Assembly: GCF_004014855.1 (NCBI RefSeq) | Contig: NZ_CP034930.1 | Location: 1,302,001 to 1,366,000 of the forward strand | Length of the DNA: 64,000 nucleotides | From: Apibacter raozihei | GTDB lineage: Bacteria; Bacteroidota; Bacteroidia; Flavobacteriales; Weeksellaceae | Direction: 5' to 3' | Shown here: piece by piece, positions 1 through 64,000 of the stretch | Position numbering within the stretch: position 1 is the first letter of the stretch | Layout: each line of letters begins with the position of its first letter | Position numbers and translations under genes: made by a program | Notes under the pieces: model-generated | Databases searched by the model: none | What the model saw: only the letters and a program-made list of their open reading frames with translations | What the model was told of the DNA's origin: nothing

Positions 1-192
1 AGCCTCTTTTCTTTGCTTCACTAGCCTTTGTAATAGGGCAATTTCCTGTTCCGGTGAAACTTCGCTTGTTGTACCATCCGTTTTTAAAAGTAATAGTTGA
101 GACTTAATTGCACGCAGGGACTCAAGAGCTACTTTATCCTTTTCTTTCATTGCGATTTTCATCGCATCCATTATTTTACTTTCTAAACTCAT
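1..192 (-). CDS. GatB/YqeY domain protein (partial, 3' end outside window)
   Basis: The N-terminal 64 codons are visible, starting at the ATG at 192. The sequence is helical and charged (starts MSLESKIMDAMKIAMKEKDK; contains LRAIKSQLL and SPEQEIALLQRLVKQRKEA), which matches the start of stand-alone GatB/YqeY proteins (about 150 aa). These resemble the tRNA-binding tail of the Asp/Glu-tRNA amidotransferase B subunit; their cellular role is not settled. The gene lies 27 bases after ftsZ on the same strand, a usual position for it in Flavobacteria, so it probably shares the dcw transcript. Confidence 0.85.
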   Translation of the reverse strand, partial: MSLESKIMDAMKIAMKEKDKVALESLRAIKSQLLLLKTDGTTSEVSPEQEIALLQRLVKQRKEA

Positions 193-219
193 AAAATTTT
201 TTTTTTAGTAGTCTTAATA

Positions 220-2055
220 TTAGTCAACATTGTCATGAAAAAAGTTATTAGGACGAATCTGTATTTCATTCGATTTTTTATTGAAATATATATCCGAATT
301 TTGATTAGAATCTATAGTTTCATCTAAATCAATTCCCTGTCTTAAATAGGCAGGAACTTTTTCCACTTCATCAACATTTTGTTTAGCAAGACCCTGAAAT
401 TTACTGTTTAATTTTTTTAATCTTTCTCTTCTTTCCTGAATTTTTCTTTCCATTAAGAAATTCAGTTCTTCTGAACTTTGAGGATTTTGACTATCTGTTT
501 CCTGTATCGGATGTTTAGTTTGAATCTCTTCTGTTCTGATGTATTCGGTTTTAGGTTCCTCTTTAACCTCTACCGGTTGTATGTTTTTTTCTATTTCAGC
601 CTGTAAATTTATTTTTTGCGTAAAATCGTCAGCTTCATCAAGAGTAAAAATAGTTGTTTGATTAGTTACCGTGGGTTCGGGAGGAGTATCTTCTCTATTT
701 TCAGTACTAAAAGAGGAAGTTGCTGGTCCCTGTCCTACAGAAGTATTATTTGTAGGAAATTCTTTTTTTATAATATTCATTTCATCTTCAAAATTGAAAG
801 ATGGGATAATAGGGTCAGGACGATTAGAAATACCGAATGTTGTGATTTCTTCTTCATCTTCAAGTGTAATTATTCTTTGTGGTGGTTCCTCGTCTTGCTT
901 AGATGGCTGAACTTGTTGCTTTACAGGGCTGGAAATAATTTGAGGCTCATCATTTTTTTTCGTATCTGAAGAAAGATTTCTTGAACTAATGTTTAAAGTT
1001 CCTGAAGTAAGCATATCATCGGTTAATGTATGGACTATTTTTTCCTGTTCTTTTCCGCTGTGTCTCTCATCATCTACAGGAAAACCTGTAGCAATGACAG
1101 TTACGCTGATATTATCTCCAAGACTTTCATCTTCACCAATACCCATGATAATATTCGTACTGTTTCCTGCTTCAGACTGAATATGATCATTGATTATACC
1201 AATTTCATCAACGGTAATTTCATCGTCTCCCGAAACAATTAGTAATAATACGTTTTTGGCACCAGTTATTTTATTGTCATTCAATAATGGAGAATCAAGT
1301 GCAGCCATAATAGCTTCCTGAGCTTTGTTAGGTCCAGAGGCTATAGCAGAGCCCATAATCGCTGTTCCGCTATCTGCTAAAACGGTTTTAGCATCCCTTA
1401 AATCTATATTTATAGAGTAATTTTTTGTAATTACTTCTGCAATTCCTTTAGCTGCAGTACTTAATACTTCATTCGATTTTGAGAAACCAGATTTGTATCC
1501 TAAGTTTCCGTATAATTCTCTTAATTTATCGTTTTTTACAACGATTAAAGAGTCTACACTTTTTCTTATTTTTTCAAGTCCCTTTTCAGCCTGCTCCAAA
1601 CGTGCACGTCCCTCAAAAGAAAAAGGAATGGTAACAATACCAACGGTCAGTATCCCCATTTCCTTAGCAATTCCTGCTATAATAGGCGCTGCTCCGGTTC
1701 CGGTTCCTCCGCCCATTCCTGCAGTTATAAATACCATTTTGGTTTGTTCCCCCAAAGCATTTTTTATATCATCCATGCTTTCAAGAGCAGCCTGCTCTCC
1801 AATTTCAGGATTAGCACCAGCACCCAATCCTTCCGTCAGGGTATTTCCTAATTGTATTTTGTTGGGAATAGGATTACTGATTAATGCCTGAGCATCTGTA
1901 TTACATACAATAAAATCTACTCCTGTTATTCCTTGGTCGTACATGTATCCCACAGCATTGTTACCTCCGCCTCCTACACCTATCACTTTGATAGCAGAAG
2001 GCCTGTTTTTAGGTAGCTCGAAAAATAACTTGTTATTGTCGGTTGTATTATTCAT
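220..2055 (-). CDS. ftsZ: Cell division protein FtsZ
   Basis: Tubulin-like GTPase that polymerises into the division ring at midcell. The N-terminal nucleotide-binding segment (IGVGGGGNNAV, about residues 25-35), the tubulin signature GGGTGTG (115-121) and the synergy-loop motif NIDLRD are all present. After the roughly 320-residue globular core comes an unusually long acidic, Gln/Pro/Thr-rich linker. A conserved tail peptide (VPAYLRQGIDL, about 567-577) follows, which should bind FtsA, and then about 35 more residues. At 611 aa it is far longer than E. coli FtsZ (383 aa); long linkers are common in Bacteroidota. It is the last core gene of the dcw cluster, 12 bases after ftsA. Confidence 0.98.
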   Translation of the reverse strand: MNNTTDNNKLFFELPKNRPSAIKVIGVGGGGNNAVGYMYDQGITGVDFIVCNTDAQALISNPIPNKIQLGNTLTEGLGAGANPEIGEQAALESMDDIKNALGEQTKMVFITAGMGGGTGTGAAPIIAGIAKEMGILTVGIVTIPFSFEGRARLEQAEKGLEKIRKSVDSLIVVKNDKLRELYGNLGYKSGFSKSNEVLSTAAKGIAEVITKNYSINIDLRDAKTVLADSGTAIMGSAIASGPNKAQEAIMAALDSPLLNDNKITGAKNVLLLIVSGDDEITVDEIGIINDHIQSEAGNSTNIIMGIGEDESLGDNISVTVIATGFPVDDERHSGKEQEKIVHTLTDDMLTSGTLNISSRNLSSDTKKNDEPQIISSPVKQQVQPSKQDEEPPQRIITLEDEEEITTFGISNRPDPIIPSFNFEDEMNIIKKEFPTNNTSVGQGPATSSFSTENREDTPPEPTVTNQTTIFTLDEADDFTQKINLQAEIEKNIQPVEVKEEPKTEYIRTEEIQTKHPIQETDSQNPQSSEELNFLMERKIQERRERLKKLNSKFQGLAKQNVDEVEKVPAYLRQGIDLDETIDSNQNSDIYFNKKSNEIQIRPNNFFHDNVD

Positions 2056-2067
2056 CGTTTTTTAGGT

Positions 2068-3456
2068 TTATTCTGTATCGTTAATGTATTTAATAAATTT
2101 TTCCTGAAAAGTAGAAAAGATTGATTTTTTCTTTTCTCGTACTTTTTTCTCTTTTTCAGGAGTTTTTTCTTCTTTTTTCTTTTCTATAATAGTTTCAGCA
2201 CTTACATTTCCTGAATTTTCTTCTTTCGCACTAACAACGTTTTGTGCAGGTTGTATGGAAGGTTGAACTTTTTGTTGTTTTTCTTTTTGTATTTCCAGAT
2301 TGTCCAGACCAGTCATCAATAAACCAATAGCTGTAGCATATTCGGGACTAGCCAGTTCTTCAGGCTGACCGCTTGCCAGGTGTTCATTACAATAGCCTAT
2401 TCTTACATCCATACCTGTTGTATACTCAGTTAACTGACGCAGATGTTTAAGCTTAGATCCTCCACCGGTCATTACAATTCCTGCTATTAGCTTTTTCTTC
2501 TGCTCTTCATTTCCGTAATTTCGTAATTCAATATACGATAATGAAATGATTTCCTCAATGCGGGCATGTATGATTTGTGATAGTTTCTTTACCGTAATTT
2601 CCTTAGGTTCTCTTCCATGCAATCCAGGAATGCTTATAACTTCAATTTCTTTATTTTCGGAAGGCCAGGCAGAGCCATATTTTACCTTCAATATTTCTGC
2701 TTGTCTTTCAATAATGGAACATCCCGTTTTTATATCATCAGTAATTACATTTCCTCCGAAGGGAATAACCGCTGTGTGACGGATGATATTATCTTTAAAT
2801 ATAGCAATATCGGTAGTACCACCTCCAACATCAATAAGGGCTACACCAGCTTCTTTTTCTTCCTGGCTGAGCACTGCGTCAGAAGAAGCTAAAGGCTCCA
2901 GCGTTATACCTACAAGATTCAATCCGGCTTCTTTTACGCAACGGGCAATATTCCGGATTAATGAAATTTGTCCCACTACAACATGAAAATTGGCTTCAAG
3001 TCTGCTTCCATGAAAACCTCGGGGTTCTATAATTTCTGTTTGTGAATCTACTTTATATTCCTGAGGTAAAACATGTATTATCTCTTCTCCCGGAAGCATA
3101 ACCAGTTTATGTACCTGCTCTTTAAGTCTTTCTAGATCAGTGTCGTCTATAACATCGTCAAAATTAGGACGTGAAATATAATCACTGTGTTGCAGACTTC
3201 TTATATGTTGTCCTGCAATACCTACTGTAACATCTGTAATTTTATAATTTGCTGCTTTTTCCGCTTCTGCAACAGCTTTTTTTATAGAATCAATAGTTTG
3301 GGTAATATTATTGACTACACCACGGTGAACACCTAAACTTTTGGCTCTTCCCATTCCCAGGATTTCCAATTTTCCATGCTCATTCCGCTGACCGACTATA
3401 GCTACAATTTTTGTTGTACCTATGTCTAAACCTACTGCAATGTTGTTGTTGTTCAT
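2068..3456 (-). CDS. ftsA: Cell division protein FtsA
   Basis: Actin-like ATPase that ties FtsZ filaments to the inner membrane and recruits later divisome proteins. The phosphate-1 motif (GLDIGTTKIVAIVG, about 9-22), phosphate-2 motif (DVGGGTTDIAIF, about 209-220) and adenosine motif (MTGGGSKL) are visible. A charged low-complexity stretch (KKKEEKTPEKEKK) leads into a C-terminal amphipathic helix (IFSTFQEKFIKYIND), the expected membrane-targeting sequence. It lies 2 bases after ftsQ and 12 before ftsZ, so the three are almost certainly co-transcribed. Confidence 0.97.
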   Translation of the reverse strand: MNNNNIAVGLDIGTTKIVAIVGQRNEHGKLEILGMGRAKSLGVHRGVVNNITQTIDSIKKAVAEAEKAANYKITDVTVGIAGQHIRSLQHSDYISRPNFDDVIDDTDLERLKEQVHKLVMLPGEEIIHVLPQEYKVDSQTEIIEPRGFHGSRLEANFHVVVGQISLIRNIARCVKEAGLNLVGITLEPLASSDAVLSQEEKEAGVALIDVGGGTTDIAIFKDNIIRHTAVIPFGGNVITDDIKTGCSIIERQAEILKVKYGSAWPSENKEIEVISIPGLHGREPKEITVKKLSQIIHARIEEIISLSYIELRNYGNEEQKKKLIAGIVMTGGGSKLKHLRQLTEYTTGMDVRIGYCNEHLASGQPEELASPEYATAIGLLMTGLDNLEIQKEKQQKVQPSIQPAQNVVSAKEENSGNVSAETIIEKKKEEKTPEKEKKVREKKKSIFSTFQEKFIKYINDTE

Positions 3457-3458
3457 AT

Positions 3459-4187
3459 TTATCTTTTTGTTGCAACTATTTGATTGTCATATTTTAAACT
3501 AATTTTTTTATAGGCATTAAAACCTACATAGTCCAAGTATTGCTTGTAAAATTCTTTCAGGTTGGTCAGTTTTTGAGGGCTATTTGCGAGATCGCCATAT
3601 TCTATATAGACTCCAGGAATATTCAAAAGAAAGTTATAGGATTTTCTTTTGTCTTTTTCTATTGCTATAATATGATTTTTAAACAAGTTATCAACAGAGA
3701 TGAGTTTGCACAGATAAGTTAAATTTGCATACTCATCAGGTTTTATATCTCCGGAAACCATTAGGCAAGGAAAAGAAAAATTTTTAGACAATGGAAATTT
3801 ATTTCCTTGTTGATCTAAATAAAACTCTTCGTTTGCTGTTTTAATCCGTACTACTGGGATTTTTTGACTAACAGTTACATTAACAATACCTTCCAAGTCA
3901 ATATACACATTACTCTGTATTACAAATGGATTTGCATCTAAATTTTGTTCAGTTTTTATTATATCTATATCTTTAATCTTTAAAGCCTTTTTTCCGTTTT
4001 TTGATGAAATATTGATTATATTTTTCACCATGGGCTCTGTTACAAAATGTACTTTATCAGAGTTTTCAATATGGATTTGTATTTTGTGTATCTCCTTGTT
4101 GTTATGTCTTTGGGTGGCAAAATTCATTAAGAAACCTAAAGAAATAATTAACAGAAATATTTTTAAAAATCTATACTTTAATTTCAT
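3459..4187 (-). CDS. ftsQ: Cell division protein FtsQ-like
   Basis: Bitopic membrane protein that links the cytoplasmic ring to the septal peptidoglycan machinery through FtsL and FtsI. It has a short basic N-terminus, one membrane segment (about residues 7-24), then a periplasmic part with POTRA-like and beta-domain character. Sequence conservation in this family is low, so the call rests mostly on size, topology and its position between murC and ftsA. Its 5' end overlaps murC by 17 bases, suggesting translational coupling. Confidence 0.85.
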   Translation of the reverse strand: MKLKYRFLKIFLLIISLGFLMNFATQRHNNKEIHKIQIHIENSDKVHFVTEPMVKNIINISSKNGKKALKIKDIDIIKTEQNLDANPFVIQSNVYIDLEGIVNVTVSQKIPVVRIKTANEEFYLDQQGNKFPLSKNFSFPCLMVSGDIKPDEYANLTYLCKLISVDNLFKNHIIAIEKDKRKSYNFLLNIPGVYIEYGDLANSPQKLTNLKEFYKQYLDYVGFNAYKKISLKYDNQIVATKR

Positions 4188-5532
4188 TTAAATAATCATT
4201 AATAGGTTCATATAATGTGTCTATATTACCAGCTCCTACGGTTAGAAGCACGTCAAAATCTTTAGTTTTTAAAACATCGAGTGCATGCTCTAAAGATGTC
4301 ACTTCTTTTGCTTTTAAATTTATCATGTCACTTAACCAGCTTGAAGTTATCCCTGAAATAGGTTCTTCTCTTGCAGGATATATTTCCAATAATAACAGCT
4401 CGTCTGTTTTTTCCAGACTTCTGGCAAAATCACTGGCAAAATCTCTTGTTCTGGAAAATAAATGTGGTTGAAATAATGTTAACAGCTTTTTACCCGGATA
4501 CAAATTTCTTACCGTGTCTATTGCAGCATTGAGCTCGGTAGGATGATGTGCATAATCATCAATATAAATTTTTCCATTGCTGTATTTCGTTTGTATAAAT
4601 CTTCTTCCTACACCTTTAAATTCCTCAAGAGCTTTTCTTAAAATTTCAGGTTCAATTCCTAATTGAAGAGCTATAGTTAATGCCGCAACTGCATTTTCAA
4701 TATTGTGTTTTCCCGGAAGATGTATAATTAAATCTTTAATCGATTTATCCGGTGTTATCAAGTCAAAAATAAATGTGTTATCAATAATTCTGATGTTATC
4801 TGAATAAAATTCTGCTTTTTCGTACGCTGAATAAGTATGATGTTTAGCTTCAATAGGAAGACCTTTTTTAACTAAAAGAAAACCGTTTTCTGGAACCAAG
4901 CTGGCAAAATCATTAAATGATTTTATAATTTGATTCGAATCTTCATAAATATCCAGATGATCTGCATCGGTGGAGGTGATTACAGCCATATTAGGTGAAA
5001 GGGTTAAAAATGAACGATCAAATTCATCCGCTTCAACTATTGATATTTGAGTTCCGTTATATATGAAATTGCTTTTATAATTTGCAGATATTCCTCCTAA
5101 AAAAGCGGTGGCAGGTACATCAGCATATTTGCATATATGACCTAATAAAGTTGTTGTTGTGGTTTTACCATGCGTTCCGGCTATAGCAAGGCATTGAGAC
5201 GTTTGTGTAATTTCTCCTAATACCTGAGATCTTTTAAGTATTGTAAATCCTTGTTCTGTAAAATAGTTTTTAATTTTTAATTGATTAGATACTGCCGGAG
5301 TGTAAACAACTAGTGTGTTTTCTGGATTGATTCCAGGTACTAATAATGATATTTCATCATCATATATAATGTTTATATTTTCTTTCTCCAGCGTTTGCGT
5401 AAGCTGAGTACGGGTTCTATCGTATCCATAAACCTGTGAGCCTGAAAATTTGAAATAACGTGCAAGGGCACTCATTCCAATTCCACCAATGCCTAGAAAA
5501 TAATAATTCTTATATGTATGAATATCTGTCAT
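4171..5532 (-). CDS. murC: UDP-N-acetylmuramate--L-alanine ligase MurC
   Basis: Cytoplasmic ATP-dependent ligase that adds L-Ala to UDP-MurNAc, the first amino acid of the peptidoglycan stem. It shows the N-terminal Rossmann motif of the family (YFLGIGGIGMSALARY, about 11-26), the ATP-binding loop GTHGKTTTT (about 119-127) and the Mur-ligase C-terminal domain. Its 453 aa is a normal length. It follows murG by 4 bases and overlaps ftsQ. Confidence 0.97.
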   Translation of the reverse strand: MTDIHTYKNYYFLGIGGIGMSALARYFKFSGSQVYGYDRTRTQLTQTLEKENINIIYDDEISLLVPGINPENTLVVYTPAVSNQLKIKNYFTEQGFTILKRSQVLGEITQTSQCLAIAGTHGKTTTTTLLGHICKYADVPATAFLGGISANYKSNFIYNGTQISIVEADEFDRSFLTLSPNMAVITSTDADHLDIYEDSNQIIKSFNDFASLVPENGFLLVKKGLPIEAKHHTYSAYEKAEFYSDNIRIIDNTFIFDLITPDKSIKDLIIHLPGKHNIENAVAALTIALQLGIEPEILRKALEEFKGVGRRFIQTKYSNGKIYIDDYAHHPTELNAAIDTVRNLYPGKKLLTLFQPHLFSRTRDFASDFARSLEKTDELLLLEIYPAREEPISGITSSWLSDMINLKAKEVTSLEHALDVLKTKDFDVLLTVGAGNIDTLYEPINDYLNEIKV

Positions 5533-5536
5533 TTAT

Positions 5537-6643
5537 TTAATTGTCGAATTTTAGTTTTTTAAGTATGTCGCTAACTATATCTTTAACCGCATGGGGTTTT
5601 CCTAATTTAAGAATTTCTATGCTAAGTTGTTCTCTTATGTTTTTATCATCAATTAAATTTTGAATTTTTTCTGATAAAACAACAGGTACTTCCTGATCTT
5701 TAACCATAATTGCAGCATTTTTAGAAACTAACTGTTCTGCATTTTTCGTTTGATGATCTTCTGCAGCATAAGGAAACGGTATCAATATCGTTGGCTTTCC
5801 GGCTAAACATAATTCAGAAATGGCAATAGCACCCGCCCTTGATATGATTATATCTGCAGCCGCATAGGCATTGGACATATCTTTAATAAATTCATTGATA
5901 TGGATATTTTTATTTTTCAGACTAGTGTCTTTAGATAGAGTAGGGAAATCCAATTTTCCTGTCTGCCATATAATTTGAATGTTTTGTTCAGCAAAATGTA
6001 TTGCATTTTCTTTCCAGAAATTATTCATTGTTCTTGAACCTAATGATCCTCCTACAGAAAGAATTGTTAAGTTCCCGGGATTAAGTCCTAATATTTTTTT
6101 TGCTTCCTGGGTATCCGGAATGTCTGTAAAAAGTGATGTTCTGACAGGATTTCCTGTAAGTTTAACTTTTGATTCAGGAAAATATTGATTCATTCCTTCA
6201 TAAGCCACATAAATGGCTGAGGCTTTCGCCGCCAGTTTTTTATTGGTAATTCCCGGAAACGAGTTTTGTTCCTGTATAAAAGTCGGTATTCCTGCTCTGG
6301 ATGCAGCATATAATGCTGGCCCTGATGCAAATCCTCCGGTACCTATAGCAGCATCTGGCTTGAATTTATTTATAATTTTTCTGGATTTAAGTAAACTGGA
6401 AATAATTTTAAAAGGAAATTTAAAATTCGAAAAAATTGAAGTTCTGGATATGCCTGAAATCCAAAGGCCTTCGATATTATATCCTGCCTGCGGAACTTTT
6501 TCCATTTCCATTTTATCCTGAGCGCCTACAAAAAGTATTTCCGCATCAGGAAGTCGTTTTCTCAACTCATCCGCAATTGCAATGGCTGGGAAAATATGTC
6601 CACCGGTTCCTCCTCCGCTTATTAAAAATTTAGGCGATTTCAT
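5537..6643 (-). CDS. murG: Undecaprenyldiphospho-muramoylpentapeptide GlcNAc transferase MurG
   Basis: Membrane-associated GT-B transferase that adds GlcNAc from UDP-GlcNAc to lipid I, making lipid II. The N-terminal glycine-rich lipid I loop (SGGGTGGHIFPAIAIADEL, about 9-27), the middle loop GGSLGSRTMN and the C-terminal UDP-GlcNAc site (ISRAGAIAISEL, then PYAAEDHQTKNAEQL) are intact. The reading frame overlaps ftsW by 14 bases. Confidence 0.97.
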   Translation of the reverse strand: MKSPKFLISGGGTGGHIFPAIAIADELRKRLPDAEILFVGAQDKMEMEKVPQAGYNIEGLWISGISRTSIFSNFKFPFKIISSLLKSRKIINKFKPDAAIGTGGFASGPALYAASRAGIPTFIQEQNSFPGITNKKLAAKASAIYVAYEGMNQYFPESKVKLTGNPVRTSLFTDIPDTQEAKKILGLNPGNLTILSVGGSLGSRTMNNFWKENAIHFAEQNIQIIWQTGKLDFPTLSKDTSLKNKNIHINEFIKDMSNAYAAADIIISRAGAIAISELCLAGKPTILIPFPYAAEDHQTKNAEQLVSKNAAIMVKDQEVPVVLSEKIQNLIDDKNIREQLSIEILKLGKPHAVKDIVSDILKKLKFDN

Positions 6644-7823
6644 AATTTACCTCTTCACTTGTTTTATTATCGTTTTGCTCTGTTTTTTTTGGTACTATTT
6701 CCCTGCTTACACTTATAATAATACCAAAAGCCATATAGGTAACCCACATGGATGTACCTCCGTAACTTAGTATAGGCAACGGCTGTCCGGTGACCGGAAT
6801 GAGATTTACAGCTACAGCCATATTGGAAAATGCCTGAAATATTATGGGAATTCCTACACCTATGACTAAAAGTGTACCGAATATATGTTCTACTTTTGTT
6901 GCTATTACTATAATTCTCCATAAAATAAGCAGATATAAGAAAAAGCATATAAATACGCCTCCGTATCCATATTCTTCTACAATTATAGCAAATATAAAGT
7001 CTGAAGAAGACTGCGGTAATGATTGCTTAAATGCACTTTTACCTGGTCCTCTGGGAATAATGCCTCCCTGTACAATTGCAGCTTTGGCTTGTTGTACCTG
7101 ATAGCTTTCTTCTTTATCTTCTCCTGTAAAATTTTCAATACGGCTTTTCCATGTATGTACACGATGGCTGGGAAATGCATCAGGAAATTTTAAAACCAAC
7201 GTAATGAAAATAAATGCTACGATAATTCCCACACCAATGATTGATAGTAATATTTTGATTGGATAACCACCTATAAACAGTAACGCCAACACCATTAAAA
7301 AAATCATAATTCCGGTGGAACCATTTGCAGGAAATATGAGTCCTACTACTAAGAAAACAGGTAATAAAATGGGTACGAAACTATTATTAAATGTTATTTC
7401 TTTATCTTTATTTCTATCCAGATATCTTGCGACATAAATATTTAATATAAGTGCAGCGAAAACAGAGGTTTGAAAAGCAAATGGAACTCCTGGCAGTTTG
7501 AGCCAACGGGAAGCATTTGCACCATCAATGTTATTTCCCTGCATTAATGTTAAAACTAATAGAAAAATAACAACAGGGAGTAGAAGTTTGGAAAATCCTC
7601 CAAAATATTTGTAATCAATCTTTTGAAAAATAAAAACTATGCAGATGCCAACCATTATAAATCCTGCATGTTTTGCAAAGTGCCCCATTACCGAACCTTG
7701 CCCAACTACATATTGTAAATTTGAGCTTGCAGAATAAACCGGTAAGAAAGATGCCAGCGATATTAAAAATATTGCTGCCCATAAAATCGGGTCACCTTTA
7801 AATTTTTGTTTTATTTTTCTCAT
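6630..7823 (-). CDS. ftsW: SEDS peptidoglycan glycosyltransferase FtsW
   Basis: Multi-pass membrane protein of the SEDS family, the septal peptidoglycan polymerase working with FtsI. About ten hydrophobic segments are visible. The family signature near the C-terminus appears as LIPVTGQPLPILSYGGTS, and the periplasmic loop carries the expected charged motif around HTWKSRIENF. The short hydrophilic C-terminus is rich in Lys/Glu. It sits 15 bases after murD and overlaps murG. Confidence 0.95.
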   Translation of the reverse strand: MRKIKQKFKGDPILWAAIFLISLASFLPVYSASSNLQYVVGQGSVMGHFAKHAGFIMVGICIVFIFQKIDYKYFGGFSKLLLPVVIFLLVLTLMQGNNIDGANASRWLKLPGVPFAFQTSVFAALILNIYVARYLDRNKDKEITFNNSFVPILLPVFLVVGLIFPANGSTGIMIFLMVLALLFIGGYPIKILLSIIGVGIIVAFIFITLVLKFPDAFPSHRVHTWKSRIENFTGEDKEESYQVQQAKAAIVQGGIIPRGPGKSAFKQSLPQSSSDFIFAIIVEEYGYGGVFICFFLYLLILWRIIVIATKVEHIFGTLLVIGVGIPIIFQAFSNMAVAVNLIPVTGQPLPILSYGGTSMWVTYMAFGIIISVSREIVPKKTEQNDNKTSEEVNYEIA

Positions 7824-7838
7824 GTTTATTGTAAGTAA

Positions 7839-9173
7839 TTACAATTTTCTAACTTCTTCTTTAAATTGTTTTCCTCTTTCTTCGTAATTTTTAAACAAAT
7901 CAAAACTAGCACATGCTGGTGAAAGTAAAACTGTATCTCCTTTTTTACCATATAGGTAAGCGGCGTTTACAGCATCTTTCATTGATTGTGTTTCCGTCAT
8001 GTTGGGTACTATGTCCTTAAAAGTTTCAATAAGTTTGCTGTTATCCAGTCCAAGGCAAACAATAGCTTTGACTTTTTGTCTTACGAAAGGTATTAGCTCT
8101 GCATAATCGTTACCTTTATCAGTACCGCCTACAATCCAGACAACCTGAGTTTTCATGCTTTCCAAAGCATAGTAAACAGAATTTACATTGGTAGCCTTGC
8201 TATCGTTAATAAAATTAATTCCATTAATTTTCAAGACAAACTCAAGGCGGTGTTCAACGGCTTCAAAATCCATTAAACTTTGTTTAATAAAGTCATTTTT
8301 AATTTTAGACAATTTCCCTGCTATACCTGCAGCCATAGAATTTGCAACATTATGTTTTCCTGCTAATGCTAATTCGTTTATCTTCATTTTTAGTTTGTCT
8401 TCGTTTATATTTATGTATATATTTTCTTCGTCACTATAGGCTCCTTTTTCTACAATTTCTTTTAAAGAAAAAGGAATTATATTTGCTTGAGTTTTATTAT
8501 CAATCAACCATTTTTTTGTCATTTCATCATCTAAATTATAGATGAAATAGTCTTCTGTATTTTGATGCTCTGTAATTTTAAATTTAGCATCTGCATAGTT
8601 TTGATAGTTATAATCATACTGATCTAAATGATCAGGACTTAAATTTAAAACCATCGCTATATGTGGTTTGAAATTTTGAACATCATCTAATTGAAAGCTG
8701 CTGATTTCAAGTATATAATATTCATAATTGTCTTCCGCAACCTGCCAGGCAAAACTTTTACCTATATTTCCTGCTAATCCCGTGTTGTGACCAGCAGTTT
8801 TAAATATGTGGTAGGTGAGTGAGGTAGTGGTAGTTTTTCCGTTAGAACCTGTAATAGCAATTAGAATGGCGGATGTATACCTTGATGCGAATTCTATCTC
8901 AGATGAAATCGGTATATTTTTATCATTTATCTTTTTTATTATATCTGCTTTTTTAGGAACTCCCGGACTTTTTATAATCCAGTCGGCACTCAGTATAATT
9001 TCCTCTGAGTGAATTTTTTCTTCAAAATTGATCCCTCTTTCAATCAATTCTCTTTTGTAGTCTTCTTTAATCGGGCCTGAATCAGATAAGAAAACATCAA
9101 ACCCTTCTTTTTTTCCTAAAATAGCTGCTCCTATACCGCTTTCGCCTCCACCTAATACTACTAACTTTTTCAT
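7839..9173 (-). CDS. murD: UDP-N-acetylmuramoylalanine--D-glutamate ligase MurD
   Basis: Cytoplasmic ATP-dependent ligase adding D-Glu to UDP-MurNAc-L-Ala. Visible are the N-terminal UDP-binding motif (LVVLGGGESGIGAAILGKK, about 4-22), the P-loop AITGSNGKTTTTSL (about 108-121), the central HRLEFV segment and the C-terminal LLSPACASFDLFKNYEERG motif, which is characteristic of MurD. Length 444 aa is normal. It lies 1 base after mraY. Confidence 0.97.
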   Translation of the reverse strand: MKKLVVLGGGESGIGAAILGKKEGFDVFLSDSGPIKEDYKRELIERGINFEEKIHSEEIILSADWIIKSPGVPKKADIIKKINDKNIPISSEIEFASRYTSAILIAITGSNGKTTTTSLTYHIFKTAGHNTGLAGNIGKSFAWQVAEDNYEYYILEISSFQLDDVQNFKPHIAMVLNLSPDHLDQYDYNYQNYADAKFKITEHQNTEDYFIYNLDDEMTKKWLIDNKTQANIIPFSLKEIVEKGAYSDEENIYININEDKLKMKINELALAGKHNVANSMAAGIAGKLSKIKNDFIKQSLMDFEAVEHRLEFVLKINGINFINDSKATNVNSVYYALESMKTQVVWIVGGTDKGNDYAELIPFVRQKVKAIVCLGLDNSKLIETFKDIVPNMTETQSMKDAVNAAYLYGKKGDTVLLSPACASFDLFKNYEERGKQFKEEVRKL

Positions 9174-9174
9174 G

Positions 9175-10398
9175 TTATCTGACTTTTAAAGTTATTATAC
9201 AAATAATGGCAAGCATAATTCCTACGATCCAAAATCTTGTAACGATTTTACTTTCGTGGTATCCCAGTTTTTGAAAATGGTGGTGTAGGGGAGACATTAA
9301 GAAAATTCTTTTTCCTTCTCCATATTTTTTCTTAGTATATTTAAAATAAGCAACTTGTATTATTACTGATAAGTTTTCAACTAAAAATATTCCGCATAAT
9401 ACGGGTATTAATAATTCCTTTCTTAATACTATTGCCAGGACAGCAATAACACCTCCAATGGTAAGGCTGCCCGTATCACCCATAAATACCTGGGCCGGAT
9501 ACGTATTATACCAAAGGAATCCGATGAGTGCTCCTGCAAATGCAGCAGAGAAAATAACTATTTCGCCGGAATTAGGGATGTACATGAGATTAAGGTAATC
9601 TGCCATCATGATATTTCCGGATACATAGGCAAATAAAGCCAAAGTTAGTACTATGATGGCTGAACTTCCGGCGGCAAGGCCATCGATACCGTCAGTTAAA
9701 TTAGCGCCGTTAGATACTGCTGTTACAATGGTTATAACTATAGGGATGAGAATTATCCAAACCATTTTTTCTGATTCTTCATCACTTACCCCTGCCCATG
9801 TCAATATTTTACCATAATCAAACTGATTATTTTTAAAAAAGGGAATAGTGGTTTTAAATGATTTTTCATTAGGATAAAAATCCTTGGTAAATTCCGTACT
9901 GTGAACATCTTCAATTTTTTCTCGTATTACAATATCCTGATTAAGATATAAGGTAACTCCAACAAAAATACCAAGTCCTATTTGTCCAAGTACTTTAAAT
10001 TTGCCTTTTAGACCTTCTTTATTCTTTTTGTGAATTTTTAAAAAATCATCTAAAAATCCTATAATACCCATCCATACGGTAGAAACTACCAGAATAATTA
10101 CATATATATTTTCTAAACGGCAGAATAATAATACAGGTACTAAAGTAGCCAGTATAATGATCACTCCTCCCATGGTTGGTGTTCCTTCTTTTTCTTTTTG
10201 TCCGGAAAGACCTAGTTCCCGTACAGTTTCTCCTAATTGTTTTTTTCTTAATGCTATAATAATTTTTTTCCCAATAATTAGGGAAATAAATAATGAGGTA
10301 ATAACCGCCGCAAGAGCACGAAAAGTTATATACTTATATAATCCGCTTCCGGAGAAGTAGTAATGTTCATTTAAATATTGAAATAAATAATATAACAT
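9175..10398 (-). CDS. mraY: Phospho-N-acetylmuramoyl-pentapeptide transferase MraY
   Basis: Integral membrane enzyme that transfers phospho-MurNAc-pentapeptide to undecaprenyl phosphate, making lipid I. The Mg-binding aspartates (GFLDDFLK), [19 protein letters not shown] and the C-terminal [19 protein letters not shown] motif are all present among about ten membrane segments. At 407 aa it is longer than E. coli MraY (360); the extra residues form a hydrophilic insert around 155-210, which is usual for Bacteroidota. It abuts murE with no gap. Confidence 0.97.
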
Positions 10399-11859
10399 TT
10401 AATTTATATTTTTTAATAATTGTTGAGTTATAACCATATCATCAAAAGGAAATTTCTCACCATTGATTTCTTGATAATTTTCATGTCCTTTTCCTGCTAT
10501 AAGTATAATATCTTTAGATTTAGCTATTTTAATAGCAGTTTTTATCGCTTGTTTTCTGTCGGAAACAGACAAATACTTATTTGTATTTTGTGGTTCTATA
10601 CCAGCTTCAATTTCTTTAATAATTTCATCGGGCTGTTCATCTCTTGGATTATCTGATGTTATAATGGTGTAATCAGATAATTGAGTTGCTATTTTTCCCA
10701 TCTCCGGTCTTTTTTGTTTATCCCGGTGTCCGCCACAACCAAAAACAGTAATAAGTTGTTCATTTCTGGTTCTAATTTGATTAACTGCATCCAAAATGTT
10801 TTTTAGAGCATCTGGTGTGTGTGCGTAATCTACAATTACAAAAACTCCATTATCAGAAACAAAAGTTTCAAATCGTCCTTTTACTCTTTGTAATTTGCTA
10901 AGCTCAGTAAGTATTATGATGGATTCGAAACCAAGCTCCATAGCTATTGCATAAGCTAATAGCTCATTATATGCATTAAATTTACCGGCTAGTGAAGTCC
11001 AGAATTCCTGCCCGTTAAATTGTAAAAGCATTCCGTCTAACCGATTTTCTATAATTTTCCCTTTATAGTCTGAGTTGGATTTTAAAGCATAAGAAACTTT
11101 TTTTGCTGATGTATTTTGTAACATTACCCAGCCATTCTTATCATCAATATTTGTAATAGCTATTGCTGTTTTAGGTAATTCGTCAAAAAATTTCTTTTTC
11201 GCAGCTAAGTAGTTTGCAAAAGTTTTATGATAGTCTAAGTGATCGTGGGTTATGTTAGTGAACGCTGCAATTTTAAAAGTAAGACCCGCTAATCTGTTTT
11301 GTTGTATTCCATGCGAACTCACTTCCATAAATGCATATTTACAATCATTTTCAACCGCCTGCGATAAGATTTGGTTGATGGTAATCGGATCTGGTGTTGT
11401 ATGATTTGATGTAAGTTTTATTTCTCCTATTATATTTTCAATGGTTGATAACAAAGCACATGAATAACCAAATTGTGAAAAAAGATTAAATAATAAAGTG
11501 GTTGTGGTTGTTTTCCCGTTAGTACCTGTTACCCCCACTAGAGTTAATTTTTCAGAAGGATTGTCATAAAAGTTGGATGCACAAATTCCTAATGCTATGG
11601 ATGAATCTTTTACCTGAATGTAAGTTATATGATCATACAGCTCTTCAGGAAGTGCCTCACAAACTATTGCTACAGCACCATTTTCGGTAGCTGCTGAAAT
11701 ATATTTGTGTCCATCAAGATCGTAGCCCCTGATTGCAAAGAAAGTGTGGCCATGTTGGACTGTTCTGGAATTAAAAGATAATGAATTGATAGGAATGTTA
11801 ACATTTCCTATAACTTTTTCAATAGCTACTTTGTATAATATGTCTGAAAGTTTTTTCAT
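10399..11859 (-). CDS. murE: UDP-MurNAc-tripeptide synthetase MurE (meso-DAP type)
   Basis: ATP-dependent ligase that adds the third amino acid of the stem peptide. It has the P-loop GVTGTNGKTTTTTLL (about 107-121), the substrate motif SNHTTPDPI and the C-terminal GAGKGHE-like motif (AGKGHENYQ). The residue-3 specificity motif reads SDNPRDEQP; DNPR is the form seen in enzymes that use meso-diaminopimelate rather than lysine, so the wall is inferred to be DAP-type. It overlaps ftsI by 4 bases. Confidence 0.97.
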   Translation of the reverse strand: MKKLSDILYKVAIEKVIGNVNIPINSLSFNSRTVQHGHTFFAIRGYDLDGHKYISAATENGAVAIVCEALPEELYDHITYIQVKDSSIALGICASNFYDNPSEKLTLVGVTGTNGKTTTTTLLFNLFSQFGYSCALLSTIENIIGEIKLTSNHTTPDPITINQILSQAVENDCKYAFMEVSSHGIQQNRLAGLTFKIAAFTNITHDHLDYHKTFANYLAAKKKFFDELPKTAIAITNIDDKNGWVMLQNTSAKKVSYALKSNSDYKGKIIENRLDGMLLQFNGQEFWTSLAGKFNAYNELLAYAIAMELGFESIIILTELSKLQRVKGRFETFVSDNGVFVIVDYAHTPDALKNILDAVNQIRTRNEQLITVFGCGGHRDKQKRPEMGKIATQLSDYTIITSDNPRDEQPDEIIKEIEAGIEPQNTNKYLSVSDRKQAIKTAIKIAKSKDIILIAGKGHENYQEINGEKFPFDDMVITQQLLKNIN

Positions 11860-13820
11860 GCCCCAAGTTTTAAATATATGGTCATTCCCTTTTTCAGAGG
11901 ATATCCTGTGATTGATTGTTCTTTAACTTTTCCCTGTCCTGTATATACGACTTTTAAGCCTAAATTTTCCAGTGCTGGTATTGCATCTTTTCCATAATAA
12001 CCAACTACATTAGGTACCAGAGTTGTTGCAGTATTAATAGTAGGTTTATTAACTTTAGTTATCAGACTTTCAATATTTACAGATTGTTTTGTATTATCTT
12101 CTTTAGGTAAGTTTAATGGTTTTTTTAAATATACTTTACCTGCAATTTCTTTAAATACCGGAGCAGCAACTTGTGCTCCGTAAAAGCCTTTTTTGGGTTT
12201 ATTTATTACGACAATGCAAGAATATTCCGGATTTTCTGCCGGAAAGAATCCACAAAACGAAGCCTGATAGAGTCTTCCTTTACCTTTATTCCAATATTCT
12301 ACTTGGGCAGTTCCGGTTTTTCCAGCCATTGATAAGTTAGGAGTGTAAATACTTCGTGAAGTTCCTGTTTCAACAGCATAAGTCAGCATTTTTTTTAGAT
12401 CTGAAATCGCTTTTTCAGATGCCATTTTTTTATCTAAAATTTCCGGTGTAAATTTTCTCACCGTTTCTCCCTTTCTTTCTATTTTATCTAATAGCTGGGG
12501 TTTCATTAATACACCATTATTCGCTATACCGTTATAAAAAGTAAGTATTTGCAAAGGGGTTAATTTTACTCCATATCCGAAAGACATCCATGCAAGCGTT
12601 ACAGGACTCCATGTTTTATCATATTTAGGAATGAAAGGAGAGCTTTCTCCTGGTATATCTATTCCCGTTTTAGTATTGATTCCCCAAGAATTAACTTTAT
12701 TTAAAAAATCTTTTGGATTTTTAGAGTAATATTTGGTGACTGTTTTTGCTATTCCAACGTTACTGGATTGTGAAAGTACCTGTGAAAGAGTAATCGTACC
12801 GTGCCCATGATCGTCTCGGACTACATGCTTGTAATAATTCCATGAGCCGGTTCCTATATCGACAGTTGTTTCAGGGCCAACGTATCCGTCATCTAACAAA
12901 GCAAGCATAGATATAGACTTAAAGGTAGAACCAGGTTCTGCAGCTTCCCATACAGCAAAATTTCTGAGATCATCGTAATCTCCGTTTTTGGTTCTTTGTA
13001 AATTAGTCATGGCTACAATTTTACCTGTCTTAACATCCATAACTACAGCACATCCATGATTGGCTTCTGATTTTTCCAGTTGATCCTGAAGAGCAGAATA
13101 AGCAATATCCTGAATTCTCATATCTATGGTAGTGTAAACATCATCCCCATCCAGAGGTTCCATTTCTATATTAATAGGTTTCCACTGTTTCTGGTTAATC
13201 CTCTGTTGAATCTCCCGCCCGTTTTTACCTTTTAGATAGGATGAAAAAGCACCTTCAAGACCAGACTTTCCTTTTTCATTATCAAAACCTAATGTACGGT
13301 TTCCAAATCCGGTAATTGTTTTTATTCTTTCAATTCTTCTCTCTACAATAAAACCACCTTTATTTTGACCTTTATTCAAAATAGGGAAATTTCTTAATCT
13401 GGCAAATTGCTCATAGTCTAGCCCTTTAGCCAGTTTCATGTATTGATTTTTAGATCTTCTTCCCTCGTTTAGCACTTTATAATAGTAATGGCTGGGTTTA
13501 CCAAACATTTTTTGAAGCGAATCGCAAAGAATTGTGACATTGTTTTGATATAATTCATTTCGGATAGTTTTCATATCCAAGTAAATATCATATTTAGTGA
13601 TTGAAGTGGCTAGAAGAATTCCGTCTGAAGCATACAGATTGCCTCGGGCCGCTTTTACCTCAACATTTCTGAAATTAGTTGTCTGGGCCAGGTTTTTATA
13701 TTTCTCTGTGTCATGAGTCTGAATAAAGATTAGACGTGCAAATACAAGTACTGCAAATAATAAGATAAATGCGGCAACAAGATAAGCTCGGGCTAATATG
13801 TTTTTTCGTTCTTTATTCAT
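11856..13820 (-). CDS. ftsI: Septal penicillin-binding protein FtsI (PBP3) with PASTA domain
   Basis: Class B transpeptidase that crosslinks septal peptidoglycan with FtsW. One N-terminal membrane anchor (about 9-29) is followed by the dimerisation domain and a transpeptidase domain with the three active-site motifs STFK (in PGSTFKS), SSN (in QSSNVGIA) and KTG (in AGKTGTAQ). The last about 60 residues (starting VPNVVGYYG) form one PASTA domain, a known feature of flavobacterial FtsI that is absent in E. coli. It overlaps ftsL by 8 bases. Confidence 0.96.
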   Translation of the reverse strand: MNKERKNILARAYLVAAFILLFAVLVFARLIFIQTHDTEKYKNLAQTTNFRNVEVKAARGNLYASDGILLATSITKYDIYLDMKTIRNELYQNNVTILCDSLQKMFGKPSHYYYKVLNEGRRSKNQYMKLAKGLDYEQFARLRNFPILNKGQNKGGFIVERRIERIKTITGFGNRTLGFDNEKGKSGLEGAFSSYLKGKNGREIQQRINQKQWKPINIEMEPLDGDDVYTTIDMRIQDIAYSALQDQLEKSEANHGCAVVMDVKTGKIVAMTNLQRTKNGDYDDLRNFAVWEAAEPGSTFKSISMLALLDDGYVGPETTVDIGTGSWNYYKHVVRDDHGHGTITLSQVLSQSSNVGIAKTVTKYYSKNPKDFLNKVNSWGINTKTGIDIPGESSPFIPKYDKTWSPVTLAWMSFGYGVKLTPLQILTFYNGIANNGVLMKPQLLDKIERKGETVRKFTPEILDKKMASEKAISDLKKMLTYAVETGTSRSIYTPNLSMAGKTGTAQVEYWNKGKGRLYQASFCGFFPAENPEYSCIVVINKPKKGFYGAQVAAPVFKEIAGKVYLKKPLNLPKEDNTKQSVNIESLITKVNKPTINTATTLVPNVVGYYGKDAIPALENLGLKVVYTGQGKVKEQSITGYPLKKGMTIYLKLGA

Positions 13821-14178
13821 TTTCAGTTTTAGGTACCAAAATTTTATATGGTTGTTTATCTAAAGCAAAAAGTGAGTCTGCGATTACCATATTTTCTAGT
13901 TCAGATTCAACTTTTAATTTCATTAATTTGCTGTGTATTAAAGCGTATCTAGCTTTATATTCTTCTGCTTTCTCTTTCAAAGAAGATATTTCTACTACTT
14001 TTTCATCAACTATATGAGAAGAAGAGATAGATATAAGTGATAACACCACAATAAAGAGTATAAACTTCCAAGCTGAAAAAGCATCTCCTTCAACTAAAAA
14101 TTTCCCTCTCAGTATATCTGATAAAGTTCGGGTTCTATTTTTATTTTTACTTCTTCTCGCCATTTCTTTTAATTGCAA
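13813..14178 (-). CDS. ftsL: FtsL-like cell division protein
   Basis: Small bitopic protein: a basic N-terminus (RRSKNKNRTR), a single membrane helix (about 40-58) and a periplasmic coiled-coil-like stretch (KEKAEEYKARYALIHSKLMKLKVESELE). This is the FtsL layout, and the gene sits exactly where ftsL belongs, between rsmH (32-base overlap) and ftsI (8-base overlap). Sequence identity within FtsL is weak, so position and topology carry the call. FtsL bridges FtsQ/FtsB to FtsW/FtsI. Confidence 0.85.
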   Translation of the reverse strand: MQLKEMARRSKNKNRTRTLSDILRGKFLVEGDAFSAWKFILFIVVLSLISISSSHIVDEKVVEISSLKEKAEEYKARYALIHSKLMKLKVESELENMVIADSLFALDKQPYKILVPKTENE

Positions 14179-15061
14179 TTCTCATTTTTGCACTGCGGGC
14201 TCTTGGGTTTTCCATAATTTCATTTTCTGCTGGAATTATAGCTTTTGATGAAACTAAATCAAATGGTTTGTGCCAGTTTCCAAAGATGTCTCTTTCTGGT
14301 TCACCTTCAAATAAACCGGTTTTAATGAATTTTTTTACCAAACGGTCTTCCAGAGAGTGGTATGAAATAAATACCAGGGTTCCACCAGGTTTGAGTAATT
14401 CATAACTTTGTGTTAAAAGTTCTTTAAGTGAACTTAATTCATCGTTAACTTCAATTCTCAACGCCTGAAATAATTGTGCGTAAAATTTATTTTGTTTATG
14501 TTGAGGAATCGTATTTTTAAATAGTTCTTTTAACTGATCAGTAGTTTCAATTGATTGTTCATTTCTTTTTGAAGCTATCTCTTTTGCGATTTTTCTGGAC
14601 TGTGAGAGTTCACCGTAATAATAGAATATTTCTGCCAGCTGTTCTTCAGTATAGGTATTTATAATTTCTTTAGCGGATAAAGGCTGGCTGGTGTTCATCC
14701 TCATATCCAAAGGGCCTTCAAAACGTATTGAAAAACCTCTTTCAGGAATATCAAACTGATGCGAAGAAACACCTAAATCGGCTAATATTCCATCAATTTG
14801 CTCTATTTTATAAAATCGAAGAAAATTTTTTATAAACCTGAAATTTTGTTGTATCAGGGTAAAACGAAAATCTTCAATTGTATTTTGTATGGCATCTGAG
14901 TCTTGATCAAAAGCAAACAATTTACCTTTCTCAGAAAGTTTATCCAAAATAAGCCTTGAATGCCCCCCTCCTCCAAAAGTGCAATCTACATAGATTCCAT
15001 CCGGATTATGTATTAAGGCTTCAACGCTTTGATTTAATAATACAGAATTATGATAGCTCAT
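14147..15061 (-). CDS. rsmH: 16S rRNA m4C1402 methyltransferase RsmH (MraW)
   Basis: SAM-dependent methyltransferase modifying N4 of C1402 in the 16S rRNA decoding centre. The SAM site (VDCTFGGGGHSRLIL), the family motifs GILADLGVSSHQFD, GFSIRFEGPLDMRM and FISYHSLEDRLVK and the C-terminal NPRARSAKMRIAIK are intact. Its 304 aa is normal. It is the second gene of the dcw cluster and overlaps mraZ by 14 bases. Confidence 0.97.
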   Translation of the reverse strand: MSYHNSVLLNQSVEALIHNPDGIYVDCTFGGGGHSRLILDKLSEKGKLFAFDQDSDAIQNTIEDFRFTLIQQNFRFIKNFLRFYKIEQIDGILADLGVSSHQFDIPERGFSIRFEGPLDMRMNTSQPLSAKEIINTYTEEQLAEIFYYYGELSQSRKIAKEIASKRNEQSIETTDQLKELFKNTIPQHKQNKFYAQLFQALRIEVNDELSSLKELLTQSYELLKPGGTLVFISYHSLEDRLVKKFIKTGLFEGEPERDIFGNWHKPFDLVSSKAIIPAENEIMENPRARSAKMRIAIKRNGEKK

Positions 15062-15515
15062 CTTCAGAGATATTTCCCATTACATCCTCTGCCAGCAGGG
15101 CAAAGTCTTCATCATTAACACATACTGCATTTTCGTAAAGTGATTTATCCCAAATTTCAATCACGTTGATAGATGCAGCAACAACAATATTTTTTTCAAG
15201 TTTGGCAAACTGAATCAAATCTTTACTTACCTGAAGTCTTCCGCTAGTATCTATTTCCACATTTTTCAGGCCGGCTGTGAATTGCCTTATAAAGTCATTG
15301 TTTTTTTTAACAAAACGGTTAAGTTTGTTTATTTTATTCATGGTAATATTCCATTCACACATTGGATGAAGTTCCAGGCAAGGTTGGAAGACAGATCTTT
15401 TAAGAACAAAACCTTCGTGCAAAAGGCTATCTATTTGCTTCTTAAGTCCTGACGGAAGAAGCATTCTGCCTTTTGAATCAAGGGTGCATTCATATGTTCC
15501 TATAAAGTTAACCAT
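15048..15515 (-). CDS. mraZ: Transcriptional regulator/division cluster protein MraZ
   Basis: AbrB-fold DNA-binding protein that heads the dcw cluster and in other bacteria represses it. Two SpoVT-AbrB-like repeats are visible (GTYECTLDSKGRMLLP near the N-terminus and VEIDTSGRLQVSKDL in the middle). A longer in-frame start exists at 15557, but I choose the ATG at 15515 because family members start with MxNFIGTYEC and because a good -7 promoter element lies between the two candidates (15525-15532). The resulting 155 aa is the normal length. Confidence 0.93.
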   Translation of the reverse strand: MVNFIGTYECTLDSKGRMLLPSGLKKQIDSLLHEGFVLKRSVFQPCLELHPMCEWNITMNKINKLNRFVKKNNDFIRQFTAGLKNVEIDTSGRLQVSKDLIQFAKLEKNIVVAASINVIEIWDKSLYENAVCVNDEDFALLAEDVMGNISEDELS

Positions 15516-15524
15516 AATAATCAT

Positions 15525-15532
15525 CAAAAATA
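15525..15532 (-). promoter_or_regulatory. Candidate promoter -7 element of the dcw cluster
   Basis: On the minus strand this reads TATTTTTG, matching the Bacteroidota -7 consensus TAnnTTTG, and ends 9 bases before the chosen mraZ start. Transcription would begin almost at the start codon, giving a very short or no leader. I do not see a good -33 TTG at the usual spacing. Confidence 0.4.
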
Positions 15533-15664
15533 AAAAATAAAATCCACTTTCCTCCACTTCTACCCACTTTTGTTGATAACTTTCAAATTTCAGGCCGAAA
15601 AGAAACTCAATGGCTTAATTAGTAAAGTATTATTAAAATATATTATTATTTGGTAAAAATGATG

Positions 15665-15672
15665 TACTTTTG
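15665..15672 (+). promoter_or_regulatory. Candidate -7 element upstream of the hydrolase-engB unit
   Basis: TACTTTTG matches TAnnTTTG and lies 29 bases before the ATG at 15702, in the divergent gap between mraZ and the hydrolase. A TTTG at 15649-15652 is closer than the usual -33 spacing, so only the -7 part is persuasive. Confidence 0.4.
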
Positions 15673-15701
15673 CAATTATACACAAGCTTTAAGATTAACC
15701 A

Positions 15702-16466
15702 ATGATTTTTAACTTTCGTAGAGAAAAAAAATTCATATATACAGAGGCAGGAGAAGGAAAACCTATTGTTTTATTACATGGATTAATGGGTGGATTAAGT
15801 AATTTTAAGGATCAGGTAGATTTTTTTTCCAAAAACGGATATAAAGTTTACTCGATTGAACTTCCATTATATTCTTTACCTCCATTAAAAACAAATATAA
15901 TAGGTCTTACTAATTATGTTATAAGTTTTCTGAGAAGAGTGGTTAAAGAACCTTCTATTATTATTGGAAATTCATTAGGAGGACATTTAGCTTTAATGAT
16001 ATCATTGAAAAAGCCTCATTATGTGGATGCTCTGGTTTTAACAGGTAGTTCAGGATTGTATGAAAGAAGCTTTGGTGATACTTATCCCAGAAGGGGAAGT
16101 TATGATTACATAAAGAAAAAAGCGGAAGAAGTTTTTTATGATCCTTCTGTTGCCACCAAAGAATTAGTTGATCAGGTGTATGAAACAGTAACCGATCGAG
16201 TAAAAGCCATAAAAACCATACATATCGCGAGAAGTGCAATCAAGCATAATTTATCGAAAGATTTAAAAGATATTATTCAGCCCACCTGTATTATATGGGG
16301 AAAGCAAGATAATGTTACACCTCCGGAAGTAGCTGAAGAATTTGATGAATTTATTCCAAATTCAACATTATTCTGGGTTGATAAATGTGGTCACTCGGCA
16401 ATGATGGAAAAACCAGAAGAATTTAATCAGTTATTGTTTAATTGGCTGAAAGAAAATAAAAAATAA
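15702..16466 (+). CDS. Alpha/beta-fold hydrolase
   Basis: Serine hydrolase of the alpha/beta fold. The oxyanion region LLHGLMGG (about 24-31), nucleophile elbow GNSLGGH (about 89-95), a late acidic position in [11 protein letters not shown] and the histidine motif [13 protein letters not shown] form a complete catalytic set. No signal peptide is seen, so it is probably cytoplasmic. The substrate cannot be told from the sequence. It is separated from engB by 5 bases, and this pairing recurs in Flavobacteria, so the two are likely co-transcribed. Confidence 0.88.
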
Positions 16467-16471
16467 TAAGA

Positions 16472-17089
16472 ATGAATATACTTTCAGCTGAATTTGTTAA
16501 AAGTAGTAAATATTTAGATGATTGTCCGGAGGATAACAAGCCTGAATATGCTTTTATTGGAAGATCTAATGTTGGAAAGTCTTCTTTAATAAATATGCTA
16601 ACCAGTAGAAAAGGATTGGCTAAAACGTCATCTACTCCTGGTAAAACCCAATTAATTAATCATTTTATCATTAATAATAATTGGTATTTAACTGACTTGC
16701 CAGGTTATGGTTATGCTAAGGTTTCTAAAAGTGACCGTGCTTCATTTTCAAAGATGATTGAAAATTACATTTTAGGAAGAAAGAATTTAGTGAATCTCTT
16801 CATTTTAGTGGATGGTAGGCATTCACCTATGCAAATAGATTTAGATTTTATTAATTGGTTAGGTGAGGAAGGAATTCCTTTTACCATTGTTTTTACTAAA
16901 ATTGATAAAATTAATCAAAGAGAATTTTCTTACAACTTTAAAAAATACTCTCAAGAGCTTAGAAAAAACTGGGATGAACTTCCAGAGATGTTTAAAACTT
17001 CATCAGAAAAAAAGATTGGTAAGGAAGAAATTTTGTCATATATAGAAGATACCAATAAGATGTTAATTAGAAATAAGGTATATTTTTAA
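16472..17089 (+). CDS. engB: Ribosome biogenesis GTP-binding protein EngB (YihA/YsxC)
   Basis: TRAFAC-class GTPase needed for 50S subunit assembly. All G motifs are visible: G1 [11 protein letters not shown] (about 30-40), G2 SSTPGKT, G3 LPGYG, G4 TKIDK and G5 TSS. Length 205 aa is typical. It follows the hydrolase gene closely and is the last gene before a 178-base gap. Confidence 0.97.
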
Positions 17090-17254
17090 AAAACAGATAG
17101 GTTTTAAATTCTGATATCTTATCAACATCCTGAAATATTTTCAATTAGAATGTGATAAAATTTATGTTACTTCGTACTAGGCTAAATATGTTAGTTTTGT
17201 TTTTCAGAAAACGACTTTCCTACATAAATAGTATTATTTAATTCAAGTTATTAG

Positions 17255-17262
17255 TATATTTG
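17255..17262 (+). promoter_or_regulatory. Candidate -7 element of rlmB
   Basis: TATATTTG matches TAnnTTTG and ends 5 bases before the rlmB ATG. If used, the mRNA would be essentially leaderless. No convincing -33 element. Confidence 0.35.
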
Positions 17263-17267
17263 TCTAA

Positions 17268-18011
17268 ATGGAAAAGGATTTTATATTTGGCATTCATCCG
17301 GTAATGGAAGCTCTAGAGGCAGGTAAAACTTTTGATAAGGTTTTCTTGCAAAATGGTTTATTAGGAGAAAATATTAAGGTATTAAAACAAAAATTTTCTC
17401 AGGCAGGTATTCATATTAAATACGTTCCTATAGAAAAATTAAACAGACTAACCCGGAAGAATCATCAGGGAATTTGTGCTTTTCTTTCCCCTATTCAGTT
17501 TTTTAGTATTGAAGATGTTGTGCCTCAGCTGTTTGATGAAGGTAAAATGCCTTTTATATTAATGTTGGATCATCTTACTGATGTACGGAACTTTGGAGCG
17601 ATTTGCAGAACTGCAGAAATAGTTGGTGTAGATGCCATAGTTATTCCTGAAGAGGGTACAGCTCCCATAAATTCCGATTCAATAAAGACTTCTGCCGGAG
17701 CTATTTTTAATCTGAAAATTTGCAAAGAAAAAAATTTATTGAAAGTATTAGACTTTTTAAAGCTAAGTGGAATAAAAATTGTGTGTGCTACTGAGAAAAC
17801 AGATAAGTTTATATACGATGATGAATTATCTTTGCCATTAACTATTATTATGGGAAATGAAGAAAGGGGGATTTCCAAGGATTTACTCAAAAATGCTGAT
17901 AGTAAATTAAAACTTCCTGTTTATGGCAAAACAGAATCCTTAAATGTTTCTGTTGCATGTGGAGCTTTTCTTTATGAAGTAGTCAGACAAAATTTGTCAA
18001 ATAATCGTTAA
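17268..18011 (+). CDS. rlmB: 23S rRNA (Gm2251) 2'-O-methyltransferase RlmB
   Basis: SPOUT (trefoil-knot) methyltransferase. It has an N-terminal L30e-like RNA-binding part (FIFGIHPVMEALEAGK) and the TrmH/SpoU motifs LDHLTDVRNFGAICRTAE, MGNEERGIS and KTESLNVSVACGAFLYE. The order and 247 aa length match RlmB, which methylates G2251 in the peptidyl-transferase P-loop; a related TrmH-family target cannot be fully excluded. The small membrane protein gene follows after 27 bases. Confidence 0.93.
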   Translation: MEKDFIFGIHPVMEALEAGKTFDKVFLQNGLLGENIKVLKQKFSQAGIHIKYVPIEKLNRLTRKNHQGICAFLSPIQFFSIEDVVPQLFDEGKMPFILMLDHLTDVRNFGAICRTAEIVGVDAIVIPEEGTAPINSDSIKTSAGAIFNLKICKEKNLLKVLDFLKLSGIKIVCATEKTDKFIYDDELSLPLTIIMGNEERGISKDLLKNADSKLKLPVYGKTESLNVSVACGAFLYEVVRQNLSNNR

Positions 18012-18038
18012 TTAATAATATTTAAAAATTAAATAATA

Positions 18039-18308
18039 ATGAGAACAGCGTTAATTGTTGGTATAGTATTCATGATTTTTGGAGGTGCTATTACATATAT
18101 TCAAAATAATAGTTCCAGTGAGTCTTTTATAACTTTTCCTATGATTATTGGGGTGCTTTTTGGTGCTGGCCTAGGATTAATTGTAGGGTCTATAATGGGT
18201 TATAATAGTAAAGCCAGAAGTGTCAAATTAAAACAGGCGAAAATTAAACAAGAAGCTCCGGTTATTAAGGCTGAAAGTGAAAATACTTCAGAAAATACTA
18301 ATTTGTAG
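18039..18308 (+). CDS. Small two-helix membrane protein, unknown function
   Basis: 89 aa with two hydrophobic segments (about 4-20 and 29-52, the second Gly-rich: IIGVLFGAGLGLIVGSIMGY), then a charged Lys/Glu tail. I do not recognise a characterised family. It follows rlmB by 27 bases and converges on the xrtF companion gene, with which it overlaps by 11 bases at the 3' ends. Confidence 0.75.
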   Translation: MRTALIVGIVFMIFGGAITYIQNNSSSESFITFPMIIGVLFGAGLGLIVGSIMGYNSKARSVKLKQAKIKQEAPVIKAESENTSENTNL

Positions 18309-18744
18309 ATTTATTCTTTGTGTATTTATAATAATACACTGATGGAATTAGTATAAGTAATATTACGGGTTGTATAAGAATTCTTCTTATATAGAATGTA
18401 GGCATATACCCTAATCCGAAATTAGTATAAAGCGAACCAATATATAATATTGTAAAAATTATAAATCCAATTATGTAGATATATAAGGATAATTTAAGTA
18501 TGTTTTTATTATTAAACCATAATTTTAATATTAGGAGGCTTAGAAATGTATTTAAAGTATATCTAAATATTAGTGATAATATGAGTTTTATAATGTTAAA
18601 ATCAGGAACAGGTAAATGATTAAATTTTGTTTGCTTATAAAAAGCAAGTAGAGGATCATAAAATAAAACAACTTCAAGTCTGCGGATAGTTATCAATAAG
18701 ATAAAACAAAAAATTATTCCTAATATTCGTATTTTATTTTTCAT
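18298..18744 (-). CDS. Exosortase F system-associated membrane protein
   Basis: 148 aa, about four membrane helices, basic ends. It overlaps the upstream xrtF by 11 bases. In Flavobacteria the exosortase XrtF is almost always followed by a small polytopic partner of this size (the exosortase F-associated family), and the call relies on that synteny plus topology. Its mechanism is unknown; it presumably helps XrtF process or attach its substrate at the cell surface. Confidence 0.8.
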   Translation of the reverse strand: MKNKIRILGIIFCFILLITIRRLEVVLFYDPLLAFYKQTKFNHLPVPDFNIIKLILSLIFRYTLNTFLSLLILKLWFNNKNILKLSLYIYIIGFIIFTILYIGSLYTNFGLGYMPTFYIRRILIQPVILLILIPSVYYYKYTKNKSTN

Positions 18745-19270
18745 TTTTTACAAATACAAAATATTTTATCCATATAATCCATAGTATAATAATAAGTCCA
18801 TAAATAATTGCTGGGAAAATATAATCATGTACATCTTTACCGTACTGAGGATAGTAGTAAAATACATAATTAATGAAAGCAATACGAATAATATTTGCAA
18901 AATGAATTATTGGAAGTGTTACTAATATGTACAATAGCGTTTTTATTTTTCCTGAAGAAAAAGCGATAACAAATGATAAAAAAAGTATAATCACAGAAAT
19001 AGCATTACAGCCCTCATTTACACCACTTATATACTTATTATTGATTGAAAAATGCATGTAATTTTCTTGATTGAAATGATGTGTTTCACTTGGAAAACCT
19101 ACAAGATTTAACAATAAACTGGATTGCTTTGCCACCACTTCTGTAAAAGGATCGCAAGTTTTTAATATGTCTTGATAGTAATTTAAATACAAATAATAGA
19201 TTGCTATGAGTACAATATATACTGCAAAAAATTTAATAAGACTTAGAATAATTGGTTTATATTCCTTCAT
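18734..19270 (-). CDS. xrtF: Exosortase family protein XrtF
   Basis: Membrane transpeptidase-like enzyme of the exosortase/archaeosortase superfamily. The three catalytic residues sit in their usual contexts: Cys88 in NEGCNAISV, Arg129 in NIIRIAFINY and His148 in DVHDYIFP, each next to a membrane helix. Exosortases recognise C-terminal sorting tags and are often linked to exopolysaccharide or surface proteins. Length 178 aa fits the short XrtF type. No tagged substrate is obvious nearby. Confidence 0.9.
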   Translation of the reverse strand: MKEYKPIILSLIKFFAVYIVLIAIYYLYLNYYQDILKTCDPFTEVVAKQSSLLLNLVGFPSETHHFNQENYMHFSINNKYISGVNEGCNAISVIILFLSFVIAFSSGKIKTLLYILVTLPIIHFANIIRIAFINYVFYYYPQYGKDVHDYIFPAIIYGLIIILWIIWIKYFVFVKNEK

Positions 19271-19294
19271 AATTAATTGCTGGTAAATAGTTTA

Positions 19295-19302
19295 CAAATG
19301 TA
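19295..19302 (-). promoter_or_regulatory. Candidate -7 element of xrtF
   Basis: The minus strand reads TACATTTG, matching TAnnTTTG, 24 bases before the xrtF ATG. Confidence 0.35.
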
Positions 19303-19340
19303 CATATATTAAAATTAGTAATTAGATAAGAATTGAAAAT

Positions 19341-19376
19341 AAAAAACAGGTTTTACAAAAGTGAAACCTGTTTTTT
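19341..19376 (-). terminator. Rho-independent terminator of pnp
   Basis: A hairpin with perfect arms AAACAGGTTT and AAACCTGTTT around a 10-base loop, flanked by A and T runs so that the minus strand ends in a T run. It lies 19 bases after the pnp stop codon. Confidence 0.8.
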
Positions 19377-19394
19377 ATTATTGTTTTATTATTT

Positions 19395-21551
19395 TTAATC
19401 TTTATTTCCTTCCTTTTTTTCAGGTCTTGGTAATAAAACTTTACGGGATAATTTCATTTTCTTTTTGTCATCAGTTCCCAGATATTTGACTTCAATGATA
19501 TCTCCTAGGTTAACGGATTCTTCTACTTTTTCAAGTCTTCTCCACTCCAGTTCAGAAATATGTACTAGACCTTCTACACCTTTTGATATTTCAACAAATG
19601 CTCCGAAAGGCTTAATGGATACAACTTTAGCTTTGTATATTGTTCCTACTTCCGGAACGAAGGCAATTTGTTTGATTCGTGCAATTGCATCATCAATTTT
19701 TGCCTGATCTACACCGGAAATTTCAACTCTACCCACATCATCAGTTTCTTCAATAGTGATGATAGTATCTGTATCTTTCTGAAGTTGTTGTATTATTTTT
19801 CCACCAGGGCCTATAACTGCTCCAATAAACTCTTTAGGAATATCTAGCGAAATTAATTTAGGCGCATTTGGTTTTAAGTGCTCGTTAGGAGCAGGTAATG
19901 TTTCCAGAATTTTACCAAGTATATGTAATCTTCCCTCTTTTGCCTGATTAAGTGCCTGTTCCATGATTTCAAATGATAACCCCTGAATTTTTATATCCAT
20001 TTGACAAGCAGTAATTCCATCTGCTGTTCCGGTTACTTTAAAATCCATGTCTCCTAAATGATCTTCGTCTCCTAGAATGTCTGAAAGAACACTCCATTTT
20101 CCTGAAGATTTATCTGTAATTAACCCCATCGCTATTCCGGATACAGGTTTTTTAATTTGAATACCTGCATCCATTAGTGCTAATGTTCCGGCACAAACCG
20201 TAGCCATAGATGAGGAACCATTTGATTCCAAGATATCAGAAACTACTCTGATAGTATAAGGAGAATCTTCAGGGATAACTTTTTTAAGAGCTCTTTGAGC
20301 TAAATTTCCATGTCCAATTTCTCTCCTTGAAACACCTCTTATGGGTTTTACTTCACCGGTAGAGAAAGGAGGGAAATTATAATGTAAATAGAATTTTTCT
20401 TCATGTTGAGAAATTACATTATCCACTCGGTTAGCATCTAAAGAAGAACCTAAAGTAACTGTAGTTAAAGACTGAGTTTCACCTCTTGTAAATACTGCTG
20501 AACCATGGGAGCCAGGTAAATAATTAACCTCACACCAGATAGGACGAATAGTTTTTGTATCACGTCCATCTAAACGTATTCCTTCATTAAGAATAAGTTG
20601 TCTGACAGCTTCTTTTTGCACATCGTGAAAATAAGTTTTTGCCAGAGATTCTTTTTCTTCTCTTAACTCCTGTTCGTCTTCAGTATATTTGGAAGCAAGA
20701 AAGTCTTCTAAAACCGCCTTAAACTTTTCACTTCTTTCATGTTTGTCAGATGGATTTTTTGCTATATCATAAACTTTTTGATAGGCATAATCCGTAATTT
20801 CTTTTCTTAGATCTTCATCATGTTCTTCATGACAGTATTCTCTTTTAACTAATGATTTTTCAACCTGAGAAGCTAATTTTTCAATGGCCTCAATTTGTTT
20901 CTTTATAGATTCGTGAGCATAGCCTATTGCATCAATCATTTCTTTTTCTGAAATTTCACTCATTTCACCTTCAATCATTACGATAGAATCTTTAGATGCA
21001 CCTACCATAATATCTAAGTCAAAACCATTTTTCATTTGTTCAAAACTTGGATTTATAATAAGCTTTCCATCTTTACGGATTACTCGTACTTCTGAAATAG
21101 GGCCATTAAAAGGCAAATCTGTAACAGCTATTGCTGCAGAGGCAGCCAAACCGGCTAAAGAATCAGGAAGTACGGAATCATCATATGAAATGAGCTGAAT
21201 CATTACTTGGATTTCTGCGTGGAAATCATCAGGGAATAAAGGTCTCAATACTCTGTCAACCAATCTCATGGTTAAAATTTCTTCATCTGTAGGTCGGCCT
21301 TCTCTTTTCATAAAGCCTCCCGGAATACGTCCACCGGAAGAAAATTTATCTCTGTAATCAACAGTTAAAGGTAAAAAATCTGTTCCTGGTTTTGCCTCTT
21401 TTGCAGCTACTACTGCAGCTAGTAACATAGTACCACCACATTTTACTACAACAGAACCATCCGCTTGTTTCGCCAGTTTTCCTGTTTCCAGAATTATTTC
21501 CCGGCCATCTTCTAAAATAATTTTTTCTGTAATTGCTTTTGGAATTTCCAT
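19395..21551 (-). CDS. pnp: Polyribonucleotide nucleotidyltransferase (PNPase)
   Basis: Phosphorolytic 3'-5' exoribonuclease central to mRNA decay. Two RNase PH domains (catalytic core around [16 protein letters not shown] and [13 protein letters not shown]), a helical linker, then KH (about 565-620, with [12 protein letters not shown]) and S1 (about 630-700, with [11 protein letters not shown] and EGLVHISE) RNA-binding domains are visible. Length 718 aa is normal. It lies downstream of rpsO as in many bacteria, but with a terminator and a second hairpin between them. Confidence 0.98.
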
Positions 21552-21650
21552 AAAAAATTCAAAAATTATAATTAATACTTTATTTATATAAAGTAAAAAA
21601 GAAGACGATTACATTTAAATCAATAGTTAACTCTTTTGAAATAAACATTC

Positions 21651-21702
21651 AGAGAACACTCAAGTCCATTAAAATAGTCAGATTAATGGAATTCAGTGCT
21701 CT
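21651..21702 (-). promoter_or_regulatory. Hairpin in the pnp leader
   Basis: A long imperfect inverted repeat. Outer arms AGAGaaCACT and AGTGCTCT and perfect inner arms TCCATTAA and TTAATGGA enclose a 10-base loop. It lies in the rpsO-pnp gap, about 100 bases before the pnp ATG and after the rpsO terminator. There is no T run, so it is not a terminator. In E. coli a stem in the pnp leader is cut by RNase III for autoregulation; a similar role here is inference. Confidence 0.45.
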
Positions 21703-21784
21703 TTGTGTTTTTATTGAGAAGTAATTAACGATTAGAATATTAAATGAAACTTTCTTCTTTTTTAACTTGTTTCGAAAAAAATGT

Positions 21785-21814
21785 AAAAAAGGCAATTTTA
21801 TAATTGCCTTTTTT
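21785..21814 (-). terminator. Rho-independent terminator of rpsO
   Basis: AAAAAAGGCAATTTTA and its complement TAATTGCCTTTTTT form a stem with A and T flanks, 12 bases after the rpsO stop codon. Confidence 0.8.
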
Positions 21815-21826
21815 AATATTCTGCAT

Positions 21827-22096
21827 TTACTTACGAATTCCTAATTCCGCAATAATAGCTCTATACCTTGTGATGTCTTTTTTCTTAAGGTAATCAAGCA
21901 ATCTTTTTCTTTTACCTACTAGAGTTACTAGAGCTCTTTCAGTATTGAAATCTTTATGATTTCTTTTTAAGTGCTGAGTTAAATGGTTGATTCTAAAAGT
22001 AAAAAGAGCAACCTGCCCTTCTGCGCTTCCGGTATTTTTTTCGTCTTTACCGTGTTTAGCGAAAATTTCTTTTTTAATTTCTGTTGTCAGATACAT
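21827..22096 (-). CDS. rpsO: 30S ribosomal protein S15
   Basis: 89 aa with the S15 signature HLKRNHKDFNTERALVTLVG followed by KRKRLLDYLKKKD. S15 binds the central domain of 16S rRNA early in 30S assembly. It has a strong promoter of its own and a terminator immediately after the stop; pnp follows on the same strand. Confidence 0.98.
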   Translation of the reverse strand: MYLTTEIKKEIFAKHGKDEKNTGSAEGQVALFTFRINHLTQHLKRNHKDFNTERALVTLVGKRKRLLDYLKKKDITRYRAIIAELGIRK

Positions 22097-22135
22097 GCCA
22101 ATATTAATTTTGAATGATTATTATGTATTGTCCTG

Positions 22136-22166
22136 CAAATATATAACAATTATTGCAAAACACAAA
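22136..22166 (-). promoter_or_regulatory. rpsO promoter (Bacteroidota -33/-7)
   Basis: On the minus strand, -33 TTTG (22166-22163), a 19-base spacer and -7 TATATTTG (22143-22136) match the Bacteroidota consensus TTTG-N19-TAnnTTTG. The rpsO ATG is 39 bases downstream. This is the best complete promoter match I found in the window. Confidence 0.65.
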
Positions 22167-22179
22167 ACTATTATATAAA

Positions 22180-22212
22180 GCAGAGAGATATGAAAATTTC
22201 ATATCTCTCTGC
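22180..22212. terminator. Strong hairpin between the META gene and rpsO
   Basis: GCAGAGAGATATGAAA pairs with the segment ending TCATATCTCTCTGC, a long near-perfect stem. It sits 25 bases after the stop of the META-domain gene. The longer T run is on the plus strand and a shorter one on the minus strand, so it probably ends the META transcript and insulates the rpsO promoter. Confidence 0.6.
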
Positions 22213-22237
22213 TTTTTTGTTATATAAAAAAGGTAAA

Positions 22238-22696
22238 CTATCTGGCTAAAGGAGTGTACTCCAGAACAACTTTGCCGTTCTGTACCATTTGAAGGGTATA
22301 ATTGTTAAAAACAAGAGTACTTTTTTGTCCTAATAAAGTTAATAAGTCAGATTCTTTATTTTTTTGAGCACATGCCATCATAGTTGATGCCATAGGGGTA
22401 GGGGTAAACATATTTCCAATTAAGGCGAAACCTCCATTAAATTGATTGCAACCTCCATTACCGTATACTCTATGTTCATTGAAGTCAAATGTAATGTTAG
22501 GAATTGTACCTTTAAAAGCTGTGCCTGCATCAACTCCATTAATTGATTTTAAAACCCAAGTACCTTTAAGTTTTGATGCTATTTCTTTATTTTCTACTTT
22601 ATCGGATACTGTTTTAGCAGTGTCGCAATTTTGTAAAGTAAAGGATATGCAAGTTAAAAATATCCCAATAAAACTAAATTTAATTAAATTTTTCAT
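22238..22696 (-). CDS. META/HslJ domain lipoprotein
   Basis: 152 aa. A hydrophobic signal segment (about 5-22) ends at Cys24 in LQNC, a plausible lipobox. The rest is one META domain, with the usual LKGTWVLKSINGV opening, the GNGGCNQFNGGF motif and MMACAQKNKE. HslJ-type META proteins are envelope proteins linked to stress and novobiocin resistance in E. coli; the molecular function is unknown. It is 66 bases after the rhodanese gene. Confidence 0.85.
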   Translation of the reverse strand: MKNLIKFSFIGIFLTCISFTLQNCDTAKTVSDKVENKEIASKLKGTWVLKSINGVDAGTAFKGTIPNITFDFNEHRVYGNGGCNQFNGGFALIGNMFTPTPMASTMMACAQKNKESDLLTLLGQKSTLVFNNYTLQMVQNGKVVLEYTPLAR

Positions 22697-22762
22697 TTTT
22701 TTGTATTTAAGTAATATGCTTAATTCAAATAGTTTGCCAAAATGAGAAAATTTCCAGTTTGC

Positions 22763-23047
22763 TTATTTATCTAAAAGTTCGTTTACATCTTTAAAACCTC
22801 CTCCGTTATAAATATCGGAAAAACCTTGTGAGGTAAGATATTCCACAACTTTACCTGATCTATTACCAGACCTGCAGAAAACAACTAAAGGAGTGCTGAA
22901 TTTTTTTATTTCTTCAATTTTCTCTGGTATTTCATTCATTGGAATAAGTATGGCATTCGGTACCTTTCCTTCGTTAATTAATTCTTCTTCTTCTCTTACA
23001 TCCAAAAGCGTAACATTCGGATGATTAATAATTTCTTTTAAATTCAT
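22763..23047 (-). CDS. Rhodanese-like domain protein
   Basis: 94 aa single rhodanese domain with active-site loop VVFCRSGNRSG (Cys58-centred) and the start motif LLDVREEEE. Such stand-alone domains carry persulfide sulfur or act as redox proteins; the partner is not known. No signal peptide. It begins 4 bases after the stop of the M13 peptidase gene, so it is probably co-transcribed. Confidence 0.9.
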   Translation of the reverse strand: MNLKEIINHPNVTLLDVREEEELINEGKVPNAILIPMNEIPEKIEEIKKFSTPLVVFCRSGNRSGKVVEYLTSQGFSDIYNGGGFKDVNELLDK

Positions 23048-23051
23048 TTTA

Positions 23052-25073
23052 TTACCAAATTATAATTCTTTTATTTTTAGGCTTAAACATTTTATCTCCT
23101 TTTTTTACTTTGAAAGCTTTATAGAAACCATCTATGTTTTCCAAAGGAGCGATTGCACGGTAATATCCTGGTGCATGAGGATCTGTTTTTATTTGATTGC
23201 TGAGTGCTTCATCTGTTATTTTGGTTCTCCAAATGGTAGCCCAAGATATGAAGTATCTCTGTTCAGGAGTAAAATTATCAATTTTTTTAGGTCTACCTTT
23301 ATCTGCTAAATAAAGTTCTAACGCATCAAAGGATATGGTTAGTCCGCCCAAATCAGCAATATTTTCACCCAGTGTAAGTTGTCCGTTTATATTTGCACCT
23401 GGTAAGGGTTCGAACATATTGAATTGTTCTACAAGGGCCTGAGTTGCTGTTTCAAATTTCTTTTTATCTTCAGGGGTCCACCAGTCTTTTAAATTTCCTT
23501 CTCCGTCAAATTGAGATCCGCTATCATCAAAACCATGTGACATTTCATGTCCGATTACAGCTCCAATACCTCCAAAATTTAAAGCAGCATCTGCCTTATA
23601 ATCGTAAAAAGGTGGTTGCAGAATAGCTGCAGGGAAAACAATTTCGTTATACATAGGGTTGTAGTAAGCATTTACTGTTTGCGGAGCCATGAACCATTCG
23701 CTTTTATCCACGGGCTTACCTATTTTATTTTTTTCTTTATTATAATTAAATATTATGGTGTTAAGGTTGTTTTGAAAGAATGAACCGCCGTTTTTTATTG
23801 ATTTAATTTCCAGTTTAGAGTAATCTCTCCATTTATCCGGATAACCTATTTTGACTGAAAATTGGTTAAGTTTTTCCAATGCTTTTTTCTTCGTAGGTTC
23901 AGACATCCATGACAAATTTTTAATATGAATAACAAAAGATCTTTCCAGATAGTCTATAAGTTCTTTAGCATTAGCTTTAGCCTCTTCAGGAAAAACTTCG
24001 GCTACATATAATTTCCCAAATGCTTCTCCCATTGAATGATTTATATGTGAAAGGGCTCTTTTGTCTAAGGCTCTTTGTTCTTTTTGTCCGTTCAATGTTC
24101 TGCCATAAAAATCAAAATCTATTTCGTCTAATTCTTCTGTTAAACAGGAAGCAGCACTTCTAATGATATAAGCCTTAAGATAGTCTTTAAGCAGGGCAAG
24201 ATTTTGAGGGTTGATGTGTTTGTCCAGATTTTCATAATAATTTTTTTCAGGAATAATTACTTTATCTGTTTTGATTCCTAATTTTGACAAGTAGGCAGGT
24301 AAATTAACGTTATTAGAAATTTTTTTTAGTTCAGTTAGTGTATAAGGATTATTTAAAAGTTGAGAGTTTCTAATTTTTTCAACTGTTAATAGTTCTGATG
24401 CTAATTCCTTTTCAAAATTGGTAATTTGTCTAGCTTTATCTTCAGTATTAGTGTATCCAAATACTTTTAGAAGTTTAGATAAATAATTAGTATATTGAGC
24501 AATAACTTGTTTAGATCTTTCATCATCTTTATGGTAATAGTCTCTCCCGAGTCCTAAGCTAGCATCACTTAAATAAACAGCATTTTTGTTACTATCACTA
24601 AAATCAGAATCTACGGAAAATCCGTAAAACGGATTCATATTTAGAGGTGTAAATTCTTCGAGCAGCGATTTGAATTGTTCAAACGTTTTTACTTTATCAA
24701 CCTTATTTAAGTAAGGTTTTACTGGAGATATGCCTTGTTTATTCCTTGCTTTCAAGTCTATAAAAGAAGTGTAAATATCTGCAATTTTTTGACCTTCACT
24801 GCCTTTAGGGTAAGATTGTGAAAGTGATTTTTTCAAGATTGTTAGAGAAATTGAATCTGTAGATTCACGAAGTTGATCAAAACTACCCCATCTGGATCTA
24901 TCAGACGGAATATGTGTAGTTTTCATCCAATTTCCATTTACATAATTGTAAAAGTCGTCTTGAGGTCTCATTTTTTTATCCATATAACTGGTATTTATTG
25001 AATGATTCTGAGCAATAACTCCGGTTAAAGGGAGAGAAATAAACGAAAGAATTTGTAAAATTAATTTTCTCAT
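23052..25073 (-). CDS. pepO: M13-family zinc metallopeptidase (PepO/neprilysin-like)
   Basis: Secreted or periplasmic endopeptidase acting on short peptides. A signal peptide is visible from the ATG at 25073 (MRKLILQILSFISLPLTGVIAQ), which I prefer to the in-frame ATG at 25094 because it gives a normal leader and lies downstream of a -7 element. The zinc motif HEMSH (in IGHEMSHGFDDSG), third ligand ENIADLGG and substrate motif NAYYNP are intact. It reads into the rhodanese gene. Confidence 0.93.
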   Translation of the reverse strand: MRKLILQILSFISLPLTGVIAQNHSINTSYMDKKMRPQDDFYNYVNGNWMKTTHIPSDRSRWGSFDQLRESTDSISLTILKKSLSQSYPKGSEGQKIADIYTSFIDLKARNKQGISPVKPYLNKVDKVKTFEQFKSLLEEFTPLNMNPFYGFSVDSDFSDSNKNAVYLSDASLGLGRDYYHKDDERSKQVIAQYTNYLSKLLKVFGYTNTEDKARQITNFEKELASELLTVEKIRNSQLLNNPYTLTELKKISNNVNLPAYLSKLGIKTDKVIIPEKNYYENLDKHINPQNLALLKDYLKAYIIRSAASCLTEELDEIDFDFYGRTLNGQKEQRALDKRALSHINHSMGEAFGKLYVAEVFPEEAKANAKELIDYLERSFVIHIKNLSWMSEPTKKKALEKLNQFSVKIGYPDKWRDYSKLEIKSIKNGGSFFQNNLNTIIFNYNKEKNKIGKPVDKSEWFMAPQTVNAYYNPMYNEIVFPAAILQPPFYDYKADAALNFGGIGAVIGHEMSHGFDDSGSQFDGEGNLKDWWTPEDKKKFETATQALVEQFNMFEPLPGANINGQLTLGENIADLGGLTISFDALELYLADKGRPKKIDNFTPEQRYFISWATIWRTKITDEALSNQIKTDPHAPGYYRAIAPLENIDGFYKAFKVKKGDKMFKPKNKRIIIW

Positions 25074-25096
25074 GTTCAGGGTTAAGTATTTCAAAC

Positions 25097-25104
25097 CAAA
25101 TTTA
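25097..25104 (-). promoter_or_regulatory. Candidate -7 element of pepO
   Basis: The minus strand reads TAAATTTG, 23 bases before the ATG at 25073. It would lie outside the gene only if that downstream start is used. Confidence 0.35.
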
Positions 25105-25179
25105 AATAAAAAACATATATAACCTTCATTTTAACAAAAATTTAAAGACCACTTTCTAAATAATAATATTTAAAATTAG

Positions 25180-25187
25180 TATTTTTG
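25180..25187 (+). promoter_or_regulatory. Candidate -7 element of ftsE
   Basis: TATTTTTG matches TAnnTTTG and ends 35 bases before the ATG at 25223. No good -33 element. Confidence 0.35.
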
Positions 25188-25222
25188 TTTTCATTAATTC
25201 TCAATTACAGAATATCTTTAAA

Positions 25223-25915
25223 ATGAATGAACCAATCTTATACTTAAAAAATGCAAGTATTTACCAGAAAAATTTTTTAGTATTAAATCATGTAAACTTA
25301 ATATTAGAGAAAGGTGAATTTTCGTACCTAATAGGAAAAACAGGAAGTGGTAAAAGTTCTTTATTAAAGGTTTTATATGGAGATATTCCTTTGATAGAAG
25401 GTAGCGGTAAGGTTGTTGATATGGATCTTGTTTCTCTTAAGTCTAATGAGGTTCCGGCTTTGAGGCGAAAACTAGGTATAGTTTTTCAGGATTTTCAGTT
25501 ATTAACAGACAGGACGGTTGAGAAAAATCTCTTATTTGTTTTAAAAGCAACTGGCTGGAAAGATAAATATGCGATTGATGAAAGAATTAATGAAGTTTTG
25601 GAAAGTGTAGGCATGTCTACTAAAAAACATAAAATGCCTCATGAATTATCGGGAGGAGAACAGCAGCGTATAGCTATTGCCCGTGCACTTCTTAATCATC
25701 CGGCTTTAATTTTAGCTGATGAGCCAACAGGTAATTTAGACCCTGAAACCTCAAATGAGATTATGTTGTTATTAAAAGGTATTGCTGAAAAAAATCATTG
25801 TGCTATTCTCATGGCTACACATGATTATTCTATGATTAAAAATTTTCCGGCTAAAACTGTAAAATGTGAAGATGGAAAAGTTTATCATGGTGACTCGGAA
25901 GATCTTTTCGCTTAA
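25223..25915 (+). CDS. ftsE: FtsE-like ABC ATP-binding protein
   Basis: 230 aa ABC ATPase with Walker A GKTGSGKSSLL (about 37-47), signature LSGGEQQRIAIARALL and Walker B LILADEPTGNLD. The short length and sequence are those of FtsE, which with FtsX forms a membrane complex activating septal wall hydrolases. ftsX is not adjacent: the only candidate lies about 9 kb away on the other strand. A LolD/MacB-type assignment is the main alternative. Confidence 0.85.
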   Translation: MNEPILYLKNASIYQKNFLVLNHVNLILEKGEFSYLIGKTGSGKSSLLKVLYGDIPLIEGSGKVVDMDLVSLKSNEVPALRRKLGIVFQDFQLLTDRTVEKNLLFVLKATGWKDKYAIDERINEVLESVGMSTKKHKMPHELSGGEQQRIAIARALLNHPALILADEPTGNLDPETSNEIMLLLKGIAEKNHCAILMATHDYSMIKNFPAKTVKCEDGKVYHGDSEDLFA

Positions 25916-25948
25916 CATTAACGCTTATTCTACATGAGTTAAATTTTA

Positions 25949-26839
25949 ATGATATCCATTCTCATACCTGTTTTTAATTACTCTGTAAAAGATCTTATTA
26001 TTGAGTTAAAAAAACAAGCAATTGAATCTGATTTACCCATTGAAATATTAGTGTTTGACGATTGCTCAACAGACGAAGATATAAGTTTGCTGAACAAAGA
26101 AACTTGCGAAGTTTATGAAGTTTCTTATGTATTATCAGAGCAAAATGTGGGTAATGCAAAAGCTAGAAATTTTTTAGTTGCTAAATCCACTTTTTCCTGG
26201 CTTTTATTTATAGATGCGGATATGTTTCCTGTAAATAAGGATTTTTTATTTAAATATATAGAATCTACATTGTTACTTGAAGACGTCATTTGTGGGGATG
26301 TAGTTTATAAGAATGAAGTTCCTTCTGAGGGAATATTACGATGGAAGTATGGAAGAACTCATGAGCAGGTAGATTTTAATTCCAGAATAAAAAATCCTCA
26401 TCTTATGTTTCGCTTAAATTGTTTTATGATAAAAAAAGATATTTATTTAAAATATCCTTTTCCGGAGCTAAACGAGACTTATGGTTATACAGATATTTTT
26501 TATTCGTCTCAATTAAAAAAAAATGGTATAACTGTCAGGCATATTGAGAATCCTATGTATCATTTAGGTCTGGAGAGTAATGAGAAATTTTTATTTAAAA
26601 CAGAAAAGGCTGTACGGAATTTGGCTCATGCTATGCACGAAGGAAAGGATATATCACTAATTAAATTAGCATTGTTTTATATAAAAATTAAACGCCTTTA
26701 TCTGGATATAGTTCTTCGTTATTTATATAAAATATCATATTTTTATATAAGAAAAAATCTGCTATCTAAATCCCCTTCAATTTTATTATTTCAGTTTTAT
26801 AAATTAGGTTATTTGTCAGAATTACTTGCTCGTAAATAA
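25949..26839 (+). CDS. Family 2 glycosyltransferase
   Basis: 296 aa GT-A fold transferase. The N-terminal nucleotide-sugar site (SILIPVFN, then VFDDCSTDED) and the metal-binding motif DADMFP (about 90-95) are visible, followed by a GT2-type acceptor half. The C-terminal region is basic and hydrophobic, suggesting membrane association. It is likely to act in lipopolysaccharide or capsule sugar assembly together with the neighbouring transferase and flippase. Its 3' end overlaps the convergent gene by 31 bases. Confidence 0.88.
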   Translation: MISILIPVFNYSVKDLIIELKKQAIESDLPIEILVFDDCSTDEDISLLNKETCEVYEVSYVLSEQNVGNAKARNFLVAKSTFSWLLFIDADMFPVNKDFLFKYIESTLLLEDVICGDVVYKNEVPSEGILRWKYGRTHEQVDFNSRIKNPHLMFRLNCFMIKKDIYLKYPFPELNETYGYTDIFYSSQLKKNGITVRHIENPMYHLGLESNEKFLFKTEKAVRNLAHAMHEGKDISLIKLALFYIKIKRLYLDIVLRYLYKISYFYIRKNLLSKSPSILLFQFYKLGYLSELLARK

Positions 26840-27900
26840 ATATCAATTAGTTTATTTTCCTGATTTTCCCAGCAATATTTTTCAGCTGCTTTTCTGAGAT
26901 TGTACTGATAAAATTTTTTACCATTTTGCATTACTAGTCTAATTTTTTTTGCGATTTCCGATGCTTCATGATTTATTATTACTTCACCTATCTGGTTTTC
27001 TTCAATTACAGATTTTATTTCCGGAAGAAATGTTCCTACAATAGGTATTCCAGAGTGTATATAATCAAATACTTTATTAGGTAAAGAATAATAATAACTT
27101 AACCCGCAGTTCTCTTCAAGGCTTACACCTAAAGATGCTTGTGGAGTTATAATTTTTAATTCTTCCGGCAATTTATGTCCTAAAAAATCAATATTATTTA
27201 ATTTTAAGTCACGTACTAATGTTTTTAAACGATTTTCATATAAACCGGTTCCCACTATCCAAAGTTTAAATTGTGGAAGAAGAGCCATTGCATGTATCAA
27301 GTGAATAAGGCCACGCCCTTCTTTTAATACGCCTTGATAAATAATAATCTTAGAAGCATTGCACTCATTTAATTCTTTGTAGTAGAAGTAAGGAGCATTA
27401 TTTATCACTGTAGGTTTTTTATTATATGTTTTGTAAAAATAAGAAGCATAACCGTTACTTACGGTATAAAAAGAATTAATACGGGGAATTAAAAATTTTT
27501 CTAATAGTTTCCAAACTTTTTGCGAATATCTTCCTTGTATAGAGGGAAGCTCGGAGTATATTTCATGACTATCAAATACCAAAGGTACTTTCTTTATTTT
27601 TGAGACAAGGTAATTAGGAAGTAAAGAGTCTAAATCATTTGATGCAAGTATCGTGTTTTTGTCAGTTCGTAACAATAATCTCCAAAAAAGTTTAATATTA
27701 AATTCAGCAAATAATAAAAAACTTTTATTAAATATCAAGGGAATTCTATAAGCTGGATATTCCTTTTTTAGAGGAGGAGAGCCATAAAGATTAGTACCAA
27801 TTATATTTATATTAAAATTATGTTTTTTTAAGGAAGAACAAACTTTACTTACTCTTTGATCTGTGGAAATGTTATTAATTACCGAAATTAGGATTTTCAA
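26809..27900 (-). CDS. Family 4 (GT-B) glycosyltransferase
   Basis: 363 aa. The C-terminal half has the GT4 layout: IIYQGVLKEGRGL, LWIVGTGLYENRL, and the EEN-type donor site GVSLEENCGLSYYYSLPNK followed by the IPIVGT element. Probably adds a sugar to a surface polysaccharide; donor and acceptor are unknown. It is transcribed towards the GT2 gene and away from the flippase. Confidence 0.85.
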   Translation of the reverse strand: MKILISVINNISTDQRVSKVCSSLKKHNFNINIIGTNLYGSPPLKKEYPAYRIPLIFNKSFLLFAEFNIKLFWRLLLRTDKNTILASNDLDSLLPNYLVSKIKKVPLVFDSHEIYSELPSIQGRYSQKVWKLLEKFLIPRINSFYTVSNGYASYFYKTYNKKPTVINNAPYFYYKELNECNASKIIIYQGVLKEGRGLIHLIHAMALLPQFKLWIVGTGLYENRLKTLVRDLKLNNIDFLGHKLPEELKIITPQASLGVSLEENCGLSYYYSLPNKVFDYIHSGIPIVGTFLPEIKSVIEENQIGEVIINHEASEIAKKIRLVMQNGKKFYQYNLRKAAEKYCWENQENKLIDIYLRASNSDK

Positions 27901-28129
27901 AAAAATGATAATTTAAAATATTTATTCAAAAATACTAATATTTAATTTCAATAGTATTAATAATAAATATTATATTTCAGAAAATTTAAGTTGTTATTTT
28001 TACTTCGTTTAAAATCAAAAAATATATTTAGCACTAAAAAAAGTTATAGAACTATCTTAGAAACTATACAGCCGATGAGTTAAAATAAAATATCAAATGA
28101 AAACAAGCTGTTTGTTTAATATCTATGAG

Positions 28130-28137
28130 TATTTTTG
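28130..28137 (+). promoter_or_regulatory. Candidate -7 element of the flippase gene
   Basis: TATTTTTG ends 22 bases before the ATG at 28160; a TTTG at 28111-28114 lies 15 bases upstream, a little closer than the usual -33 spacing. Confidence 0.4.
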
Positions 28138-28159
28138 TTACTTGTTACACTAATTTGTA

Positions 28160-29410
28160 ATGAAAATAAATTTAAATATAATTAAAGATTTTATTCTGCA
28201 CAATAAGGTTTTTGAAAATTACTTTTTCATGACTGTATTAAAGTTGATATCAACTTTCTTAGGCTTATTATTATATCCATATTTAATAAGTACATTAGGA
28301 ATGGAAACATATGGAAAATATATTTTCGCTCAAGCAATAACATCTTTTTTTATAATTTTAGTATCTTTTGGTTTTGATCTTCCAAATACAAAAAAAATTG
28401 TTGAAAATAAAGATAACTTAAAAACAAAAAGTTTTATATTATCTGGTGTGTTTACGTCAAAGTTATATTTATTATTTATTTCAATTATTCTTTTTGGTCT
28501 TTTATTATATTTATTTAGAAATGAAGATATAAGTCCGATTATATTTTCAATTTGCTTTTCGCAGATTCTTGGCGAATTATTTTTTCCGGTGTGGTATTTC
28601 AGAGCGATACAGAAAATGAAAATCGTTACCTACATACAACTTTTTTTTCGTTTAATGACTGTACCTTTTATTTTAATATTTATTAAAGCTCCAGAAAATT
28701 TGTGGATTTATGCTTTAATAATGTCCTTATCAATTATCTTTGGAGGGTTAGTATCCATGTATATTATACTAAAAAAATATAAATTAAGATTAAAACTCAT
28801 TTCTATAAAATCTTTAAAGACTTTCTTTAAAGAAGCTTCACCTTTTTTCTGGACTAATTGTATTGAGGCTGTTAAAGATCAGGCAGCGACCATTATAGCT
28901 GGTACATTTTTAGGAATGTCCGAAGTAGCTATATACGATTTAGCTAAAAAAATCATAATAACTCCAAGAATTGTTACTGCAAATATAAACAGTGCTCTTT
29001 ATCCTAAAATTATTGCCGAAAATAATAAATCTAAAATTAAAAAAATCATTTTTTTTGAAACAATAATAGGATTTAGTATAGTCTTATTAATCAGTATTTT
29101 TGGATATTGGATTGTGATATTTTTAGGAGGAGAAAACATGAACTTTTCTTATCCTGTATCAATTATTTTAAGTTTTACAATACTATCATGGTTAGTTGTT
29201 GGAGCGTATACTAATTTTATTTTTATACCAAGTGGTCACTCTTATTTTATCACGTTGAACCAGAGTATTGCTTTAATTATCTTTATTCTAGCTTGTTCTT
29301 TACTTTTTGTTCACAAAAATATTATTGTAATAAGTTTTGCATTGTCATTATCCGGAGTGTGTGAAATATTCTTTTGTAAATATTTGACAAAAAAATATAG
29401 TTTATTATAA
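28160..29410 (+). CDS. Oligosaccharide flippase (Wzx/MOP family)
   Basis: 416 aa polytopic membrane protein with about 12 hydrophobic segments and the MOP-type N-terminal motif (YPYLISTLGMETYGKYIFAQA). It probably flips an undecaprenyl-linked O-antigen or capsule repeat unit across the inner membrane. It stands alone on the plus strand, but two glycosyltransferases lie within 2.3 kb. The gene is very AT-rich, as surface-polysaccharide genes often are. Confidence 0.87.
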   Translation: MKINLNIIKDFILHNKVFENYFFMTVLKLISTFLGLLLYPYLISTLGMETYGKYIFAQAITSFFIILVSFGFDLPNTKKIVENKDNLKTKSFILSGVFTSKLYLLFISIILFGLLLYLFRNEDISPIIFSICFSQILGELFFPVWYFRAIQKMKIVTYIQLFFRLMTVPFILIFIKAPENLWIYALIMSLSIIFGGLVSMYIILKKYKLRLKLISIKSLKTFFKEASPFFWTNCIEAVKDQAATIIAGTFLGMSEVAIYDLAKKIIITPRIVTANINSALYPKIIAENNKSKIKKIIFFETIIGFSIVLLISIFGYWIVIFLGGENMNFSYPVSIILSFTILSWLVVGAYTNFIFIPSGHSYFITLNQSIALIIFILACSLLFVHKNIIVISFALSLSGVCEIFFCKYLTKKYSLL

Positions 29411-29517
29411 CTTAACTTTTTTATGAAAATTACAGTTTATAAATACCAATTTGAATATTATCCGATAATGATTTTAATGCAGTAAATATTAATTGTGTAT
29501 AGCTGATTATTAGATAA

Positions 29518-30201
29518 TTAATCTATAAAACTCTTCCATAGATTATCATTATCAGGAACCGGAGCTTCCAAACTTATTATTTTCTTGGTAACAGGATGAC
29601 AAAATTCTATTTTTCGGGCCAATAGATGTATGCTGCCATCAGGATTTGATCGATCAAATCCGTATTTCAAATCTCCTTTAATGGGAGCTTTAATCGAACT
29701 AAGTTGAGCGCGTATCTGGTGATGTCTTCCGGTTTCCAGATCAACTTCTAAAAGTTGATAGTGATCTGAAGTTTTAATAATTTTATAAGTGAGTATAGCC
29801 TCTTTAGCACCCTGTGTTTCGTGTTTAAAAATAATAGATTTATTATTTTTTTCATTCTTTTTTAAATAATGTACAAGCCTTTGAGAATTTGGTATTTCAC
29901 CTTTTTTAACTACAGCCCAATACGTTTTTTTTATTTCCCTCTTTTTTAACATTTCTGTCAAACGGCTTAATGCTTTACTGGTTTTGGCAAAAACCACAAT
30001 TCCAGAGGTAGGACGGTCTATTCTGTGAACTAATCCGGCAAAAACATTGCCCGGCTTGAAATATTTCTTCTTTATATAAGCTTTAATTTCGTCTATCAGT
30101 GGAACATCTCCGGTTTTATCGCCCTGAACGATCTGACCTGCTTTTTTATTGATAATAAGAATATGATTATCTTCAAAAAGAATTTGATTTTCCAGAAACA
30201 T
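29518..30201 (-). CDS. RluA-family RNA pseudouridine synthase
   Basis: 227 aa with catalytic motif HRIDRPTSGIVVFAKT (Asp in HRxD, about 62-77), plus ETGRHHQIRAQL and GDLKYG. There is no S4 domain, so it belongs to the short RluA-like group (RluA/TruC-like) that modifies rRNA or tRNA; the exact uridine cannot be assigned. It lies 29 bases after panB on the same strand. Confidence 0.93.
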   Translation of the reverse strand: MFLENQILFEDNHILIINKKAGQIVQGDKTGDVPLIDEIKAYIKKKYFKPGNVFAGLVHRIDRPTSGIVVFAKTSKALSRLTEMLKKREIKKTYWAVVKKGEIPNSQRLVHYLKKNEKNNKSIIFKHETQGAKEAILTYKIIKTSDHYQLLEVDLETGRHHQIRAQLSSIKAPIKGDLKYGFDRSNPDGSIHLLARKIEFCHPVTKKIISLEAPVPDNDNLWKSFID

Positions 30202-30230
30202 AAATTACAAATTTGACTTATACATTAAAC

Positions 30231-31046
30231 TTAAAAACTTTCTTCGGAACTTGGAAAACTTTGATTTTTAACATCATTTACATAATCGGAAACAGCTCCG
30301 ACTATTTGTTCGTGAAGATTTAAATATTTTCTTGCAAATTTAGGTTTAAAATTTTTGTTAAGACCTAATATATCGTGAATTACTAATACTTGTCCATCCG
30401 TTTTGTTTCCAGCTCCTATTCCAATAGTAGGTATAGATATTTCTTTACTGACTTTTTCACCTAATGCAGCAGGAATTTTTTCTAATACAATTGAAAAACA
30501 TCCTAGTTCCTCCAATAGTTTAGCATCATTAATAAGTTTTTCAGCTTCAGATTCTTCTTTAGCTCTGAGCTTAAATGAACCGAATTGATTAATAGATTGA
30601 GGAGTCAGGCCTAAATGTCCCATTACAGGTATTCCTGCATCAAGTATAGCTTTAATTGAATTTTGTATTTCCATTCCACCCTCAATTTTTACAGCAGCAG
30701 CCCCTGATTCTTTCATTACTCTAACAGCAGAATCATGTGCTTGAGAAGAGTTTGCTGTATAAGTACCAAAGGGTAGATCAACAATCAGCATGGCTCGTTG
30801 TAGAGCTCGGCTCACAGATTGTGCATGATAAATCATATGATCCAGTGTAATAGGCAACGTAGTTTCATAGCCAGCCATTACATTAGCTGCGGAATCACCA
30901 ACCAAAATTGCCTCAACTCCGCCTTCATCCGCCAGGCGGGCTATAGAATAATCATAAGCTGTTAAAATAGATATTTTTTCTCCTGAGGCCTTCATTTTTT
31001 TGAAAGTTTCAACAGTTACTTTTTTTATATCGGAATGTATGGACAT
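30231..31046 (-). CDS. panB: 3-methyl-2-oxobutanoate hydroxymethyltransferase PanB
   Basis: First committed enzyme of pantothenate/CoA synthesis: it transfers a hydroxymethyl group from 5,10-methylene-THF to ketoisovalerate. Motifs LTAYDYSIARLAD, VGDSAANVMAGYETTLPIT (metal-binding Asp), GIPVMGHLGLTPQS and IGIGAGNKTDGQVLV are intact, and 271 aa is the normal length. No other pan gene is in the window. Confidence 0.97.
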   Translation of the reverse strand: MSIHSDIKKVTVETFKKMKASGEKISILTAYDYSIARLADEGGVEAILVGDSAANVMAGYETTLPITLDHMIYHAQSVSRALQRAMLIVDLPFGTYTANSSQAHDSAVRVMKESGAAAVKIEGGMEIQNSIKAILDAGIPVMGHLGLTPQSINQFGSFKLRAKEESEAEKLINDAKLLEELGCFSIVLEKIPAALGEKVSKEISIPTIGIGAGNKTDGQVLVIHDILGLNKNFKPKFARKYLNLHEQIVGAVSDYVNDVKNQSFPSSEESF

Positions 31047-31074
31047 AAGTTTGAATTAAAATTTTTTACTAAGT

Positions 31075-31860
31075 TTATAAAATTGTATTTTTTGTTTCAG
31101 TGTGGACATTCATTTTAAGTTTTACAGGTTGACCGTCAATCATAGTTTCAACTTCTAGAACAGAGTCAACATTGTCTGAAATATAATATTGGTGGGAAAT
31201 ATCATAAATGAATTTACCTTTTCCGGTACCAGCTCCGGAAGCATTAGTATCGTAAGTGTTCATATTTAACTTATAATCCTGAATATAATCAAAAAATGCT
31301 TTTCCTTCTTTTATTTCACGTAAAGAGTAAGTGGTAGTTAAAGTCATTTCAGACAAATTATTTCCAGGGTACCGGAAAGGAATAGTCGTAGAAAAACTAT
31401 CACCGATTTTTATCTTTTTATTAATTAAGAGACTTTGTTTAAGAGATTCCTGAATAAGTTTTTTCAACGTTTCCTTTTTTTGAATATCCAGTGATGAATT
31501 TTCAACGGACAAAATCTGTGGATACTCTCCCTGCTTATATTTACCTTTAAAAATAATATCATTGATAGTGGATTCCTGTGCATTTACTAATTTTAAGGTA
31601 AATGGAATCGTGAAATCTTCAGACTCTTTTTCAGTACGCAGTATATATTTGGTTTTTTCCTCAATTTTTTGAGTATTGGATTCTTTCTTAGATTTTTTTT
31701 TGCCTAGGCTTTGAATTTCTATAGAAAAAAACGTTTTTTCTTCTTTAGTATATGTTGTTGAAGGTTTATACTTAATAATCAAATCTAAGCTATCCATTTG
31801 GGCAATACCATTGAGACTCAAAAGGAAAATAGGTATGAAGAAATAGGGTAAAACTTTCAT
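31075..31860 (-). CDS. Secreted protein of unknown function
   Basis: 261 aa with a clear N-terminal signal peptide (MKVLPYFFIPIFLLSLNGIAQ). The mature part is Lys- and Thr-rich with predicted beta strands and no motif I recognise. Bacteroidota carry many periplasmic beta-rich proteins of this size. It lies 28 bases upstream of panB and 16 bases after the RapZ-C gene, so it may belong to the same transcript, but nothing ties it to pantothenate. Confidence 0.75.
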   Translation of the reverse strand: MKVLPYFFIPIFLLSLNGIAQMDSLDLIIKYKPSTTYTKEEKTFFSIEIQSLGKKKSKKESNTQKIEEKTKYILRTEKESEDFTIPFTLKLVNAQESTINDIIFKGKYKQGEYPQILSVENSSLDIQKKETLKKLIQESLKQSLLINKKIKIGDSFSTTIPFRYPGNNLSEMTLTTTYSLREIKEGKAFFDYIQDYKLNMNTYDTNASGAGTGKGKFIYDISHQYYISDNVDSVLEVETMIDGQPVKLKMNVHTETKNTIL

Positions 31861-31876
31861 AAAGATAAAATTTAAA

Positions 31877-32302
31877 TTATTGTTTTTTAAGTTCCCAATT
31901 TTCAGAATTGGTATGATTTAATTGAACATTTACACTAGGATAATTTGATTTGATATATTTAGCGATCTGTTCAGCAGCATATACAGAACGATGTTGTCCT
32001 CCTGTACAGCCAAAGTTTATTTGTAAAGATGAGAAATTTCTTTCTACATAATTATCAATTGAAATTGAAATTATATTTTGTATACAATCTAAAAAAGAAG
32101 ACATAACAGTTTTTTCCTGAAAAAACTCTTTAATCTCTTGATCCTTTCCTGTAAGATATCTTAGTTCTCCAAACCGATAAGGATTTAATATCCCTCTACA
32201 GTCAAATACATAACCTCCACCATTACCTGTAGAATCTTCAGGGTATCCTTTTCTATAAGAAAAGCTTTGTACAGTTATTTCTAAAGGTTTGTTCATGGTC
32301 AT
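31877..32302 (-). CDS. RapZ C-terminal domain protein
   Basis: 141 aa matching only the C-terminal half of RapZ: SFSYRKGYPED, FDCRGILNPY, and the anion-binding motif NFGCTGGQHRSVYAAEQIA. The N-terminal P-loop kinase half of enterobacterial RapZ is missing and not encoded nearby. In E. coli the C-terminal domain senses GlcN6P and binds RNA. Its start overlaps the phosphotransferase stop by 4 bases, a tight coupling typical of Bacteroidota, where the two may also be fused. Confidence 0.9.
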   Translation of the reverse strand: MTMNKPLEITVQSFSYRKGYPEDSTGNGGGYVFDCRGILNPYRFGELRYLTGKDQEIKEFFQEKTVMSSFLDCIQNIISISIDNYVERNFSSLQINFGCTGGQHRSVYAAEQIAKYIKSNYPSVNVQLNHTNSENWELKKQ

Positions 32303-33330
32303 TTAATTATTTGATTTATTTTTATTTCAGTTTTATTACTAATTAAAATCTGGATAATTCTTTTTAATTCAGGGTACTTATGCAAAATTAAGCTTTCTTT
32401 ATGTAAAATTTTCAGATTGTTAATGCCTAAAATTAAGCTTTCTTTAAAATGCTTTTTTTTCTGAAGAATTCCTCGGAATCCATAAGCCCCAAGAACTTGA
32501 AGCAGTCGTATTAACAGGCAATATTGATAGGAGATTTCCATAGATTTATCTGTAATCGAATGAACTTTCCTTACTTCAGAAAAATAATAATTTTTTAAAT
32601 TTTCTTTAAAATTTTCAGAAAGTTGTGCTTTTGCCTGCCATAAAAGAGATACCAAATCGTAAAATGGGTTACCTAGCATACCTCCCTGGTAATCTATGAA
32701 ATAAGGTTCATTATTTTTTACAATAATATTTCTTGCCTGAAAATCTCTAAACATAAATCCCCTAGGCTCCATACTCTCAATAGTTTCACCGATTTGCATA
32801 AATTCTTTGAGTAAATCGCTATTTGAGTAAGGTATTTCAAGTGGTTGAAAAAAATAAAATTTAAAATAATTTAAGTCATTATTTATTATGTCTTTATTAA
32901 AAGATTTAAAATCAAAACATTTTGAATAATCAATTTTATCTGATATGTTAAATTGAAGATTCAATAAATGTTTCAAAGATTTTTTATAAAGATTTTCCGA
33001 AGTTGTATCTTCACCATTATGTAAAAGTACTTCTAAGAGGGAAAAATCTCCCATATCTTCCTGTAAATACATTTCATTATCTCTGTCAATGTTTAAGATT
33101 GAAGGAACCGGTACATTGTTGTCCTTGAAAATTTTAGAGAAATAAAGAAAAGTTTTATTTTCAGCTATATGGGAACTAAAAGTCAAAATAATTGAGTTCT
33201 CAAGAGTTTTTACTCTAAAATATTTTCTTTCAGATGCACTGTTTGTGATCGGTTCTATTGAAAAATTATCGGATTTTAGATAATTTTTTACAAATTCCTG
33301 AATTCGATCCGTTTCATTTTCCTTACGCAT
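32299..33330 (-). CDS. APH-family sugar phosphotransferase (AmgK-like)
   Basis: 343 aa kinase of the aminoglycoside/choline kinase fold. The catalytic loop appears as FMFRDFQARNIIV (Asp196-type position) and the metal site as FIDYQGGMLGNPFYDLVSL. Related proteins (AmgK) phosphorylate MurNAc/GlcNAc at C1 in cell-wall recycling. Coupling to a RapZ C-terminal domain, a GlcN6P sensor, fits an amino-sugar role, but the substrate is inferred. Drug resistance is unlikely. Confidence 0.85.
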   Translation of the reverse strand: MRKENETDRIQEFVKNYLKSDNFSIEPITNSASERKYFRVKTLENSIILTFSSHIAENKTFLYFSKIFKDNNVPVPSILNIDRDNEMYLQEDMGDFSLLEVLLHNGEDTTSENLYKKSLKHLLNLQFNISDKIDYSKCFDFKSFNKDIINNDLNYFKFYFFQPLEIPYSNSDLLKEFMQIGETIESMEPRGFMFRDFQARNIIVKNNEPYFIDYQGGMLGNPFYDLVSLLWQAKAQLSENFKENLKNYYFSEVRKVHSITDKSMEISYQYCLLIRLLQVLGAYGFRGILQKKKHFKESLILGINNLKILHKESLILHKYPELKRIIQILISNKTEIKINQIIK

Positions 33331-33392
33331 AGGATATAATTAATATGCAAGATAGGAATTATAGGTTATTTTTGAGTTAAACTATTATATGA

Positions 33393-34214
33393 TTATGGCT
33401 TTTGAAAAAAACAAAAATAGATTAATAAAAGGCTACCCACAATAATTCTATACCAGCCCCATATTTTAAAACCATATTTTTTTATTACACCAACAAAAAA
33501 TTTAATAGCAAATATGGAAACAATAAATGCAATCAGATTGCCGAGTAAAAACATTTCAAGCTTATCACTATTTGCTGCAAGTAATTCATAACCTTTCATA
33601 TCAATACCGTTTTCCTCCCAGTTTTTAAGTGTTAGCGAATATACAGTTACTGCAAGCATGGTAGGTACAGCAAGAAAAAAAGAAAATTCTGCTGCCACTT
33701 CACGACTTAATTTTTGTTGCATTCCACCAATAATTGAGGCGGCAGATCTACTGGTTCCGGGCATCATTGCTAAACATTGCCAGAATCCTATGATGACAGC
33801 TTGCTTTATTGATATATCTTCCTCTTTTAAAATGGTAGGATTTTTAAATAAACGATCAACAAAAAGAAGAATTATCCCACCGATTACAAGTACCACTGCA
33901 ATTGGTATTGGCTTTTCTAAAACATCATCTATTTTGTCGCTAAACAATTTTCCTAGTATCAGAGCAGGAATTACAGCACATACTAATTTTACATAAAAGT
34001 TAACTCGTTTAAAATCAAAAAATTTTCTCCAGTAAAGTGCAACAACAGCCATGATTGCACCAAACTGTATGCAATATTGAAACATTTTTAGGAAATTGTC
34101 ATCTTCCATTCCCAGTATAGAACTGGTGAATATCATATGTGCAGTAGAAGAAACCGGTAAATATTCAGTTAGTCCCTCAACAATTGCTATAATAATTGCC
34201 TCTAAAGTACTCAT
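33393..34214 (-). CDS. uppP: Undecaprenyl-diphosphatase UppP (BacA)
   Basis: 273 aa polytopic membrane phosphatase that recycles undecaprenyl diphosphate. The two active-site motifs are visible: EGLTEYLPVSSTAHMI (about 13-28) and PGTSRSAASIIGGM (about 152-165). It follows the DUF3098 gene by 2 bases and ftsX closely, a conserved flavobacterial trio. Confidence 0.97.
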   Translation of the reverse strand: MSTLEAIIIAIVEGLTEYLPVSSTAHMIFTSSILGMEDDNFLKMFQYCIQFGAIMAVVALYWRKFFDFKRVNFYVKLVCAVIPALILGKLFSDKIDDVLEKPIPIAVVLVIGGIILLFVDRLFKNPTILKEEDISIKQAVIIGFWQCLAMMPGTSRSAASIIGGMQQKLSREVAAEFSFFLAVPTMLAVTVYSLTLKNWEENGIDMKGYELLAANSDKLEMFLLGNLIAFIVSIFAIKFFVGVIKKYGFKIWGWYRIIVGSLLLIYFCFFQKP

Positions 34215-34216
34215 TC

Positions 34217-34528
34217 TTAATTATCTTTTTTTACGGAATTAATCATAATAGCATATATTTCAATGATGAAGCCTACAACAATCAGTATAGGAGCTAAACG
34301 AATTCTTCGGAAACTGAATATATCATTGTTCCAGTAATTCTTGTCATATACACCGTCAGGTCTTGTATTTGCATCAGGGCCGGTCATTAATATAAGTCCT
34401 AAAGCAATAAAAATAATACCGACCAACATATATGTATAATTCTTTTTTCCGAAAAGCAATGTTTTTTTAGATTCGGAATCAGTATTTTTAAGTATATTTT
34501 TTTTCATTAAAAAATTAAATTTATGCAA
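34217..34528 (-). CDS. DUF3098 family membrane protein
   Basis: 103 aa with two membrane segments (about 33-50 and 76-95) and the family's motif GLILMTGPDANTRPDGVY between them. The function is unknown. It is placed between ftsX and uppP with 2-base gaps on both sides, as in other Flavobacteria, suggesting a link to wall synthesis or division. Confidence 0.88.
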   Translation of the reverse strand: MHKFNFLMKKNILKNTDSESKKTLLFGKKNYTYMLVGIIFIALGLILMTGPDANTRPDGVYDKNYWNNDIFSFRRIRLAPILIVVGFIIEIYAIMINSVKKDN

Positions 34529-34530
34529 AT

Positions 34531-35430
34531 TTATGAATAATATAAATCATCCAGCTTTAAACGTAGAAATCTCCAGGTAGCAAACCATGTGCTAGCTGTC
34601 GTGATTAAAGCACCTAAAACTATTATAAATAAAGATAATAAGATGTAATTGGTATAGTCTACAATAGGAGGTAGAATATTATTTACAACCAGTGCATAAT
34701 TAACGCCATATAACATAAGTAAGGCTATAATACCCCCTAACAACCCAAAGATAAGAGCCTGAAGTAAGAAAGGTTTCATAATAAATAGCTGTTTCGCTCC
34801 AACTAGTTGCATTGTTTTTATAATAAATCGTTTGGCGTAAATTTTTAATCTAATGGAATTATTGATAAGAGAGACGGCTATCAATAAGATAATAATAGCT
34901 AAAACAGAAATACCAATAGTCATTTTTCTAACGCCCTTGTTCATTTCAGATAACAAATTGCTATCTGATTTAACTTCATCAACCAAGTTGTTTTTTTGAA
35001 GCTGTTTTTTTATGGTTTCAATATGCAGAGAATCAATATATTCGGATTTAAGTGCAACTGTTATGGATGCCGGAAAAATATCTTCTTCAAATAAGTCCTG
35101 AGAATCTACTCCCAGGTCTCTTTTTGCTGTCTTAGTAGCATCTTCTTTAGATATATATTTGGCAGATTTTACATAAGGATTTACTTTTACACTGTCCAGA
35201 TATTGTAACTGTAACTTTTGGTTTTTAACCAGATTTTCCTTGTTCCGATCATTTTTAAAGAAAACCTCAATAACCATTTGTTCTTTTAAATAGTCAATAT
35301 AAGAATTTGCATTTATAGCTATCATTCCTATGATGCCTATTAAGAATAAAACTAAAGAAATACTAATGACTACAGTTATGTTAGAAGATCGTAATCTTCC
35401 TTTGTTAAGTTTATCTGTTTTTGCTGCCAT
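34531..35430 (-). CDS. ftsX: Cell division protein FtsX
   Basis: 299 aa permease with one N-terminal membrane helix, a large periplasmic loop (about 45-165) and three C-terminal helices (FtsX fold, with SLINNSIRLKIYAKRFIIKTMQLVGA). It pairs with FtsE to control septal hydrolases. The FtsE candidate is at 25223 on the other strand, so the complex is encoded at two loci. Confidence 0.9.
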   Translation of the reverse strand: MAAKTDKLNKGRLRSSNITVVISISLVLFLIGIIGMIAINANSYIDYLKEQMVIEVFFKNDRNKENLVKNQKLQLQYLDSVKVNPYVKSAKYISKEDATKTAKRDLGVDSQDLFEEDIFPASITVALKSEYIDSLHIETIKKQLQKNNLVDEVKSDSNLLSEMNKGVRKMTIGISVLAIIILLIAVSLINNSIRLKIYAKRFIIKTMQLVGAKQLFIMKPFLLQALIFGLLGGIIALLMLYGVNYALVVNNILPPIVDYTNYILLSLFIIVLGALITTASTWFATWRFLRLKLDDLYYS

Positions 35431-35521
35431 ATTTTTTGAAAATATTCGCTAAAGTATAAAATCTTAGTATATTTTGATGTAATTTTGAATATAAATTATT
35501 GTTAAAATAAATCTCATAATA

Positions 35522-36283
35522 TTGAAAGTAAAACCAAAAAAACATCTGGGACAGCATTTTTTAAATGATAAGAATATTGCTTCTCGTATAGTTGATTCAT
35601 TATCATATAAAAATTATTCTACGGTTTTGGAAGTAGGACCGGGTATGGGGGTGTTAACACAATTTTTACTTGACAAAAGTGTAGATGTTTATGCCGCAGA
35701 GATTGATCAGGAATCCGTTGAATATTTAGAAATAAATTTCCCTAAACTTAAAAACAACATAGTTGGTGATTTTTTAAAGTTAAATCTGAATGAATTTAAT
35801 AATGGGCAATTAGCGGTTATAGGTAATTTTCCCTATAACATTTCTTCTCAGATAGTTTTTAAAATTCTTGAAAACAGATCGCATATACCAGAGAGTGTAG
35901 GTATGTTTCAAAAAGAAGTTGCCGAACGAATTGTATCCGGTAAGGGAAATAAAATATATGGTATATTGTCAGTTTTAACTCAAGCATATTATGAAGCGGA
36001 ATATTTGTTTACTGTTCATGAGAATGTGTTTACCCCTCCACCTAAAGTTAAATCAGCTGTAATTCGTCTCAAGCGATTTAGAAATACTATTGAAGACGTA
36101 GATGAAGCATTGTTCATTAAAATAGTGAAAGCAGGTTTTAATCAGCGCAGGAAAACCTTAAGAAATGCACTGAAAGTTTTAGAAATTCCAGAAAATCTCA
36201 ATTCTCATGAATTTATGAGTCTTAGAGCAGAACAATTATCTGTAGATGATTTTATTTTATTGGCCCGTTTATGGCATCAGTAG
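35522..36283 (+). CDS. rsmA: 16S rRNA dimethyladenosine transferase RsmA (KsgA)
   Basis: Dimethylates A1518/A1519 near the 3' end of 16S rRNA. It shows [11 protein letters not shown] (about 5-15), the SAM site [11 protein letters not shown] and the catalytic [13 protein letters not shown]. It appears to use a TTG start: no in-frame ATG precedes the conserved KKHLGQHF, and starting later would delete it. Length 253 aa is normal. Transcribed divergently from ftsX. Confidence 0.96.
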
Positions 36284-36311
36284 CAATTAGTTTTAATAAA
36301 TAAATATTAAC

Positions 36312-36575
36312 ATGATAAATAGTATAAATAAATTAATAGGTGCAATAGTAATTGCGTTTTTGGTTTCTTGTCAACCTAGTGAAAAAAAGCACGAAGGCGG
36401 ATCTGTTAAACTTTCAGATGTAAAAGTAGTGAATGAATTAGATCCGGTTTGTGAAATGTCTACATCAGAACATTTAAAGGATACATTGACTTATCAAGGG
36501 AAACTATATGGCTTTTGTAGCGAAAATTGTAAAGAAGAGTTTAAAGCTAATCCTGAAAAATTTTTGAATAAATAA
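36312..36575 (+). CDS. YHS-domain lipoprotein
   Basis: 87 aa. A signal segment ends with the lipobox LVSC (Cys20). The rest is one YHS domain: DPVCEMSTSEHLKDTLTYQG then YGFCSENCKEEFKANPEKFL. YHS domains bind metals through these cysteines and occur in copper-handling proteins, so an envelope metal-binding role is likely. A strong terminator follows directly. Confidence 0.88.
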   Translation: MINSINKLIGAIVIAFLVSCQPSEKKHEGGSVKLSDVKVVNELDPVCEMSTSEHLKDTLTYQGKLYGFCSENCKEEFKANPEKFLNK

Positions 36576-36595
36576 ACCTTTTTTCTTAAAAAAAC

Positions 36596-36631
36596 AAAAA
36601 AAGCATTCTTTGGCTAAAGAATGCTTTTTTT
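36596..36631 (+). terminator. Rho-independent terminator after the YHS gene
   Basis: AAAGCATTCTTT-GGCT-AAAGAATGCTTT is a perfect 12-bp core stem with A/T flanks and a long T run. It ends just before the first regulon operator, marking the border of the ADP-ribose region. Confidence 0.85.
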
Positions 36632-36637
36632 GTTTTT

Positions 36638-36654
36638 TGTGTAAAAAATACACA
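36638..36654. promoter_or_regulatory. Putative NrtR operator A (VWA operon, distal)
   Basis: TGTGTA-AAAAA-TACACA is a perfect 17-bp inverted repeat (19 bp with flanking T/A). It is one of five related sites in the window, 128 bases before the VWA start codon and 17 bp upstream of a candidate -7 element. Confidence 0.75.
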
Positions 36655-36670
36655 ATATTATTTGTTTGTA

Positions 36671-36678
36671 TAAATTTG
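36671..36678 (+). promoter_or_regulatory. Candidate -7 element of the VWA operon
   Basis: TAAATTTG matches TAnnTTTG and lies almost exactly midway between operators A and B (16 bases from each), so a repressor bound at both would cover the promoter. The -33 element is unclear. Confidence 0.4.
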
Positions 36679-36694
36679 ATTTCGTTAATTTGTT

Positions 36695-36711
36695 TGTGTA
36701 AAAAATACGCA
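36695..36711. promoter_or_regulatory. Putative NrtR operator B (VWA operon, proximal)
   Basis: TGTGTA-AAAAA-TACGCA, with extra matching flanks TT and AA, is an inverted repeat with one T/G mismatch. Its centre is 57 bp from that of operator A. It lies 70 bases before the VWA start codon. Confidence 0.8.
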
Positions 36712-36781
36712 AATATAATTTTAACTTATAGTGTCGACAATAGTAAGGTAAAATTTTTTAGTAACGATTAAAATTTAAATT

Positions 36782-37711
36782 ATGGGAACAGGACATTATT
36801 CTTCAAAAACATACCAGGCAGTTACAAACTCTCGCAACTACCAATCCAAATCTGCAGATCAAATATTTTCAGATTCTTTAAAATTAACCATGAATCCAGC
36901 TAATCTTAAAAACGGAATAAGGGAATGTAGAGATTCTTTGGATCATCCGGTGAGCATACCAATTATGGTTTTTGTTGATGTGACAGGATCAATGGGAAGA
37001 ATTCCTTATAATCTTATTCAAAATAACTTTCCGAAAATGATGAATACCTTGGTTTCACATGGTGTTGAAGATGCTCAAATATGTTTCGGTGCTATCGGAG
37101 ATCATATAACAGATAGTGTACCTCTTCAAATTGGCCAATTTGAGCAAGAAACAACCAAGTTGATAGATGACCTTTCAAATATATATATTGAGGGAGGAGG
37201 AGGAGGTCAATGTATGGAATCTTATCCATTAGCATGGTATTTAGCCGGATATCATACATCTACAGATGCTTATGAAAAAAGAGGAGCTAAAGGTTATCTT
37301 TTTACCATTGGGGATGAATCCTTCCATTCTCAATACAGCAGCGATTTTATTAAAAGGATGATGGGAACAGCTGAAAGTTTGGGTGACTTTACTGCGGAAC
37401 AATTGTATGAAAAAGCATCTGAGAAATACCATGTATTTCATGTTCACGTAGAAGATAGAAGTTATGATACTAATTATATTAAAAATGAGTGGATTCAATT
37501 GTTGAACGAAAATTTCTTAGTCTTACGTAACAGCAATTCAATAGCAGAACTGATAGGAACAACGGTTTCCGTAATTAACGGAGCAAATATGAATTCCGTA
37601 TTAAATACTTTAAGTGATCACGCCGCTAAAGATATTTCAAATACGTTAGCAAAGATTCAATCATTTCTTCCAGATAAGAATGACGAAGGCTCTTCTATAA
37701 TAACACTTTAA
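36782..37711 (+). CDS. VWA-domain protein in the ADP-ribose regulon
   Basis: 309 aa with a von Willebrand factor A-like core. The MIDAS metal motif is DVTGSMG (Asp66, Thr68, Ser70) at the end of a hydrophobic strand (IPIMVFV). A Gly-rich loop follows (YIEGGGGGQCMESY, about 136-149), with a second acidic segment FTIGDESFHSQ. No signal peptide or membrane helix, so it is cytoplasmic. VWA proteins usually act as metal-dependent assembly platforms. It is the first gene of a three-gene unit with a PurA-like gene (62-base gap) and a J-domain/pseudokinase gene. The specific function is unknown. Confidence 0.82.
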   Translation: MGTGHYSSKTYQAVTNSRNYQSKSADQIFSDSLKLTMNPANLKNGIRECRDSLDHPVSIPIMVFVDVTGSMGRIPYNLIQNNFPKMMNTLVSHGVEDAQICFGAIGDHITDSVPLQIGQFEQETTKLIDDLSNIYIEGGGGGQCMESYPLAWYLAGYHTSTDAYEKRGAKGYLFTIGDESFHSQYSSDFIKRMMGTAESLGDFTAEQLYEKASEKYHVFHVHVEDRSYDTNYIKNEWIQLLNENFLVLRNSNSIAELIGTTVSVINGANMNSVLNTLSDHAAKDISNTLAKIQSFLPDKNDEGSSIITL

Positions 37712-37720
37712 TTACAAAAT

Positions 37721-37756
37721 ATCCGGGGGATTATTATACATAATAAAACCCCGGAT
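37721..37756 (+). other. GC-rich hairpin between the VWA and PurA-like genes
   Basis: ATCCGGGG (37721-37728) pairs perfectly with CCCCGGAT (37749-37756). Inside, TTATTA pairs with TAATAA around the loop TACA. It is followed by an A run, not a T run, so it is more likely an mRNA-stabilising or processing structure than a terminator. It is notable in such an AT-rich sequence. Confidence 0.55.
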
Positions 37757-37773
37757 GTTATAAAAAAAATAGT

Positions 37774-38883
37774 ATGATACATATAGTTTTAGGAACAGGT
37801 TTTGGGGATGAGGGTAAAGGACAGTGTGTCCATTCTCTCTCAGATAAAAATACATTGGTTATTAGATTTTCAGGTGGGCACCAATGTGGGCATACAGTTA
37901 TTACCGAATCAGGAAAACGACATATATTTTCACAGTTTGGTTCAGGGTCTTTTCGTAATGCATCTACCTATATAAGTGAATTTTGTACTATGTACCCCAT
38001 AGGATTATTTGAAGAATATAATACTTTAAAAAATAAACTAAGCTCAGAGTTAAAGATGTATGTTCATCCGATGGTAAATATTACTACTCCTTTTGATTTA
38101 GCGTATAATAGAACTATCTCAATGATCAATGGTCATGGTACCTGCGGAGTAGGCTTTGGAGCGACACTTGAAAGAAGTGAAGAGTTTTATAATTTATATG
38201 CCAATGATTTGTTTACCCCTTACATTTATAATACTAAATTTTCATTAATCGAAAAATATTATAAAGAAAAGGTTAGGAAATTAAATATGAGCTCGCAGAT
38301 TATTTATGAACAAGAAGTGTGTCATGCAATGGATGGGTGGAAAGAAAGTATAGAGTTTTTTCAGCAATTTTGTAAAATACATGTTTTAAGTGAAATCCAT
38401 CTCAAGTATAAACACATGGTGTTTGAGGGTTCACAAGGGATTTTATTAGATCAGAATTTTGGCTTTTTTCCTCACGTAACCCGGTCAAATACTACCTCTA
38501 AAAATGCTTTGAAAATTATAGGTGAAAATCAGTTTCATAATAAAGAAATTAGCACATGGTACGTTAGTAGATGCTATCAGACAAGGCACGGAAACGGTCC
38601 ATTCTCAGACAGTGATTCTATAAAACTTAAAAATACCTCAGAAGAGACTAATCAGGCAAATAATTGGCAGGGAAACTTTAGTATATCAAAGTTAGATTTT
38701 TCCCTTATTAAACATTCATTAACCTGCGATAAAATATACAATATGAGTAGTAGAAAAAATCTTATTTTCACTTGTATGGATCAGTTGATTGAAAAAGAGT
38801 TGTTTATGAAAGAGCTGGGAGATAGCTTATTACAGGATTCAGTCGAAAAAATATATTTTAAAAGTCAGCCAGACTGGTTATAG
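37774..38883 (+). CDS. Divergent adenylosuccinate synthetase-like (PurA paralogue)
   Basis: 369 aa, shorter than PurA (about 430). The PurA catalytic elements are present: GFGDEGKG (Asp12, Lys15, matching E. coli Asp13/Lys16), GGHQCGHTV (His40, matching His41), FEGSQGILLDQ and TRHGNGPF. But the aspartate-binding loop TTGRRRRTGW of true PurA is replaced by Asn/Gln-rich sequence (NQANNWQGNF), and the guanine-recognition TKLD reads TCMD. It may therefore use GTP on a purine nucleotide with a different co-substrate, or have lost synthesis. It is not a PurZ by the Asp12 criterion. It lies 27 bases before the J/pseudokinase gene. Confidence 0.85.
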   Translation: MIHIVLGTGFGDEGKGQCVHSLSDKNTLVIRFSGGHQCGHTVITESGKRHIFSQFGSGSFRNASTYISEFCTMYPIGLFEEYNTLKNKLSSELKMYVHPMVNITTPFDLAYNRTISMINGHGTCGVGFGATLERSEEFYNLYANDLFTPYIYNTKFSLIEKYYKEKVRKLNMSSQIIYEQEVCHAMDGWKESIEFFQQFCKIHVLSEIHLKYKHMVFEGSQGILLDQNFGFFPHVTRSNTTSKNALKIIGENQFHNKEISTWYVSRCYQTRHGNGPFSDSDSIKLKNTSEETNQANNWQGNFSISKLDFSLIKHSLTCDKIYNMSSRKNLIFTCMDQLIEKELFMKELGDSLLQDSVEKIYFKSQPDWL

Positions 38884-38910
38884 TCACTAACAATAAATTT
38901 ATATATTAAA

Positions 38911-39801
38911 ATGAAAACTTACATCAAAAATATATTATCTAGTACTTGGTATCCGGATATATGTAAATCGGAATTAGAATATAAACAATTAGTTAAATTG
39001 TTTCATCCGGATTTAAATAAAGACTTGGATTCTCAAAAAATAGTAACACATTTAAATATGTTGAAAAATTTTTATGAAAAAGGAGAAGAATATAATGATG
39101 AATCCGGGAAATTTAATACTAATTATAGATTACACAGGTGGAAAGGGGATATTCAATTATTGAAAAAATCAAAAAGTAATTATGATAAACTTATTCATAT
39201 TGCTAAAACAAATTTTGATAAAGACTCATTTTTACATTTTATGAATTACTTTCCCTCAAATCTGGAGTTTGAAGGAAGCGAATTACAATATATTTCCCAG
39301 TATAAATGTATTCCATTAAGCACTGTTATAAAAAAAATTGAGGCAAATGAGAAAGTAAAACATATAAACTGGATTTATTCCCGTATGATTGAAAGTCTTG
39401 TTTTATTGGAATCACTGGGAATTACTCATGCCGGTTTTAACCCCGACTCTGTATTCGTTGTTCCAGAAATACATGGAATTAAGATTACAAGTTTTTATCA
39501 TATGTGTGCCGGTGAGCTTTCAACAATTTCAGCCAAATATAAACTGTTTTATCCTGCTCAGGTATTTAAAACGAAGATTGCAGGTTCTTATATTGATCTG
39601 AGTTTGATTAAAAAAACAGCAATTGTTGGATTAGGAGACATGAGTGGCTCAGGAGTAAAACTTCGTTCAGATTCTTTAATAAATCCAACAGTACTTGATT
39701 ATTTTTTATATCCGGAAGCGAATGCTTTCAACTCCATGAAAAAATGGAGAAAAATACTTGATTCAAATTTTAGTAAAGAATTTGTAGAACTTAAAATATA
39801 A
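38911..39801 (+). CDS. J-domain/pseudokinase fusion protein
   Basis: 296 aa. The N-terminal about 60 residues look like a compact J domain, with helix ELEYKQLVKLF followed by the HPD motif (32-34), the DnaK-stimulating signature. Residues about 70-250 resemble a protein-kinase fold: a hinge-like stretch, helix IESLVLLESLGI and a catalytic-loop equivalent HAGFNPDSVFV (173-183). The catalytic Asp, Lys and Asn are replaced by Gly175, Asn177 and Ser180, and no DFG is seen, so it is probably inactive as a kinase. It may recruit DnaK to a target. Last gene of the VWA operon. The kinase assignment is moderate. Confidence 0.7.
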   Translation: MKTYIKNILSSTWYPDICKSELEYKQLVKLFHPDLNKDLDSQKIVTHLNMLKNFYEKGEEYNDESGKFNTNYRLHRWKGDIQLLKKSKSNYDKLIHIAKTNFDKDSFLHFMNYFPSNLEFEGSELQYISQYKCIPLSTVIKKIEANEKVKHINWIYSRMIESLVLLESLGITHAGFNPDSVFVVPEIHGIKITSFYHMCAGELSTISAKYKLFYPAQVFKTKIAGSYIDLSLIKKTAIVGLGDMSGSGVKLRSDSLINPTVLDYFLYPEANAFNSMKKWRKILDSNFSKEFVELKI

Positions 39802-40188
39802 AGAAACTAATTGCCTGATTTATATCAGTACTTTTTAAATAGAGTATATCCGGATTTTAATAGAAAGATTCAAAAAAATAATAATTTAATTTTATATAAA
39901 TTTAAAAATAGATAGAATTATAACAATAAAATTTCTTTGTTATCTCGTTGTGCCTTAGATAAGAATTGGCAATTGATCTTAATACACCAATAAAAAGTAA
40001 ATATAAAATACGTAATCTAGGATTTTTACAATTAAATTCAAGTTTATTCTCGATTGTAGGTATTTAATGTAAATGTAGTTGAAAACTATAATTTGTAATT
40101 TACAGATAAAATGAATTGCATAAATTCGCTAAGCATAATTTAATCATTTTTTAATTAAAATCAACGTGTAGCTTTTTAAGATTTAAAG
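39802..40188. other. Intergenic region, no feature recognised
   Basis: 387 bases, very AT-rich, between the J/pseudokinase gene and the MFS gene. I see no open frame with family features, no tRNA and no copy of the regulon operator. A short weak hairpin lies near 39813-39827. The promoter of the MFS gene should lie here but I cannot place it. Confidence 0.5.
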
Positions 40189-41418
40189 ATGGAAAGATCC
40201 GATAATGAATTTTTGGTGCACAACGAATCTGTAGATAAAGCAAAGAAGAACAGTAAAAGATTTAACAGGATCGAGTTTTGCATTTTTCTTTCAGGAATAT
40301 GTGTTTTTGCACAATTGTATATTTTTCAGCCTATGCTTTCATTAGTCGGAGGAGAGTTTATAGTCTCACCGGCGAAAAGTAGCTGGACAGTATCATCCTC
40401 TACAATGGGAATGGCAATTGGCTTGTTTTTCCTAGCATTCAAAGCAGATTCAATATCTAGAAAAAATGTAATGGTATTTTCTCTTATTATTTCCTCATTG
40501 TTGACTATTTTATCTGGTTTTGTTTTTAATTTTTCATTATTGATTATTCTGAATTTAATAAAAGGAATAGTTTTAGCGGGTGTTTCCTCAGTAGCATTAG
40601 CTTATTTATCAGAAGAGGTGGATATTAAAACATTAGGATTTGCGATAAGTATGTACCTAAGTGGGAATACTACAGGAGGTATGTGCGGTAGGGTAATTGC
40701 AGGTCTTTTATCCGGATGGATAGGCTGGAGAGATACAGTGGTTATTATGGGAATTTTTACATTAATTTTAGGAATTCTATTCGCAATTTTATTTCCGGAT
40801 TCGCGTTTTTTTAATCCAAAAAATACATCCGTAAATGAAAAACTAAAATTAATGAAAAGTTTTCTGAACGATCGAATGATGATTCGTTTATATTTGGTAG
40901 CAGGATTGTTAATGGGAAGTTTTATTGCTTTATACAATTACCTGGGTATACATTTAGAAAGACCTCCATTCTCCCTGCCGCATTACCTGATAGCCTTTAT
41001 TTTCCTAATGTATGTTACAGGCGTTATAGGTTCTATAACTATTGGGAAATGGTCAGATGCACATCCCCCTTACAAGCTGATAAGAATTCCGGGCTCATTA
41101 ATAATAGTAGGATTATTATTGATGCTACCGAACAATTTAGTATTTATAATCATAGGTTTAGGACTTTTTACCTTTAGTTTTTTTGCTACACATACTTTAG
41201 CCAGTCGTATGGTATCACAACATGCCAAAGAAGGGAAAAGTACAGCAACCTCCATATATTGGTTATTTTATTATGTGGGTTCTAGTATTATTGGTACAGG
41301 AACAGGTATTATTTATGCGCAGAAAGGTTGGGATTATTTTGTTTTTACCTTATTAGGATTGACTGTTGTTTCATTTCTTCTTTCCATAAAATTGATAAAA
41401 AAATCTGCAACACATTAA
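40189..41418 (+). CDS. MFS transporter (YnfM/AraJ-like)
   Basis: 409 aa with about 12 membrane helices and a hydrophilic N-terminus of about 27 residues. The 4-TMS-type features GMAIGLFFLAFKADSISRK and the central loop are those of the major facilitator superfamily; a drug or metabolite exporter is the usual annotation. The substrate is unknown. It lies inside the ADP-ribose region but has no operator, so its membership of the regulon is not supported. Confidence 0.85.
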   Translation: MERSDNEFLVHNESVDKAKKNSKRFNRIEFCIFLSGICVFAQLYIFQPMLSLVGGEFIVSPAKSSWTVSSSTMGMAIGLFFLAFKADSISRKNVMVFSLIISSLLTILSGFVFNFSLLIILNLIKGIVLAGVSSVALAYLSEEVDIKTLGFAISMYLSGNTTGGMCGRVIAGLLSGWIGWRDTVVIMGIFTLILGILFAILFPDSRFFNPKNTSVNEKLKLMKSFLNDRMMIRLYLVAGLLMGSFIALYNYLGIHLERPPFSLPHYLIAFIFLMYVTGVIGSITIGKWSDAHPPYKLIRIPGSLIIVGLLLMLPNNLVFIIIGLGLFTFSFFATHTLASRMVSQHAKEGKSTATSIYWLFYYVGSSIIGTGTGIIYAQKGWDYFVFTLLGLTVVSFLLSIKLIKKSATH

Positions 41419-41575
41419 ATAGTTTTATTTTTACTGATTGAGAATAAAAATATTTCATTAATCTATAATTAATTTTTTGTTCAAAAATTAAATCAAAAAG
41501 TATAAGATTAAACTGTTGTTTTTTTATTTAAATCTCAATATATGTTAAGAGTTCTTCAGATTAGGTAAATAAAAA

Positions 41576-42856
41576 TTATTTTTTTTCAATCCGTAATAAA
41601 TATATTCCTAAAAGCAAACCGATGGAGAATAGAACTATAACATAATATGCAGGGGCCAGTACACTTACAAAATTTGTAAGAAGAGAAATTAATAAAGGAG
41701 TAAGACCGCCGGCAAAAGCATAGGCAATATTAAATGAAAATGAAACTCCTGAATATCGTATCTCAACCGGAAAACTTCTGACCATATAAAAGGCAAAACA
41801 ACCTACAACTCCTACGCCCAAACCAGCCAGGCCATAAGTTAGAAAAAGTAGTTCTGGGTGTGAAGACAAAGTAGTATAAAATATATAGGTACTAACAATG
41901 CAAAATAAAGAACCCGCAATAAGAGTTTTGCTAAAGCCAATCTTATCTGCAGCTAATCCTGAAAGAATACAGCCTAGGGTAACCCCGGCAATAGCTATGC
42001 TGTTTGCTTCTTGAGAAATAATAACAGGAAATTTATATACAGATTGTAAATAACTAGGAGCTAGTAATATCACAACCATTATACCTGCCGATAACACCCA
42101 GGTTAAAAGCATACATACTATTACTGAATGTTTATGTTTAGAAATGACCGTTTTAACTGGAACATTTTTATCCAGTTTTTTTCTTTTTGCCATTTCCGAA
42201 AATATAGGAGTTTCTTTTAACCATCTCCGGAGGAACATAGAAATTAATCCGAAAATACCACCCAATATGAAAGCAAGCCTCCATCCATAAGATAAAACTT
42301 CTGAAGCTGAATAAAAAGTGTTGATCAAAGTAGAAACTAAAGAACCTAAAAGAATACCTAATGTTAAGCCTCCCGTTAAAATTCCACAAGCCAGGCCTAT
42401 TTTCTGAGTAGGTACGTGTTCCGAAACAAATACCCAGGCACCTGGAATTTCACCACCAACGGCAGCACCCTGACAAATCCGCATAAATAATAGTAAGAAT
42501 GGAGCTAAAATTCCTGCTGTATGAAAAGGAGGTAAAAAACCGATGAGTAACGTAGGTGCCGACATTAAAAATATACTAAAGGCGAACATTTTTTTTCTAC
42601 CCAATCGATCTCCGAAATGTGCCATGATAATTCCTCCAAAAGGACGTGCCAAGTAGCCGGCAGCAAAAATCCCATAAGTTTGCACCTGAGAAAGCCACCT
42701 CGGTATTTCCGGAGGAAAAAACAGCATTTCAATTTGTTTGGCAAAAAATACATATATAATAAAATCATAAAACTCAAGAGCGCCACCTAGCGCTGATAAA
42801 CCTAGTATTCTATAGTCTTGGTTTGTTAAGTTTTTTTTTACTCCGGAAATTATCAT
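41576..42856 (-). CDS. MHS-family MFS transporter (ProP/ShiA/KgtP-like)
   Basis: 426 aa, 12 membrane helices, with the metabolite:H+ symporter signature: GALEFYDFIIYVFFA near the N-terminus, ARPFGGIIMAHFGDRLGRKK after helix 2 and GGEIPGAWVFVSEHVP. Members import organic acids, betaine or proline with protons. The substrate is not deducible. It is divergent from the PutP-type symporter gene. Confidence 0.9.
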   Translation of the reverse strand: MIISGVKKNLTNQDYRILGLSALGGALEFYDFIIYVFFAKQIEMLFFPPEIPRWLSQVQTYGIFAAGYLARPFGGIIMAHFGDRLGRKKMFAFSIFLMSAPTLLIGFLPPFHTAGILAPFLLLFMRICQGAAVGGEIPGAWVFVSEHVPTQKIGLACGILTGGLTLGILLGSLVSTLINTFYSASEVLSYGWRLAFILGGIFGLISMFLRRWLKETPIFSEMAKRKKLDKNVPVKTVISKHKHSVIVCMLLTWVLSAGIMVVILLAPSYLQSVYKFPVIISQEANSIAIAGVTLGCILSGLAADKIGFSKTLIAGSLFCIVSTYIFYTTLSSHPELLFLTYGLAGLGVGVVGCFAFYMVRSFPVEIRYSGVSFSFNIAYAFAGGLTPLLISLLTNFVSVLAPAYYVIVLFSIGLLLGIYLLRIEKK

Positions 42857-42892
42857 ATGTGTTAAATCTAAGTATTATAATTAATAGAAATG

Positions 42893-42900
42893 CAAAATTA
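42893..42900 (-). promoter_or_regulatory. Candidate -7 element of the MHS transporter gene
   Basis: The minus strand reads TAATTTTG (TAnnTTTG), 36 bases before the ATG at 42856. Confidence 0.35.
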
Positions 42901-43182
42901 GCTATTAACAGTAGATAATAGATAAATTAAATAGGTTTTTTATTCAATAGATTAATATATATATTTTAGATTAATTTTAAAAATTAGACCTTAACACTGT
43001 TTTTTCTTTAAGTTTTTTCTTTAAATATTAGATAAAAAAAGTGCTGAGGTCAGGTTATTCAATAAAATAATAAACAATAAGTAATATAAAAATCTTACAT
43101 TTACTGCACATGATAAAAATCATAACTAACTATTAGGGTTAAAGTTATGAAATTAATAAGATGTAATTAAAATGCTGAAAAT

Positions 43183-43210
43183 ATTAATAACAAACATAAT
43201 TGTTATTAAT
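43183..43210. repeat. Perfect inverted repeat upstream of the sodium symporter gene
   Basis: ATTAATAACAA (43183-43193) and TTGTTATTAAT (43200-43210) are perfect complements with a 6-base spacer. The repeat ends 88 bases before the putP-like ATG. It looks like an operator for a dimeric regulator; the lack of GC pairs and of a downstream gene end argues against a terminator. Confidence 0.5.
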
Positions 43211-43298
43211 TTTATTTTATCTTGACTTTTTTTTACTCATTTTTGTATTATTTACTATCTTAGGGCGCGAAATAAAATTTTAACTATAATTATAAAAT

Positions 43299-44810
43299 AT
43301 GAATGTATACGAACTAATTTCTATTGGTGCTTATTTTCTCTTAATGTTAGCGATAGGTTTTTATGCCTATAAAAAAGCAACCAGCAATACCGAGGAGTTC
43401 CTTTTGGGAGGAAGAAAAATGGGGGCAGCCGTAACAGCTTTATCAGCTGGGGCAGCCGATATGAGCGGATGGTTATTGATGGGATTGCCAGGAGCTATGT
43501 ATATGGTAGGTTTATCTGCTTCATGGATAGCTGTAGGTTTGACTATTGGAGCTTTTTTAAATTATATTTTTGTAGCTCCACGCTTACGTGTATATACTGA
43601 AGTAGCTAAAAACTCAATTACACTGCCTGTATTTTTTGAAAACCGTTTTAATGATAAGTCTAAAATTCTTAAAATTATTTCTTCCATTTTAATATTGGTA
43701 TTTTTTACCTTATACACCTCAACGGGAATGGTAGCTGGAGGAAGGTTATTTGAATCTTCATTTGGTATAGATTATAATATAGGACTAATAGTAACCAGCT
43801 TGGTTGTAGTAATATATACTTTTTTAGGTGGCTTTCTTGCCGTGAGTCTTACGGATTTTGTTCAGGGAGCTATTATGGTTTTGGCCTTAGTAGTTGTACC
43901 AACTGTAGCTATAATAGTTTTAGGCGGACCTATTGAAACTATACATGAAATAGAAGCAAAAGGTCCTGATTATTTAAACTTATTTTCAAATATTTCTGTA
44001 GTTGGTATTTTTTCATTATTAGCATGGGGATTAGGTTATTGCGGACAACCGCACATTTTAGTTCGCTTTATGGCTATTGATTCAGTAAAAGATTTGATAA
44101 AAGCTACAGGGATAGGGATAGGATGGATGATCTTTACTGTTGGTGGAGCTTTATTAGTAGGATTAATTGGGATTGCTTATATAGGTAAATTTGATTCTGC
44201 AGTTATGATTGAATTTGATTCTTCTAAAGAAAAAGCAGAAACTATCTTTATCTATTTTACAAGGGTATTATTTCATCCGTTAATTACAGGGTTTCTCCTC
44301 TCTGCCATCTTAGCTGCTGTTATGAGTACAATTTCTTCTCAGCTGTTGGTTACTTCCAGCTCTGTAACTGAAGATATTTATAAAGCATTTATAAATAAAA
44401 AGCCATCCGAGAAAGAGGCTCTTTTGGTAAGTCGTCTTGCTGTATTAGGGGTAGCTATTATTGCATTATTATTATCCTTAACACCCAAAGACAGTATTCT
44501 TAATCTGGTAGGGAATGCATGGGCTGGTTTTGGTTCAGCATTTGGGCCGGTAATTATTTTATGTTTGTATTGGAAACGAATGACGGTTGCTGGAGCTGTT
44601 GCTGGTATGTTATCCGGAGGTATAACAGTATTAGTCTGGACGTATGCAGGATTATATAACAGTACTGGAATTTATGAGATGATACCTGCATTCTCATTAT
44701 CTTTCCTGATGATTATTATTTTTAGTCTTCTTACAAAAAAACCAGAGCAGGAAGTTATAGATACATTTGATAAAATGAAAAAAGAAATGGACGAAAATTA
44801 TAGATTATAA
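43299..44810 (+). CDS. putP: Sodium/solute symporter, PutP (sodium/proline) type
   Basis: 503 aa SSS-family transporter with 12-13 membrane helices. N-terminal GFYAYKKATSNTEEFLLGGRKMG, the AGAADMSGWLLMGLPG segment and WGLGYCGQPHILVRFMA are typical of PutP proline symporters, so Na+-driven proline uptake is the likely role. A clear terminator follows. It is adjacent to nrtR but ends before its operators. Confidence 0.92.
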   Translation: MNVYELISIGAYFLLMLAIGFYAYKKATSNTEEFLLGGRKMGAAVTALSAGAADMSGWLLMGLPGAMYMVGLSASWIAVGLTIGAFLNYIFVAPRLRVYTEVAKNSITLPVFFENRFNDKSKILKIISSILILVFFTLYTSTGMVAGGRLFESSFGIDYNIGLIVTSLVVVIYTFLGGFLAVSLTDFVQGAIMVLALVVVPTVAIIVLGGPIETIHEIEAKGPDYLNLFSNISVVGIFSLLAWGLGYCGQPHILVRFMAIDSVKDLIKATGIGIGWMIFTVGGALLVGLIGIAYIGKFDSAVMIEFDSSKEKAETIFIYFTRVLFHPLITGFLLSAILAAVMSTISSQLLVTSSSVTEDIYKAFINKKPSEKEALLVSRLAVLGVAIIALLLSLTPKDSILNLVGNAWAGFGSAFGPVIILCLYWKRMTVAGAVAGMLSGGITVLVWTYAGLYNSTGIYEMIPAFSLSFLMIIIFSLLTKKPEQEVIDTFDKMKKEMDENYRL

Positions 44811-44852
44811 GTTTGCTATAGTATTTAAAATATATCGGCCGCAGCAAAATAT

Positions 44853-44883
44853 AAAAAAATCCCTTAATAAAGGGATTTTTTTT
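44853..44883 (+). terminator. Rho-independent terminator of the sodium symporter gene
   Basis: AAAAATCCCTT-AATA-AAGGGATTTTT is a perfect stem followed by T residues, 42 bases after the stop codon. It isolates the nrtR operon from read-through. Confidence 0.85.
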
Positions 44884-44897
44884 GGTATTAAAGTAAA

Positions 44898-44914
44898 TGT
44901 GTAAAATTAACGCA
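44898..44914. promoter_or_regulatory. Putative NrtR operator C (nrtR operon, distal)
   Basis: TGTGTA-AAATT-AACGCA: arms match the regulon consensus TGYGTA-N5-TACRCA with one change (first base of the right arm). Its centre is 53 bp, about five helical turns, from the centre of operator D. Confidence 0.65.
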
Positions 44915-44944
44915 AAAAAGTTTTTTCTCATAAATAAAATGTAG

Positions 44945-44952
44945 TACATTTG
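44945..44952 (+). promoter_or_regulatory. Candidate -7 element of the nrtR operon
   Basis: TACATTTG matches TAnnTTTG. Its last two bases are the first two bases of operator D, so bound repressor would cover the transcription start. Confidence 0.55.
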
Positions 44953-44967
44953 TGTATAAATCACGCA
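44951..44967. promoter_or_regulatory. Putative NrtR operator D (nrtR operon, proximal)
   Basis: TGTGTA-TAAAT-CACGCA, ending 8 bases before the nrtR ATG and overlapping the -7 element by two bases. The position predicts autorepression. Confidence 0.75.
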
Positions 44968-44975
44968 TATAAAAC

Positions 44976-45677
44976 ATGGAAAAAAGAGGCAAGTATATTT
45001 ATGAATATCCCCGTCCTGCAGTTACCGCAGATTGTGTAATTTTCGGATTTGATGAGGGAGAATTAAAAATCTTACTGATTGAAAGAGCCATCGAGCCATT
45101 TTTAGGTAAGTGGGCATTGCCCGGAGGGTTTATTGATATGAATGAGGATGCTGATGATTGTGCCAGAAGAATATTAAAACAAGAAACTTTGTTGGAAAAT
45201 ATTTTTATGGAACAGTTGTATACATTTACAAAAGTTGAGAGAGATCCCAGGTTTAGGGTGATTAGTATTGGGTATTATGCATTAGTTAAGCTATCAGACT
45301 ATAAGGCAGAAGCTGGTTTATTTACCTCAAAAGTTCAATGGTTTCCGGTTTCTGAAATTCCCGAGTTGGCCTTTGATCATAAAACGATTGTTGACTCTGC
45401 AAAAGAAAGGTTAAAAGGTAAAATAAAGTACAAACCTATAGGATTCGAATTATTACCGGAAAAATTCACAATGCCTGATTTACATAAATTATATGAAACA
45501 GTTCTTCAAACAGAATTGGATAGAAGAAATTTTCGAAAAAAAATATTGAGTACTCATTTACTTATAGATCAAAATGAGTTAGTGAGTGGCTCTCCCCATA
45601 GAGCAGCAAAAGTATATAGCTTTGATAAAAATAAATATGAAGAATTATCTAAAAATGGATTTTATTTTGAAATTTAA
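44976..45677 (+). CDS. nrtR: NrtR-family Nudix transcriptional regulator
   Basis: 233 aa. An N-terminal Nudix domain (YPRPAVTADCVIFGFDEGEL, then GKWALPGGFIDMNEDAD) is fused to a C-terminal winged helix starting about residue 165 (FTMPDLHKLYETVL, DRRNFRKKIL). The Nudix box reads G51-x5-E57-x7-R65-I-L-K-Q-E: two catalytic glutamates are replaced (Ile66, Gln69), as expected for a sensor rather than a hydrolase. NrtR proteins bind ADP-ribose or related NAD products and leave their operators. It is the first gene of a six-gene unit and probably controls all five sites found here. Confidence 0.9.
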   Translation: MEKRGKYIYEYPRPAVTADCVIFGFDEGELKILLIERAIEPFLGKWALPGGFIDMNEDADDCARRILKQETLLENIFMEQLYTFTKVERDPRFRVISIGYYALVKLSDYKAEAGLFTSKVQWFPVSEIPELAFDHKTIVDSAKERLKGKIKYKPIGFELLPEKFTMPDLHKLYETVLQTELDRRNFRKKILSTHLLIDQNELVSGSPHRAAKVYSFDKNKYEELSKNGFYFEI

Positions 45678-45688
45678 AACAATTAAAG

Positions 45689-46243
45689 ATGAAACACACT
45701 ACCTATAACATACAATGGTTGCTCAATACAGTTGAAAAAAAGGAAAAAGTTAAATATCTTTTCTTTTGGGGACATGCACCTTCAAAAGACGGTACAATAA
45801 CAAAATCATGTTTCAGCCAGTGGTGGAAAAGTAAATTTATGGTTAACGGAGTTAGCTATGCTTCCGCAGAACACTGGATGATGGCAAAAAAAGCCGAGCT
45901 TTTTTATGATAAAGAAATACTTGAAAAAATTCTGATTGCGAAATCTCCGGCTGAAGCTAAAAAGTTAGGAAGAAAAGTTAGAAATTTTGATCCTGTTATA
46001 TGGGAAAAAAATAGCTTTGATTTAGTTTGTGAAGGAAATTTTTACAAATTTTCTCAACATGAAGAGCTGAAAGAATTTTTAGTGAATACTAAAGATAGAG
46101 TATTGGTGGAAGCTAGTTCGGTAGATAAAATATGGGGAATAGGTATGGCGCAGGATAATGATTCAGCTGAAAATCCAAGATTATGGAAGGGAAAGAACCT
46201 ATTAGGATTTGCCCTTATGGAAGTGAGAGAACGTTTAAAATAA
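45689..46243 (+). CDS. NADAR (YbiA-like) family protein
   Basis: 184 aa, complete NADAR domain: FSQWW (42-46), SAEHWMMAKKAELF (59-72), KKLGRKVR (91-98), VEASSVDKIWGIG (140-152) and NLLGFALMEVRE (170-181). YbiA-like proteins cleave N-glycosidic bonds of riboflavin intermediates or, in DarT-linked systems, remove ADP-ribose from guanine. The context here, between nrtR (11-base gap) and a sirtuin, favours an ADP-ribose-adduct hydrolase over riboflavin metabolism, but that is inference. Confidence 0.93.
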   Translation: MKHTTYNIQWLLNTVEKKEKVKYLFFWGHAPSKDGTITKSCFSQWWKSKFMVNGVSYASAEHWMMAKKAELFYDKEILEKILIAKSPAEAKKLGRKVRNFDPVIWEKNSFDLVCEGNFYKFSQHEELKEFLVNTKDRVLVEASSVDKIWGIGMAQDNDSAENPRLWKGKNLLGFALMEVRERLK

Positions 46244-46263
46244 TATAAATAGAAAAGCATCAG

Positions 46264-46950
46264 GTGAAAAATTTAGTTGTATTGACAGGAGCTGGTATCA
46301 GCGCGGAAAGTGGGATTAGTACTTACAGAGATCTAGATGGATTATGGGGAAATTATAACCCAAAAGAAGTAGCTTCAATTAAAAGTTGGGAAAGGGAACC
46401 GCAAAAAATGTTGGATTTTTATAACTTATGTAGAAATAAATTGAAAGACATACAACCCAACAAGGCACATAAGTTGGTCAAAGATTTAGAAAATACATTG
46501 AGTGTTCAAGTTATTACACAAAATGTAGACGATTTACATGAAAAAGCCGGTTCAACAAACGTGCTACACCTTCACGGGAAACTAACAGAAATGAGAAGTG
46601 AAAAAAATCCTGATTTAGTGTCAATATTTGATAAAGATTTAGTTATAGGTGATTTAGCATCCGATGGCTTTCAGTTGCGTCCTAACGTAGTCTGGTTTGG
46701 TGAAGAAGTACCCATGATTGAAGAGGCAAAGAAAAAAGTTGAAAGTGCTGATATTTTACTTATAGTAGGAACTTCCCTACAGGTCTATCCGGCTGCTTTT
46801 CTTGTTTTTTATGCACGAAAAGGTATTCCTGTATATTTGATCGATCCCAATCCTGAAGAAGAAACTTTAGAATCAGTAAATTACATCAGGAAAAGTGCTT
46901 CAGAGGGGATGAAGGAATTTTTAGAGCATGTGCTAAAGACAGTTATATAA
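46264..46950 (+). CDS. Sirtuin (NAD-dependent deacylase, Sir2 family)
   Basis: 228 aa with NAD-binding GAGISAESGI (9-18), TQNVDDLH (85-92), catalytic His104 in HLHG and GTSLQVYPAAF. It has only one cysteine (Cys56), so the zinc tetrad of most sirtuins is absent. The Tyr-x-x-Arg acyl-pocket pair of class III reads Y53-N-L-C56-R57. The product of deacylation would be O-acyl-ADP-ribose, a substrate for the macro and DraG proteins beside it. A GTG start is used; the stop overlaps the next start codon. Confidence 0.93.
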   Translation: MKNLVVLTGAGISAESGISTYRDLDGLWGNYNPKEVASIKSWEREPQKMLDFYNLCRNKLKDIQPNKAHKLVKDLENTLSVQVITQNVDDLHEKAGSTNVLHLHGKLTEMRSEKNPDLVSIFDKDLVIGDLASDGFQLRPNVVWFGEEVPMIEEAKKKVESADILLIVGTSLQVYPAAFLVFYARKGIPVYLIDPNPEEETLESVNYIRKSASEGMKEFLEHVLKTVI

Positions 46951-47900
46951 TGATGAATAAGCCAATACATAGTACATTATTTGGAGTTGCTATTGGAGAT
47001 GCTTTAGGGGTTCCGGTTGAATTTAAAAGCAGGGAGTATTTAAAAGTAAATCCTGTAGTAGATATGATGGGTTTTATGTGTTGGAATCAACCACCAGGAA
47101 CCTGGTCTGATGATAGTTCCTTAACATTTTGTTTAGCAGATAGCTTAACTTACCGGTATGATTTAAATTCTATTGCCAAACGTTTTGTGAAATGGTATAA
47201 ATATGGACATTGGGCAGCTCATGGAAAGGTTTTCGATGTAGGTGGAAGCACCCGTAACTCAATTTTGAGACTTATCAAAGGAGAATCACCTAAGTTTTCA
47301 GGAAATTTTTTCGAAGAAGATAATGGAAATGGTTCACTAATGAGAATTATTCCTCTGGTATTTTATCTTAAAGATCGGGAAGTAAAAGAAATTTTTAACA
47401 CAGTAAAAGAAGTTTCAGGTATTACCCATGCACACTTCAGATCGGTTTTTTCATGCTTTATATATGTGCAGTATGCAATAGAGATAGCACAAGGAAAAGA
47501 CAAAATTCAGGCATATTATGAAATGCAAGATAAAGTAAGTGCTTTTCTGAGCGATAATGAATTTGATACTCAGGAAGTAAAGCTGTTTAATAGGATTCTA
47601 AATAACAATATTGCAAATTTAGAAGAAGACAGAATAGGCTCTTCAGGATATGTCTTAGACAGCCTGGAAGCGTCTATTTGGTGTCTTTTAAAAGAGGATA
47701 CTTTTCAAAGTACGGTTTTAAAAGCAGTAAATTTAGGTGGTGATACGGATACAACGGCTGCAATTGCCGGAGGGCTGGCCGGGTTACTTTACGGATTTGA
47801 TGCAATACCTCAACACTGGATAAACCGTTTAGCTAGGGCTGAAGATATTAAAAATCTTTGCGATAGGTTGGAAAGAAACATACATAAAATAAAGAAGTAA
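46950..47900 (+). CDS. ADP-ribosylglycohydrolase (DraG/ARH family), copy 1
   Basis: 316 aa all-helical metal hydrolase. The metal-binding motifs are GDALGVPVEF (16-25), WSDDSSLT (52-59), a central EDNGNGSLMRIIPLVF and C-terminal GGDTDTTAAIAGGLAG. DraG/ARH3-type enzymes remove ADP-ribose from Arg, Ser or O-acetyl-ADP-ribose; which one applies is not decidable here. It starts on the last base of the sirtuin stop, implying coupled translation. Confidence 0.94.
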   Translation: MMNKPIHSTLFGVAIGDALGVPVEFKSREYLKVNPVVDMMGFMCWNQPPGTWSDDSSLTFCLADSLTYRYDLNSIAKRFVKWYKYGHWAAHGKVFDVGGSTRNSILRLIKGESPKFSGNFFEEDNGNGSLMRIIPLVFYLKDREVKEIFNTVKEVSGITHAHFRSVFSCFIYVQYAIEIAQGKDKIQAYYEMQDKVSAFLSDNEFDTQEVKLFNRILNNNIANLEEDRIGSSGYVLDSLEASIWCLLKEDTFQSTVLKAVNLGGDTDTTAAIAGGLAGLLYGFDAIPQHWINRLARAEDIKNLCDRLERNIHKIKK

Positions 47901-47944
47901 ACTTTTAGAGATAAAGGATGAAAATTAAATGAATTTGAATAATT

Positions 47945-48454
47945 ATGAGATTAAAACTGATGGATAATAAAGAAAAAATTAAAGCTATTAATTATTTAAA
48001 AGGAGATGCTACCTCTCCGCAAGCAGGAGGAGTAAAAATTATAGCACATATTTGTAACGATATCGGGGGCTGGGGGAAAGGATTTGTTTTAGCTATATCT
48101 AAAAGATGGGCGGAGCCCGAAAAATCCTATTGCCTATGGCATAGAGAAAGAAATAAGAATAATTTCAAGTTAGGAGAGATAGAGCTTATTCAAGTAGAAA
48201 AGTATATTTACGTAGCTAATATGATTGGACAAAGAGGTACAAAAACAGGAAGTAATGGAGTACCCATCCGTTACGAAGCAGTAGAATCTTGTCTTACAAA
48301 ATTAGCTCAACAGGCAAAAGATTTACAAGCCAGTGTACACATGCCTCGTATAGGTTGTGGATTAGCCGGAGGTAAATGGGAAATGATAGAGCCTTTAATT
48401 ATAAATACTCTGATTAAAATGGACATTAATACATACATATATGATTTCGATTAA
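47945..48454 (+). CDS. Macro-domain protein, Appr-1''-p processing type
   Basis: 169 aa single macro domain: YLKGDATSP, AHICNDIGGWGKGF (the ADP-ribose loop, in the ALC1/Poa1-like form) and HMPRIGCGLAGGKWE. Such domains hydrolyse ADP-ribose-1''-phosphate or bind ADP-ribose. Adjacent kptA makes ADP-ribose 1''-2''-cyclic phosphate, so the two could act in sequence after a cyclic phosphodiesterase. An alternative start is Met6 at 47960. Confidence 0.92.
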   Translation: MRLKLMDNKEKIKAINYLKGDATSPQAGGVKIIAHICNDIGGWGKGFVLAISKRWAEPEKSYCLWHRERNKNNFKLGEIELIQVEKYIYVANMIGQRGTKTGSNGVPIRYEAVESCLTKLAQQAKDLQASVHMPRIGCGLAGGKWEMIEPLIINTLIKMDINTYIYDFD

Positions 48455-48471
48455 AAAAGAAAAAACAAAAT

Positions 48472-49026
48472 ATGATGGATGATATAGAAAGAAAGAACAT
48501 AGGCAAATTTATAAGCCTTATCCTTCGTCACGAACCCAAGAAAATAGATTTAGACTTAGATAGAAACGGGTGGGCGGATGTAGAGGAATTAATACGAAAA
48601 TCAAGCATACATAAAATCTACTTTACTAAAAAAGAATTAGAACTAATTGTAGAATCTAATGATAAAAAAAGATATTCATTTAATAATGATAAAACCAAAA
48701 TAAGGGCTAATCAGGGACATTCAATCCCTATAGATATGGAATTTGAACCTGTTGAACCTCCGGAATTTTTATTTCATGGAACGGCAGAACGTTTTTTATC
48801 CTCAATTAGAGAACAGGGTATTACTAAAATGAGTAGACAGCATGTACATTTAAGCAGTACTAAAGAAACTGCAAATAAAGTCGGGGCAAGACATGGGAAA
48901 TCTGTAGTATTAACCATACATTCAGGAAAAATGTATAAAGAAGGTATAATATTTCATAAATCAGTGAATGGGGTTTGGTTAACCGAATATGTACATCCCG
49001 TTTATATAGAGGAGAGCAGTAAATAA
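48472..49026 (+). CDS. kptA: RNA 2'-phosphotransferase KptA/Tpt1
   Basis: 184 aa. Catalytic residues are visible: Arg19-His20 in LRHEP, Arg78 in RANQGHS (78-84), then FLFHGT and HVHLS. KptA uses NAD to remove an internal 2'-phosphate from RNA, releasing nicotinamide and ADP-ribose 1''-2''-cyclic phosphate. Bacteria lack the fungal-type tRNA splicing that needs it, so its substrate is open; RNA repair is the leading idea. Last gene of the nrtR unit, 17 bases after the macro gene. Confidence 0.95.
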   Translation: MMDDIERKNIGKFISLILRHEPKKIDLDLDRNGWADVEELIRKSSIHKIYFTKKELELIVESNDKKRYSFNNDKTKIRANQGHSIPIDMEFEPVEPPEFLFHGTAERFLSSIREQGITKMSRQHVHLSSTKETANKVGARHGKSVVLTIHSGKMYKEGIIFHKSVNGVWLTEYVHPVYIEESSK

Positions 49027-49289
49027 AACAGGTATTGATATATTGCTCAAATAATTTATTAAATGATAGTATGATATGTTTGTTGTATTTATTTAATAGA
49101 TAATCAATTGCTTATGATTTTTTATAGTTCTTTATTGAATAATTGTATAGTAAAAGTTGTTTTTATGATGAATAGGTTAGGTTAATTTAAATAAATGCAC
49201 TAAATTAGACAAGAATTAAAAGATACTTCAGTAAACACTAAATTAAAATCTTTTTTTTAACATAAAAAAACTTTAACAACAATTATAAC

Positions 49290-50588
49290 ATGAAAATTAA
49301 ATTACATTTATTAGGTTTTATTTCCTCTATTACAATTTTGTCAGGTCAGGTAGGTGTAAATACCTTAAATCCGCAGGCTGTTTTACACATAGATGGAGCG
49401 AAAGATAACCCCACAGCCGATGTTCCAACAGCAGTTCAGCAATCTAATGATTTTGTGGTTACTTCTGCTGGAAGTGTAGGGATAGGGACAATGACGCCAG
49501 ATGCGTCTTCTATTTTGGAAATCAATGTGAAAGAACTGGCAAGTGGAAGTAAACGAGGATTTTTAGGTCCGCGGGTATCCTTATCGTCTATTACAGATAA
49601 AACAACTATAAACAATCCAGCTTTAGGTCTATTGGTTTTTAATCTGGGCGAAGTATCAACACTGAATTATGTTGGGTACGTTTTCTGGAATGGAACAGAA
49701 TGGAGAGCTCTGGATGGGCGTTCCCTTTCTGCCGGTACTATTAGTTCCATTGTTTGTAATAAAGTAACTTTAACTCCTACAACCTATACATCAGGTACGG
49801 CGTATACTGGCGTTATGGATATTCCTTACACAGGGGGAAACGGAGGTACATATGATGCTCAGACCGTTGGGCCGGTTAATGGATTAACAGCTACTTTAGC
49901 TGCAGGTAACTTTGCTACTGGTTCAGGTACCCTAAATTATACAATATCTGGAACTCCAACAGTAACTTCTCCGCAAACAACCACTTTTGAGATATCCATA
50001 GGAGGTCAGACCTGTAGTGCCATAGTGGGTGCCGGAGATGGAATTTCTCTGGGAGAGCTTGTATATTATAAAAGTCCTAATATAGATGCGTCCATAGGCG
50101 GTGGGGGTGCGAATGGCACTATTGCAACCAATTGGCTTAATAATTTTGCTTCTGATTTACCTATAATCGGAGGAAAAATCAGATTAGACGGCTACTTTAC
50201 AGATAGTAGTAACGGTGGCCCCGGAACGGTTTCATTCAATCCTCGATTAGTAAATATTTCAAGTTCTCCAGTAAAAATTTGGTTTTCAGCTTTAACTAAT
50301 GTGGATAGATCTAATGGGGCTAATATAGTGATGGCTGCAAATGGAGGTTGGATAAATTTGGACAATGGTATATATCTTAACTATGGTGTGAATCAATTGA
50401 CAAGTGATGGAGGCTCAGCCTCCACTACCGATACAGGAAGTACAAGTCAGGAAGTATTAACTATGGACATCTCATTGGATGAGAAATGGTATAGAGTTTA
50501 TTATTTCCCTAATGTCGATAATAATGATACAGCAGATAATAGTGATAATTTTAGACGTATATATATATCCATTCAAAGATTATATTGA
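49290..50588 (+). CDS. Secreted surface protein, unknown function
   Basis: 432 aa with a signal peptide (MKIKLHLLGFISSITILSGQ). The N-terminal part has the flavobacterial cell-surface layout VGVNTLNPQAVLHIDG, VGIGTMTPDASSILEI and RGFLGPRVSLSSITD, ending in a GYVFWNGTEWRAL motif. A Thr/Gly-rich beta region and a C-terminal beta domain follow. I see no type IX sorting domain. It is not obviously connected to ADP-ribose metabolism. Confidence 0.8.
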   Translation: MKIKLHLLGFISSITILSGQVGVNTLNPQAVLHIDGAKDNPTADVPTAVQQSNDFVVTSAGSVGIGTMTPDASSILEINVKELASGSKRGFLGPRVSLSSITDKTTINNPALGLLVFNLGEVSTLNYVGYVFWNGTEWRALDGRSLSAGTISSIVCNKVTLTPTTYTSGTAYTGVMDIPYTGGNGGTYDAQTVGPVNGLTATLAAGNFATGSGTLNYTISGTPTVTSPQTTTFEISIGGQTCSAIVGAGDGISLGELVYYKSPNIDASIGGGGANGTIATNWLNNFASDLPIIGGKIRLDGYFTDSSNGGPGTVSFNPRLVNISSSPVKIWFSALTNVDRSNGANIVMAANGGWINLDNGIYLNYGVNQLTSDGGSASTTDTGSTSQEVLTMDISLDEKWYRVYYFPNVDNNDTADNSDNFRRIYISIQRLY

Positions 50589-50995
50589 TAAATAAATTTA
50601 ATTTTAAAATAATAAAATAAAATTCTTAAATATGTATAAATGCCTGATTATAAAAAATCAGGCATTTGTAATTAGGTTCAGCTTATTTATAAAATAAAAA
50701 AATTCATCATTTTAATCATAAATAACACGATATATTATTCATTAGTTACTTGGGAATGACTTTCAGTTTAAGATAAATATAATGTAAAAACATATTGAAA
50801 AATTTAGCTGAATTGATACTTTATTCAAGAATTAATGTTAAAAAAATGAAAAAAATGTTTATCCGGTATTTTTTATTTGTTTTCTGATTGTAAAAAAATT
50901 TATTCAAACAGAATGAATATGCGTTAAATTTCTCAATAACAGTCGTTTCTGTTTTTTAATACTTTTAATTTTTTTTAAAATTGCAGAATTAATAT
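50589..50995. other. Intergenic region with a terminator, otherwise empty
   Basis: 407 bases. Apart from the terminator at 50638-50667 and a weak short hairpin AACAG/CTGTT (50938-50953), I find no gene, tRNA or regulon operator. The promoter of the next gene should lie in the last 150 bases. Confidence 0.5.
50638..50667 (+). terminator. Hairpin terminator after the surface-protein gene
   Basis: AAATGCCTGATT-ATAAAA-AATCAGGCATTT: perfect 12-bp arms, short T tail, about 50 bases after the stop codon. Confidence 0.7.
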
Positions 50996-51004
50996 TTGAA
51001 AAAA

Positions 51005-52054
51005 ATGATGAAAATTGAGAACATTTTAAAGCTAACTATTATCTTTTTTACACCTTTATGGTTATCCTCACTTTATGCACAAGTAACTATAGGGATGGAT
51101 GAAATTCCTGAATCAGGTGCACTACTACAGATTAAAGAGCTTAAGACCTCAGGAAGTGAAGCAAATTCCAGTAAAGGGATTTTACTTCCCAGAGTCAATT
51201 TAGTTTCTAGGACTTCATTAGTTCCTACTTTAAAAGCTTCTGAAGAAAATGAAGGAGAAAAACAAAAGCATACAGGGCTGGTTGTTTTTAATGTGAATGT
51301 TGTACCCAATCCAGATGCGTCCTTAGCATTAGAGGAAGGTGTTTATATTTGGGATGGAACCCAGTGGAAAGCCGGTAAAAAAAAGAATAACGGACAGACA
51401 ACTAATTTTATAGTTCCTGTCTTTGCTTCGGTTTATTATGTAGATACTCAGCAAGCTCAAATAAAAGCTACTGTTTCTTCCAATGCCGAATGGGTTGCAA
51501 GTGTAACCGATGACCCCAATAATTTAATTTCATTAATTACAACATCTGGTCCAAGTGGGAAAACTGAGTTCCTATTTAATCTAGCAGGAATAAATCCTGC
51601 AAAAGATTTAAATAGCAGTGCTACTATAACTTTTACAAGTGTTACGAACCCACAAGTAGTAGAAACAATTACTTTTGATTTAAAACAAACAGCTAACGGC
51701 TATTATTTTCCAGAGCTAAATGTTGTATTTGGCGGAGGGCCTCAGGCTAGTTCACAATCTGGTGCTACAACATATTGTGCAAATCTTAGTCCCGCAGGAA
51801 CTTGGCGTGTTCCTAACTTATATGAGCTCGCATCTGCTTTTGCAATAATTAAAATGAATGGTAATGCTCCAGTAGCTAATTATGGATTTGTTTCAGGAAA
51901 TTATTATTGGTCATCAACCAAATATAATACTTCCTTTGGTAGAACGGTTTTATTTTCAGATGGTGTTACTACTTCTGATCAAAATGCGGGTGCTCAGGCA
52001 GTTTTTAATAGCAATACTCCTTATAGGGTAATATGCGTAAAACCTATACAATAG
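51005..52054 (+). CDS. Secreted surface protein with BACON-like and FISUMP-like domains
   Basis: 349 aa from the ATG at 51005 (an in-frame TTG lies at 50996). A signal peptide ends near SLYAQ. The N-terminal module (GALLQIKEL, KGILLPRVNLV, YIWDGTQWKA) is the same type as in the previous surface protein. A beta domain resembling BACON follows, then a C-terminal module with TYCANLSPAGTWRVPNLYEL and YYWSSTKYN, typical of FISUMP/DUF1566-like lectin-fold domains. Probable adhesin or glycan binder; function not known. Confidence 0.8.
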   Translation: MMKIENILKLTIIFFTPLWLSSLYAQVTIGMDEIPESGALLQIKELKTSGSEANSSKGILLPRVNLVSRTSLVPTLKASEENEGEKQKHTGLVVFNVNVVPNPDASLALEEGVYIWDGTQWKAGKKKNNGQTTNFIVPVFASVYYVDTQQAQIKATVSSNAEWVASVTDDPNNLISLITTSGPSGKTEFLFNLAGINPAKDLNSSATITFTSVTNPQVVETITFDLKQTANGYYFPELNVVFGGGPQASSQSGATTYCANLSPAGTWRVPNLYELASAFAIIKMNGNAPVANYGFVSGNYYWSSTKYNTSFGRTVLFSDGVTTSDQNAGAQAVFNSNTPYRVICVKPIQ

Positions 52055-52076
52055 ACAACTGATAATTATACTTCTC

Positions 52077-52110
52077 AAAAGGCAATTATTCATTTGAATA
52101 ATTGCCTTTT
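52077..52110 (+). terminator. Rho-independent terminator after the second surface-protein gene
   Basis: AAAAGGCAATTATTCA pairs with TGAATAATTGCCTTTT around a tiny loop, followed by a T-rich run. Strong intrinsic terminator 22 bases after the stop. Confidence 0.85.
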
Positions 52111-52153
52111 TATTTTTTATCTTGCATCAACTTGTCGCAATGAAGGTTTAATA

Positions 52154-52170
52154 TGTGTAAAAGATAGTAA
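52154..52170. promoter_or_regulatory. Possible degenerate regulon site before DraG copy 2
   Basis: TGTGTA-AAAGA-TAGTAA: the left arm is perfect but the right arm matches only three of six positions. It directly abuts the ATG at 52171. It may be a half-site or chance. Confidence 0.25.
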
Positions 52171-53052
52171 ATGAATAGTATAAATTTAATTGAACGTTTG
52201 AGAGGCAGCCTGATAGCTGGTACTATAGGAGATTGTATAGGAAACAGATATGAGGGGTCTGAACCTGGAGATATAATTGAATGGGATTTTAATTGGCAAA
52301 TTTCCGATGACACTCAAATGACTTTGGCAACCTGTGAAGCAATATATGATAAAAAGATAATCAAGCCCGAAGAGGTAGCAAATTCTTTTTTAAACTGGTA
52401 TAATAAAGGGCGGATAACGGGTGTGGGTTCTGCTACATTGAAAGCTTTACGTGAACTTCAGGTGGGAGGACATTGGGCTTTAGTTGGAAGGTCAGGTGAA
52501 TTTGCAGCAGGAAACGGAGCTGCAATGAGAATAGCTCCCCTCGCATTTAAAAATGTTTCAGAAAATTTCATCATAAAAGATATTTGTAATATAACACATA
52601 AAAATGATGAAGCATATATTGGTGCGCTAGCTGTTTACTATGCTATAAAATATGCTATTGGAGGTAAATGGTGTGGATATTCCGACTTAATAGAAAAGAT
52701 TATTCCTTTATTACCAGATACTTTAATAAGAGATAAATTACTTGAATTTCAAAAGTTTAAAAATGAACCTTTACAATATTTAAAAACTGTGCCACGACCT
52801 ACAGGGTATGTTGTAGATTCCGTTCCAGTTGCTTTATTTGCTGCTCAGAAAATACATGAGTCTTCTTTAGAAGAAATAATTTTAAATTTAACAGCCTTAG
52901 GCGGAGATACTGATACTGTTTGTTCCATCTGTTCGCAAATTATCGGAGCATTAAAAGGAACTAATGGTATACCAGAACACTGGATAGAAAAATATAAAAG
53001 ACTATACGCAAGTGAAATTATTGAAAATCTAGTTTGTAATTGGAAATTTTAG
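52171..53052 (+). CDS. ADP-ribosylglycohydrolase (DraG/ARH family), copy 2
   Basis: 293 aa. Motifs GTIGDCIGNRYEG (17-29), SDDTQMTLA, the central AAGNGAAMRIAPLAF and C-terminal GGDTDTVCSICSQIIGAL hold the metal ligands. It is clearly diverged from copy 1 (different loops, SDDTQM rather than SDDSSL), so it is not a recent duplicate and may have another target. It lies about 300 bases before the macro/PARG pair on the same strand. Confidence 0.93.
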   Translation: MNSINLIERLRGSLIAGTIGDCIGNRYEGSEPGDIIEWDFNWQISDDTQMTLATCEAIYDKKIIKPEEVANSFLNWYNKGRITGVGSATLKALRELQVGGHWALVGRSGEFAAGNGAAMRIAPLAFKNVSENFIIKDICNITHKNDEAYIGALAVYYAIKYAIGGKWCGYSDLIEKIIPLLPDTLIRDKLLEFQKFKNEPLQYLKTVPRPTGYVVDSVPVALFAAQKIHESSLEEIILNLTALGGDTDTVCSICSQIIGALKGTNGIPEHWIEKYKRLYASEIIENLVCNWKF

Positions 53053-53320
53053 TTTTATTAATTCAATATTTTATTAGAAAATAATCACTTTAATTAGAGA
53101 AGCTAGTCAGTCTTTACTTTATTGATATTTTTTATAATGAAACATTCAGTGTATTTCCTTTTAGGCTCTTTATATAAGGTAATAAGAAATTATATAACTT
53201 GATAATTTTTTGTATATCCTGATGGTATTTTTATAAATTTCTTTAGCTACTTTTAAATACTCTCAAAAATAATGTTGTAAGTCTCTTTGCATAATATTGA
53301 GATAAATCAAAAAAAAGAAT

Positions 53321-53328
53321 TATATTTG
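53321..53328 (+). promoter_or_regulatory. Promoter -7 element of the macro/PARG operon
   Basis: TATATTTG matches TAnnTTTG, and a TTG at 53297-53299 lies 21 bases upstream, in the accepted -33 range. Its last two bases are the first two bases of operator E, the same geometry as at nrtR. Confidence 0.6.
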
Positions 53329-53343
53329 CGTAAATATTACACA
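53327..53343. promoter_or_regulatory. Putative NrtR operator E (macro/PARG operon)
   Basis: TGCGTA-AATAT-TACACA: both arms match the consensus TGYGTA-N5-TACRCA, 7 bases before the ATG at 53351 and overlapping the -7 element. Confidence 0.78.
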
Positions 53344-53350
53344 ATACGAT

Positions 53351-53866
53351 ATGGGAATACAGATTATAAAAGGTGATATAACGCGAATAAATGTTGATGC
53401 AATTGTGAATGCAGCCAATTCTTCGCTGTTAGGTGGTGGTGGAGTTGATGGTGCTATACATAGGGCAGGAGGAAAGCAAATTTTAGAAGAATGCCAAAAA
53501 ATCAGGGCAAGACAAGGTAAATGCAATACAGGAGAAGCTGTTTATACAGCCGCAGGTTGCCTTCCTGCTCGCTATGTTATTCATACAGTAGGACCGGTTT
53601 GGAATGGAGGAAATAAAAATGAAAAAGATTTGTTAAGGCAATGTTATATAAATTCACTTAGAATCGCTGATAAATTAGAGCTTAAATCAGTTGCCTTCCC
53701 AAATATAAGCACCGGAATATATCACTTTCCTAAAAATGAAGCTTCTGAAATAGCAATTAATACTGTGCAATATTTTTTTAAAAAAGAAAATAAATATATT
53801 GAAACAATCCTGTTTGTTTGTTATGACGAGGAAAATGAACAACTGTACAAAAACAAATTAAGATGA
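53351..53866 (+). CDS. Macro-domain O-acetyl-ADP-ribose deacetylase (YmdB-like)
   Basis: 171 aa MacroD/YmdB-type domain: [19 protein letters not shown] (with the catalytic-loop Asn/Asp), [11 protein letters not shown] and ISTGIYHFP. These enzymes hydrolyse O-acetyl-ADP-ribose and remove mono-ADP-ribose from acidic residues. The stop overlaps the PARG-like start by 4 bases. It differs in type from the first macro protein, so the two probably act on different substrates. Confidence 0.95.
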
Positions 53867-54705
53867 AAGGAAAAATAAAGATAAAGACAGGACAGCAGGC
53901 ATTGAAAATTATAGATGAAGGGCATTATACCTTAGAGAACAAAATAATTGATATTAAAGAGAAAATCAGATTATCTGTAGATGCATCCATTTTATATACG
54001 CCGGAATCTTTTTCAAAATTTAAAAATGATTTCGAAAGGAGTATTTGCGAAAAAAAATATTCTACTAAAATATCAGTAGTTAATAAAACTACACAGCAGG
54101 CAATTGAAGATTTAATTGATAAGAATATGAAAATTGCTGCTCTGAATTTTGCATCCGCAAAAAATCCAGGTGGAGGATTTTTAGGAAATGCAAAAGCTCA
54201 GGAAGAAAGCTTAACAAGAGCATCTACTTTGTATCCTACATTGACTAAATATTATAAAGAAATGTATGAGTTTAACCGGAGCAGGAAAACCTACTTATAT
54301 TCAGATTACATGATCTACAGCCCCGAAGTTATATTTTTTAAAGATAGTGATGAATATCTATTGCAAGATCCTTATTTTGCAGATATACTTACCAGTCCGG
54401 CAGTTAATCTGGGCGCAGCAGCAAAGAATAACCCGGGAGAATTAAAATATGCAGAACAAACCATGAGAGAGCGACTGGATAAAATATTATCTGTTTTTGT
54501 AGTAAACAGAGCAGATGCTATTGTATTGGGCGCTTGGGGCTGTGGCGTATTTCGGAATAATCCGGAAGATGTAGCCCGTTATTTCTGTAATTACGTTAAG
54601 GAAGGAGGAAAATATTCTCAATGTTTTAAAAAAATAATATTTGCTGTTTACGACAGAAGTAAATCACAAGAAAACATTTCTGCCTTCCAAAAAATACTGG
54701 AATAA
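53863..54705 (+). CDS. Microbial PARG-like protein (TIGR02452 type)
   Basis: 280 aa. The PARG signature GGG-x7-QEE is intact: Gly103-105 and Gln113-Glu114-Glu115 in [16 protein letters not shown], followed by [12 protein letters not shown]-terminal [18 protein letters not shown] completes the macro-like fold. Bacterial members hydrolyse poly- or mono-ADP-ribose. Translationally coupled to the macro gene, so both should be made together. Confidence 0.93.
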
Positions 54706-54785
54706 CAAACAGATAAATACCCTCAGTTTATTTTTTTATAAAGTTTTATATATAAGCAGTAATAGTAATAATTAAATGGTTACTA

Positions 54786-55370
54786 CTATTTATTTAGCCA
54801 GTTATAAACTTTATCCGATAAAACAGATTCTTTAGGATGAATAACTTCTACCAATTGACCATTTTCATCAATTAAGTATTTTTGAAAGTTCCATTCAACT
54901 TCAGAATCTAATTTTCCGTTCTCCTTCTTTTGGGTTAACCATTGATAAAGGGGAGCCATATCGGATCCTTTAACTGATATTTTTGACATCATAGGAAAAG
55001 TTACACCGTAATTCAAAGTGCAAAATTTCTTAATATCTTCATTTGTACCAGGTTCCTGTTCTAAGAAATTATTAGCAGGAAAACCTAAAATCACAAAGTT
55101 TTTTTCCTTATAATCTTGGTAAAGCTTTTCCAGATCAGCATATTGAGGTGTGTTTCCACATTTCGAAGCCACATTGACTATCATCACTTTTTTACCTTTT
55201 AGTTCAGACAAATCAAAAATTTTCCCATTAATATCATTAACTTTAAAATCATATAAAGATTTTGATATAGGCGTTGCCGTCTGATTGTCAGAAGATTTAT
55301 TTTTTTGAGTACAGCTTATGTATAAAACAGATGCTAGAATAGAAACGGTAATTAATAATTTAATTTTCAT
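54786..55370 (-). CDS. Glutathione peroxidase-like lipoprotein (thiol peroxidase)
   Basis: 195 aa from the ATG at 55370, giving a lipoprotein signal ending at Cys20 (LYISC). The in-frame ATG at 55400 would lie upstream of the -7 element and is less likely. GPx motifs are VNVASKCGNT (peroxidatic Cys rather than Sec), GFPANNFLEQEPG and WNFQKYLID. It reduces peroxides in the periplasm, probably with thioredoxin-like donors. Confidence 0.92.
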   Translation of the reverse strand: MKIKLLITVSILASVLYISCTQKNKSSDNQTATPISKSLYDFKVNDINGKIFDLSELKGKKVMIVNVASKCGNTPQYADLEKLYQDYKEKNFVILGFPANNFLEQEPGTNEDIKKFCTLNYGVTFPMMSKISVKGSDMAPLYQWLTQKKENGKLDSEVEWNFQKYLIDENGQLVEVIHPKESVLSDKVYNWLNK

Positions 55371-55387
55371 TTTTAAGTTCTTTATTA

Positions 55388-55395
55388 CAAAGGTA
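55388..55395 (-). promoter_or_regulatory. Candidate -7 element of the peroxidase gene
   Basis: The minus strand reads TACCTTTG (TAnnTTTG), 17 bases before the ATG at 55370. Confidence 0.4.
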
Positions 55396-55516
55396 AGCAC
55401 TTTATCCTTTTAATAGTTAATTAGTTCTGATTAGTTTAGAAGTTTTTTAAATTTATAAAGTAATAAATAGGATAGTAAAATAGCTAAAGGATAAAGTGTG
55501 TCTAACAAATAAGTAG

Positions 55517-55524
55517 TATTTTTG
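55517..55524 (+). promoter_or_regulatory. Candidate -7 element of M43 protease 1
   Basis: TATTTTTG ends 8 bases before the ATG at 55533, so the leader would be very short. Confidence 0.4.
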
Positions 55525-55532
55525 TAAATTCA

Positions 55533-56945
55533 ATGATTATGATTATGAAAGAACAAGCGCTTATTGGGATTATCAGGCAATTATGTATATATATTCTGGT
55601 CGTTGTATGTTCAATAAACATACAGGCTCAGCAAAAAAATAAAATATTTGGATCCTCTGTGCCGGAGTTCGGAGAGGATCCGCAAACAGGCTATATTCGA
55701 TGTGCAACCGTTGAATATGAAAAGTACTTGCAAAACAAAGAAGACAAACGGTTGTCTGATTCAGAATTTGAAAAGTGGATAGCTCCAAAAGCTAAAAATA
55801 TGAAGCGATTATTATCTACTGGTAAAACAGACGGAGAAGTTTTTATTATACCTGTAGTAGTTCATGTGGTTCATAATGGTACTGTAGTAGGAGAAGGAGC
55901 AAATATTTCTGATGAACGGGTAATTTCTCAAATCACTGTGTTAAATCAGGATTACAGGAAAATGCTGAACACACGAGGGTATAATGATAATCCGGTAGGA
56001 GCAGATATGGAAATTGAATTTCGTCTGGCAAAAGTAGATCCTTACGGTAAAGAAACTAATGGTATTAACAGAGTACAGATTCCCGGATATGTTTGGAATT
56101 CAAGTAATATTGAAAATGTTTTAAAGCCAAGAACCCAATGGGACCCTGAAAAATATTTCAATATCTGGGTTTGTGAGTTTGGAGGTGATTTGGACAGAAC
56201 TTTAGGATATGCACAGTTTCCTGCAAATTCAGGATTACAAGGAATGGAAGCTCCATTTACAGCTAATACTGACGGAGTAATTATTCGTTGGTCCGCTTTT
56301 GGAACTTCGGATATAGTTTCCGGAAGTTACAGTTCACCCTATGACAAGGGGCGTACCTTAACCCACGAAATTGGTCATGCATTAGGGTTAAGACATATCT
56401 GGGGAGATAATTCTTCTTGTATAGTCGATGAAACCGATAGTTATAATGACTATTGTTTAGATACTCCGGCATCATCTCAGGCAAACTATTATTGCACTCA
56501 AATAGTAGATTCTTGTCCGTCTGATCCGGGAAACGATATGACCGAAAATTACATGGATTATACCAATGATACCTGTATGAACACATTTACGGAAGATCAA
56601 AAAGCAAGAATTCTTACTGTTTTAACCAATTCTCCTAGAAGAGTAAATCTTACCAAATCCGAAGTATGGAAAAGTGGAACAGAAACAAATGATACTCATG
56701 AAGACATTTATATTTACCCTAATCCGGCAAAAGAAAATTTAGAAGTGAGAATTCCGGATGCTGAAGAAACAGCTTTAAGCTATAAAATATATAATAGCGT
56801 AGGTCAAATCATGGCAAAAAATGAAGAAGTTAATGCAAAATCCGGTTTTAGAATAATTACCAGCAGTTTTGAGCCTGGAATTTATGTTTTAAAGCTTTCA
56901 ACAGATAAAAGGAATAAAAAAATAAGATTTATGGTTATTAGATAA
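55533..56945 (+). CDS. M43-family zinc metalloprotease with T9SS signal, copy 1
   Basis: 470 aa. A hydrophobic signal region (about 8-32, ending NIQAQ) is followed by a propeptide-like segment and a pappalysin-type catalytic domain. The zinc motif is HEIGHALGLRH (HExxHxxGxxH) in THEIGHALGLRHIWGD, and the Met-turn is in ENYMDYTND. The C-terminal about 75 residues (YIYPNPAKENLEVRI, then GIYVLKLST) form a type A type IX secretion sorting domain. Exported and probably anchored or released at the surface. Tandem copy follows. Confidence 0.93.
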   Translation: MIMIMKEQALIGIIRQLCIYILVVVCSINIQAQQKNKIFGSSVPEFGEDPQTGYIRCATVEYEKYLQNKEDKRLSDSEFEKWIAPKAKNMKRLLSTGKTDGEVFIIPVVVHVVHNGTVVGEGANISDERVISQITVLNQDYRKMLNTRGYNDNPVGADMEIEFRLAKVDPYGKETNGINRVQIPGYVWNSSNIENVLKPRTQWDPEKYFNIWVCEFGGDLDRTLGYAQFPANSGLQGMEAPFTANTDGVIIRWSAFGTSDIVSGSYSSPYDKGRTLTHEIGHALGLRHIWGDNSSCIVDETDSYNDYCLDTPASSQANYYCTQIVDSCPSDPGNDMTENYMDYTNDTCMNTFTEDQKARILTVLTNSPRRVNLTKSEVWKSGTETNDTHEDIYIYPNPAKENLEVRIPDAEETALSYKIYNSVGQIMAKNEEVNAKSGFRIITSSFEPGIYVLKLSTDKRNKKIRFMVIR

Positions 56946-56993
56946 AACGAAATAAAAAAAGTAACTTTTTGTTAAAGTTAATATCCTAAAAAA

Positions 56994-57032
56994 AATGATC
57001 TGATTATATACTAATCAGATCATTTTTTTTTA
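56994..57032 (+). terminator. Rho-independent terminator of M43 protease 1
   Basis: AATGATCTGATTA-TATAC-TAATCAGATCATT is a perfect 13-bp stem followed by eight T residues. Confidence 0.85.
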
Positions 57033-57099
57033 TAAATAGCTAACAAAGATTAATTTAACTTTTGTTTATAAAATAGGTATTTTTTTATTGATATTGTTG

Positions 57100-57107
57100 T
57101 ATATTTG
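57100..57107 (+). promoter_or_regulatory. Candidate -7 element of M43 protease 2
   Basis: TATATTTG matches TAnnTTTG, 79 bases before the ATG at 57187. With the terminator upstream it suggests the two proteases are transcribed separately. Confidence 0.35.
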
Positions 57108-57186
57108 GTTGCTAAGTATAATACTTTTCAAGTAATATTATATTATATATAAATTATAATTAATAATCGTTCTAAAATAAAAAAAT

Positions 57187-58602
57187 ATGAAACATAAATT
57201 TACTGCTGAAGTTAAAAAGATCTTTATTGTTGCAAGCAGTTTTGTTTTTTTGTATGGTAATGCACAAAATCATACTATCGATCAAGATGAAAAAAATGAT
57301 GTAAACAAAAATAATCCTGAGCCTAGAATTAGTTTTTGTGGTAATGAGGAATACGAAAAGTATTTAGAAGAAAAATACAATTATAAACCCTCTGTAAAAA
57401 AATTCGAAGAATGGTTGGCTCCAAAAGTTCTTAATACAAAATTAAAATTAAAATCAGCTCGATATAAGGACGAAGTAAAGATCATACCTGTGATTGTTCA
57501 CGTAGTGGCACCAGAACATGAAAAGATAGGAGAAGGAGGTAATCTTTCTGATGAAAGGATTAATTCCCAGATTGAGGTGTTGAATCAGGATTTTAGAAGA
57601 ATGCCGGGATCTCGTGGATTTAACACTAATCCTATAGGTGTAGATACAGGTATTGAATTTCGGTTAGCAAAAATAGATCCGAATGGAAATCCTACCAATG
57701 GTATCAATCGAATTCCTTTAGTAGGAAAATATTTAAACAAGCAACAAATAGAAGAAACTATAAAACCTCAAACACAATGGGATCCTGAAAAATATATGAA
57801 TATCTGGGTGATTTATATTATTCCTCAGTATGTCTCGGCTCCCATTGGATATTCCTCCTTTCCACATGCTTCGGGCCTGGATGGTCTTGAGGATCTTAAA
57901 GGTATTGAATTTATTGCAAACAGAGACGGAGTAGTTATTAATCCGGAAGCTTTTGGTTCATCAGATACAGTTGAAGGAAATTATCGTGAAAGATTAGACA
58001 AGGGACGTACTTTAACCCATGAAACGGGACATTTTTTAGGATTAAGACATATTTGGGGAGATAATGAATCTTGTGAGCTGGATGAAAAGGATAGTCATAA
58101 TGACTATTGTTTAGATACTCCGGCAGCATCTCATGCAAACTGGGAGTGTGATCAGATTGTAGATTCATGTCCGTTGGCTCCCGGAAATGATATGACAGAA
58201 AATTATATGGATTATAGCTATGATGCCTGTACGAATACATTTACGGAAGATCAAAAAGCAAGAATGTTGACTGTTTTAGCTAATTCACCCAGAAGAGCCT
58301 CTCTTCTGACATCCAAGGTGTGGTTAGATGTTAATGATACGGAAGTAAAAGATACCTCTGGTGATATACTTATATATCCTAATCCGGCGAAAGATAAATT
58401 TGAGGTTGTTATTTCTCAAGAAAATGAAACGGTTAAAACGTATGAGATATTTACCGGTTTAGGGCAATTAATTAAAAAAGAAGAAGTAAATGCATCTACT
58501 CGCTTCACCGTCAATACGTCTTCTTTTTCACCAGGTCTTTATTTTATCAAATTATCAACTAATAAAAAAACAAAAAAGATTAAATTCATAATAGTTAAAT
58601 AA
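57187..58602 (+). CDS. M43-family zinc metalloprotease with T9SS signal, copy 2
   Basis: 471 aa paralogue of the preceding protein along its whole length. Signal region (about 12-27), HETGHFLGLRH zinc motif, ENYMDYSYDACTNTFTEDQKARM and a type A sorting domain (LIYPNPAKDKFEV, then GLYFIKLSTN) are all present. The catalytic core is strongly conserved while the propeptide and substrate-facing loops differ, so the pair may cut different proteins. Own promoter and leader. Confidence 0.93.
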   Translation: MKHKFTAEVKKIFIVASSFVFLYGNAQNHTIDQDEKNDVNKNNPEPRISFCGNEEYEKYLEEKYNYKPSVKKFEEWLAPKVLNTKLKLKSARYKDEVKIIPVIVHVVAPEHEKIGEGGNLSDERINSQIEVLNQDFRRMPGSRGFNTNPIGVDTGIEFRLAKIDPNGNPTNGINRIPLVGKYLNKQQIEETIKPQTQWDPEKYMNIWVIYIIPQYVSAPIGYSSFPHASGLDGLEDLKGIEFIANRDGVVINPEAFGSSDTVEGNYRERLDKGRTLTHETGHFLGLRHIWGDNESCELDEKDSHNDYCLDTPAASHANWECDQIVDSCPLAPGNDMTENYMDYSYDACTNTFTEDQKARMLTVLANSPRRASLLTSKVWLDVNDTEVKDTSGDILIYPNPAKDKFEVVISQENETVKTYEIFTGLGQLIKKEEVNASTRFTVNTSSFSPGLYFIKLSTNKKTKKIKFIIVK

Positions 58603-58730
58603 AAAGTAGTACCTTTAATTAAATTATCAACTATTAAACTATCTGTCTGGTGGACAAAATTATATTTTATTTTTCATGAGGGTATAATATTTTTATATAG
58701 GTATACAGAGAGAAAAAAATATTCTTTTTA

Positions 58731-58738
58731 TAATTTTG
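58731..58738 (+). promoter_or_regulatory. Candidate -7 element of cydAB
   Basis: TAATTTTG matches TAnnTTTG, 21 bases before the cydA ATG. Confidence 0.4.
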
Positions 58739-58759
58739 CACTCATATTTACAATAACAG

Positions 58760-60106
58760 ATGGATGATTTTATAGCAGCTCGCTCGCAAATGGCCCTTTC
58801 ATTAGGGTTTCATATTATTTTTGCCTGCATAGGAATGGTTTTACCCATTTTCATGGCAATATCACATTTCAAATATTTAAGAACTAAAAATGAAATATAT
58901 AAGGGTATTACCAAAGCCTGGAGCAAAGGAATAGCTATTCTTTTTGCTACTGGGGCAGTTTCCGGAACCATGCTTTCATTTGAATTGGGTCTTTTGTGGC
59001 CTAAATTTATGGAGCATGCAGGTCCCATATTTGGTATGCCTTTTTCATTGGAAGGTACTGCTTTTTTTGTTGAAGCTATAGCGTTAGGATTTTACTTATA
59101 CGGATGGGGGAGATTTAATCCTTGGTTTCACTGGTTTACAGGCCTGTTAGTAGGAATAAGTGGTTTAGCTTCGGGGGTTTTGGTTGTTGCAGCCAATGCG
59201 TGGATGAATAGTCCGGCAGGGTTTGATTACATTAACGGACAGTATTTAAATATAGATCCCATAAAAGCGATGTTTAACGATGCCTGGTTTTCTCAGGCTC
59301 TTCATATGATTCTTGCAGCCTTTGTAGCTACCGGGTTTGCTATTGCCGGAATACATGCTTTAATGATCCTAAAGAAAAAAAATGTACTTTTTCATACAAA
59401 AGCGTTTAAAATAGCTGCTATATGCGCTTCAATAGCAGCATTATTACAACCTTTAAGCGGAGATATTTCAGCTAAGGATGTAACTAAAAGACAGCCTGAA
59501 AAACTCGCAGCTATGGAAGCTCACTTTAATACGGAACCTTCAACGCCTTTTATTGTAGGGGGAATTGTAGATGAAAAAAATGAAAAGGTGGATTATGCTC
59601 TTAAAATTCCTGGAATGCTTAGCTTTTTAGCACATGGTGATTTCAAGACTCCTGTCAAAGGTCTTAACGAGTTTCCTAAGCAAGACAGACCTCCGGTTTC
59701 CATTGTCCATTATTCCTTTCAGATTATGATAACTCTCGGAGTTTTGCTAATGATTATAGGGGGATTATATATAATTGCTCTGATAAAGAAAAGATCCTGG
59801 TTACAAAAAAAATGGTTGTTTAAGCTTTTTGTTTTTGCAATCCCGCTAGGATATATAGCATTAGAAGCAGGCTGGGTCGTGACTGAAGTAGGAAGACAAC
59901 CCTGGATTATTTATCGGGTTATGAGAACAGCAGATGCAGTAACCCCTATGCCGGGTATAGCATATTCATTCTATTTGTTTACCGGAATATTTATTTCTTT
60001 GTCTTTAATTGTTACATTTTTAATTTACAGACAGATTAAAATGGTTCCCAAGTTATACGATCCGACAGACGAAAATTTTAATACTAAAATCAATAAAATC
60101 TTATAA
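58760..60106 (+). CDS. cydA: Cytochrome bd quinol oxidase subunit I (CydA)
   Basis: 448 aa, about nine membrane helices. The heme ligand region GFHIIFACIGM near the N-terminus, GTAFFVEAIALGFYLYGWGRF and the C-terminal GWVVTEVGRQPWIIYRVMRT are classic CydA motifs. The periplasmic Q-loop is short, as in Bacteroidota. Subunit I binds quinol and hemes b558, b595 and d, allowing respiration at very low oxygen. cydB starts 1 base after its stop. Confidence 0.97.
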   Translation: MDDFIAARSQMALSLGFHIIFACIGMVLPIFMAISHFKYLRTKNEIYKGITKAWSKGIAILFATGAVSGTMLSFELGLLWPKFMEHAGPIFGMPFSLEGTAFFVEAIALGFYLYGWGRFNPWFHWFTGLLVGISGLASGVLVVAANAWMNSPAGFDYINGQYLNIDPIKAMFNDAWFSQALHMILAAFVATGFAIAGIHALMILKKKNVLFHTKAFKIAAICASIAALLQPLSGDISAKDVTKRQPEKLAAMEAHFNTEPSTPFIVGGIVDEKNEKVDYALKIPGMLSFLAHGDFKTPVKGLNEFPKQDRPPVSIVHYSFQIMITLGVLLMIIGGLYIIALIKKRSWLQKKWLFKLFVFAIPLGYIALEAGWVVTEVGRQPWIIYRVMRTADAVTPMPGIAYSFYLFTGIFISLSLIVTFLIYRQIKMVPKLYDPTDENFNTKINKIL

Positions 60107-60107
60107 A

Positions 60108-61115
60108 ATGTTTTACCTATACGTAGTTATCTTTTTTTTGTGGACAGCCATCGGATTATACATTTTATTAGGAGGTGCAGATTTTGGAGCCGGAATAGTA
60201 GAGTTTTTTACAGGTCCGAAAAACAAAAAAAGAGTTAGAAGAATCATGTACAACGGTATGGGGCCAGTTTGGGAAACCAACCATATGTGGCTAATCATTG
60301 TTATAGTAATTCTTTTCGTAGGATTTCCTAAAATATATTCCACACTTTCCACCCATTTACATATTCCTTTGCTTTTAATGCTGGTAGGAATTATTGCAAG
60401 AGGTACAGCCTTTGCTTTTAGAAATTATGATGCAGTAAAGGATGATTGGCAAAATGTATATGATGCTATTTTTACGATATCAAGTTTATTCACACCGTTT
60501 TTTTTGGGAATCATAGCAGGAGCCACAGTAGCCGGAAGTATAGATTTGGAAGCTACCGGGTTTTTACAAGCCTATATTTTTAGCTGGCTCACACCTTTCG
60601 GCTGTGCTATAGGCTTTTTTACCATAGCTATCTGTGGATATTTATCTTCCTGTTATGCATTGGCACAGGTTAAAGACAAAGAAGATCAAGACTTTTTATC
60701 CAGAAAAGTTAAGGTTTTTACTTTTGTTGTTGTATTATTTGGAGGTATGGTCTTCCTGGCGGCTCATTATTCAGGAATTCCGCTAATTCAATGGATATTT
60801 GGCGAAACAATCGGTCAGATAGCTGTTTTACTGGCTACTCTTTCATTAGGCGGAGTATTTTACGGACTAAAAAATAAATGGTTTAAAACATTAAGAATTT
60901 TTGCCGGATTTCAGGTAGTCATGATTTTGCTGGCAGTTACCTACCAGCATTACCCTAATCTGGTGGTGTTTAAAAACGGTTATCTTTCATTACTGGAAAG
61001 TGGCAGTGATTCCAAATCTATAGCATCATTGGCCTGGGCGCTTATGTTAGGAAGTATTTTTATTCTTCCCGGAGCATTTCACTTAATATATTCCTTTCAG
61101 TCCAAGAAAAAATAA
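60108..61115 (+). CDS. cydB: Cytochrome bd quinol oxidase subunit II (CydB)
   Basis: 335 aa polytopic protein with the CydB opening GLYILLGGADFGAGIVEFF and GPVWETNHMWLIIV. It pairs with CydA; no cydX or cydDC is visible next to it. The presence of a bd oxidase fits a microaerobic or host-associated lifestyle, though this does not prove one. Confidence 0.96.
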   Translation: MFYLYVVIFFLWTAIGLYILLGGADFGAGIVEFFTGPKNKKRVRRIMYNGMGPVWETNHMWLIIVIVILFVGFPKIYSTLSTHLHIPLLLMLVGIIARGTAFAFRNYDAVKDDWQNVYDAIFTISSLFTPFFLGIIAGATVAGSIDLEATGFLQAYIFSWLTPFGCAIGFFTIAICGYLSSCYALAQVKDKEDQDFLSRKVKVFTFVVVLFGGMVFLAAHYSGIPLIQWIFGETIGQIAVLLATLSLGGVFYGLKNKWFKTLRIFAGFQVVMILLAVTYQHYPNLVVFKNGYLSLLESGSDSKSIASLAWALMLGSIFILPGAFHLIYSFQSKKK

Positions 61116-61158
61116 AACTTACGTATTAACAATGTGTATAAAATATAAAGGATTTGGC

Positions 61159-61166
61159 TATTTTTG
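61159..61166 (+). promoter_or_regulatory. Candidate -7 element of the helicase gene
   Basis: TATTTTTG matches TAnnTTTG, 23 bases before the ATG at 61190. Confidence 0.4.
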
Positions 61167-61189
61167 TCATATCCTTTTTTTATAAATAG

Positions 61190-64000
61190 ATGGGGTCTAG
61201 CTATACCATATATAATGCATCTGCCGGAGCAGGAAAGACCTATACATTGGTTAAGAATTTTCTTACCATTTTATTGAAAAATGAGAATCCGGAATCTGTT
61301 CGATCTATATTGGCTGTAACTTTTACAAACAAAGCAGCTAATGAAATGAAAAACAGAATACTTTCGTGGTTAAAAGCTTTTTCAGAATCTGAATCATCTA
61401 CCGAACATCCTGTTTTAAAAGAAATTTCTCTTGAGTTGGGACTCAATCTAAAAGAGGTCAAGCTAAGAGCTAAAAAGGCACTTTCCTATATTTTACATCA
61501 TTATTCCCTGTTAAGTATCAGTACCATTGATAAATTTAACTTAAGGCTGATGAAATCTTTTACTAAGGAATTGGGTTTATCCTATTCATTTGCTGTTGAA
61601 CTAGATTCATCAGATTATCTGAAACAATCAATTGATGAATTAATAGATCAGTTAGGAACAGATAACCCTTTTGCAGAAGTTATATTAAATTATGTATTTT
61701 GGAAGTTTGAAAACGAATCTTCAACAGAGATAAGAAAAGAATTACTTGTTTCATCCCAGAACTTTTTAAAGGAAATGCATTTGGATAAAATAACCTCTGT
61801 TTCCGAAAAAGACTTCGACGACTTTAGAAAATTAACTCAACTTTTGATTAATCGTATTAAAGATAATAATGAAGATATACAGTTTCTGGCTAAAAGAGCG
61901 ATTCATTTAATTGAAAATAATCATCTGGAAGTGTATGATTTTTATCAGGGAGCTAGAGGAATGGCAGGTTTTTTTTACAAATTAACGGTACCTGAAAATA
62001 GTATTAATAATTATCATTCCATAAAAACAAATTCAACCTATTATATTGACTTTTGCGAAAACGAAAAATACGCAAAATCCAAATCACTTCGTGAAAACGA
62101 TATCCGTGAAATAGCTCCCGAACTAATATCTATATTTTCTGATATAAAAAAGAAAATCAATCGTATAAAAATTGATGAATCCGTAAGAAGAAATTTAATT
62201 ACTATTGAATTACAGTCTGAAATCGGAAGATTCCTTAATGGAAAAAAAGAAGAACAAGACATACTTTTTCTTTCCGATGTAAATCCTATTATAAGTAAGC
62301 ATCTTAAAGACGAACCCGTAGCTTTTATATATGAAAAGTTAGGAGGAAGGTACAATCATTACTTTATAGATGAGTTTCAGGATACTTCACAGTTACAATG
62401 GAATAATCTGACTCCGCTTATAGACAATGCTAGGGTTTCGAATGGCACTTCCATAACTTTGGTGGGTGATCCTAAGCAAGCTATATATCGTTTCAGATCA
62501 GGGAAACCTGAAATTTTGATGAATCTGATTTCTTCTTCGGAGCAGCAAAATATAACGGTAATTACCTTGGGAAATAATTATAGGAGTTTACCCAACATTG
62601 TAGATTTTAATAATAAATTTTATAAATTTCTGGCAGAAACAGAATTGGATTCAAAAGAATATCGTGTACTTTTTGGTGATAATTCATATCAGGTTCCAAA
62701 ACAGGAAAAGGGAGGAAGAGTTCAGGTATCTTTTGTAAAACCTTCGGATGAAGAAGGTAATTATTTAGCTTCCACAGTTTTGGATATTATTAAGGAAGCA
62801 ATAGAAAATGGATTTTCGTATAAAGATATTGCTGTGCTGGTACGTAATAAAAAGCATAGTTATCCTATCGTAGAGCTCTTGGCAGAAAATGATATACCTA
62901 TTTTAACGGAAGAAGCCCTTTTGGTGGCTTCATCTCCTGCTGTAAAATCTATTATTGCCGCTTTTCGATGGCTAAATCAGGTTCATGATAAAGAACAGCT
63001 GGTTATTATGCTTTACTATCTCTGGAAGCTGGATAAAATCATCATTAAAGATTATACGGCAGAAATGCTGATAATAAAAAATCTGAATTTTGATGAATCT
63101 ATTGTTTATTTACAAAATCAGTTGGGAATTAATGTAAGATACCAGCAAAATAACAGTCTCAGTTTTTTTGATTTTGCCGAGGAATTGATTCAATCTTTAG
63201 GTTTTGGTAGTAAAGAAAATATGTATTTATCAGCTTTACTTGATTTAATTCTACAGATGGAAAAATCCGGAGCCATCAGTTTAAAAGAATTTTTAGAAAG
63301 TTGGGAGCTAAAAAGCCCGGGTTTATCCATCCGGTTTCCTGAAAATATGAATGCAGTTCAAATCATGACCATTCATAAATCTAAAGGTCTAGAGTTTCCG
63401 GTGGTCATTAATCCAATTATGGACAGGCGAAACATGAATGAAGAATATTGGTTTCCCTTAGATAAAAGCTTATACAATGGCTTTGAACAATACTATACAT
63501 CCACAAAATCCGGTTTGGAAGAAGTGGATGAAAATATCAAAGAAGTAGTAGATTACCAGTCATTTGAAAAGAGTATTGATGATTTATGCGTTCAATACGT
63601 TGCAACTACTCGTGCCTCACAACAATTATTTCTGATTCAGGAAAAAAAAGAAAAAAGTAAAGAAACTTTAATAGAAAAATTTTTGTCAGCAAATTCCTAC
63701 AACATTTCTGAAAAGTCTATAGAATTGTATGATCAGGATAATTACGGAAGTAAAGGTTCGGAAAATGAAAAAAATATTTCTAATGAAGAAAAAATCAACT
63801 GGAATTCTAACCGATGGAATAAAAAAATAAGAGTTAGTACGGAAATGCATAAATATTATTCTGAAGAAAACAAAGACATTCAATACGGAAACAGTATACA
63901 TACTATATTGGAGCAGGTTAATACTTATGATGATTTACAGAAAGTAATAAAAAAAATGGTACTTAACGGTATAATTCAAAAAAAAGAAGAATCATCTGTG
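61190..64000 (+). CDS. UvrD/RecB-like helicase-nuclease (AddA-type), 3' end outside window
   Basis: 937 codons are visible with an open frame to the window end. SF1A helicase motifs are present: Walker A NASAGAGKTYTLVKNFL (8-24), motif Ia TFTNKAANEMK, motif II DEFQDTSQLQWN, motif III LVGDPKQAIYRFRSG, motif IV NNYRSLPNIVDFNN and motif V TIHKSKGLEFPVV. The family is the recombination-repair AddA/RecB type, usually about 1,000-1,050 aa in Flavobacteria with a PD-(D/E)XK nuclease at the C-terminus, which would lie beyond the window. Confidence 0.93.
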   Translation, partial: MGSSYTIYNASAGAGKTYTLVKNFLTILLKNENPESVRSILAVTFTNKAANEMKNRILSWLKAFSESESSTEHPVLKEISLELGLNLKEVKLRAKKALSYILHHYSLLSISTIDKFNLRLMKSFTKELGLSYSFAVELDSSDYLKQSIDELIDQLGTDNPFAEVILNYVFWKFENESSTEIRKELLVSSQNFLKEMHLDKITSVSEKDFDDFRKLTQLLINRIKDNNEDIQFLAKRAIHLIENNHLEVYDFYQGARGMAGFFYKLTVPENSINNYHSIKTNSTYYIDFCENEKYAKSKSLRENDIREIAPELISIFSDIKKKINRIKIDESVRRNLITIELQSEIGRFLNGKKEEQDILFLSDVNPIISKHLKDEPVAFIYEKLGGRYNHYFIDEFQDTSQLQWNNLTPLIDNARVSNGTSITLVGDPKQAIYRFRSGKPEILMNLISSSEQQNITVITLGNNYRSLPNIVDFNNKFYKFLAETELDSKEYRVLFGDNSYQVPKQEKGGRVQVSFVKPSDEEGNYLASTVLDIIKEAIENGFSYKDIAVLVRNKKHSYPIVELLAENDIPILTEEALLVASSPAVKSIIAAFRWLNQVHDKEQLVIMLYYLWKLDKIIIKDYTAEMLIIKNLNFDESIVYLQNQLGINVRYQQNNSLSFFDFAEELIQSLGFGSKENMYLSALLDLILQMEKSGAISLKEFLESWELKSPGLSIRFPENMNAVQIMTIHKSKGLEFPVVINPIMDRRNMNEEYWFPLDKSLYNGFEQYYTSTKSGLEEVDENIKEVVDYQSFEKSIDDLCVQYVATTRASQQLFLIQEKKEKSKETLIEKFLSANSYNISEKSIELYDQDNYGSKGSENEKNISNEEKINWNSNRWNKKIRVSTEMHKYYSEENKDIQYGNSIHTILEQVNTYDDLQKVIKKMVLNGIIQKKEESSV

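Follow-up and report, generated by a model that had tools for sequence, protein, structure and literature searches.

Regulators of the NrtR family are known to bind ADP-ribose, and NrtR regulons of NAD metabolism were reportedly described by Rodionov in 2008. The locus considered here lies in a 64,000-nucleotide stretch of Apibacter raozihei DNA that was analysed as a whole (the window), and it resembles the NAD-metabolism regulons presented in PMC6800001 in that the gene of a Nudix plus winged-helix repressor adjoins its targets, with a palindromic operator, autoregulation (predicted in our case) and, in relatives, NAD genes among the putative targets. It differs from them in its predicted main targets, which are ADP-ribose erasers and a VWA/PurA-like module, and in its operator, that of Mycobacterium being GTTTTCGA-N7-TCGAAAAC. 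The AraR/XylR branch, as described in PMC4666351, is similar in other respects: BtAraR (5bs6) is the best structural match, the window NrtR has an AraR_C domain match, and both have GTGT-N7-ACAC-like half-sites and tandem operators ahead of a target operon, although the pocket residues differ and the window regulon contains no sugar genes. The third likeness is to the ARG-centred counter-ADP-ribosylation systems predicted in PMC9503650, in which an ADP-ribosylglycohydrolase likewise occurs with a Nudix-HTH regulator, a vWA protein, Macro and NADAR. That source names actinobacteria, planctomycetes and proteobacteria and reports phosphatase partners, with a rhodanese or another phosphatase in a little over 55% of the systems; no such partner was detected among the window-unit proteins scanned with Pfam and NCBIfam, and the main text of PMC9503650 makes no mention of PurA or adenylosuccinate. 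Finally, Bixzunavirus and other phages carry VWA-like, PurA-like and kinase genes of the same three families (phrog_2971, 1211 and 3043), but the kinase gene comes first there and last in the window, and in the phage records the genes are labelled kinase, PurA-like synthetase or hypothetical, with no role assigned.

The features of the locus, in window coordinates, are as follows.

36638 to 36654, no strand: VWA-unit distal operator, TGTGTAAAAAATACACA, exact match
36695 to 36711, no strand: VWA-unit proximal operator, TGTGTAAAAAATACGCA, exact match
36782 to 37711, plus strand: VWA-like protein, 309 aa (phrog_2971, unknown function, E 8e-42; no Pfam match)
37774 to 38883, plus strand: PurA-like protein, 369 aa (PF00709, E 4e-44 over residues 4-280; phrog_1211, E 3e-56)
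38911 to 39801, plus strand: J-domain-like plus pseudokinase protein, 296 aa (phrog_3043 kinase, E 1e-4)
44898 to 44914, no strand: nrtR-unit distal operator, TGTGTAAAATTAACGCA, exact match to the refined pattern
44951 to 44967, no strand: nrtR-unit proximal operator, TGTGTATAAATCACGCA, which overlaps TACATTTG, one mismatch to either pattern
44976 to 45677, plus strand: NrtR regulator, 233 aa, Nudix plus winged helix (PF21906, E 3e-24; PF00293; PF19368)
45689 to 46243, plus strand: NADAR protein (PF08719, E 1e-55)
46264 to 46950, plus strand: Sir2-family protein (PF02146, E 1e-41)
46950 to 47900, plus strand: ADP-ribosylglycohydrolase ARH1 (PF03747, E 3e-75)
47945 to 48454, plus strand: macro-domain protein, DarG-like (PF01661, E 3e-6; PADLOC DarG model, E 3e-11)
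48472 to 49026, plus strand: KptA/Tpt1 RNA 2'-phosphotransferase (PF01885, E 4e-51)
52171 to 53052, plus strand: second ADP-ribosylglycohydrolase, ARH2 (PF03747, E 2e-45)
53327 to 53343, no strand: macro/PARG-unit operator, TGCGTAAATATTACACA, which overlaps TATATTTG, exact match
53351 to 53866, plus strand: macro-domain ADP-ribose hydrolase macroB (NF001664, 233.7 bits, cut-off 200)
53863 to 54705, plus strand: TIGR02452 protein, which we take to be PARG-like (TIGR02452, 271.4 bits, cut-off 50)

An earlier note had reported five copies of one inverted repeat, each directly upstream of a unit. All five were found at the positions it gave, with zero mismatches to TGYGTA-N5-TACRCA at 36638, 36695 and 53327 and one at 44898 and 44951, and each precedes a unit, the distances to the start codon being, in site order, 127, 70, 61, 8 and 7 bases. 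The genome-wide motif scan that it had proposed was run with this first pattern, the reversed pattern serving as control, and with a refined pattern, TGYGTW-N5-WACRCA, which was widened after the sites of relatives had been seen. Exact copies of the first pattern number three in the whole genome, all within the window, and those of the refined pattern number four in 3,293,048 bases (3.29 Mb), all at sites of the window, against none in the control. With these scans and their reversed-pattern controls, chance palindromes can be ruled out as the origin of the five sites. One NrtR-type operator links the VWA/PurA-like/J, nrtR and macro/PARG units, with exact copies nowhere else in the genome.

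With up to one mismatch, the first pattern occurs at 20 places in the genome (6 in the control). The refined pattern then occurs at 53 (30 in the control), so that its single-mismatch copies are mostly noise and, judged by mismatch count alone, are not distinctive. Of these 53 places 50 were covered, 44 of them outside the window, 14 shared with the first-pattern scan and 30 more. Among the 14, 11 lie inside ORFs and three are identical ORF-free copies, none with a TAnnTTTG box; among the 30, 23 are inside ORFs and seven are ORF-free, three of the latter with the box. One boxed copy (genome positions 1405511-1405527), 11 bp upstream of a 99-codon ORF, is a weaker copy but, from its sequence context, a credible candidate for a fourth target, this one outside the window. 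A sixth copy within the window (TGCGTAAAACCTATACA, 52034-52050) has one mismatch and ties with 44898 and 44951 by that count. This copy runs into the 3' end of an ORF (50996-52054) and lacks a TAnnTTTG box, and a terminator-like hairpin (52077-52110) lies between it and the following gene (52171); it is therefore probably non-working and, with that hairpin in between, unlikely to be the operator of ARH2. The earlier statement that other copies are all poorer thus stands for exact copies and is not quite right in view of 52034 and genome position 1405511. Membership of ARH2 in the putative regulon is uncertain, with only a half-site, TGTGTA, at 52154; in some Chryseobacterium loci, relatives of ARH2 are located within the cluster.

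TAnnTTTG is the -7 promoter box of Bacteroidota. It overlaps the operator at 58 of 61 sites, against a background of 0.18% of non-ORF positions. Its exact form is absent at 36638, 36695 and 44898, which counts against the regulon reading, and the box ahead of 36695, TTTGTTTG, is one base off. Second operator copies are found mostly 52-54 bp upstream of the first; in the window, the pairs of the VWA and nrtR units are 57 and 53 bp apart, respectively. A terminator-like hairpin (36592-36635) stands directly ahead of the 36638 operator, and a hairpin at 44853-44882 (listed on the minus strand) ahead of 44898. A sigma-70 promoter scan was uninformative, with 93 promoters found against 91.1 in shuffles.

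In Chryseobacterium, most window regulon genes, the J gene excepted, are clustered together downstream of nrtR. The operator stands 7-10 bp ahead of nrtR in all 19 loci with that gene, and 19 of 20 loci have it ahead of the second unit (41 operator matches against 2 in the reversed control). Loci with NrtR held 66 exact sites in 32 loci (control 1), those without it 4 in 48 (control 1). All 149 genomes of genus g20 in the sample together gave 523 exact sites against 186 in the control, while 146 genomes of other genera and of the rest of the window's genus showed no excess (126 against 143). G194 gave 14 exact matches, a count inflated by two repeated sequences, and G135 gave 11. The VWA unit was absent from the eight other genomes of the window's genus that were searched, which counts against the regulon reading. 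On the whole, the sequence comparisons leave that reading of the operators and of gene linkage well supported.

As the earlier note had proposed, the first gene of its unit encodes an NrtR-type regulator, a Nudix domain followed by an NrtR winged helix, PF00293 and PF21906 both being above cut-off. Among solved structures, its best sequence match is 5bs6, the arabinose-sensing BtAraR. The spacing of the window operator (GYGT-N7-ACRC) agrees with that of GTGT-N7-ACAC in the BtAraR-DNA complex (PMC4666351), and the recognition helix, DRRNFRKK from residue 182, is a near match to DKRNFRKR of BtAraR and is kept in 54 of the 57 NrtRs compared.

The signal is less settled than the operators, and a possible though less favoured reading is that these are NrtR-family sites answering another inducer, such as a sugar, NAD, ADP-ribose phosphate or nicotinamide riboside. 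PMC4666351 describes BtAraR, the closest structure, as released by L-arabinose and NdnR of Corynebacterium as responding to NAD. Moreover, SoNrtR Asn43 and Lys76 are not conserved, Ile39 and Glu70 taking their place in the window NrtR, and the equivalent of the phosphate-binding SoNrtR Arg41, R37 in the window, is replaced by Gln in 19 of 57 relatives (Flavobacterium-type), in which position 39 is Phe, as in BtAraR. Against such an inducer, Arg92, the equivalent of SoNrtR Arg98 and of ADP-ribose type, is present in 57 of 57 NrtRs, with Gly at this position in BtAraR and Leu in both paralogs, L016 and L018. Glu70, a Nudix-box position, is found in 56 of 57, and all 18 Chryseobacterium NrtRs tested retain a complete REUxEE core, as a nucleotide pocket would have; the putative targets are ADP-ribose and NAD genes. 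The arabinose pocket residues of BtAraR (Phe36, Leu67, Gly89) are not kept in the window NrtR, which has Ile39, Glu70 and Arg92. The protein scored 148.7 of 400 bits with the NCBIfam model of the ADPR-responsive repressor NtrR (NF050029), missing the equivalog cut-off. From these residues, ADP-ribose is a plausible signal of the window NrtR.

A comparably tentative alternative concerns the purpose of the regulon, which might be ordinary NAD homeostasis, with the VWA/PurA-like module assisting NAD salvage and not acting in repair or defence. In relatives, pncB, NadR, PnuC and NAMPT lie under the operator or in its gene run: in Chryseobacterium, ten recurrent third sites are all 2-4 bp ahead of the NAD-salvage gene pncB, genus g32 (L113) has the operator ahead of a TonB-NadR pair, a Prevotella MAG has twin operators ahead of VWA-PurA-TonB-PnuC-NadR, and an operator also precedes NAMPT. 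In the window species there is no operator upstream of pncB, which we rejected as a target there. Most window regulon genes belong instead to ADP-ribose-removing or RNA-end-mending families, and in viral loci the module lies repeatedly near RNA ligase, Thg1 and HAD_SAK_2 genes. The units and ARH2 together encode 12 proteins, and PADLOC, given all of these but NrtR and macroB (10 proteins), assigned NADAR to PDC-M42C, the first macro protein to DarG and, weakly, the J protein to PDC-S63, with no match for the other seven.

The module itself has unusual members. Pfam gave no match for the first of them, and its vWA assignment is based on a MIDAS-like DVTGS spotted by eye together with the gene context. 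The PurA-like protein differs from PurA adenylosuccinate synthetase: its best NCBIfam equivalog score (130.7 of 402 bits) is below cut-off and alignments have the TTGRRR aspartate loop replaced; a separate full-length purA is present elsewhere in the genome. The J protein, which had no match in Pfam or NCBIfam, has HPD at residues 32-34 and HxG in place of HRD, and its model (pLDDT 94) matched protein kinases in a fold search with probability 1.00 and a TM of about 0.5. Judged by sequence comparison, the VWA/PurA-like pair, newly recognised here, is a widespread module of bacteria and phages, common in Bacteroidota and in large phages, with two partners, the J-pseudokinase or a 111-residue protein, that were never found together. 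Kinase, VWA-like and PurA-like genes are contiguous in mycobacteriophage Bread, and on one viral contig NrtR, an exact operator and NAD-salvage genes stand in a row with the module. Among the 48 bacterial loci without NrtR, conserved gene sets neighbouring the module were found in nine, with representatives matching SUKH-1 and DUF1266 and no clear function. We speculate that the pair and one of the two partners, which would be interchangeable, could form an undescribed nucleic-acid or NAD repair machine common to bacteria and large phages. In it the PurA-like enzyme would activate a purine oxygen by phosphorylation, with something else than IMP plus aspartate as substrate, such as damaged NAD or an RNA base that is damaged or ADP-ribosylated. 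NrtR might turn the machine on, in hosts and in one or more phages, once ADP-ribose reports a loss of NAD.

That a different regulator, such as the paralog L016, acts on these operators is improbable. The genome has three NrtR paralogs in all (the window NrtR, L016 and L018), so cross-binding is possible, and L016 carries the nearly identical helix DKRNFRKK, with which the recognition helix fails to discriminate between paralogs. However, neither L016 nor L018 has an operator within 500 bp upstream (best, three mismatches), and operators in relatives adjoin nrtR of the Arg92 type, the position being Leu in both paralogs. That the palindromes are mere promoter parts with no repressor, as the TAnnTTTG overlap at most sites might suggest, is very unlikely given that they are inverted repeats with half-sites spaced by N7, as for NrtR, and given the distal twins at 52-54 bp and the genomic confinement of exact copies.

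The reading that we favour, with reasonable confidence, is that the window units form an NrtR regulon released by ADP-ribose or a close derivative. An NrtR dimer would sit on the GYGT-N7-ACRC operators, overlapping or adjoining the -7 box of three transcription units, and block transcription, the second operator 53-57 bp upstream at two units probably strengthening repression. When ADP-ribose or a close derivative rises, through NAD breakdown or removal of ADP-ribose marks, its binding in the Nudix domain would make NrtR leave the DNA. NADAR, two macro proteins, the PARG-like protein, ARH, KptA, Sir2 and the VWA/PurA-like/J-pseudokinase module would then be produced and may serve in repair or defence against ADP-ribosylation of RNA and protein.

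A connection between the sensing and the removal of ADP-ribose, so far a prediction, would thereby become a defined and testable regulon with operators known to the base. It would also place an unexplained module under a known kind of sensor, which gives a pointer to its substrate. The viral contig, on which a regulator of this kind also occurs, suggests that one switch may be used by hosts and phages on opposite sides.

All five operator copies (TGYGTA-N5-TACRCA, an NrtR-type inverted repeat) that the earlier note had described in the window were found at the positions claimed, and they precede three units:

36638 and 36695, VWA unit: VWA-like protein, PurA-like protein, and a protein with J-like and kinase-like parts (the J gene)
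44898 and 44951, nrtR unit: NrtR, NADAR, Sir2, ADP-ribosylglycohydrolase (ARH), macro protein, and KptA
53327, macro/PARG unit: macro-domain hydrolase and TIGR02452 protein

The first operator of the VWA unit and that of the nrtR unit each follow shortly after a terminator-like hairpin (36592-36635 and 44853-44882, respectively), so these two units probably have their own promoters. Elsewhere in the window, a tandem pair of similar, secreted metalloprotease-like ORFs (55533-56945 and 57187-58602, HExxHxxGxxH by eye) is apparently a duplication.

Allowing up to two mismatches, the pattern had 10 matches within the window (shuffle mean, 4.64), and with up to one it was found at 20 places in the whole genome (3,293,048 bases in one contig, with the window at 1302001-1366000) compared to 6 for the reversed-pattern control. 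The three exact copies all fell within the window. Since the sixth base of the half-site is A or T in relatives, we widened the pattern to TGYGTW-N5-WACRCA, of which there were four exact copies in the genome (reversed control, 0); the genome-wide scan proposed in the earlier note thus confined exact copies of either pattern to the window.

The VWA protein was detected in 107 of the 296 genomes of the family searched, all of them Chryseobacterium except the window's own; none of the 8 other members of the window's genus in that search had it. In Chryseobacterium, VWA is mostly found close to the best nrtR match, and 20 loci were fetched for comparison of gene order. Their common order is nrtR, NADAR, VWA, PurA-like, macro, PARG-like, ARH, macro, Sir2, ARH, and KptA, with some genes lost or added in each locus; the genes of the window's three units therefore form one cluster in relatives, in an order different from that of the window. 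Two loci (L093 and L094) have 6 to 9 kb of genes unrelated to this order behind nrtR, in another (L097) nrtR was not found on the contig, and none of the 20 contained the J gene. A 2OG-Fe(II) oxygenase (PF13640) and a DUF4291 protein found in one cluster (L079:4626-5171 and L079:8117-8704), with relatives in several others, are absent from the window units.

These loci gave 41 matches to the original pattern with up to one mismatch in 288,374 bases, 3 of them intragenic, versus 2 for the reversed control. The operator lies 7 to 10 bp before nrtR in all 19 loci that hold this gene, and another precedes the second unit in 19 of the 20, in 15 cases 2 to 3 bp before the next ORF. At the genome level, the widened pattern had 523 exact sites in 149 Chryseobacterium genomes versus 186 for the control (median, 3 versus 1), while the 146 other genomes, the window's own excluded, showed no excess (126 versus 143). 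Ten recurrent third sites in Chryseobacterium, chosen before the downstream gene was known, all proved to lie 2 to 4 bp before a 392-residue ORF, which at L099 is the nicotinate phosphoribosyltransferase PncB (the other nine were assigned by length and sequence). pncB is a classic NrtR target; no operator was found at the pncB of the window's species. In another genus (L113), one copy of the operator precedes nrtR and another precedes a TonB receptor gene with a NadR-like gene behind it.

Among 61 sites (the five in the window plus the exact intergenic sites of L079 to L113), 58 have the sequence TAnnTTTG as the eight bases ending at the second base of the operator, compared to a background of 0.18% of non-ORF positions. 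We take this to be the Bacteroidota -7 box, which NrtR bound at the operator would cover. The window holds all three exceptions: 36638 and 44898, which are distal copies, and 36695, which reads TTTGTTTG. When 101 distinct boxed promoters were searched for a second copy upstream (up to three mismatches, 20 to 133 bp), 26 had one at 54 bp, 19 at 52 bp, and 4 at 53 bp, about five helical turns, with no more than three cases at any other distance. Chryseobacterium has the twin at the second unit, nrtR and pncB having mostly a single operator; in the window, twins are found at the nrtR unit, 53 bp apart, and at the VWA unit, 57 bp apart, with a single copy at the macro/PARG unit.

With up to one mismatch, the widened pattern occurs at 53 places in the genome compared to 30 for the control, so that mismatch count alone is insufficient. 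The 49 one-mismatch places include 44951 and 52034; of the 44 examined outside the window, 34 fall within ORFs of 100 codons or more, and of the remaining 10, 3 have the TAnnTTTG box. One of the three, on the minus strand at genome positions 1405511-1405527 (L304:1501-1517), 39.5 kb beyond the window end, consists of the operator TGTGTTAAAATAACATA with the box TATATTTG and is followed after 11 bp by a 99-codon ORF, YdhR-type monooxygenase-like by eye, which makes it a credible candidate for a fourth NrtR target. The other two had, in one case, no ORF of 80 codons and, in the other, only an 86-codon ORF 155 bp away. The earlier statement that no equally good copy exists elsewhere thus stands for exact copies but not for 52034 or the boxed site at 1405511. 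The site at 52034 is a sixth copy in the window, with one mismatch, and the perfect half-site TGTGTA at 52154 directly precedes a second ARH gene (52171-53052), whose operator may have decayed. Outside ORFs, genome positions 785243, 1752921, and 1945486 carry one and the same near-operator sequence, probably as part of a repeat (for example, an rRNA region).

More widely, we compared the best 80 of 521 PurA-like loci, using named genomes. The 32 that hold NrtR contained 66 exact operators (control, 1) and the 48 without it contained 4 (control, 1), three of them well placed (two in L122 and one in L155, ahead of the J gene) and one, in L132, not. L122, a Prevotella MAG, encodes the PurA-like protein nearest to that of the window among these 80 (60% identity). 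Its operators at 8822 (exact) and 8879 (one mismatch), separated by 57 bp as in the window VWA unit, precede VWA, PurA-like, TonB receptor, PnuC, and NadR genes, and a further pair (19086, exact, and 19138, one mismatch) lies immediately ahead of a PARG-like gene in the opposite orientation; no nrtR was found within the 21 kb examined, which includes all these operators (8822-19154). On a viral contig from IMG/VR (L216, 4100-11134), NrtR and then an exact operator at 4813 are in one run with an adenylyltransferase-Nudix protein, a nicotinamide phosphoribosyltransferase, two HAD-like ORFs (by eye), and the J, VWA, and PurA-like genes, a candidate phage-side version of the NrtR regulon.

The best match of the window NrtR among solved structures was the arabinose-sensing BtAraR (5bs6, E value of 8e-55), followed by the ADP-ribose-type SoNrtR (3gz5, 4e-31). 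In the complex of BtAraR with DNA (PMC4666351), the protein contacts define GTGT and the bound DNA is GTGT-N7-ACAC, the same N7 geometry as GYGT-N7-ACRC in the window operator. The residues that make these contacts, Lys179, Arg180, Asn181, and Lys184, have as counterparts Arg, Arg, Asn, and Lys in the motif DRRNFRKK of the window protein, a motif found in 54 of 57 NrtRs of the compared loci. The same paper lists the ADP-ribose contacts of SoNrtR and their replacements in BtAraR. The position of Arg98 is Arg in all 57 NrtRs, Gly in BtAraR, and Leu in both NrtR paralogs of the window's genome; Arg41 is conserved in 38 of the 57, including the window protein, and is a BtAraR-like Gln with adjacent Phe in the other 19 (Flavobacterium-type), while Asn43 and Lys76 are replaced in the window protein by Ile and Glu. 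The Nudix catalytic box is broken in the window NrtR (44976-45677), unlike the 18 Chryseobacterium cluster proteins tested, in all of which it is intact. Overall, these features suggest, with moderate confidence, that the pocket is of the nucleotide type and that its most likely ligand is ADP-ribose or a closely related compound.

VWA and PurA-like genes occur together, on one strand and with VWA first, in 74 of the best 80 of 521 bacterial loci and in 77 of 80 viral loci, and the gene upstream of VWA is the J gene in 59 of 164 annotated loci and that of a 111-residue protein in 75, with both in none, although these counts are not independent because several viral loci are near-duplicates. The window module is atypical, with the J gene present and last instead of first; in the NrtR setting, the usual partner is the 111-residue protein, seen in 28 of 32 loci among the best 80 of 521. 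In marine Flavobacteriaceae loci lacking NrtR, SUKH-1 and DUF1266 genes follow the 111-residue, VWA, and PurA-like genes (L129:11684-12736 and L128:15288-15947). Searching 50,697 phage records, we found 207 matches to the VWA protein and 226 to the PurA-like protein (E value of 1e-5), and 190 to the J-kinase (0.01). In mycobacteriophage Bread, the kinase, VWA-like, and PurA-like genes are contiguous, with a polynucleotide kinase gene two genes before the kinase. Recurrent neighbor families in the 80 viral loci, named from single scanned representatives, included R2K ATP-grasp (28 loci), HAD_SAK_2 (19), whose name refers to RNA repair, DNA ligase (17 and 10), RNA ligase (10 and 6), and Thg1 (7). 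The J protein contains an HPD motif, and its confident structure model (pLDDT of 94) matches protein kinases (match probability of 1.00, TM of about 0.5), but with HRD replaced by HxG and the DFG aspartate missing; assuming the usual roles of these J-domain and kinase motifs, we call it a putative pseudokinase. Pfam recognized neither part. In the PurA-like protein, GDEGKG, the His and Gln of the active site, and a TRHGxG loop are conserved, presumably with the same roles as in PurA, but the aspartate loop is missing; as the genome encodes a separate full-length PurA, the PurA-like protein has probably retained phosphoryl-transfer chemistry on another substrate.

A literature search (titles and abstract starts, few subscription papers) found no description of the operator, the Flavobacteriia regulon, or the VWA/PurA-like/J module. 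NADARs remove ADP-ribose from guanosine in RNA, PARGs remove it from RNA 2'-OH groups and give protection from an ADP-ribosylating toxin (PMC11833690), and KptA uses NAD to process RNA 2'-phosphates (PMC9503650). Given these roles, the regulon resembles a tool set for clearing ADP-ribosylation from RNA and protein, possibly for defense, repair, or NAD balance, which would be induced by the product of the ADP-ribosylation damage itself. The same logic is predicted in PMC9503650, as a proposed defense against phage enzymes, for systems in phyla other than that of the window that combine an ADP-ribosylglycohydrolase with a Nudix-HTH regulator and a vWA protein.
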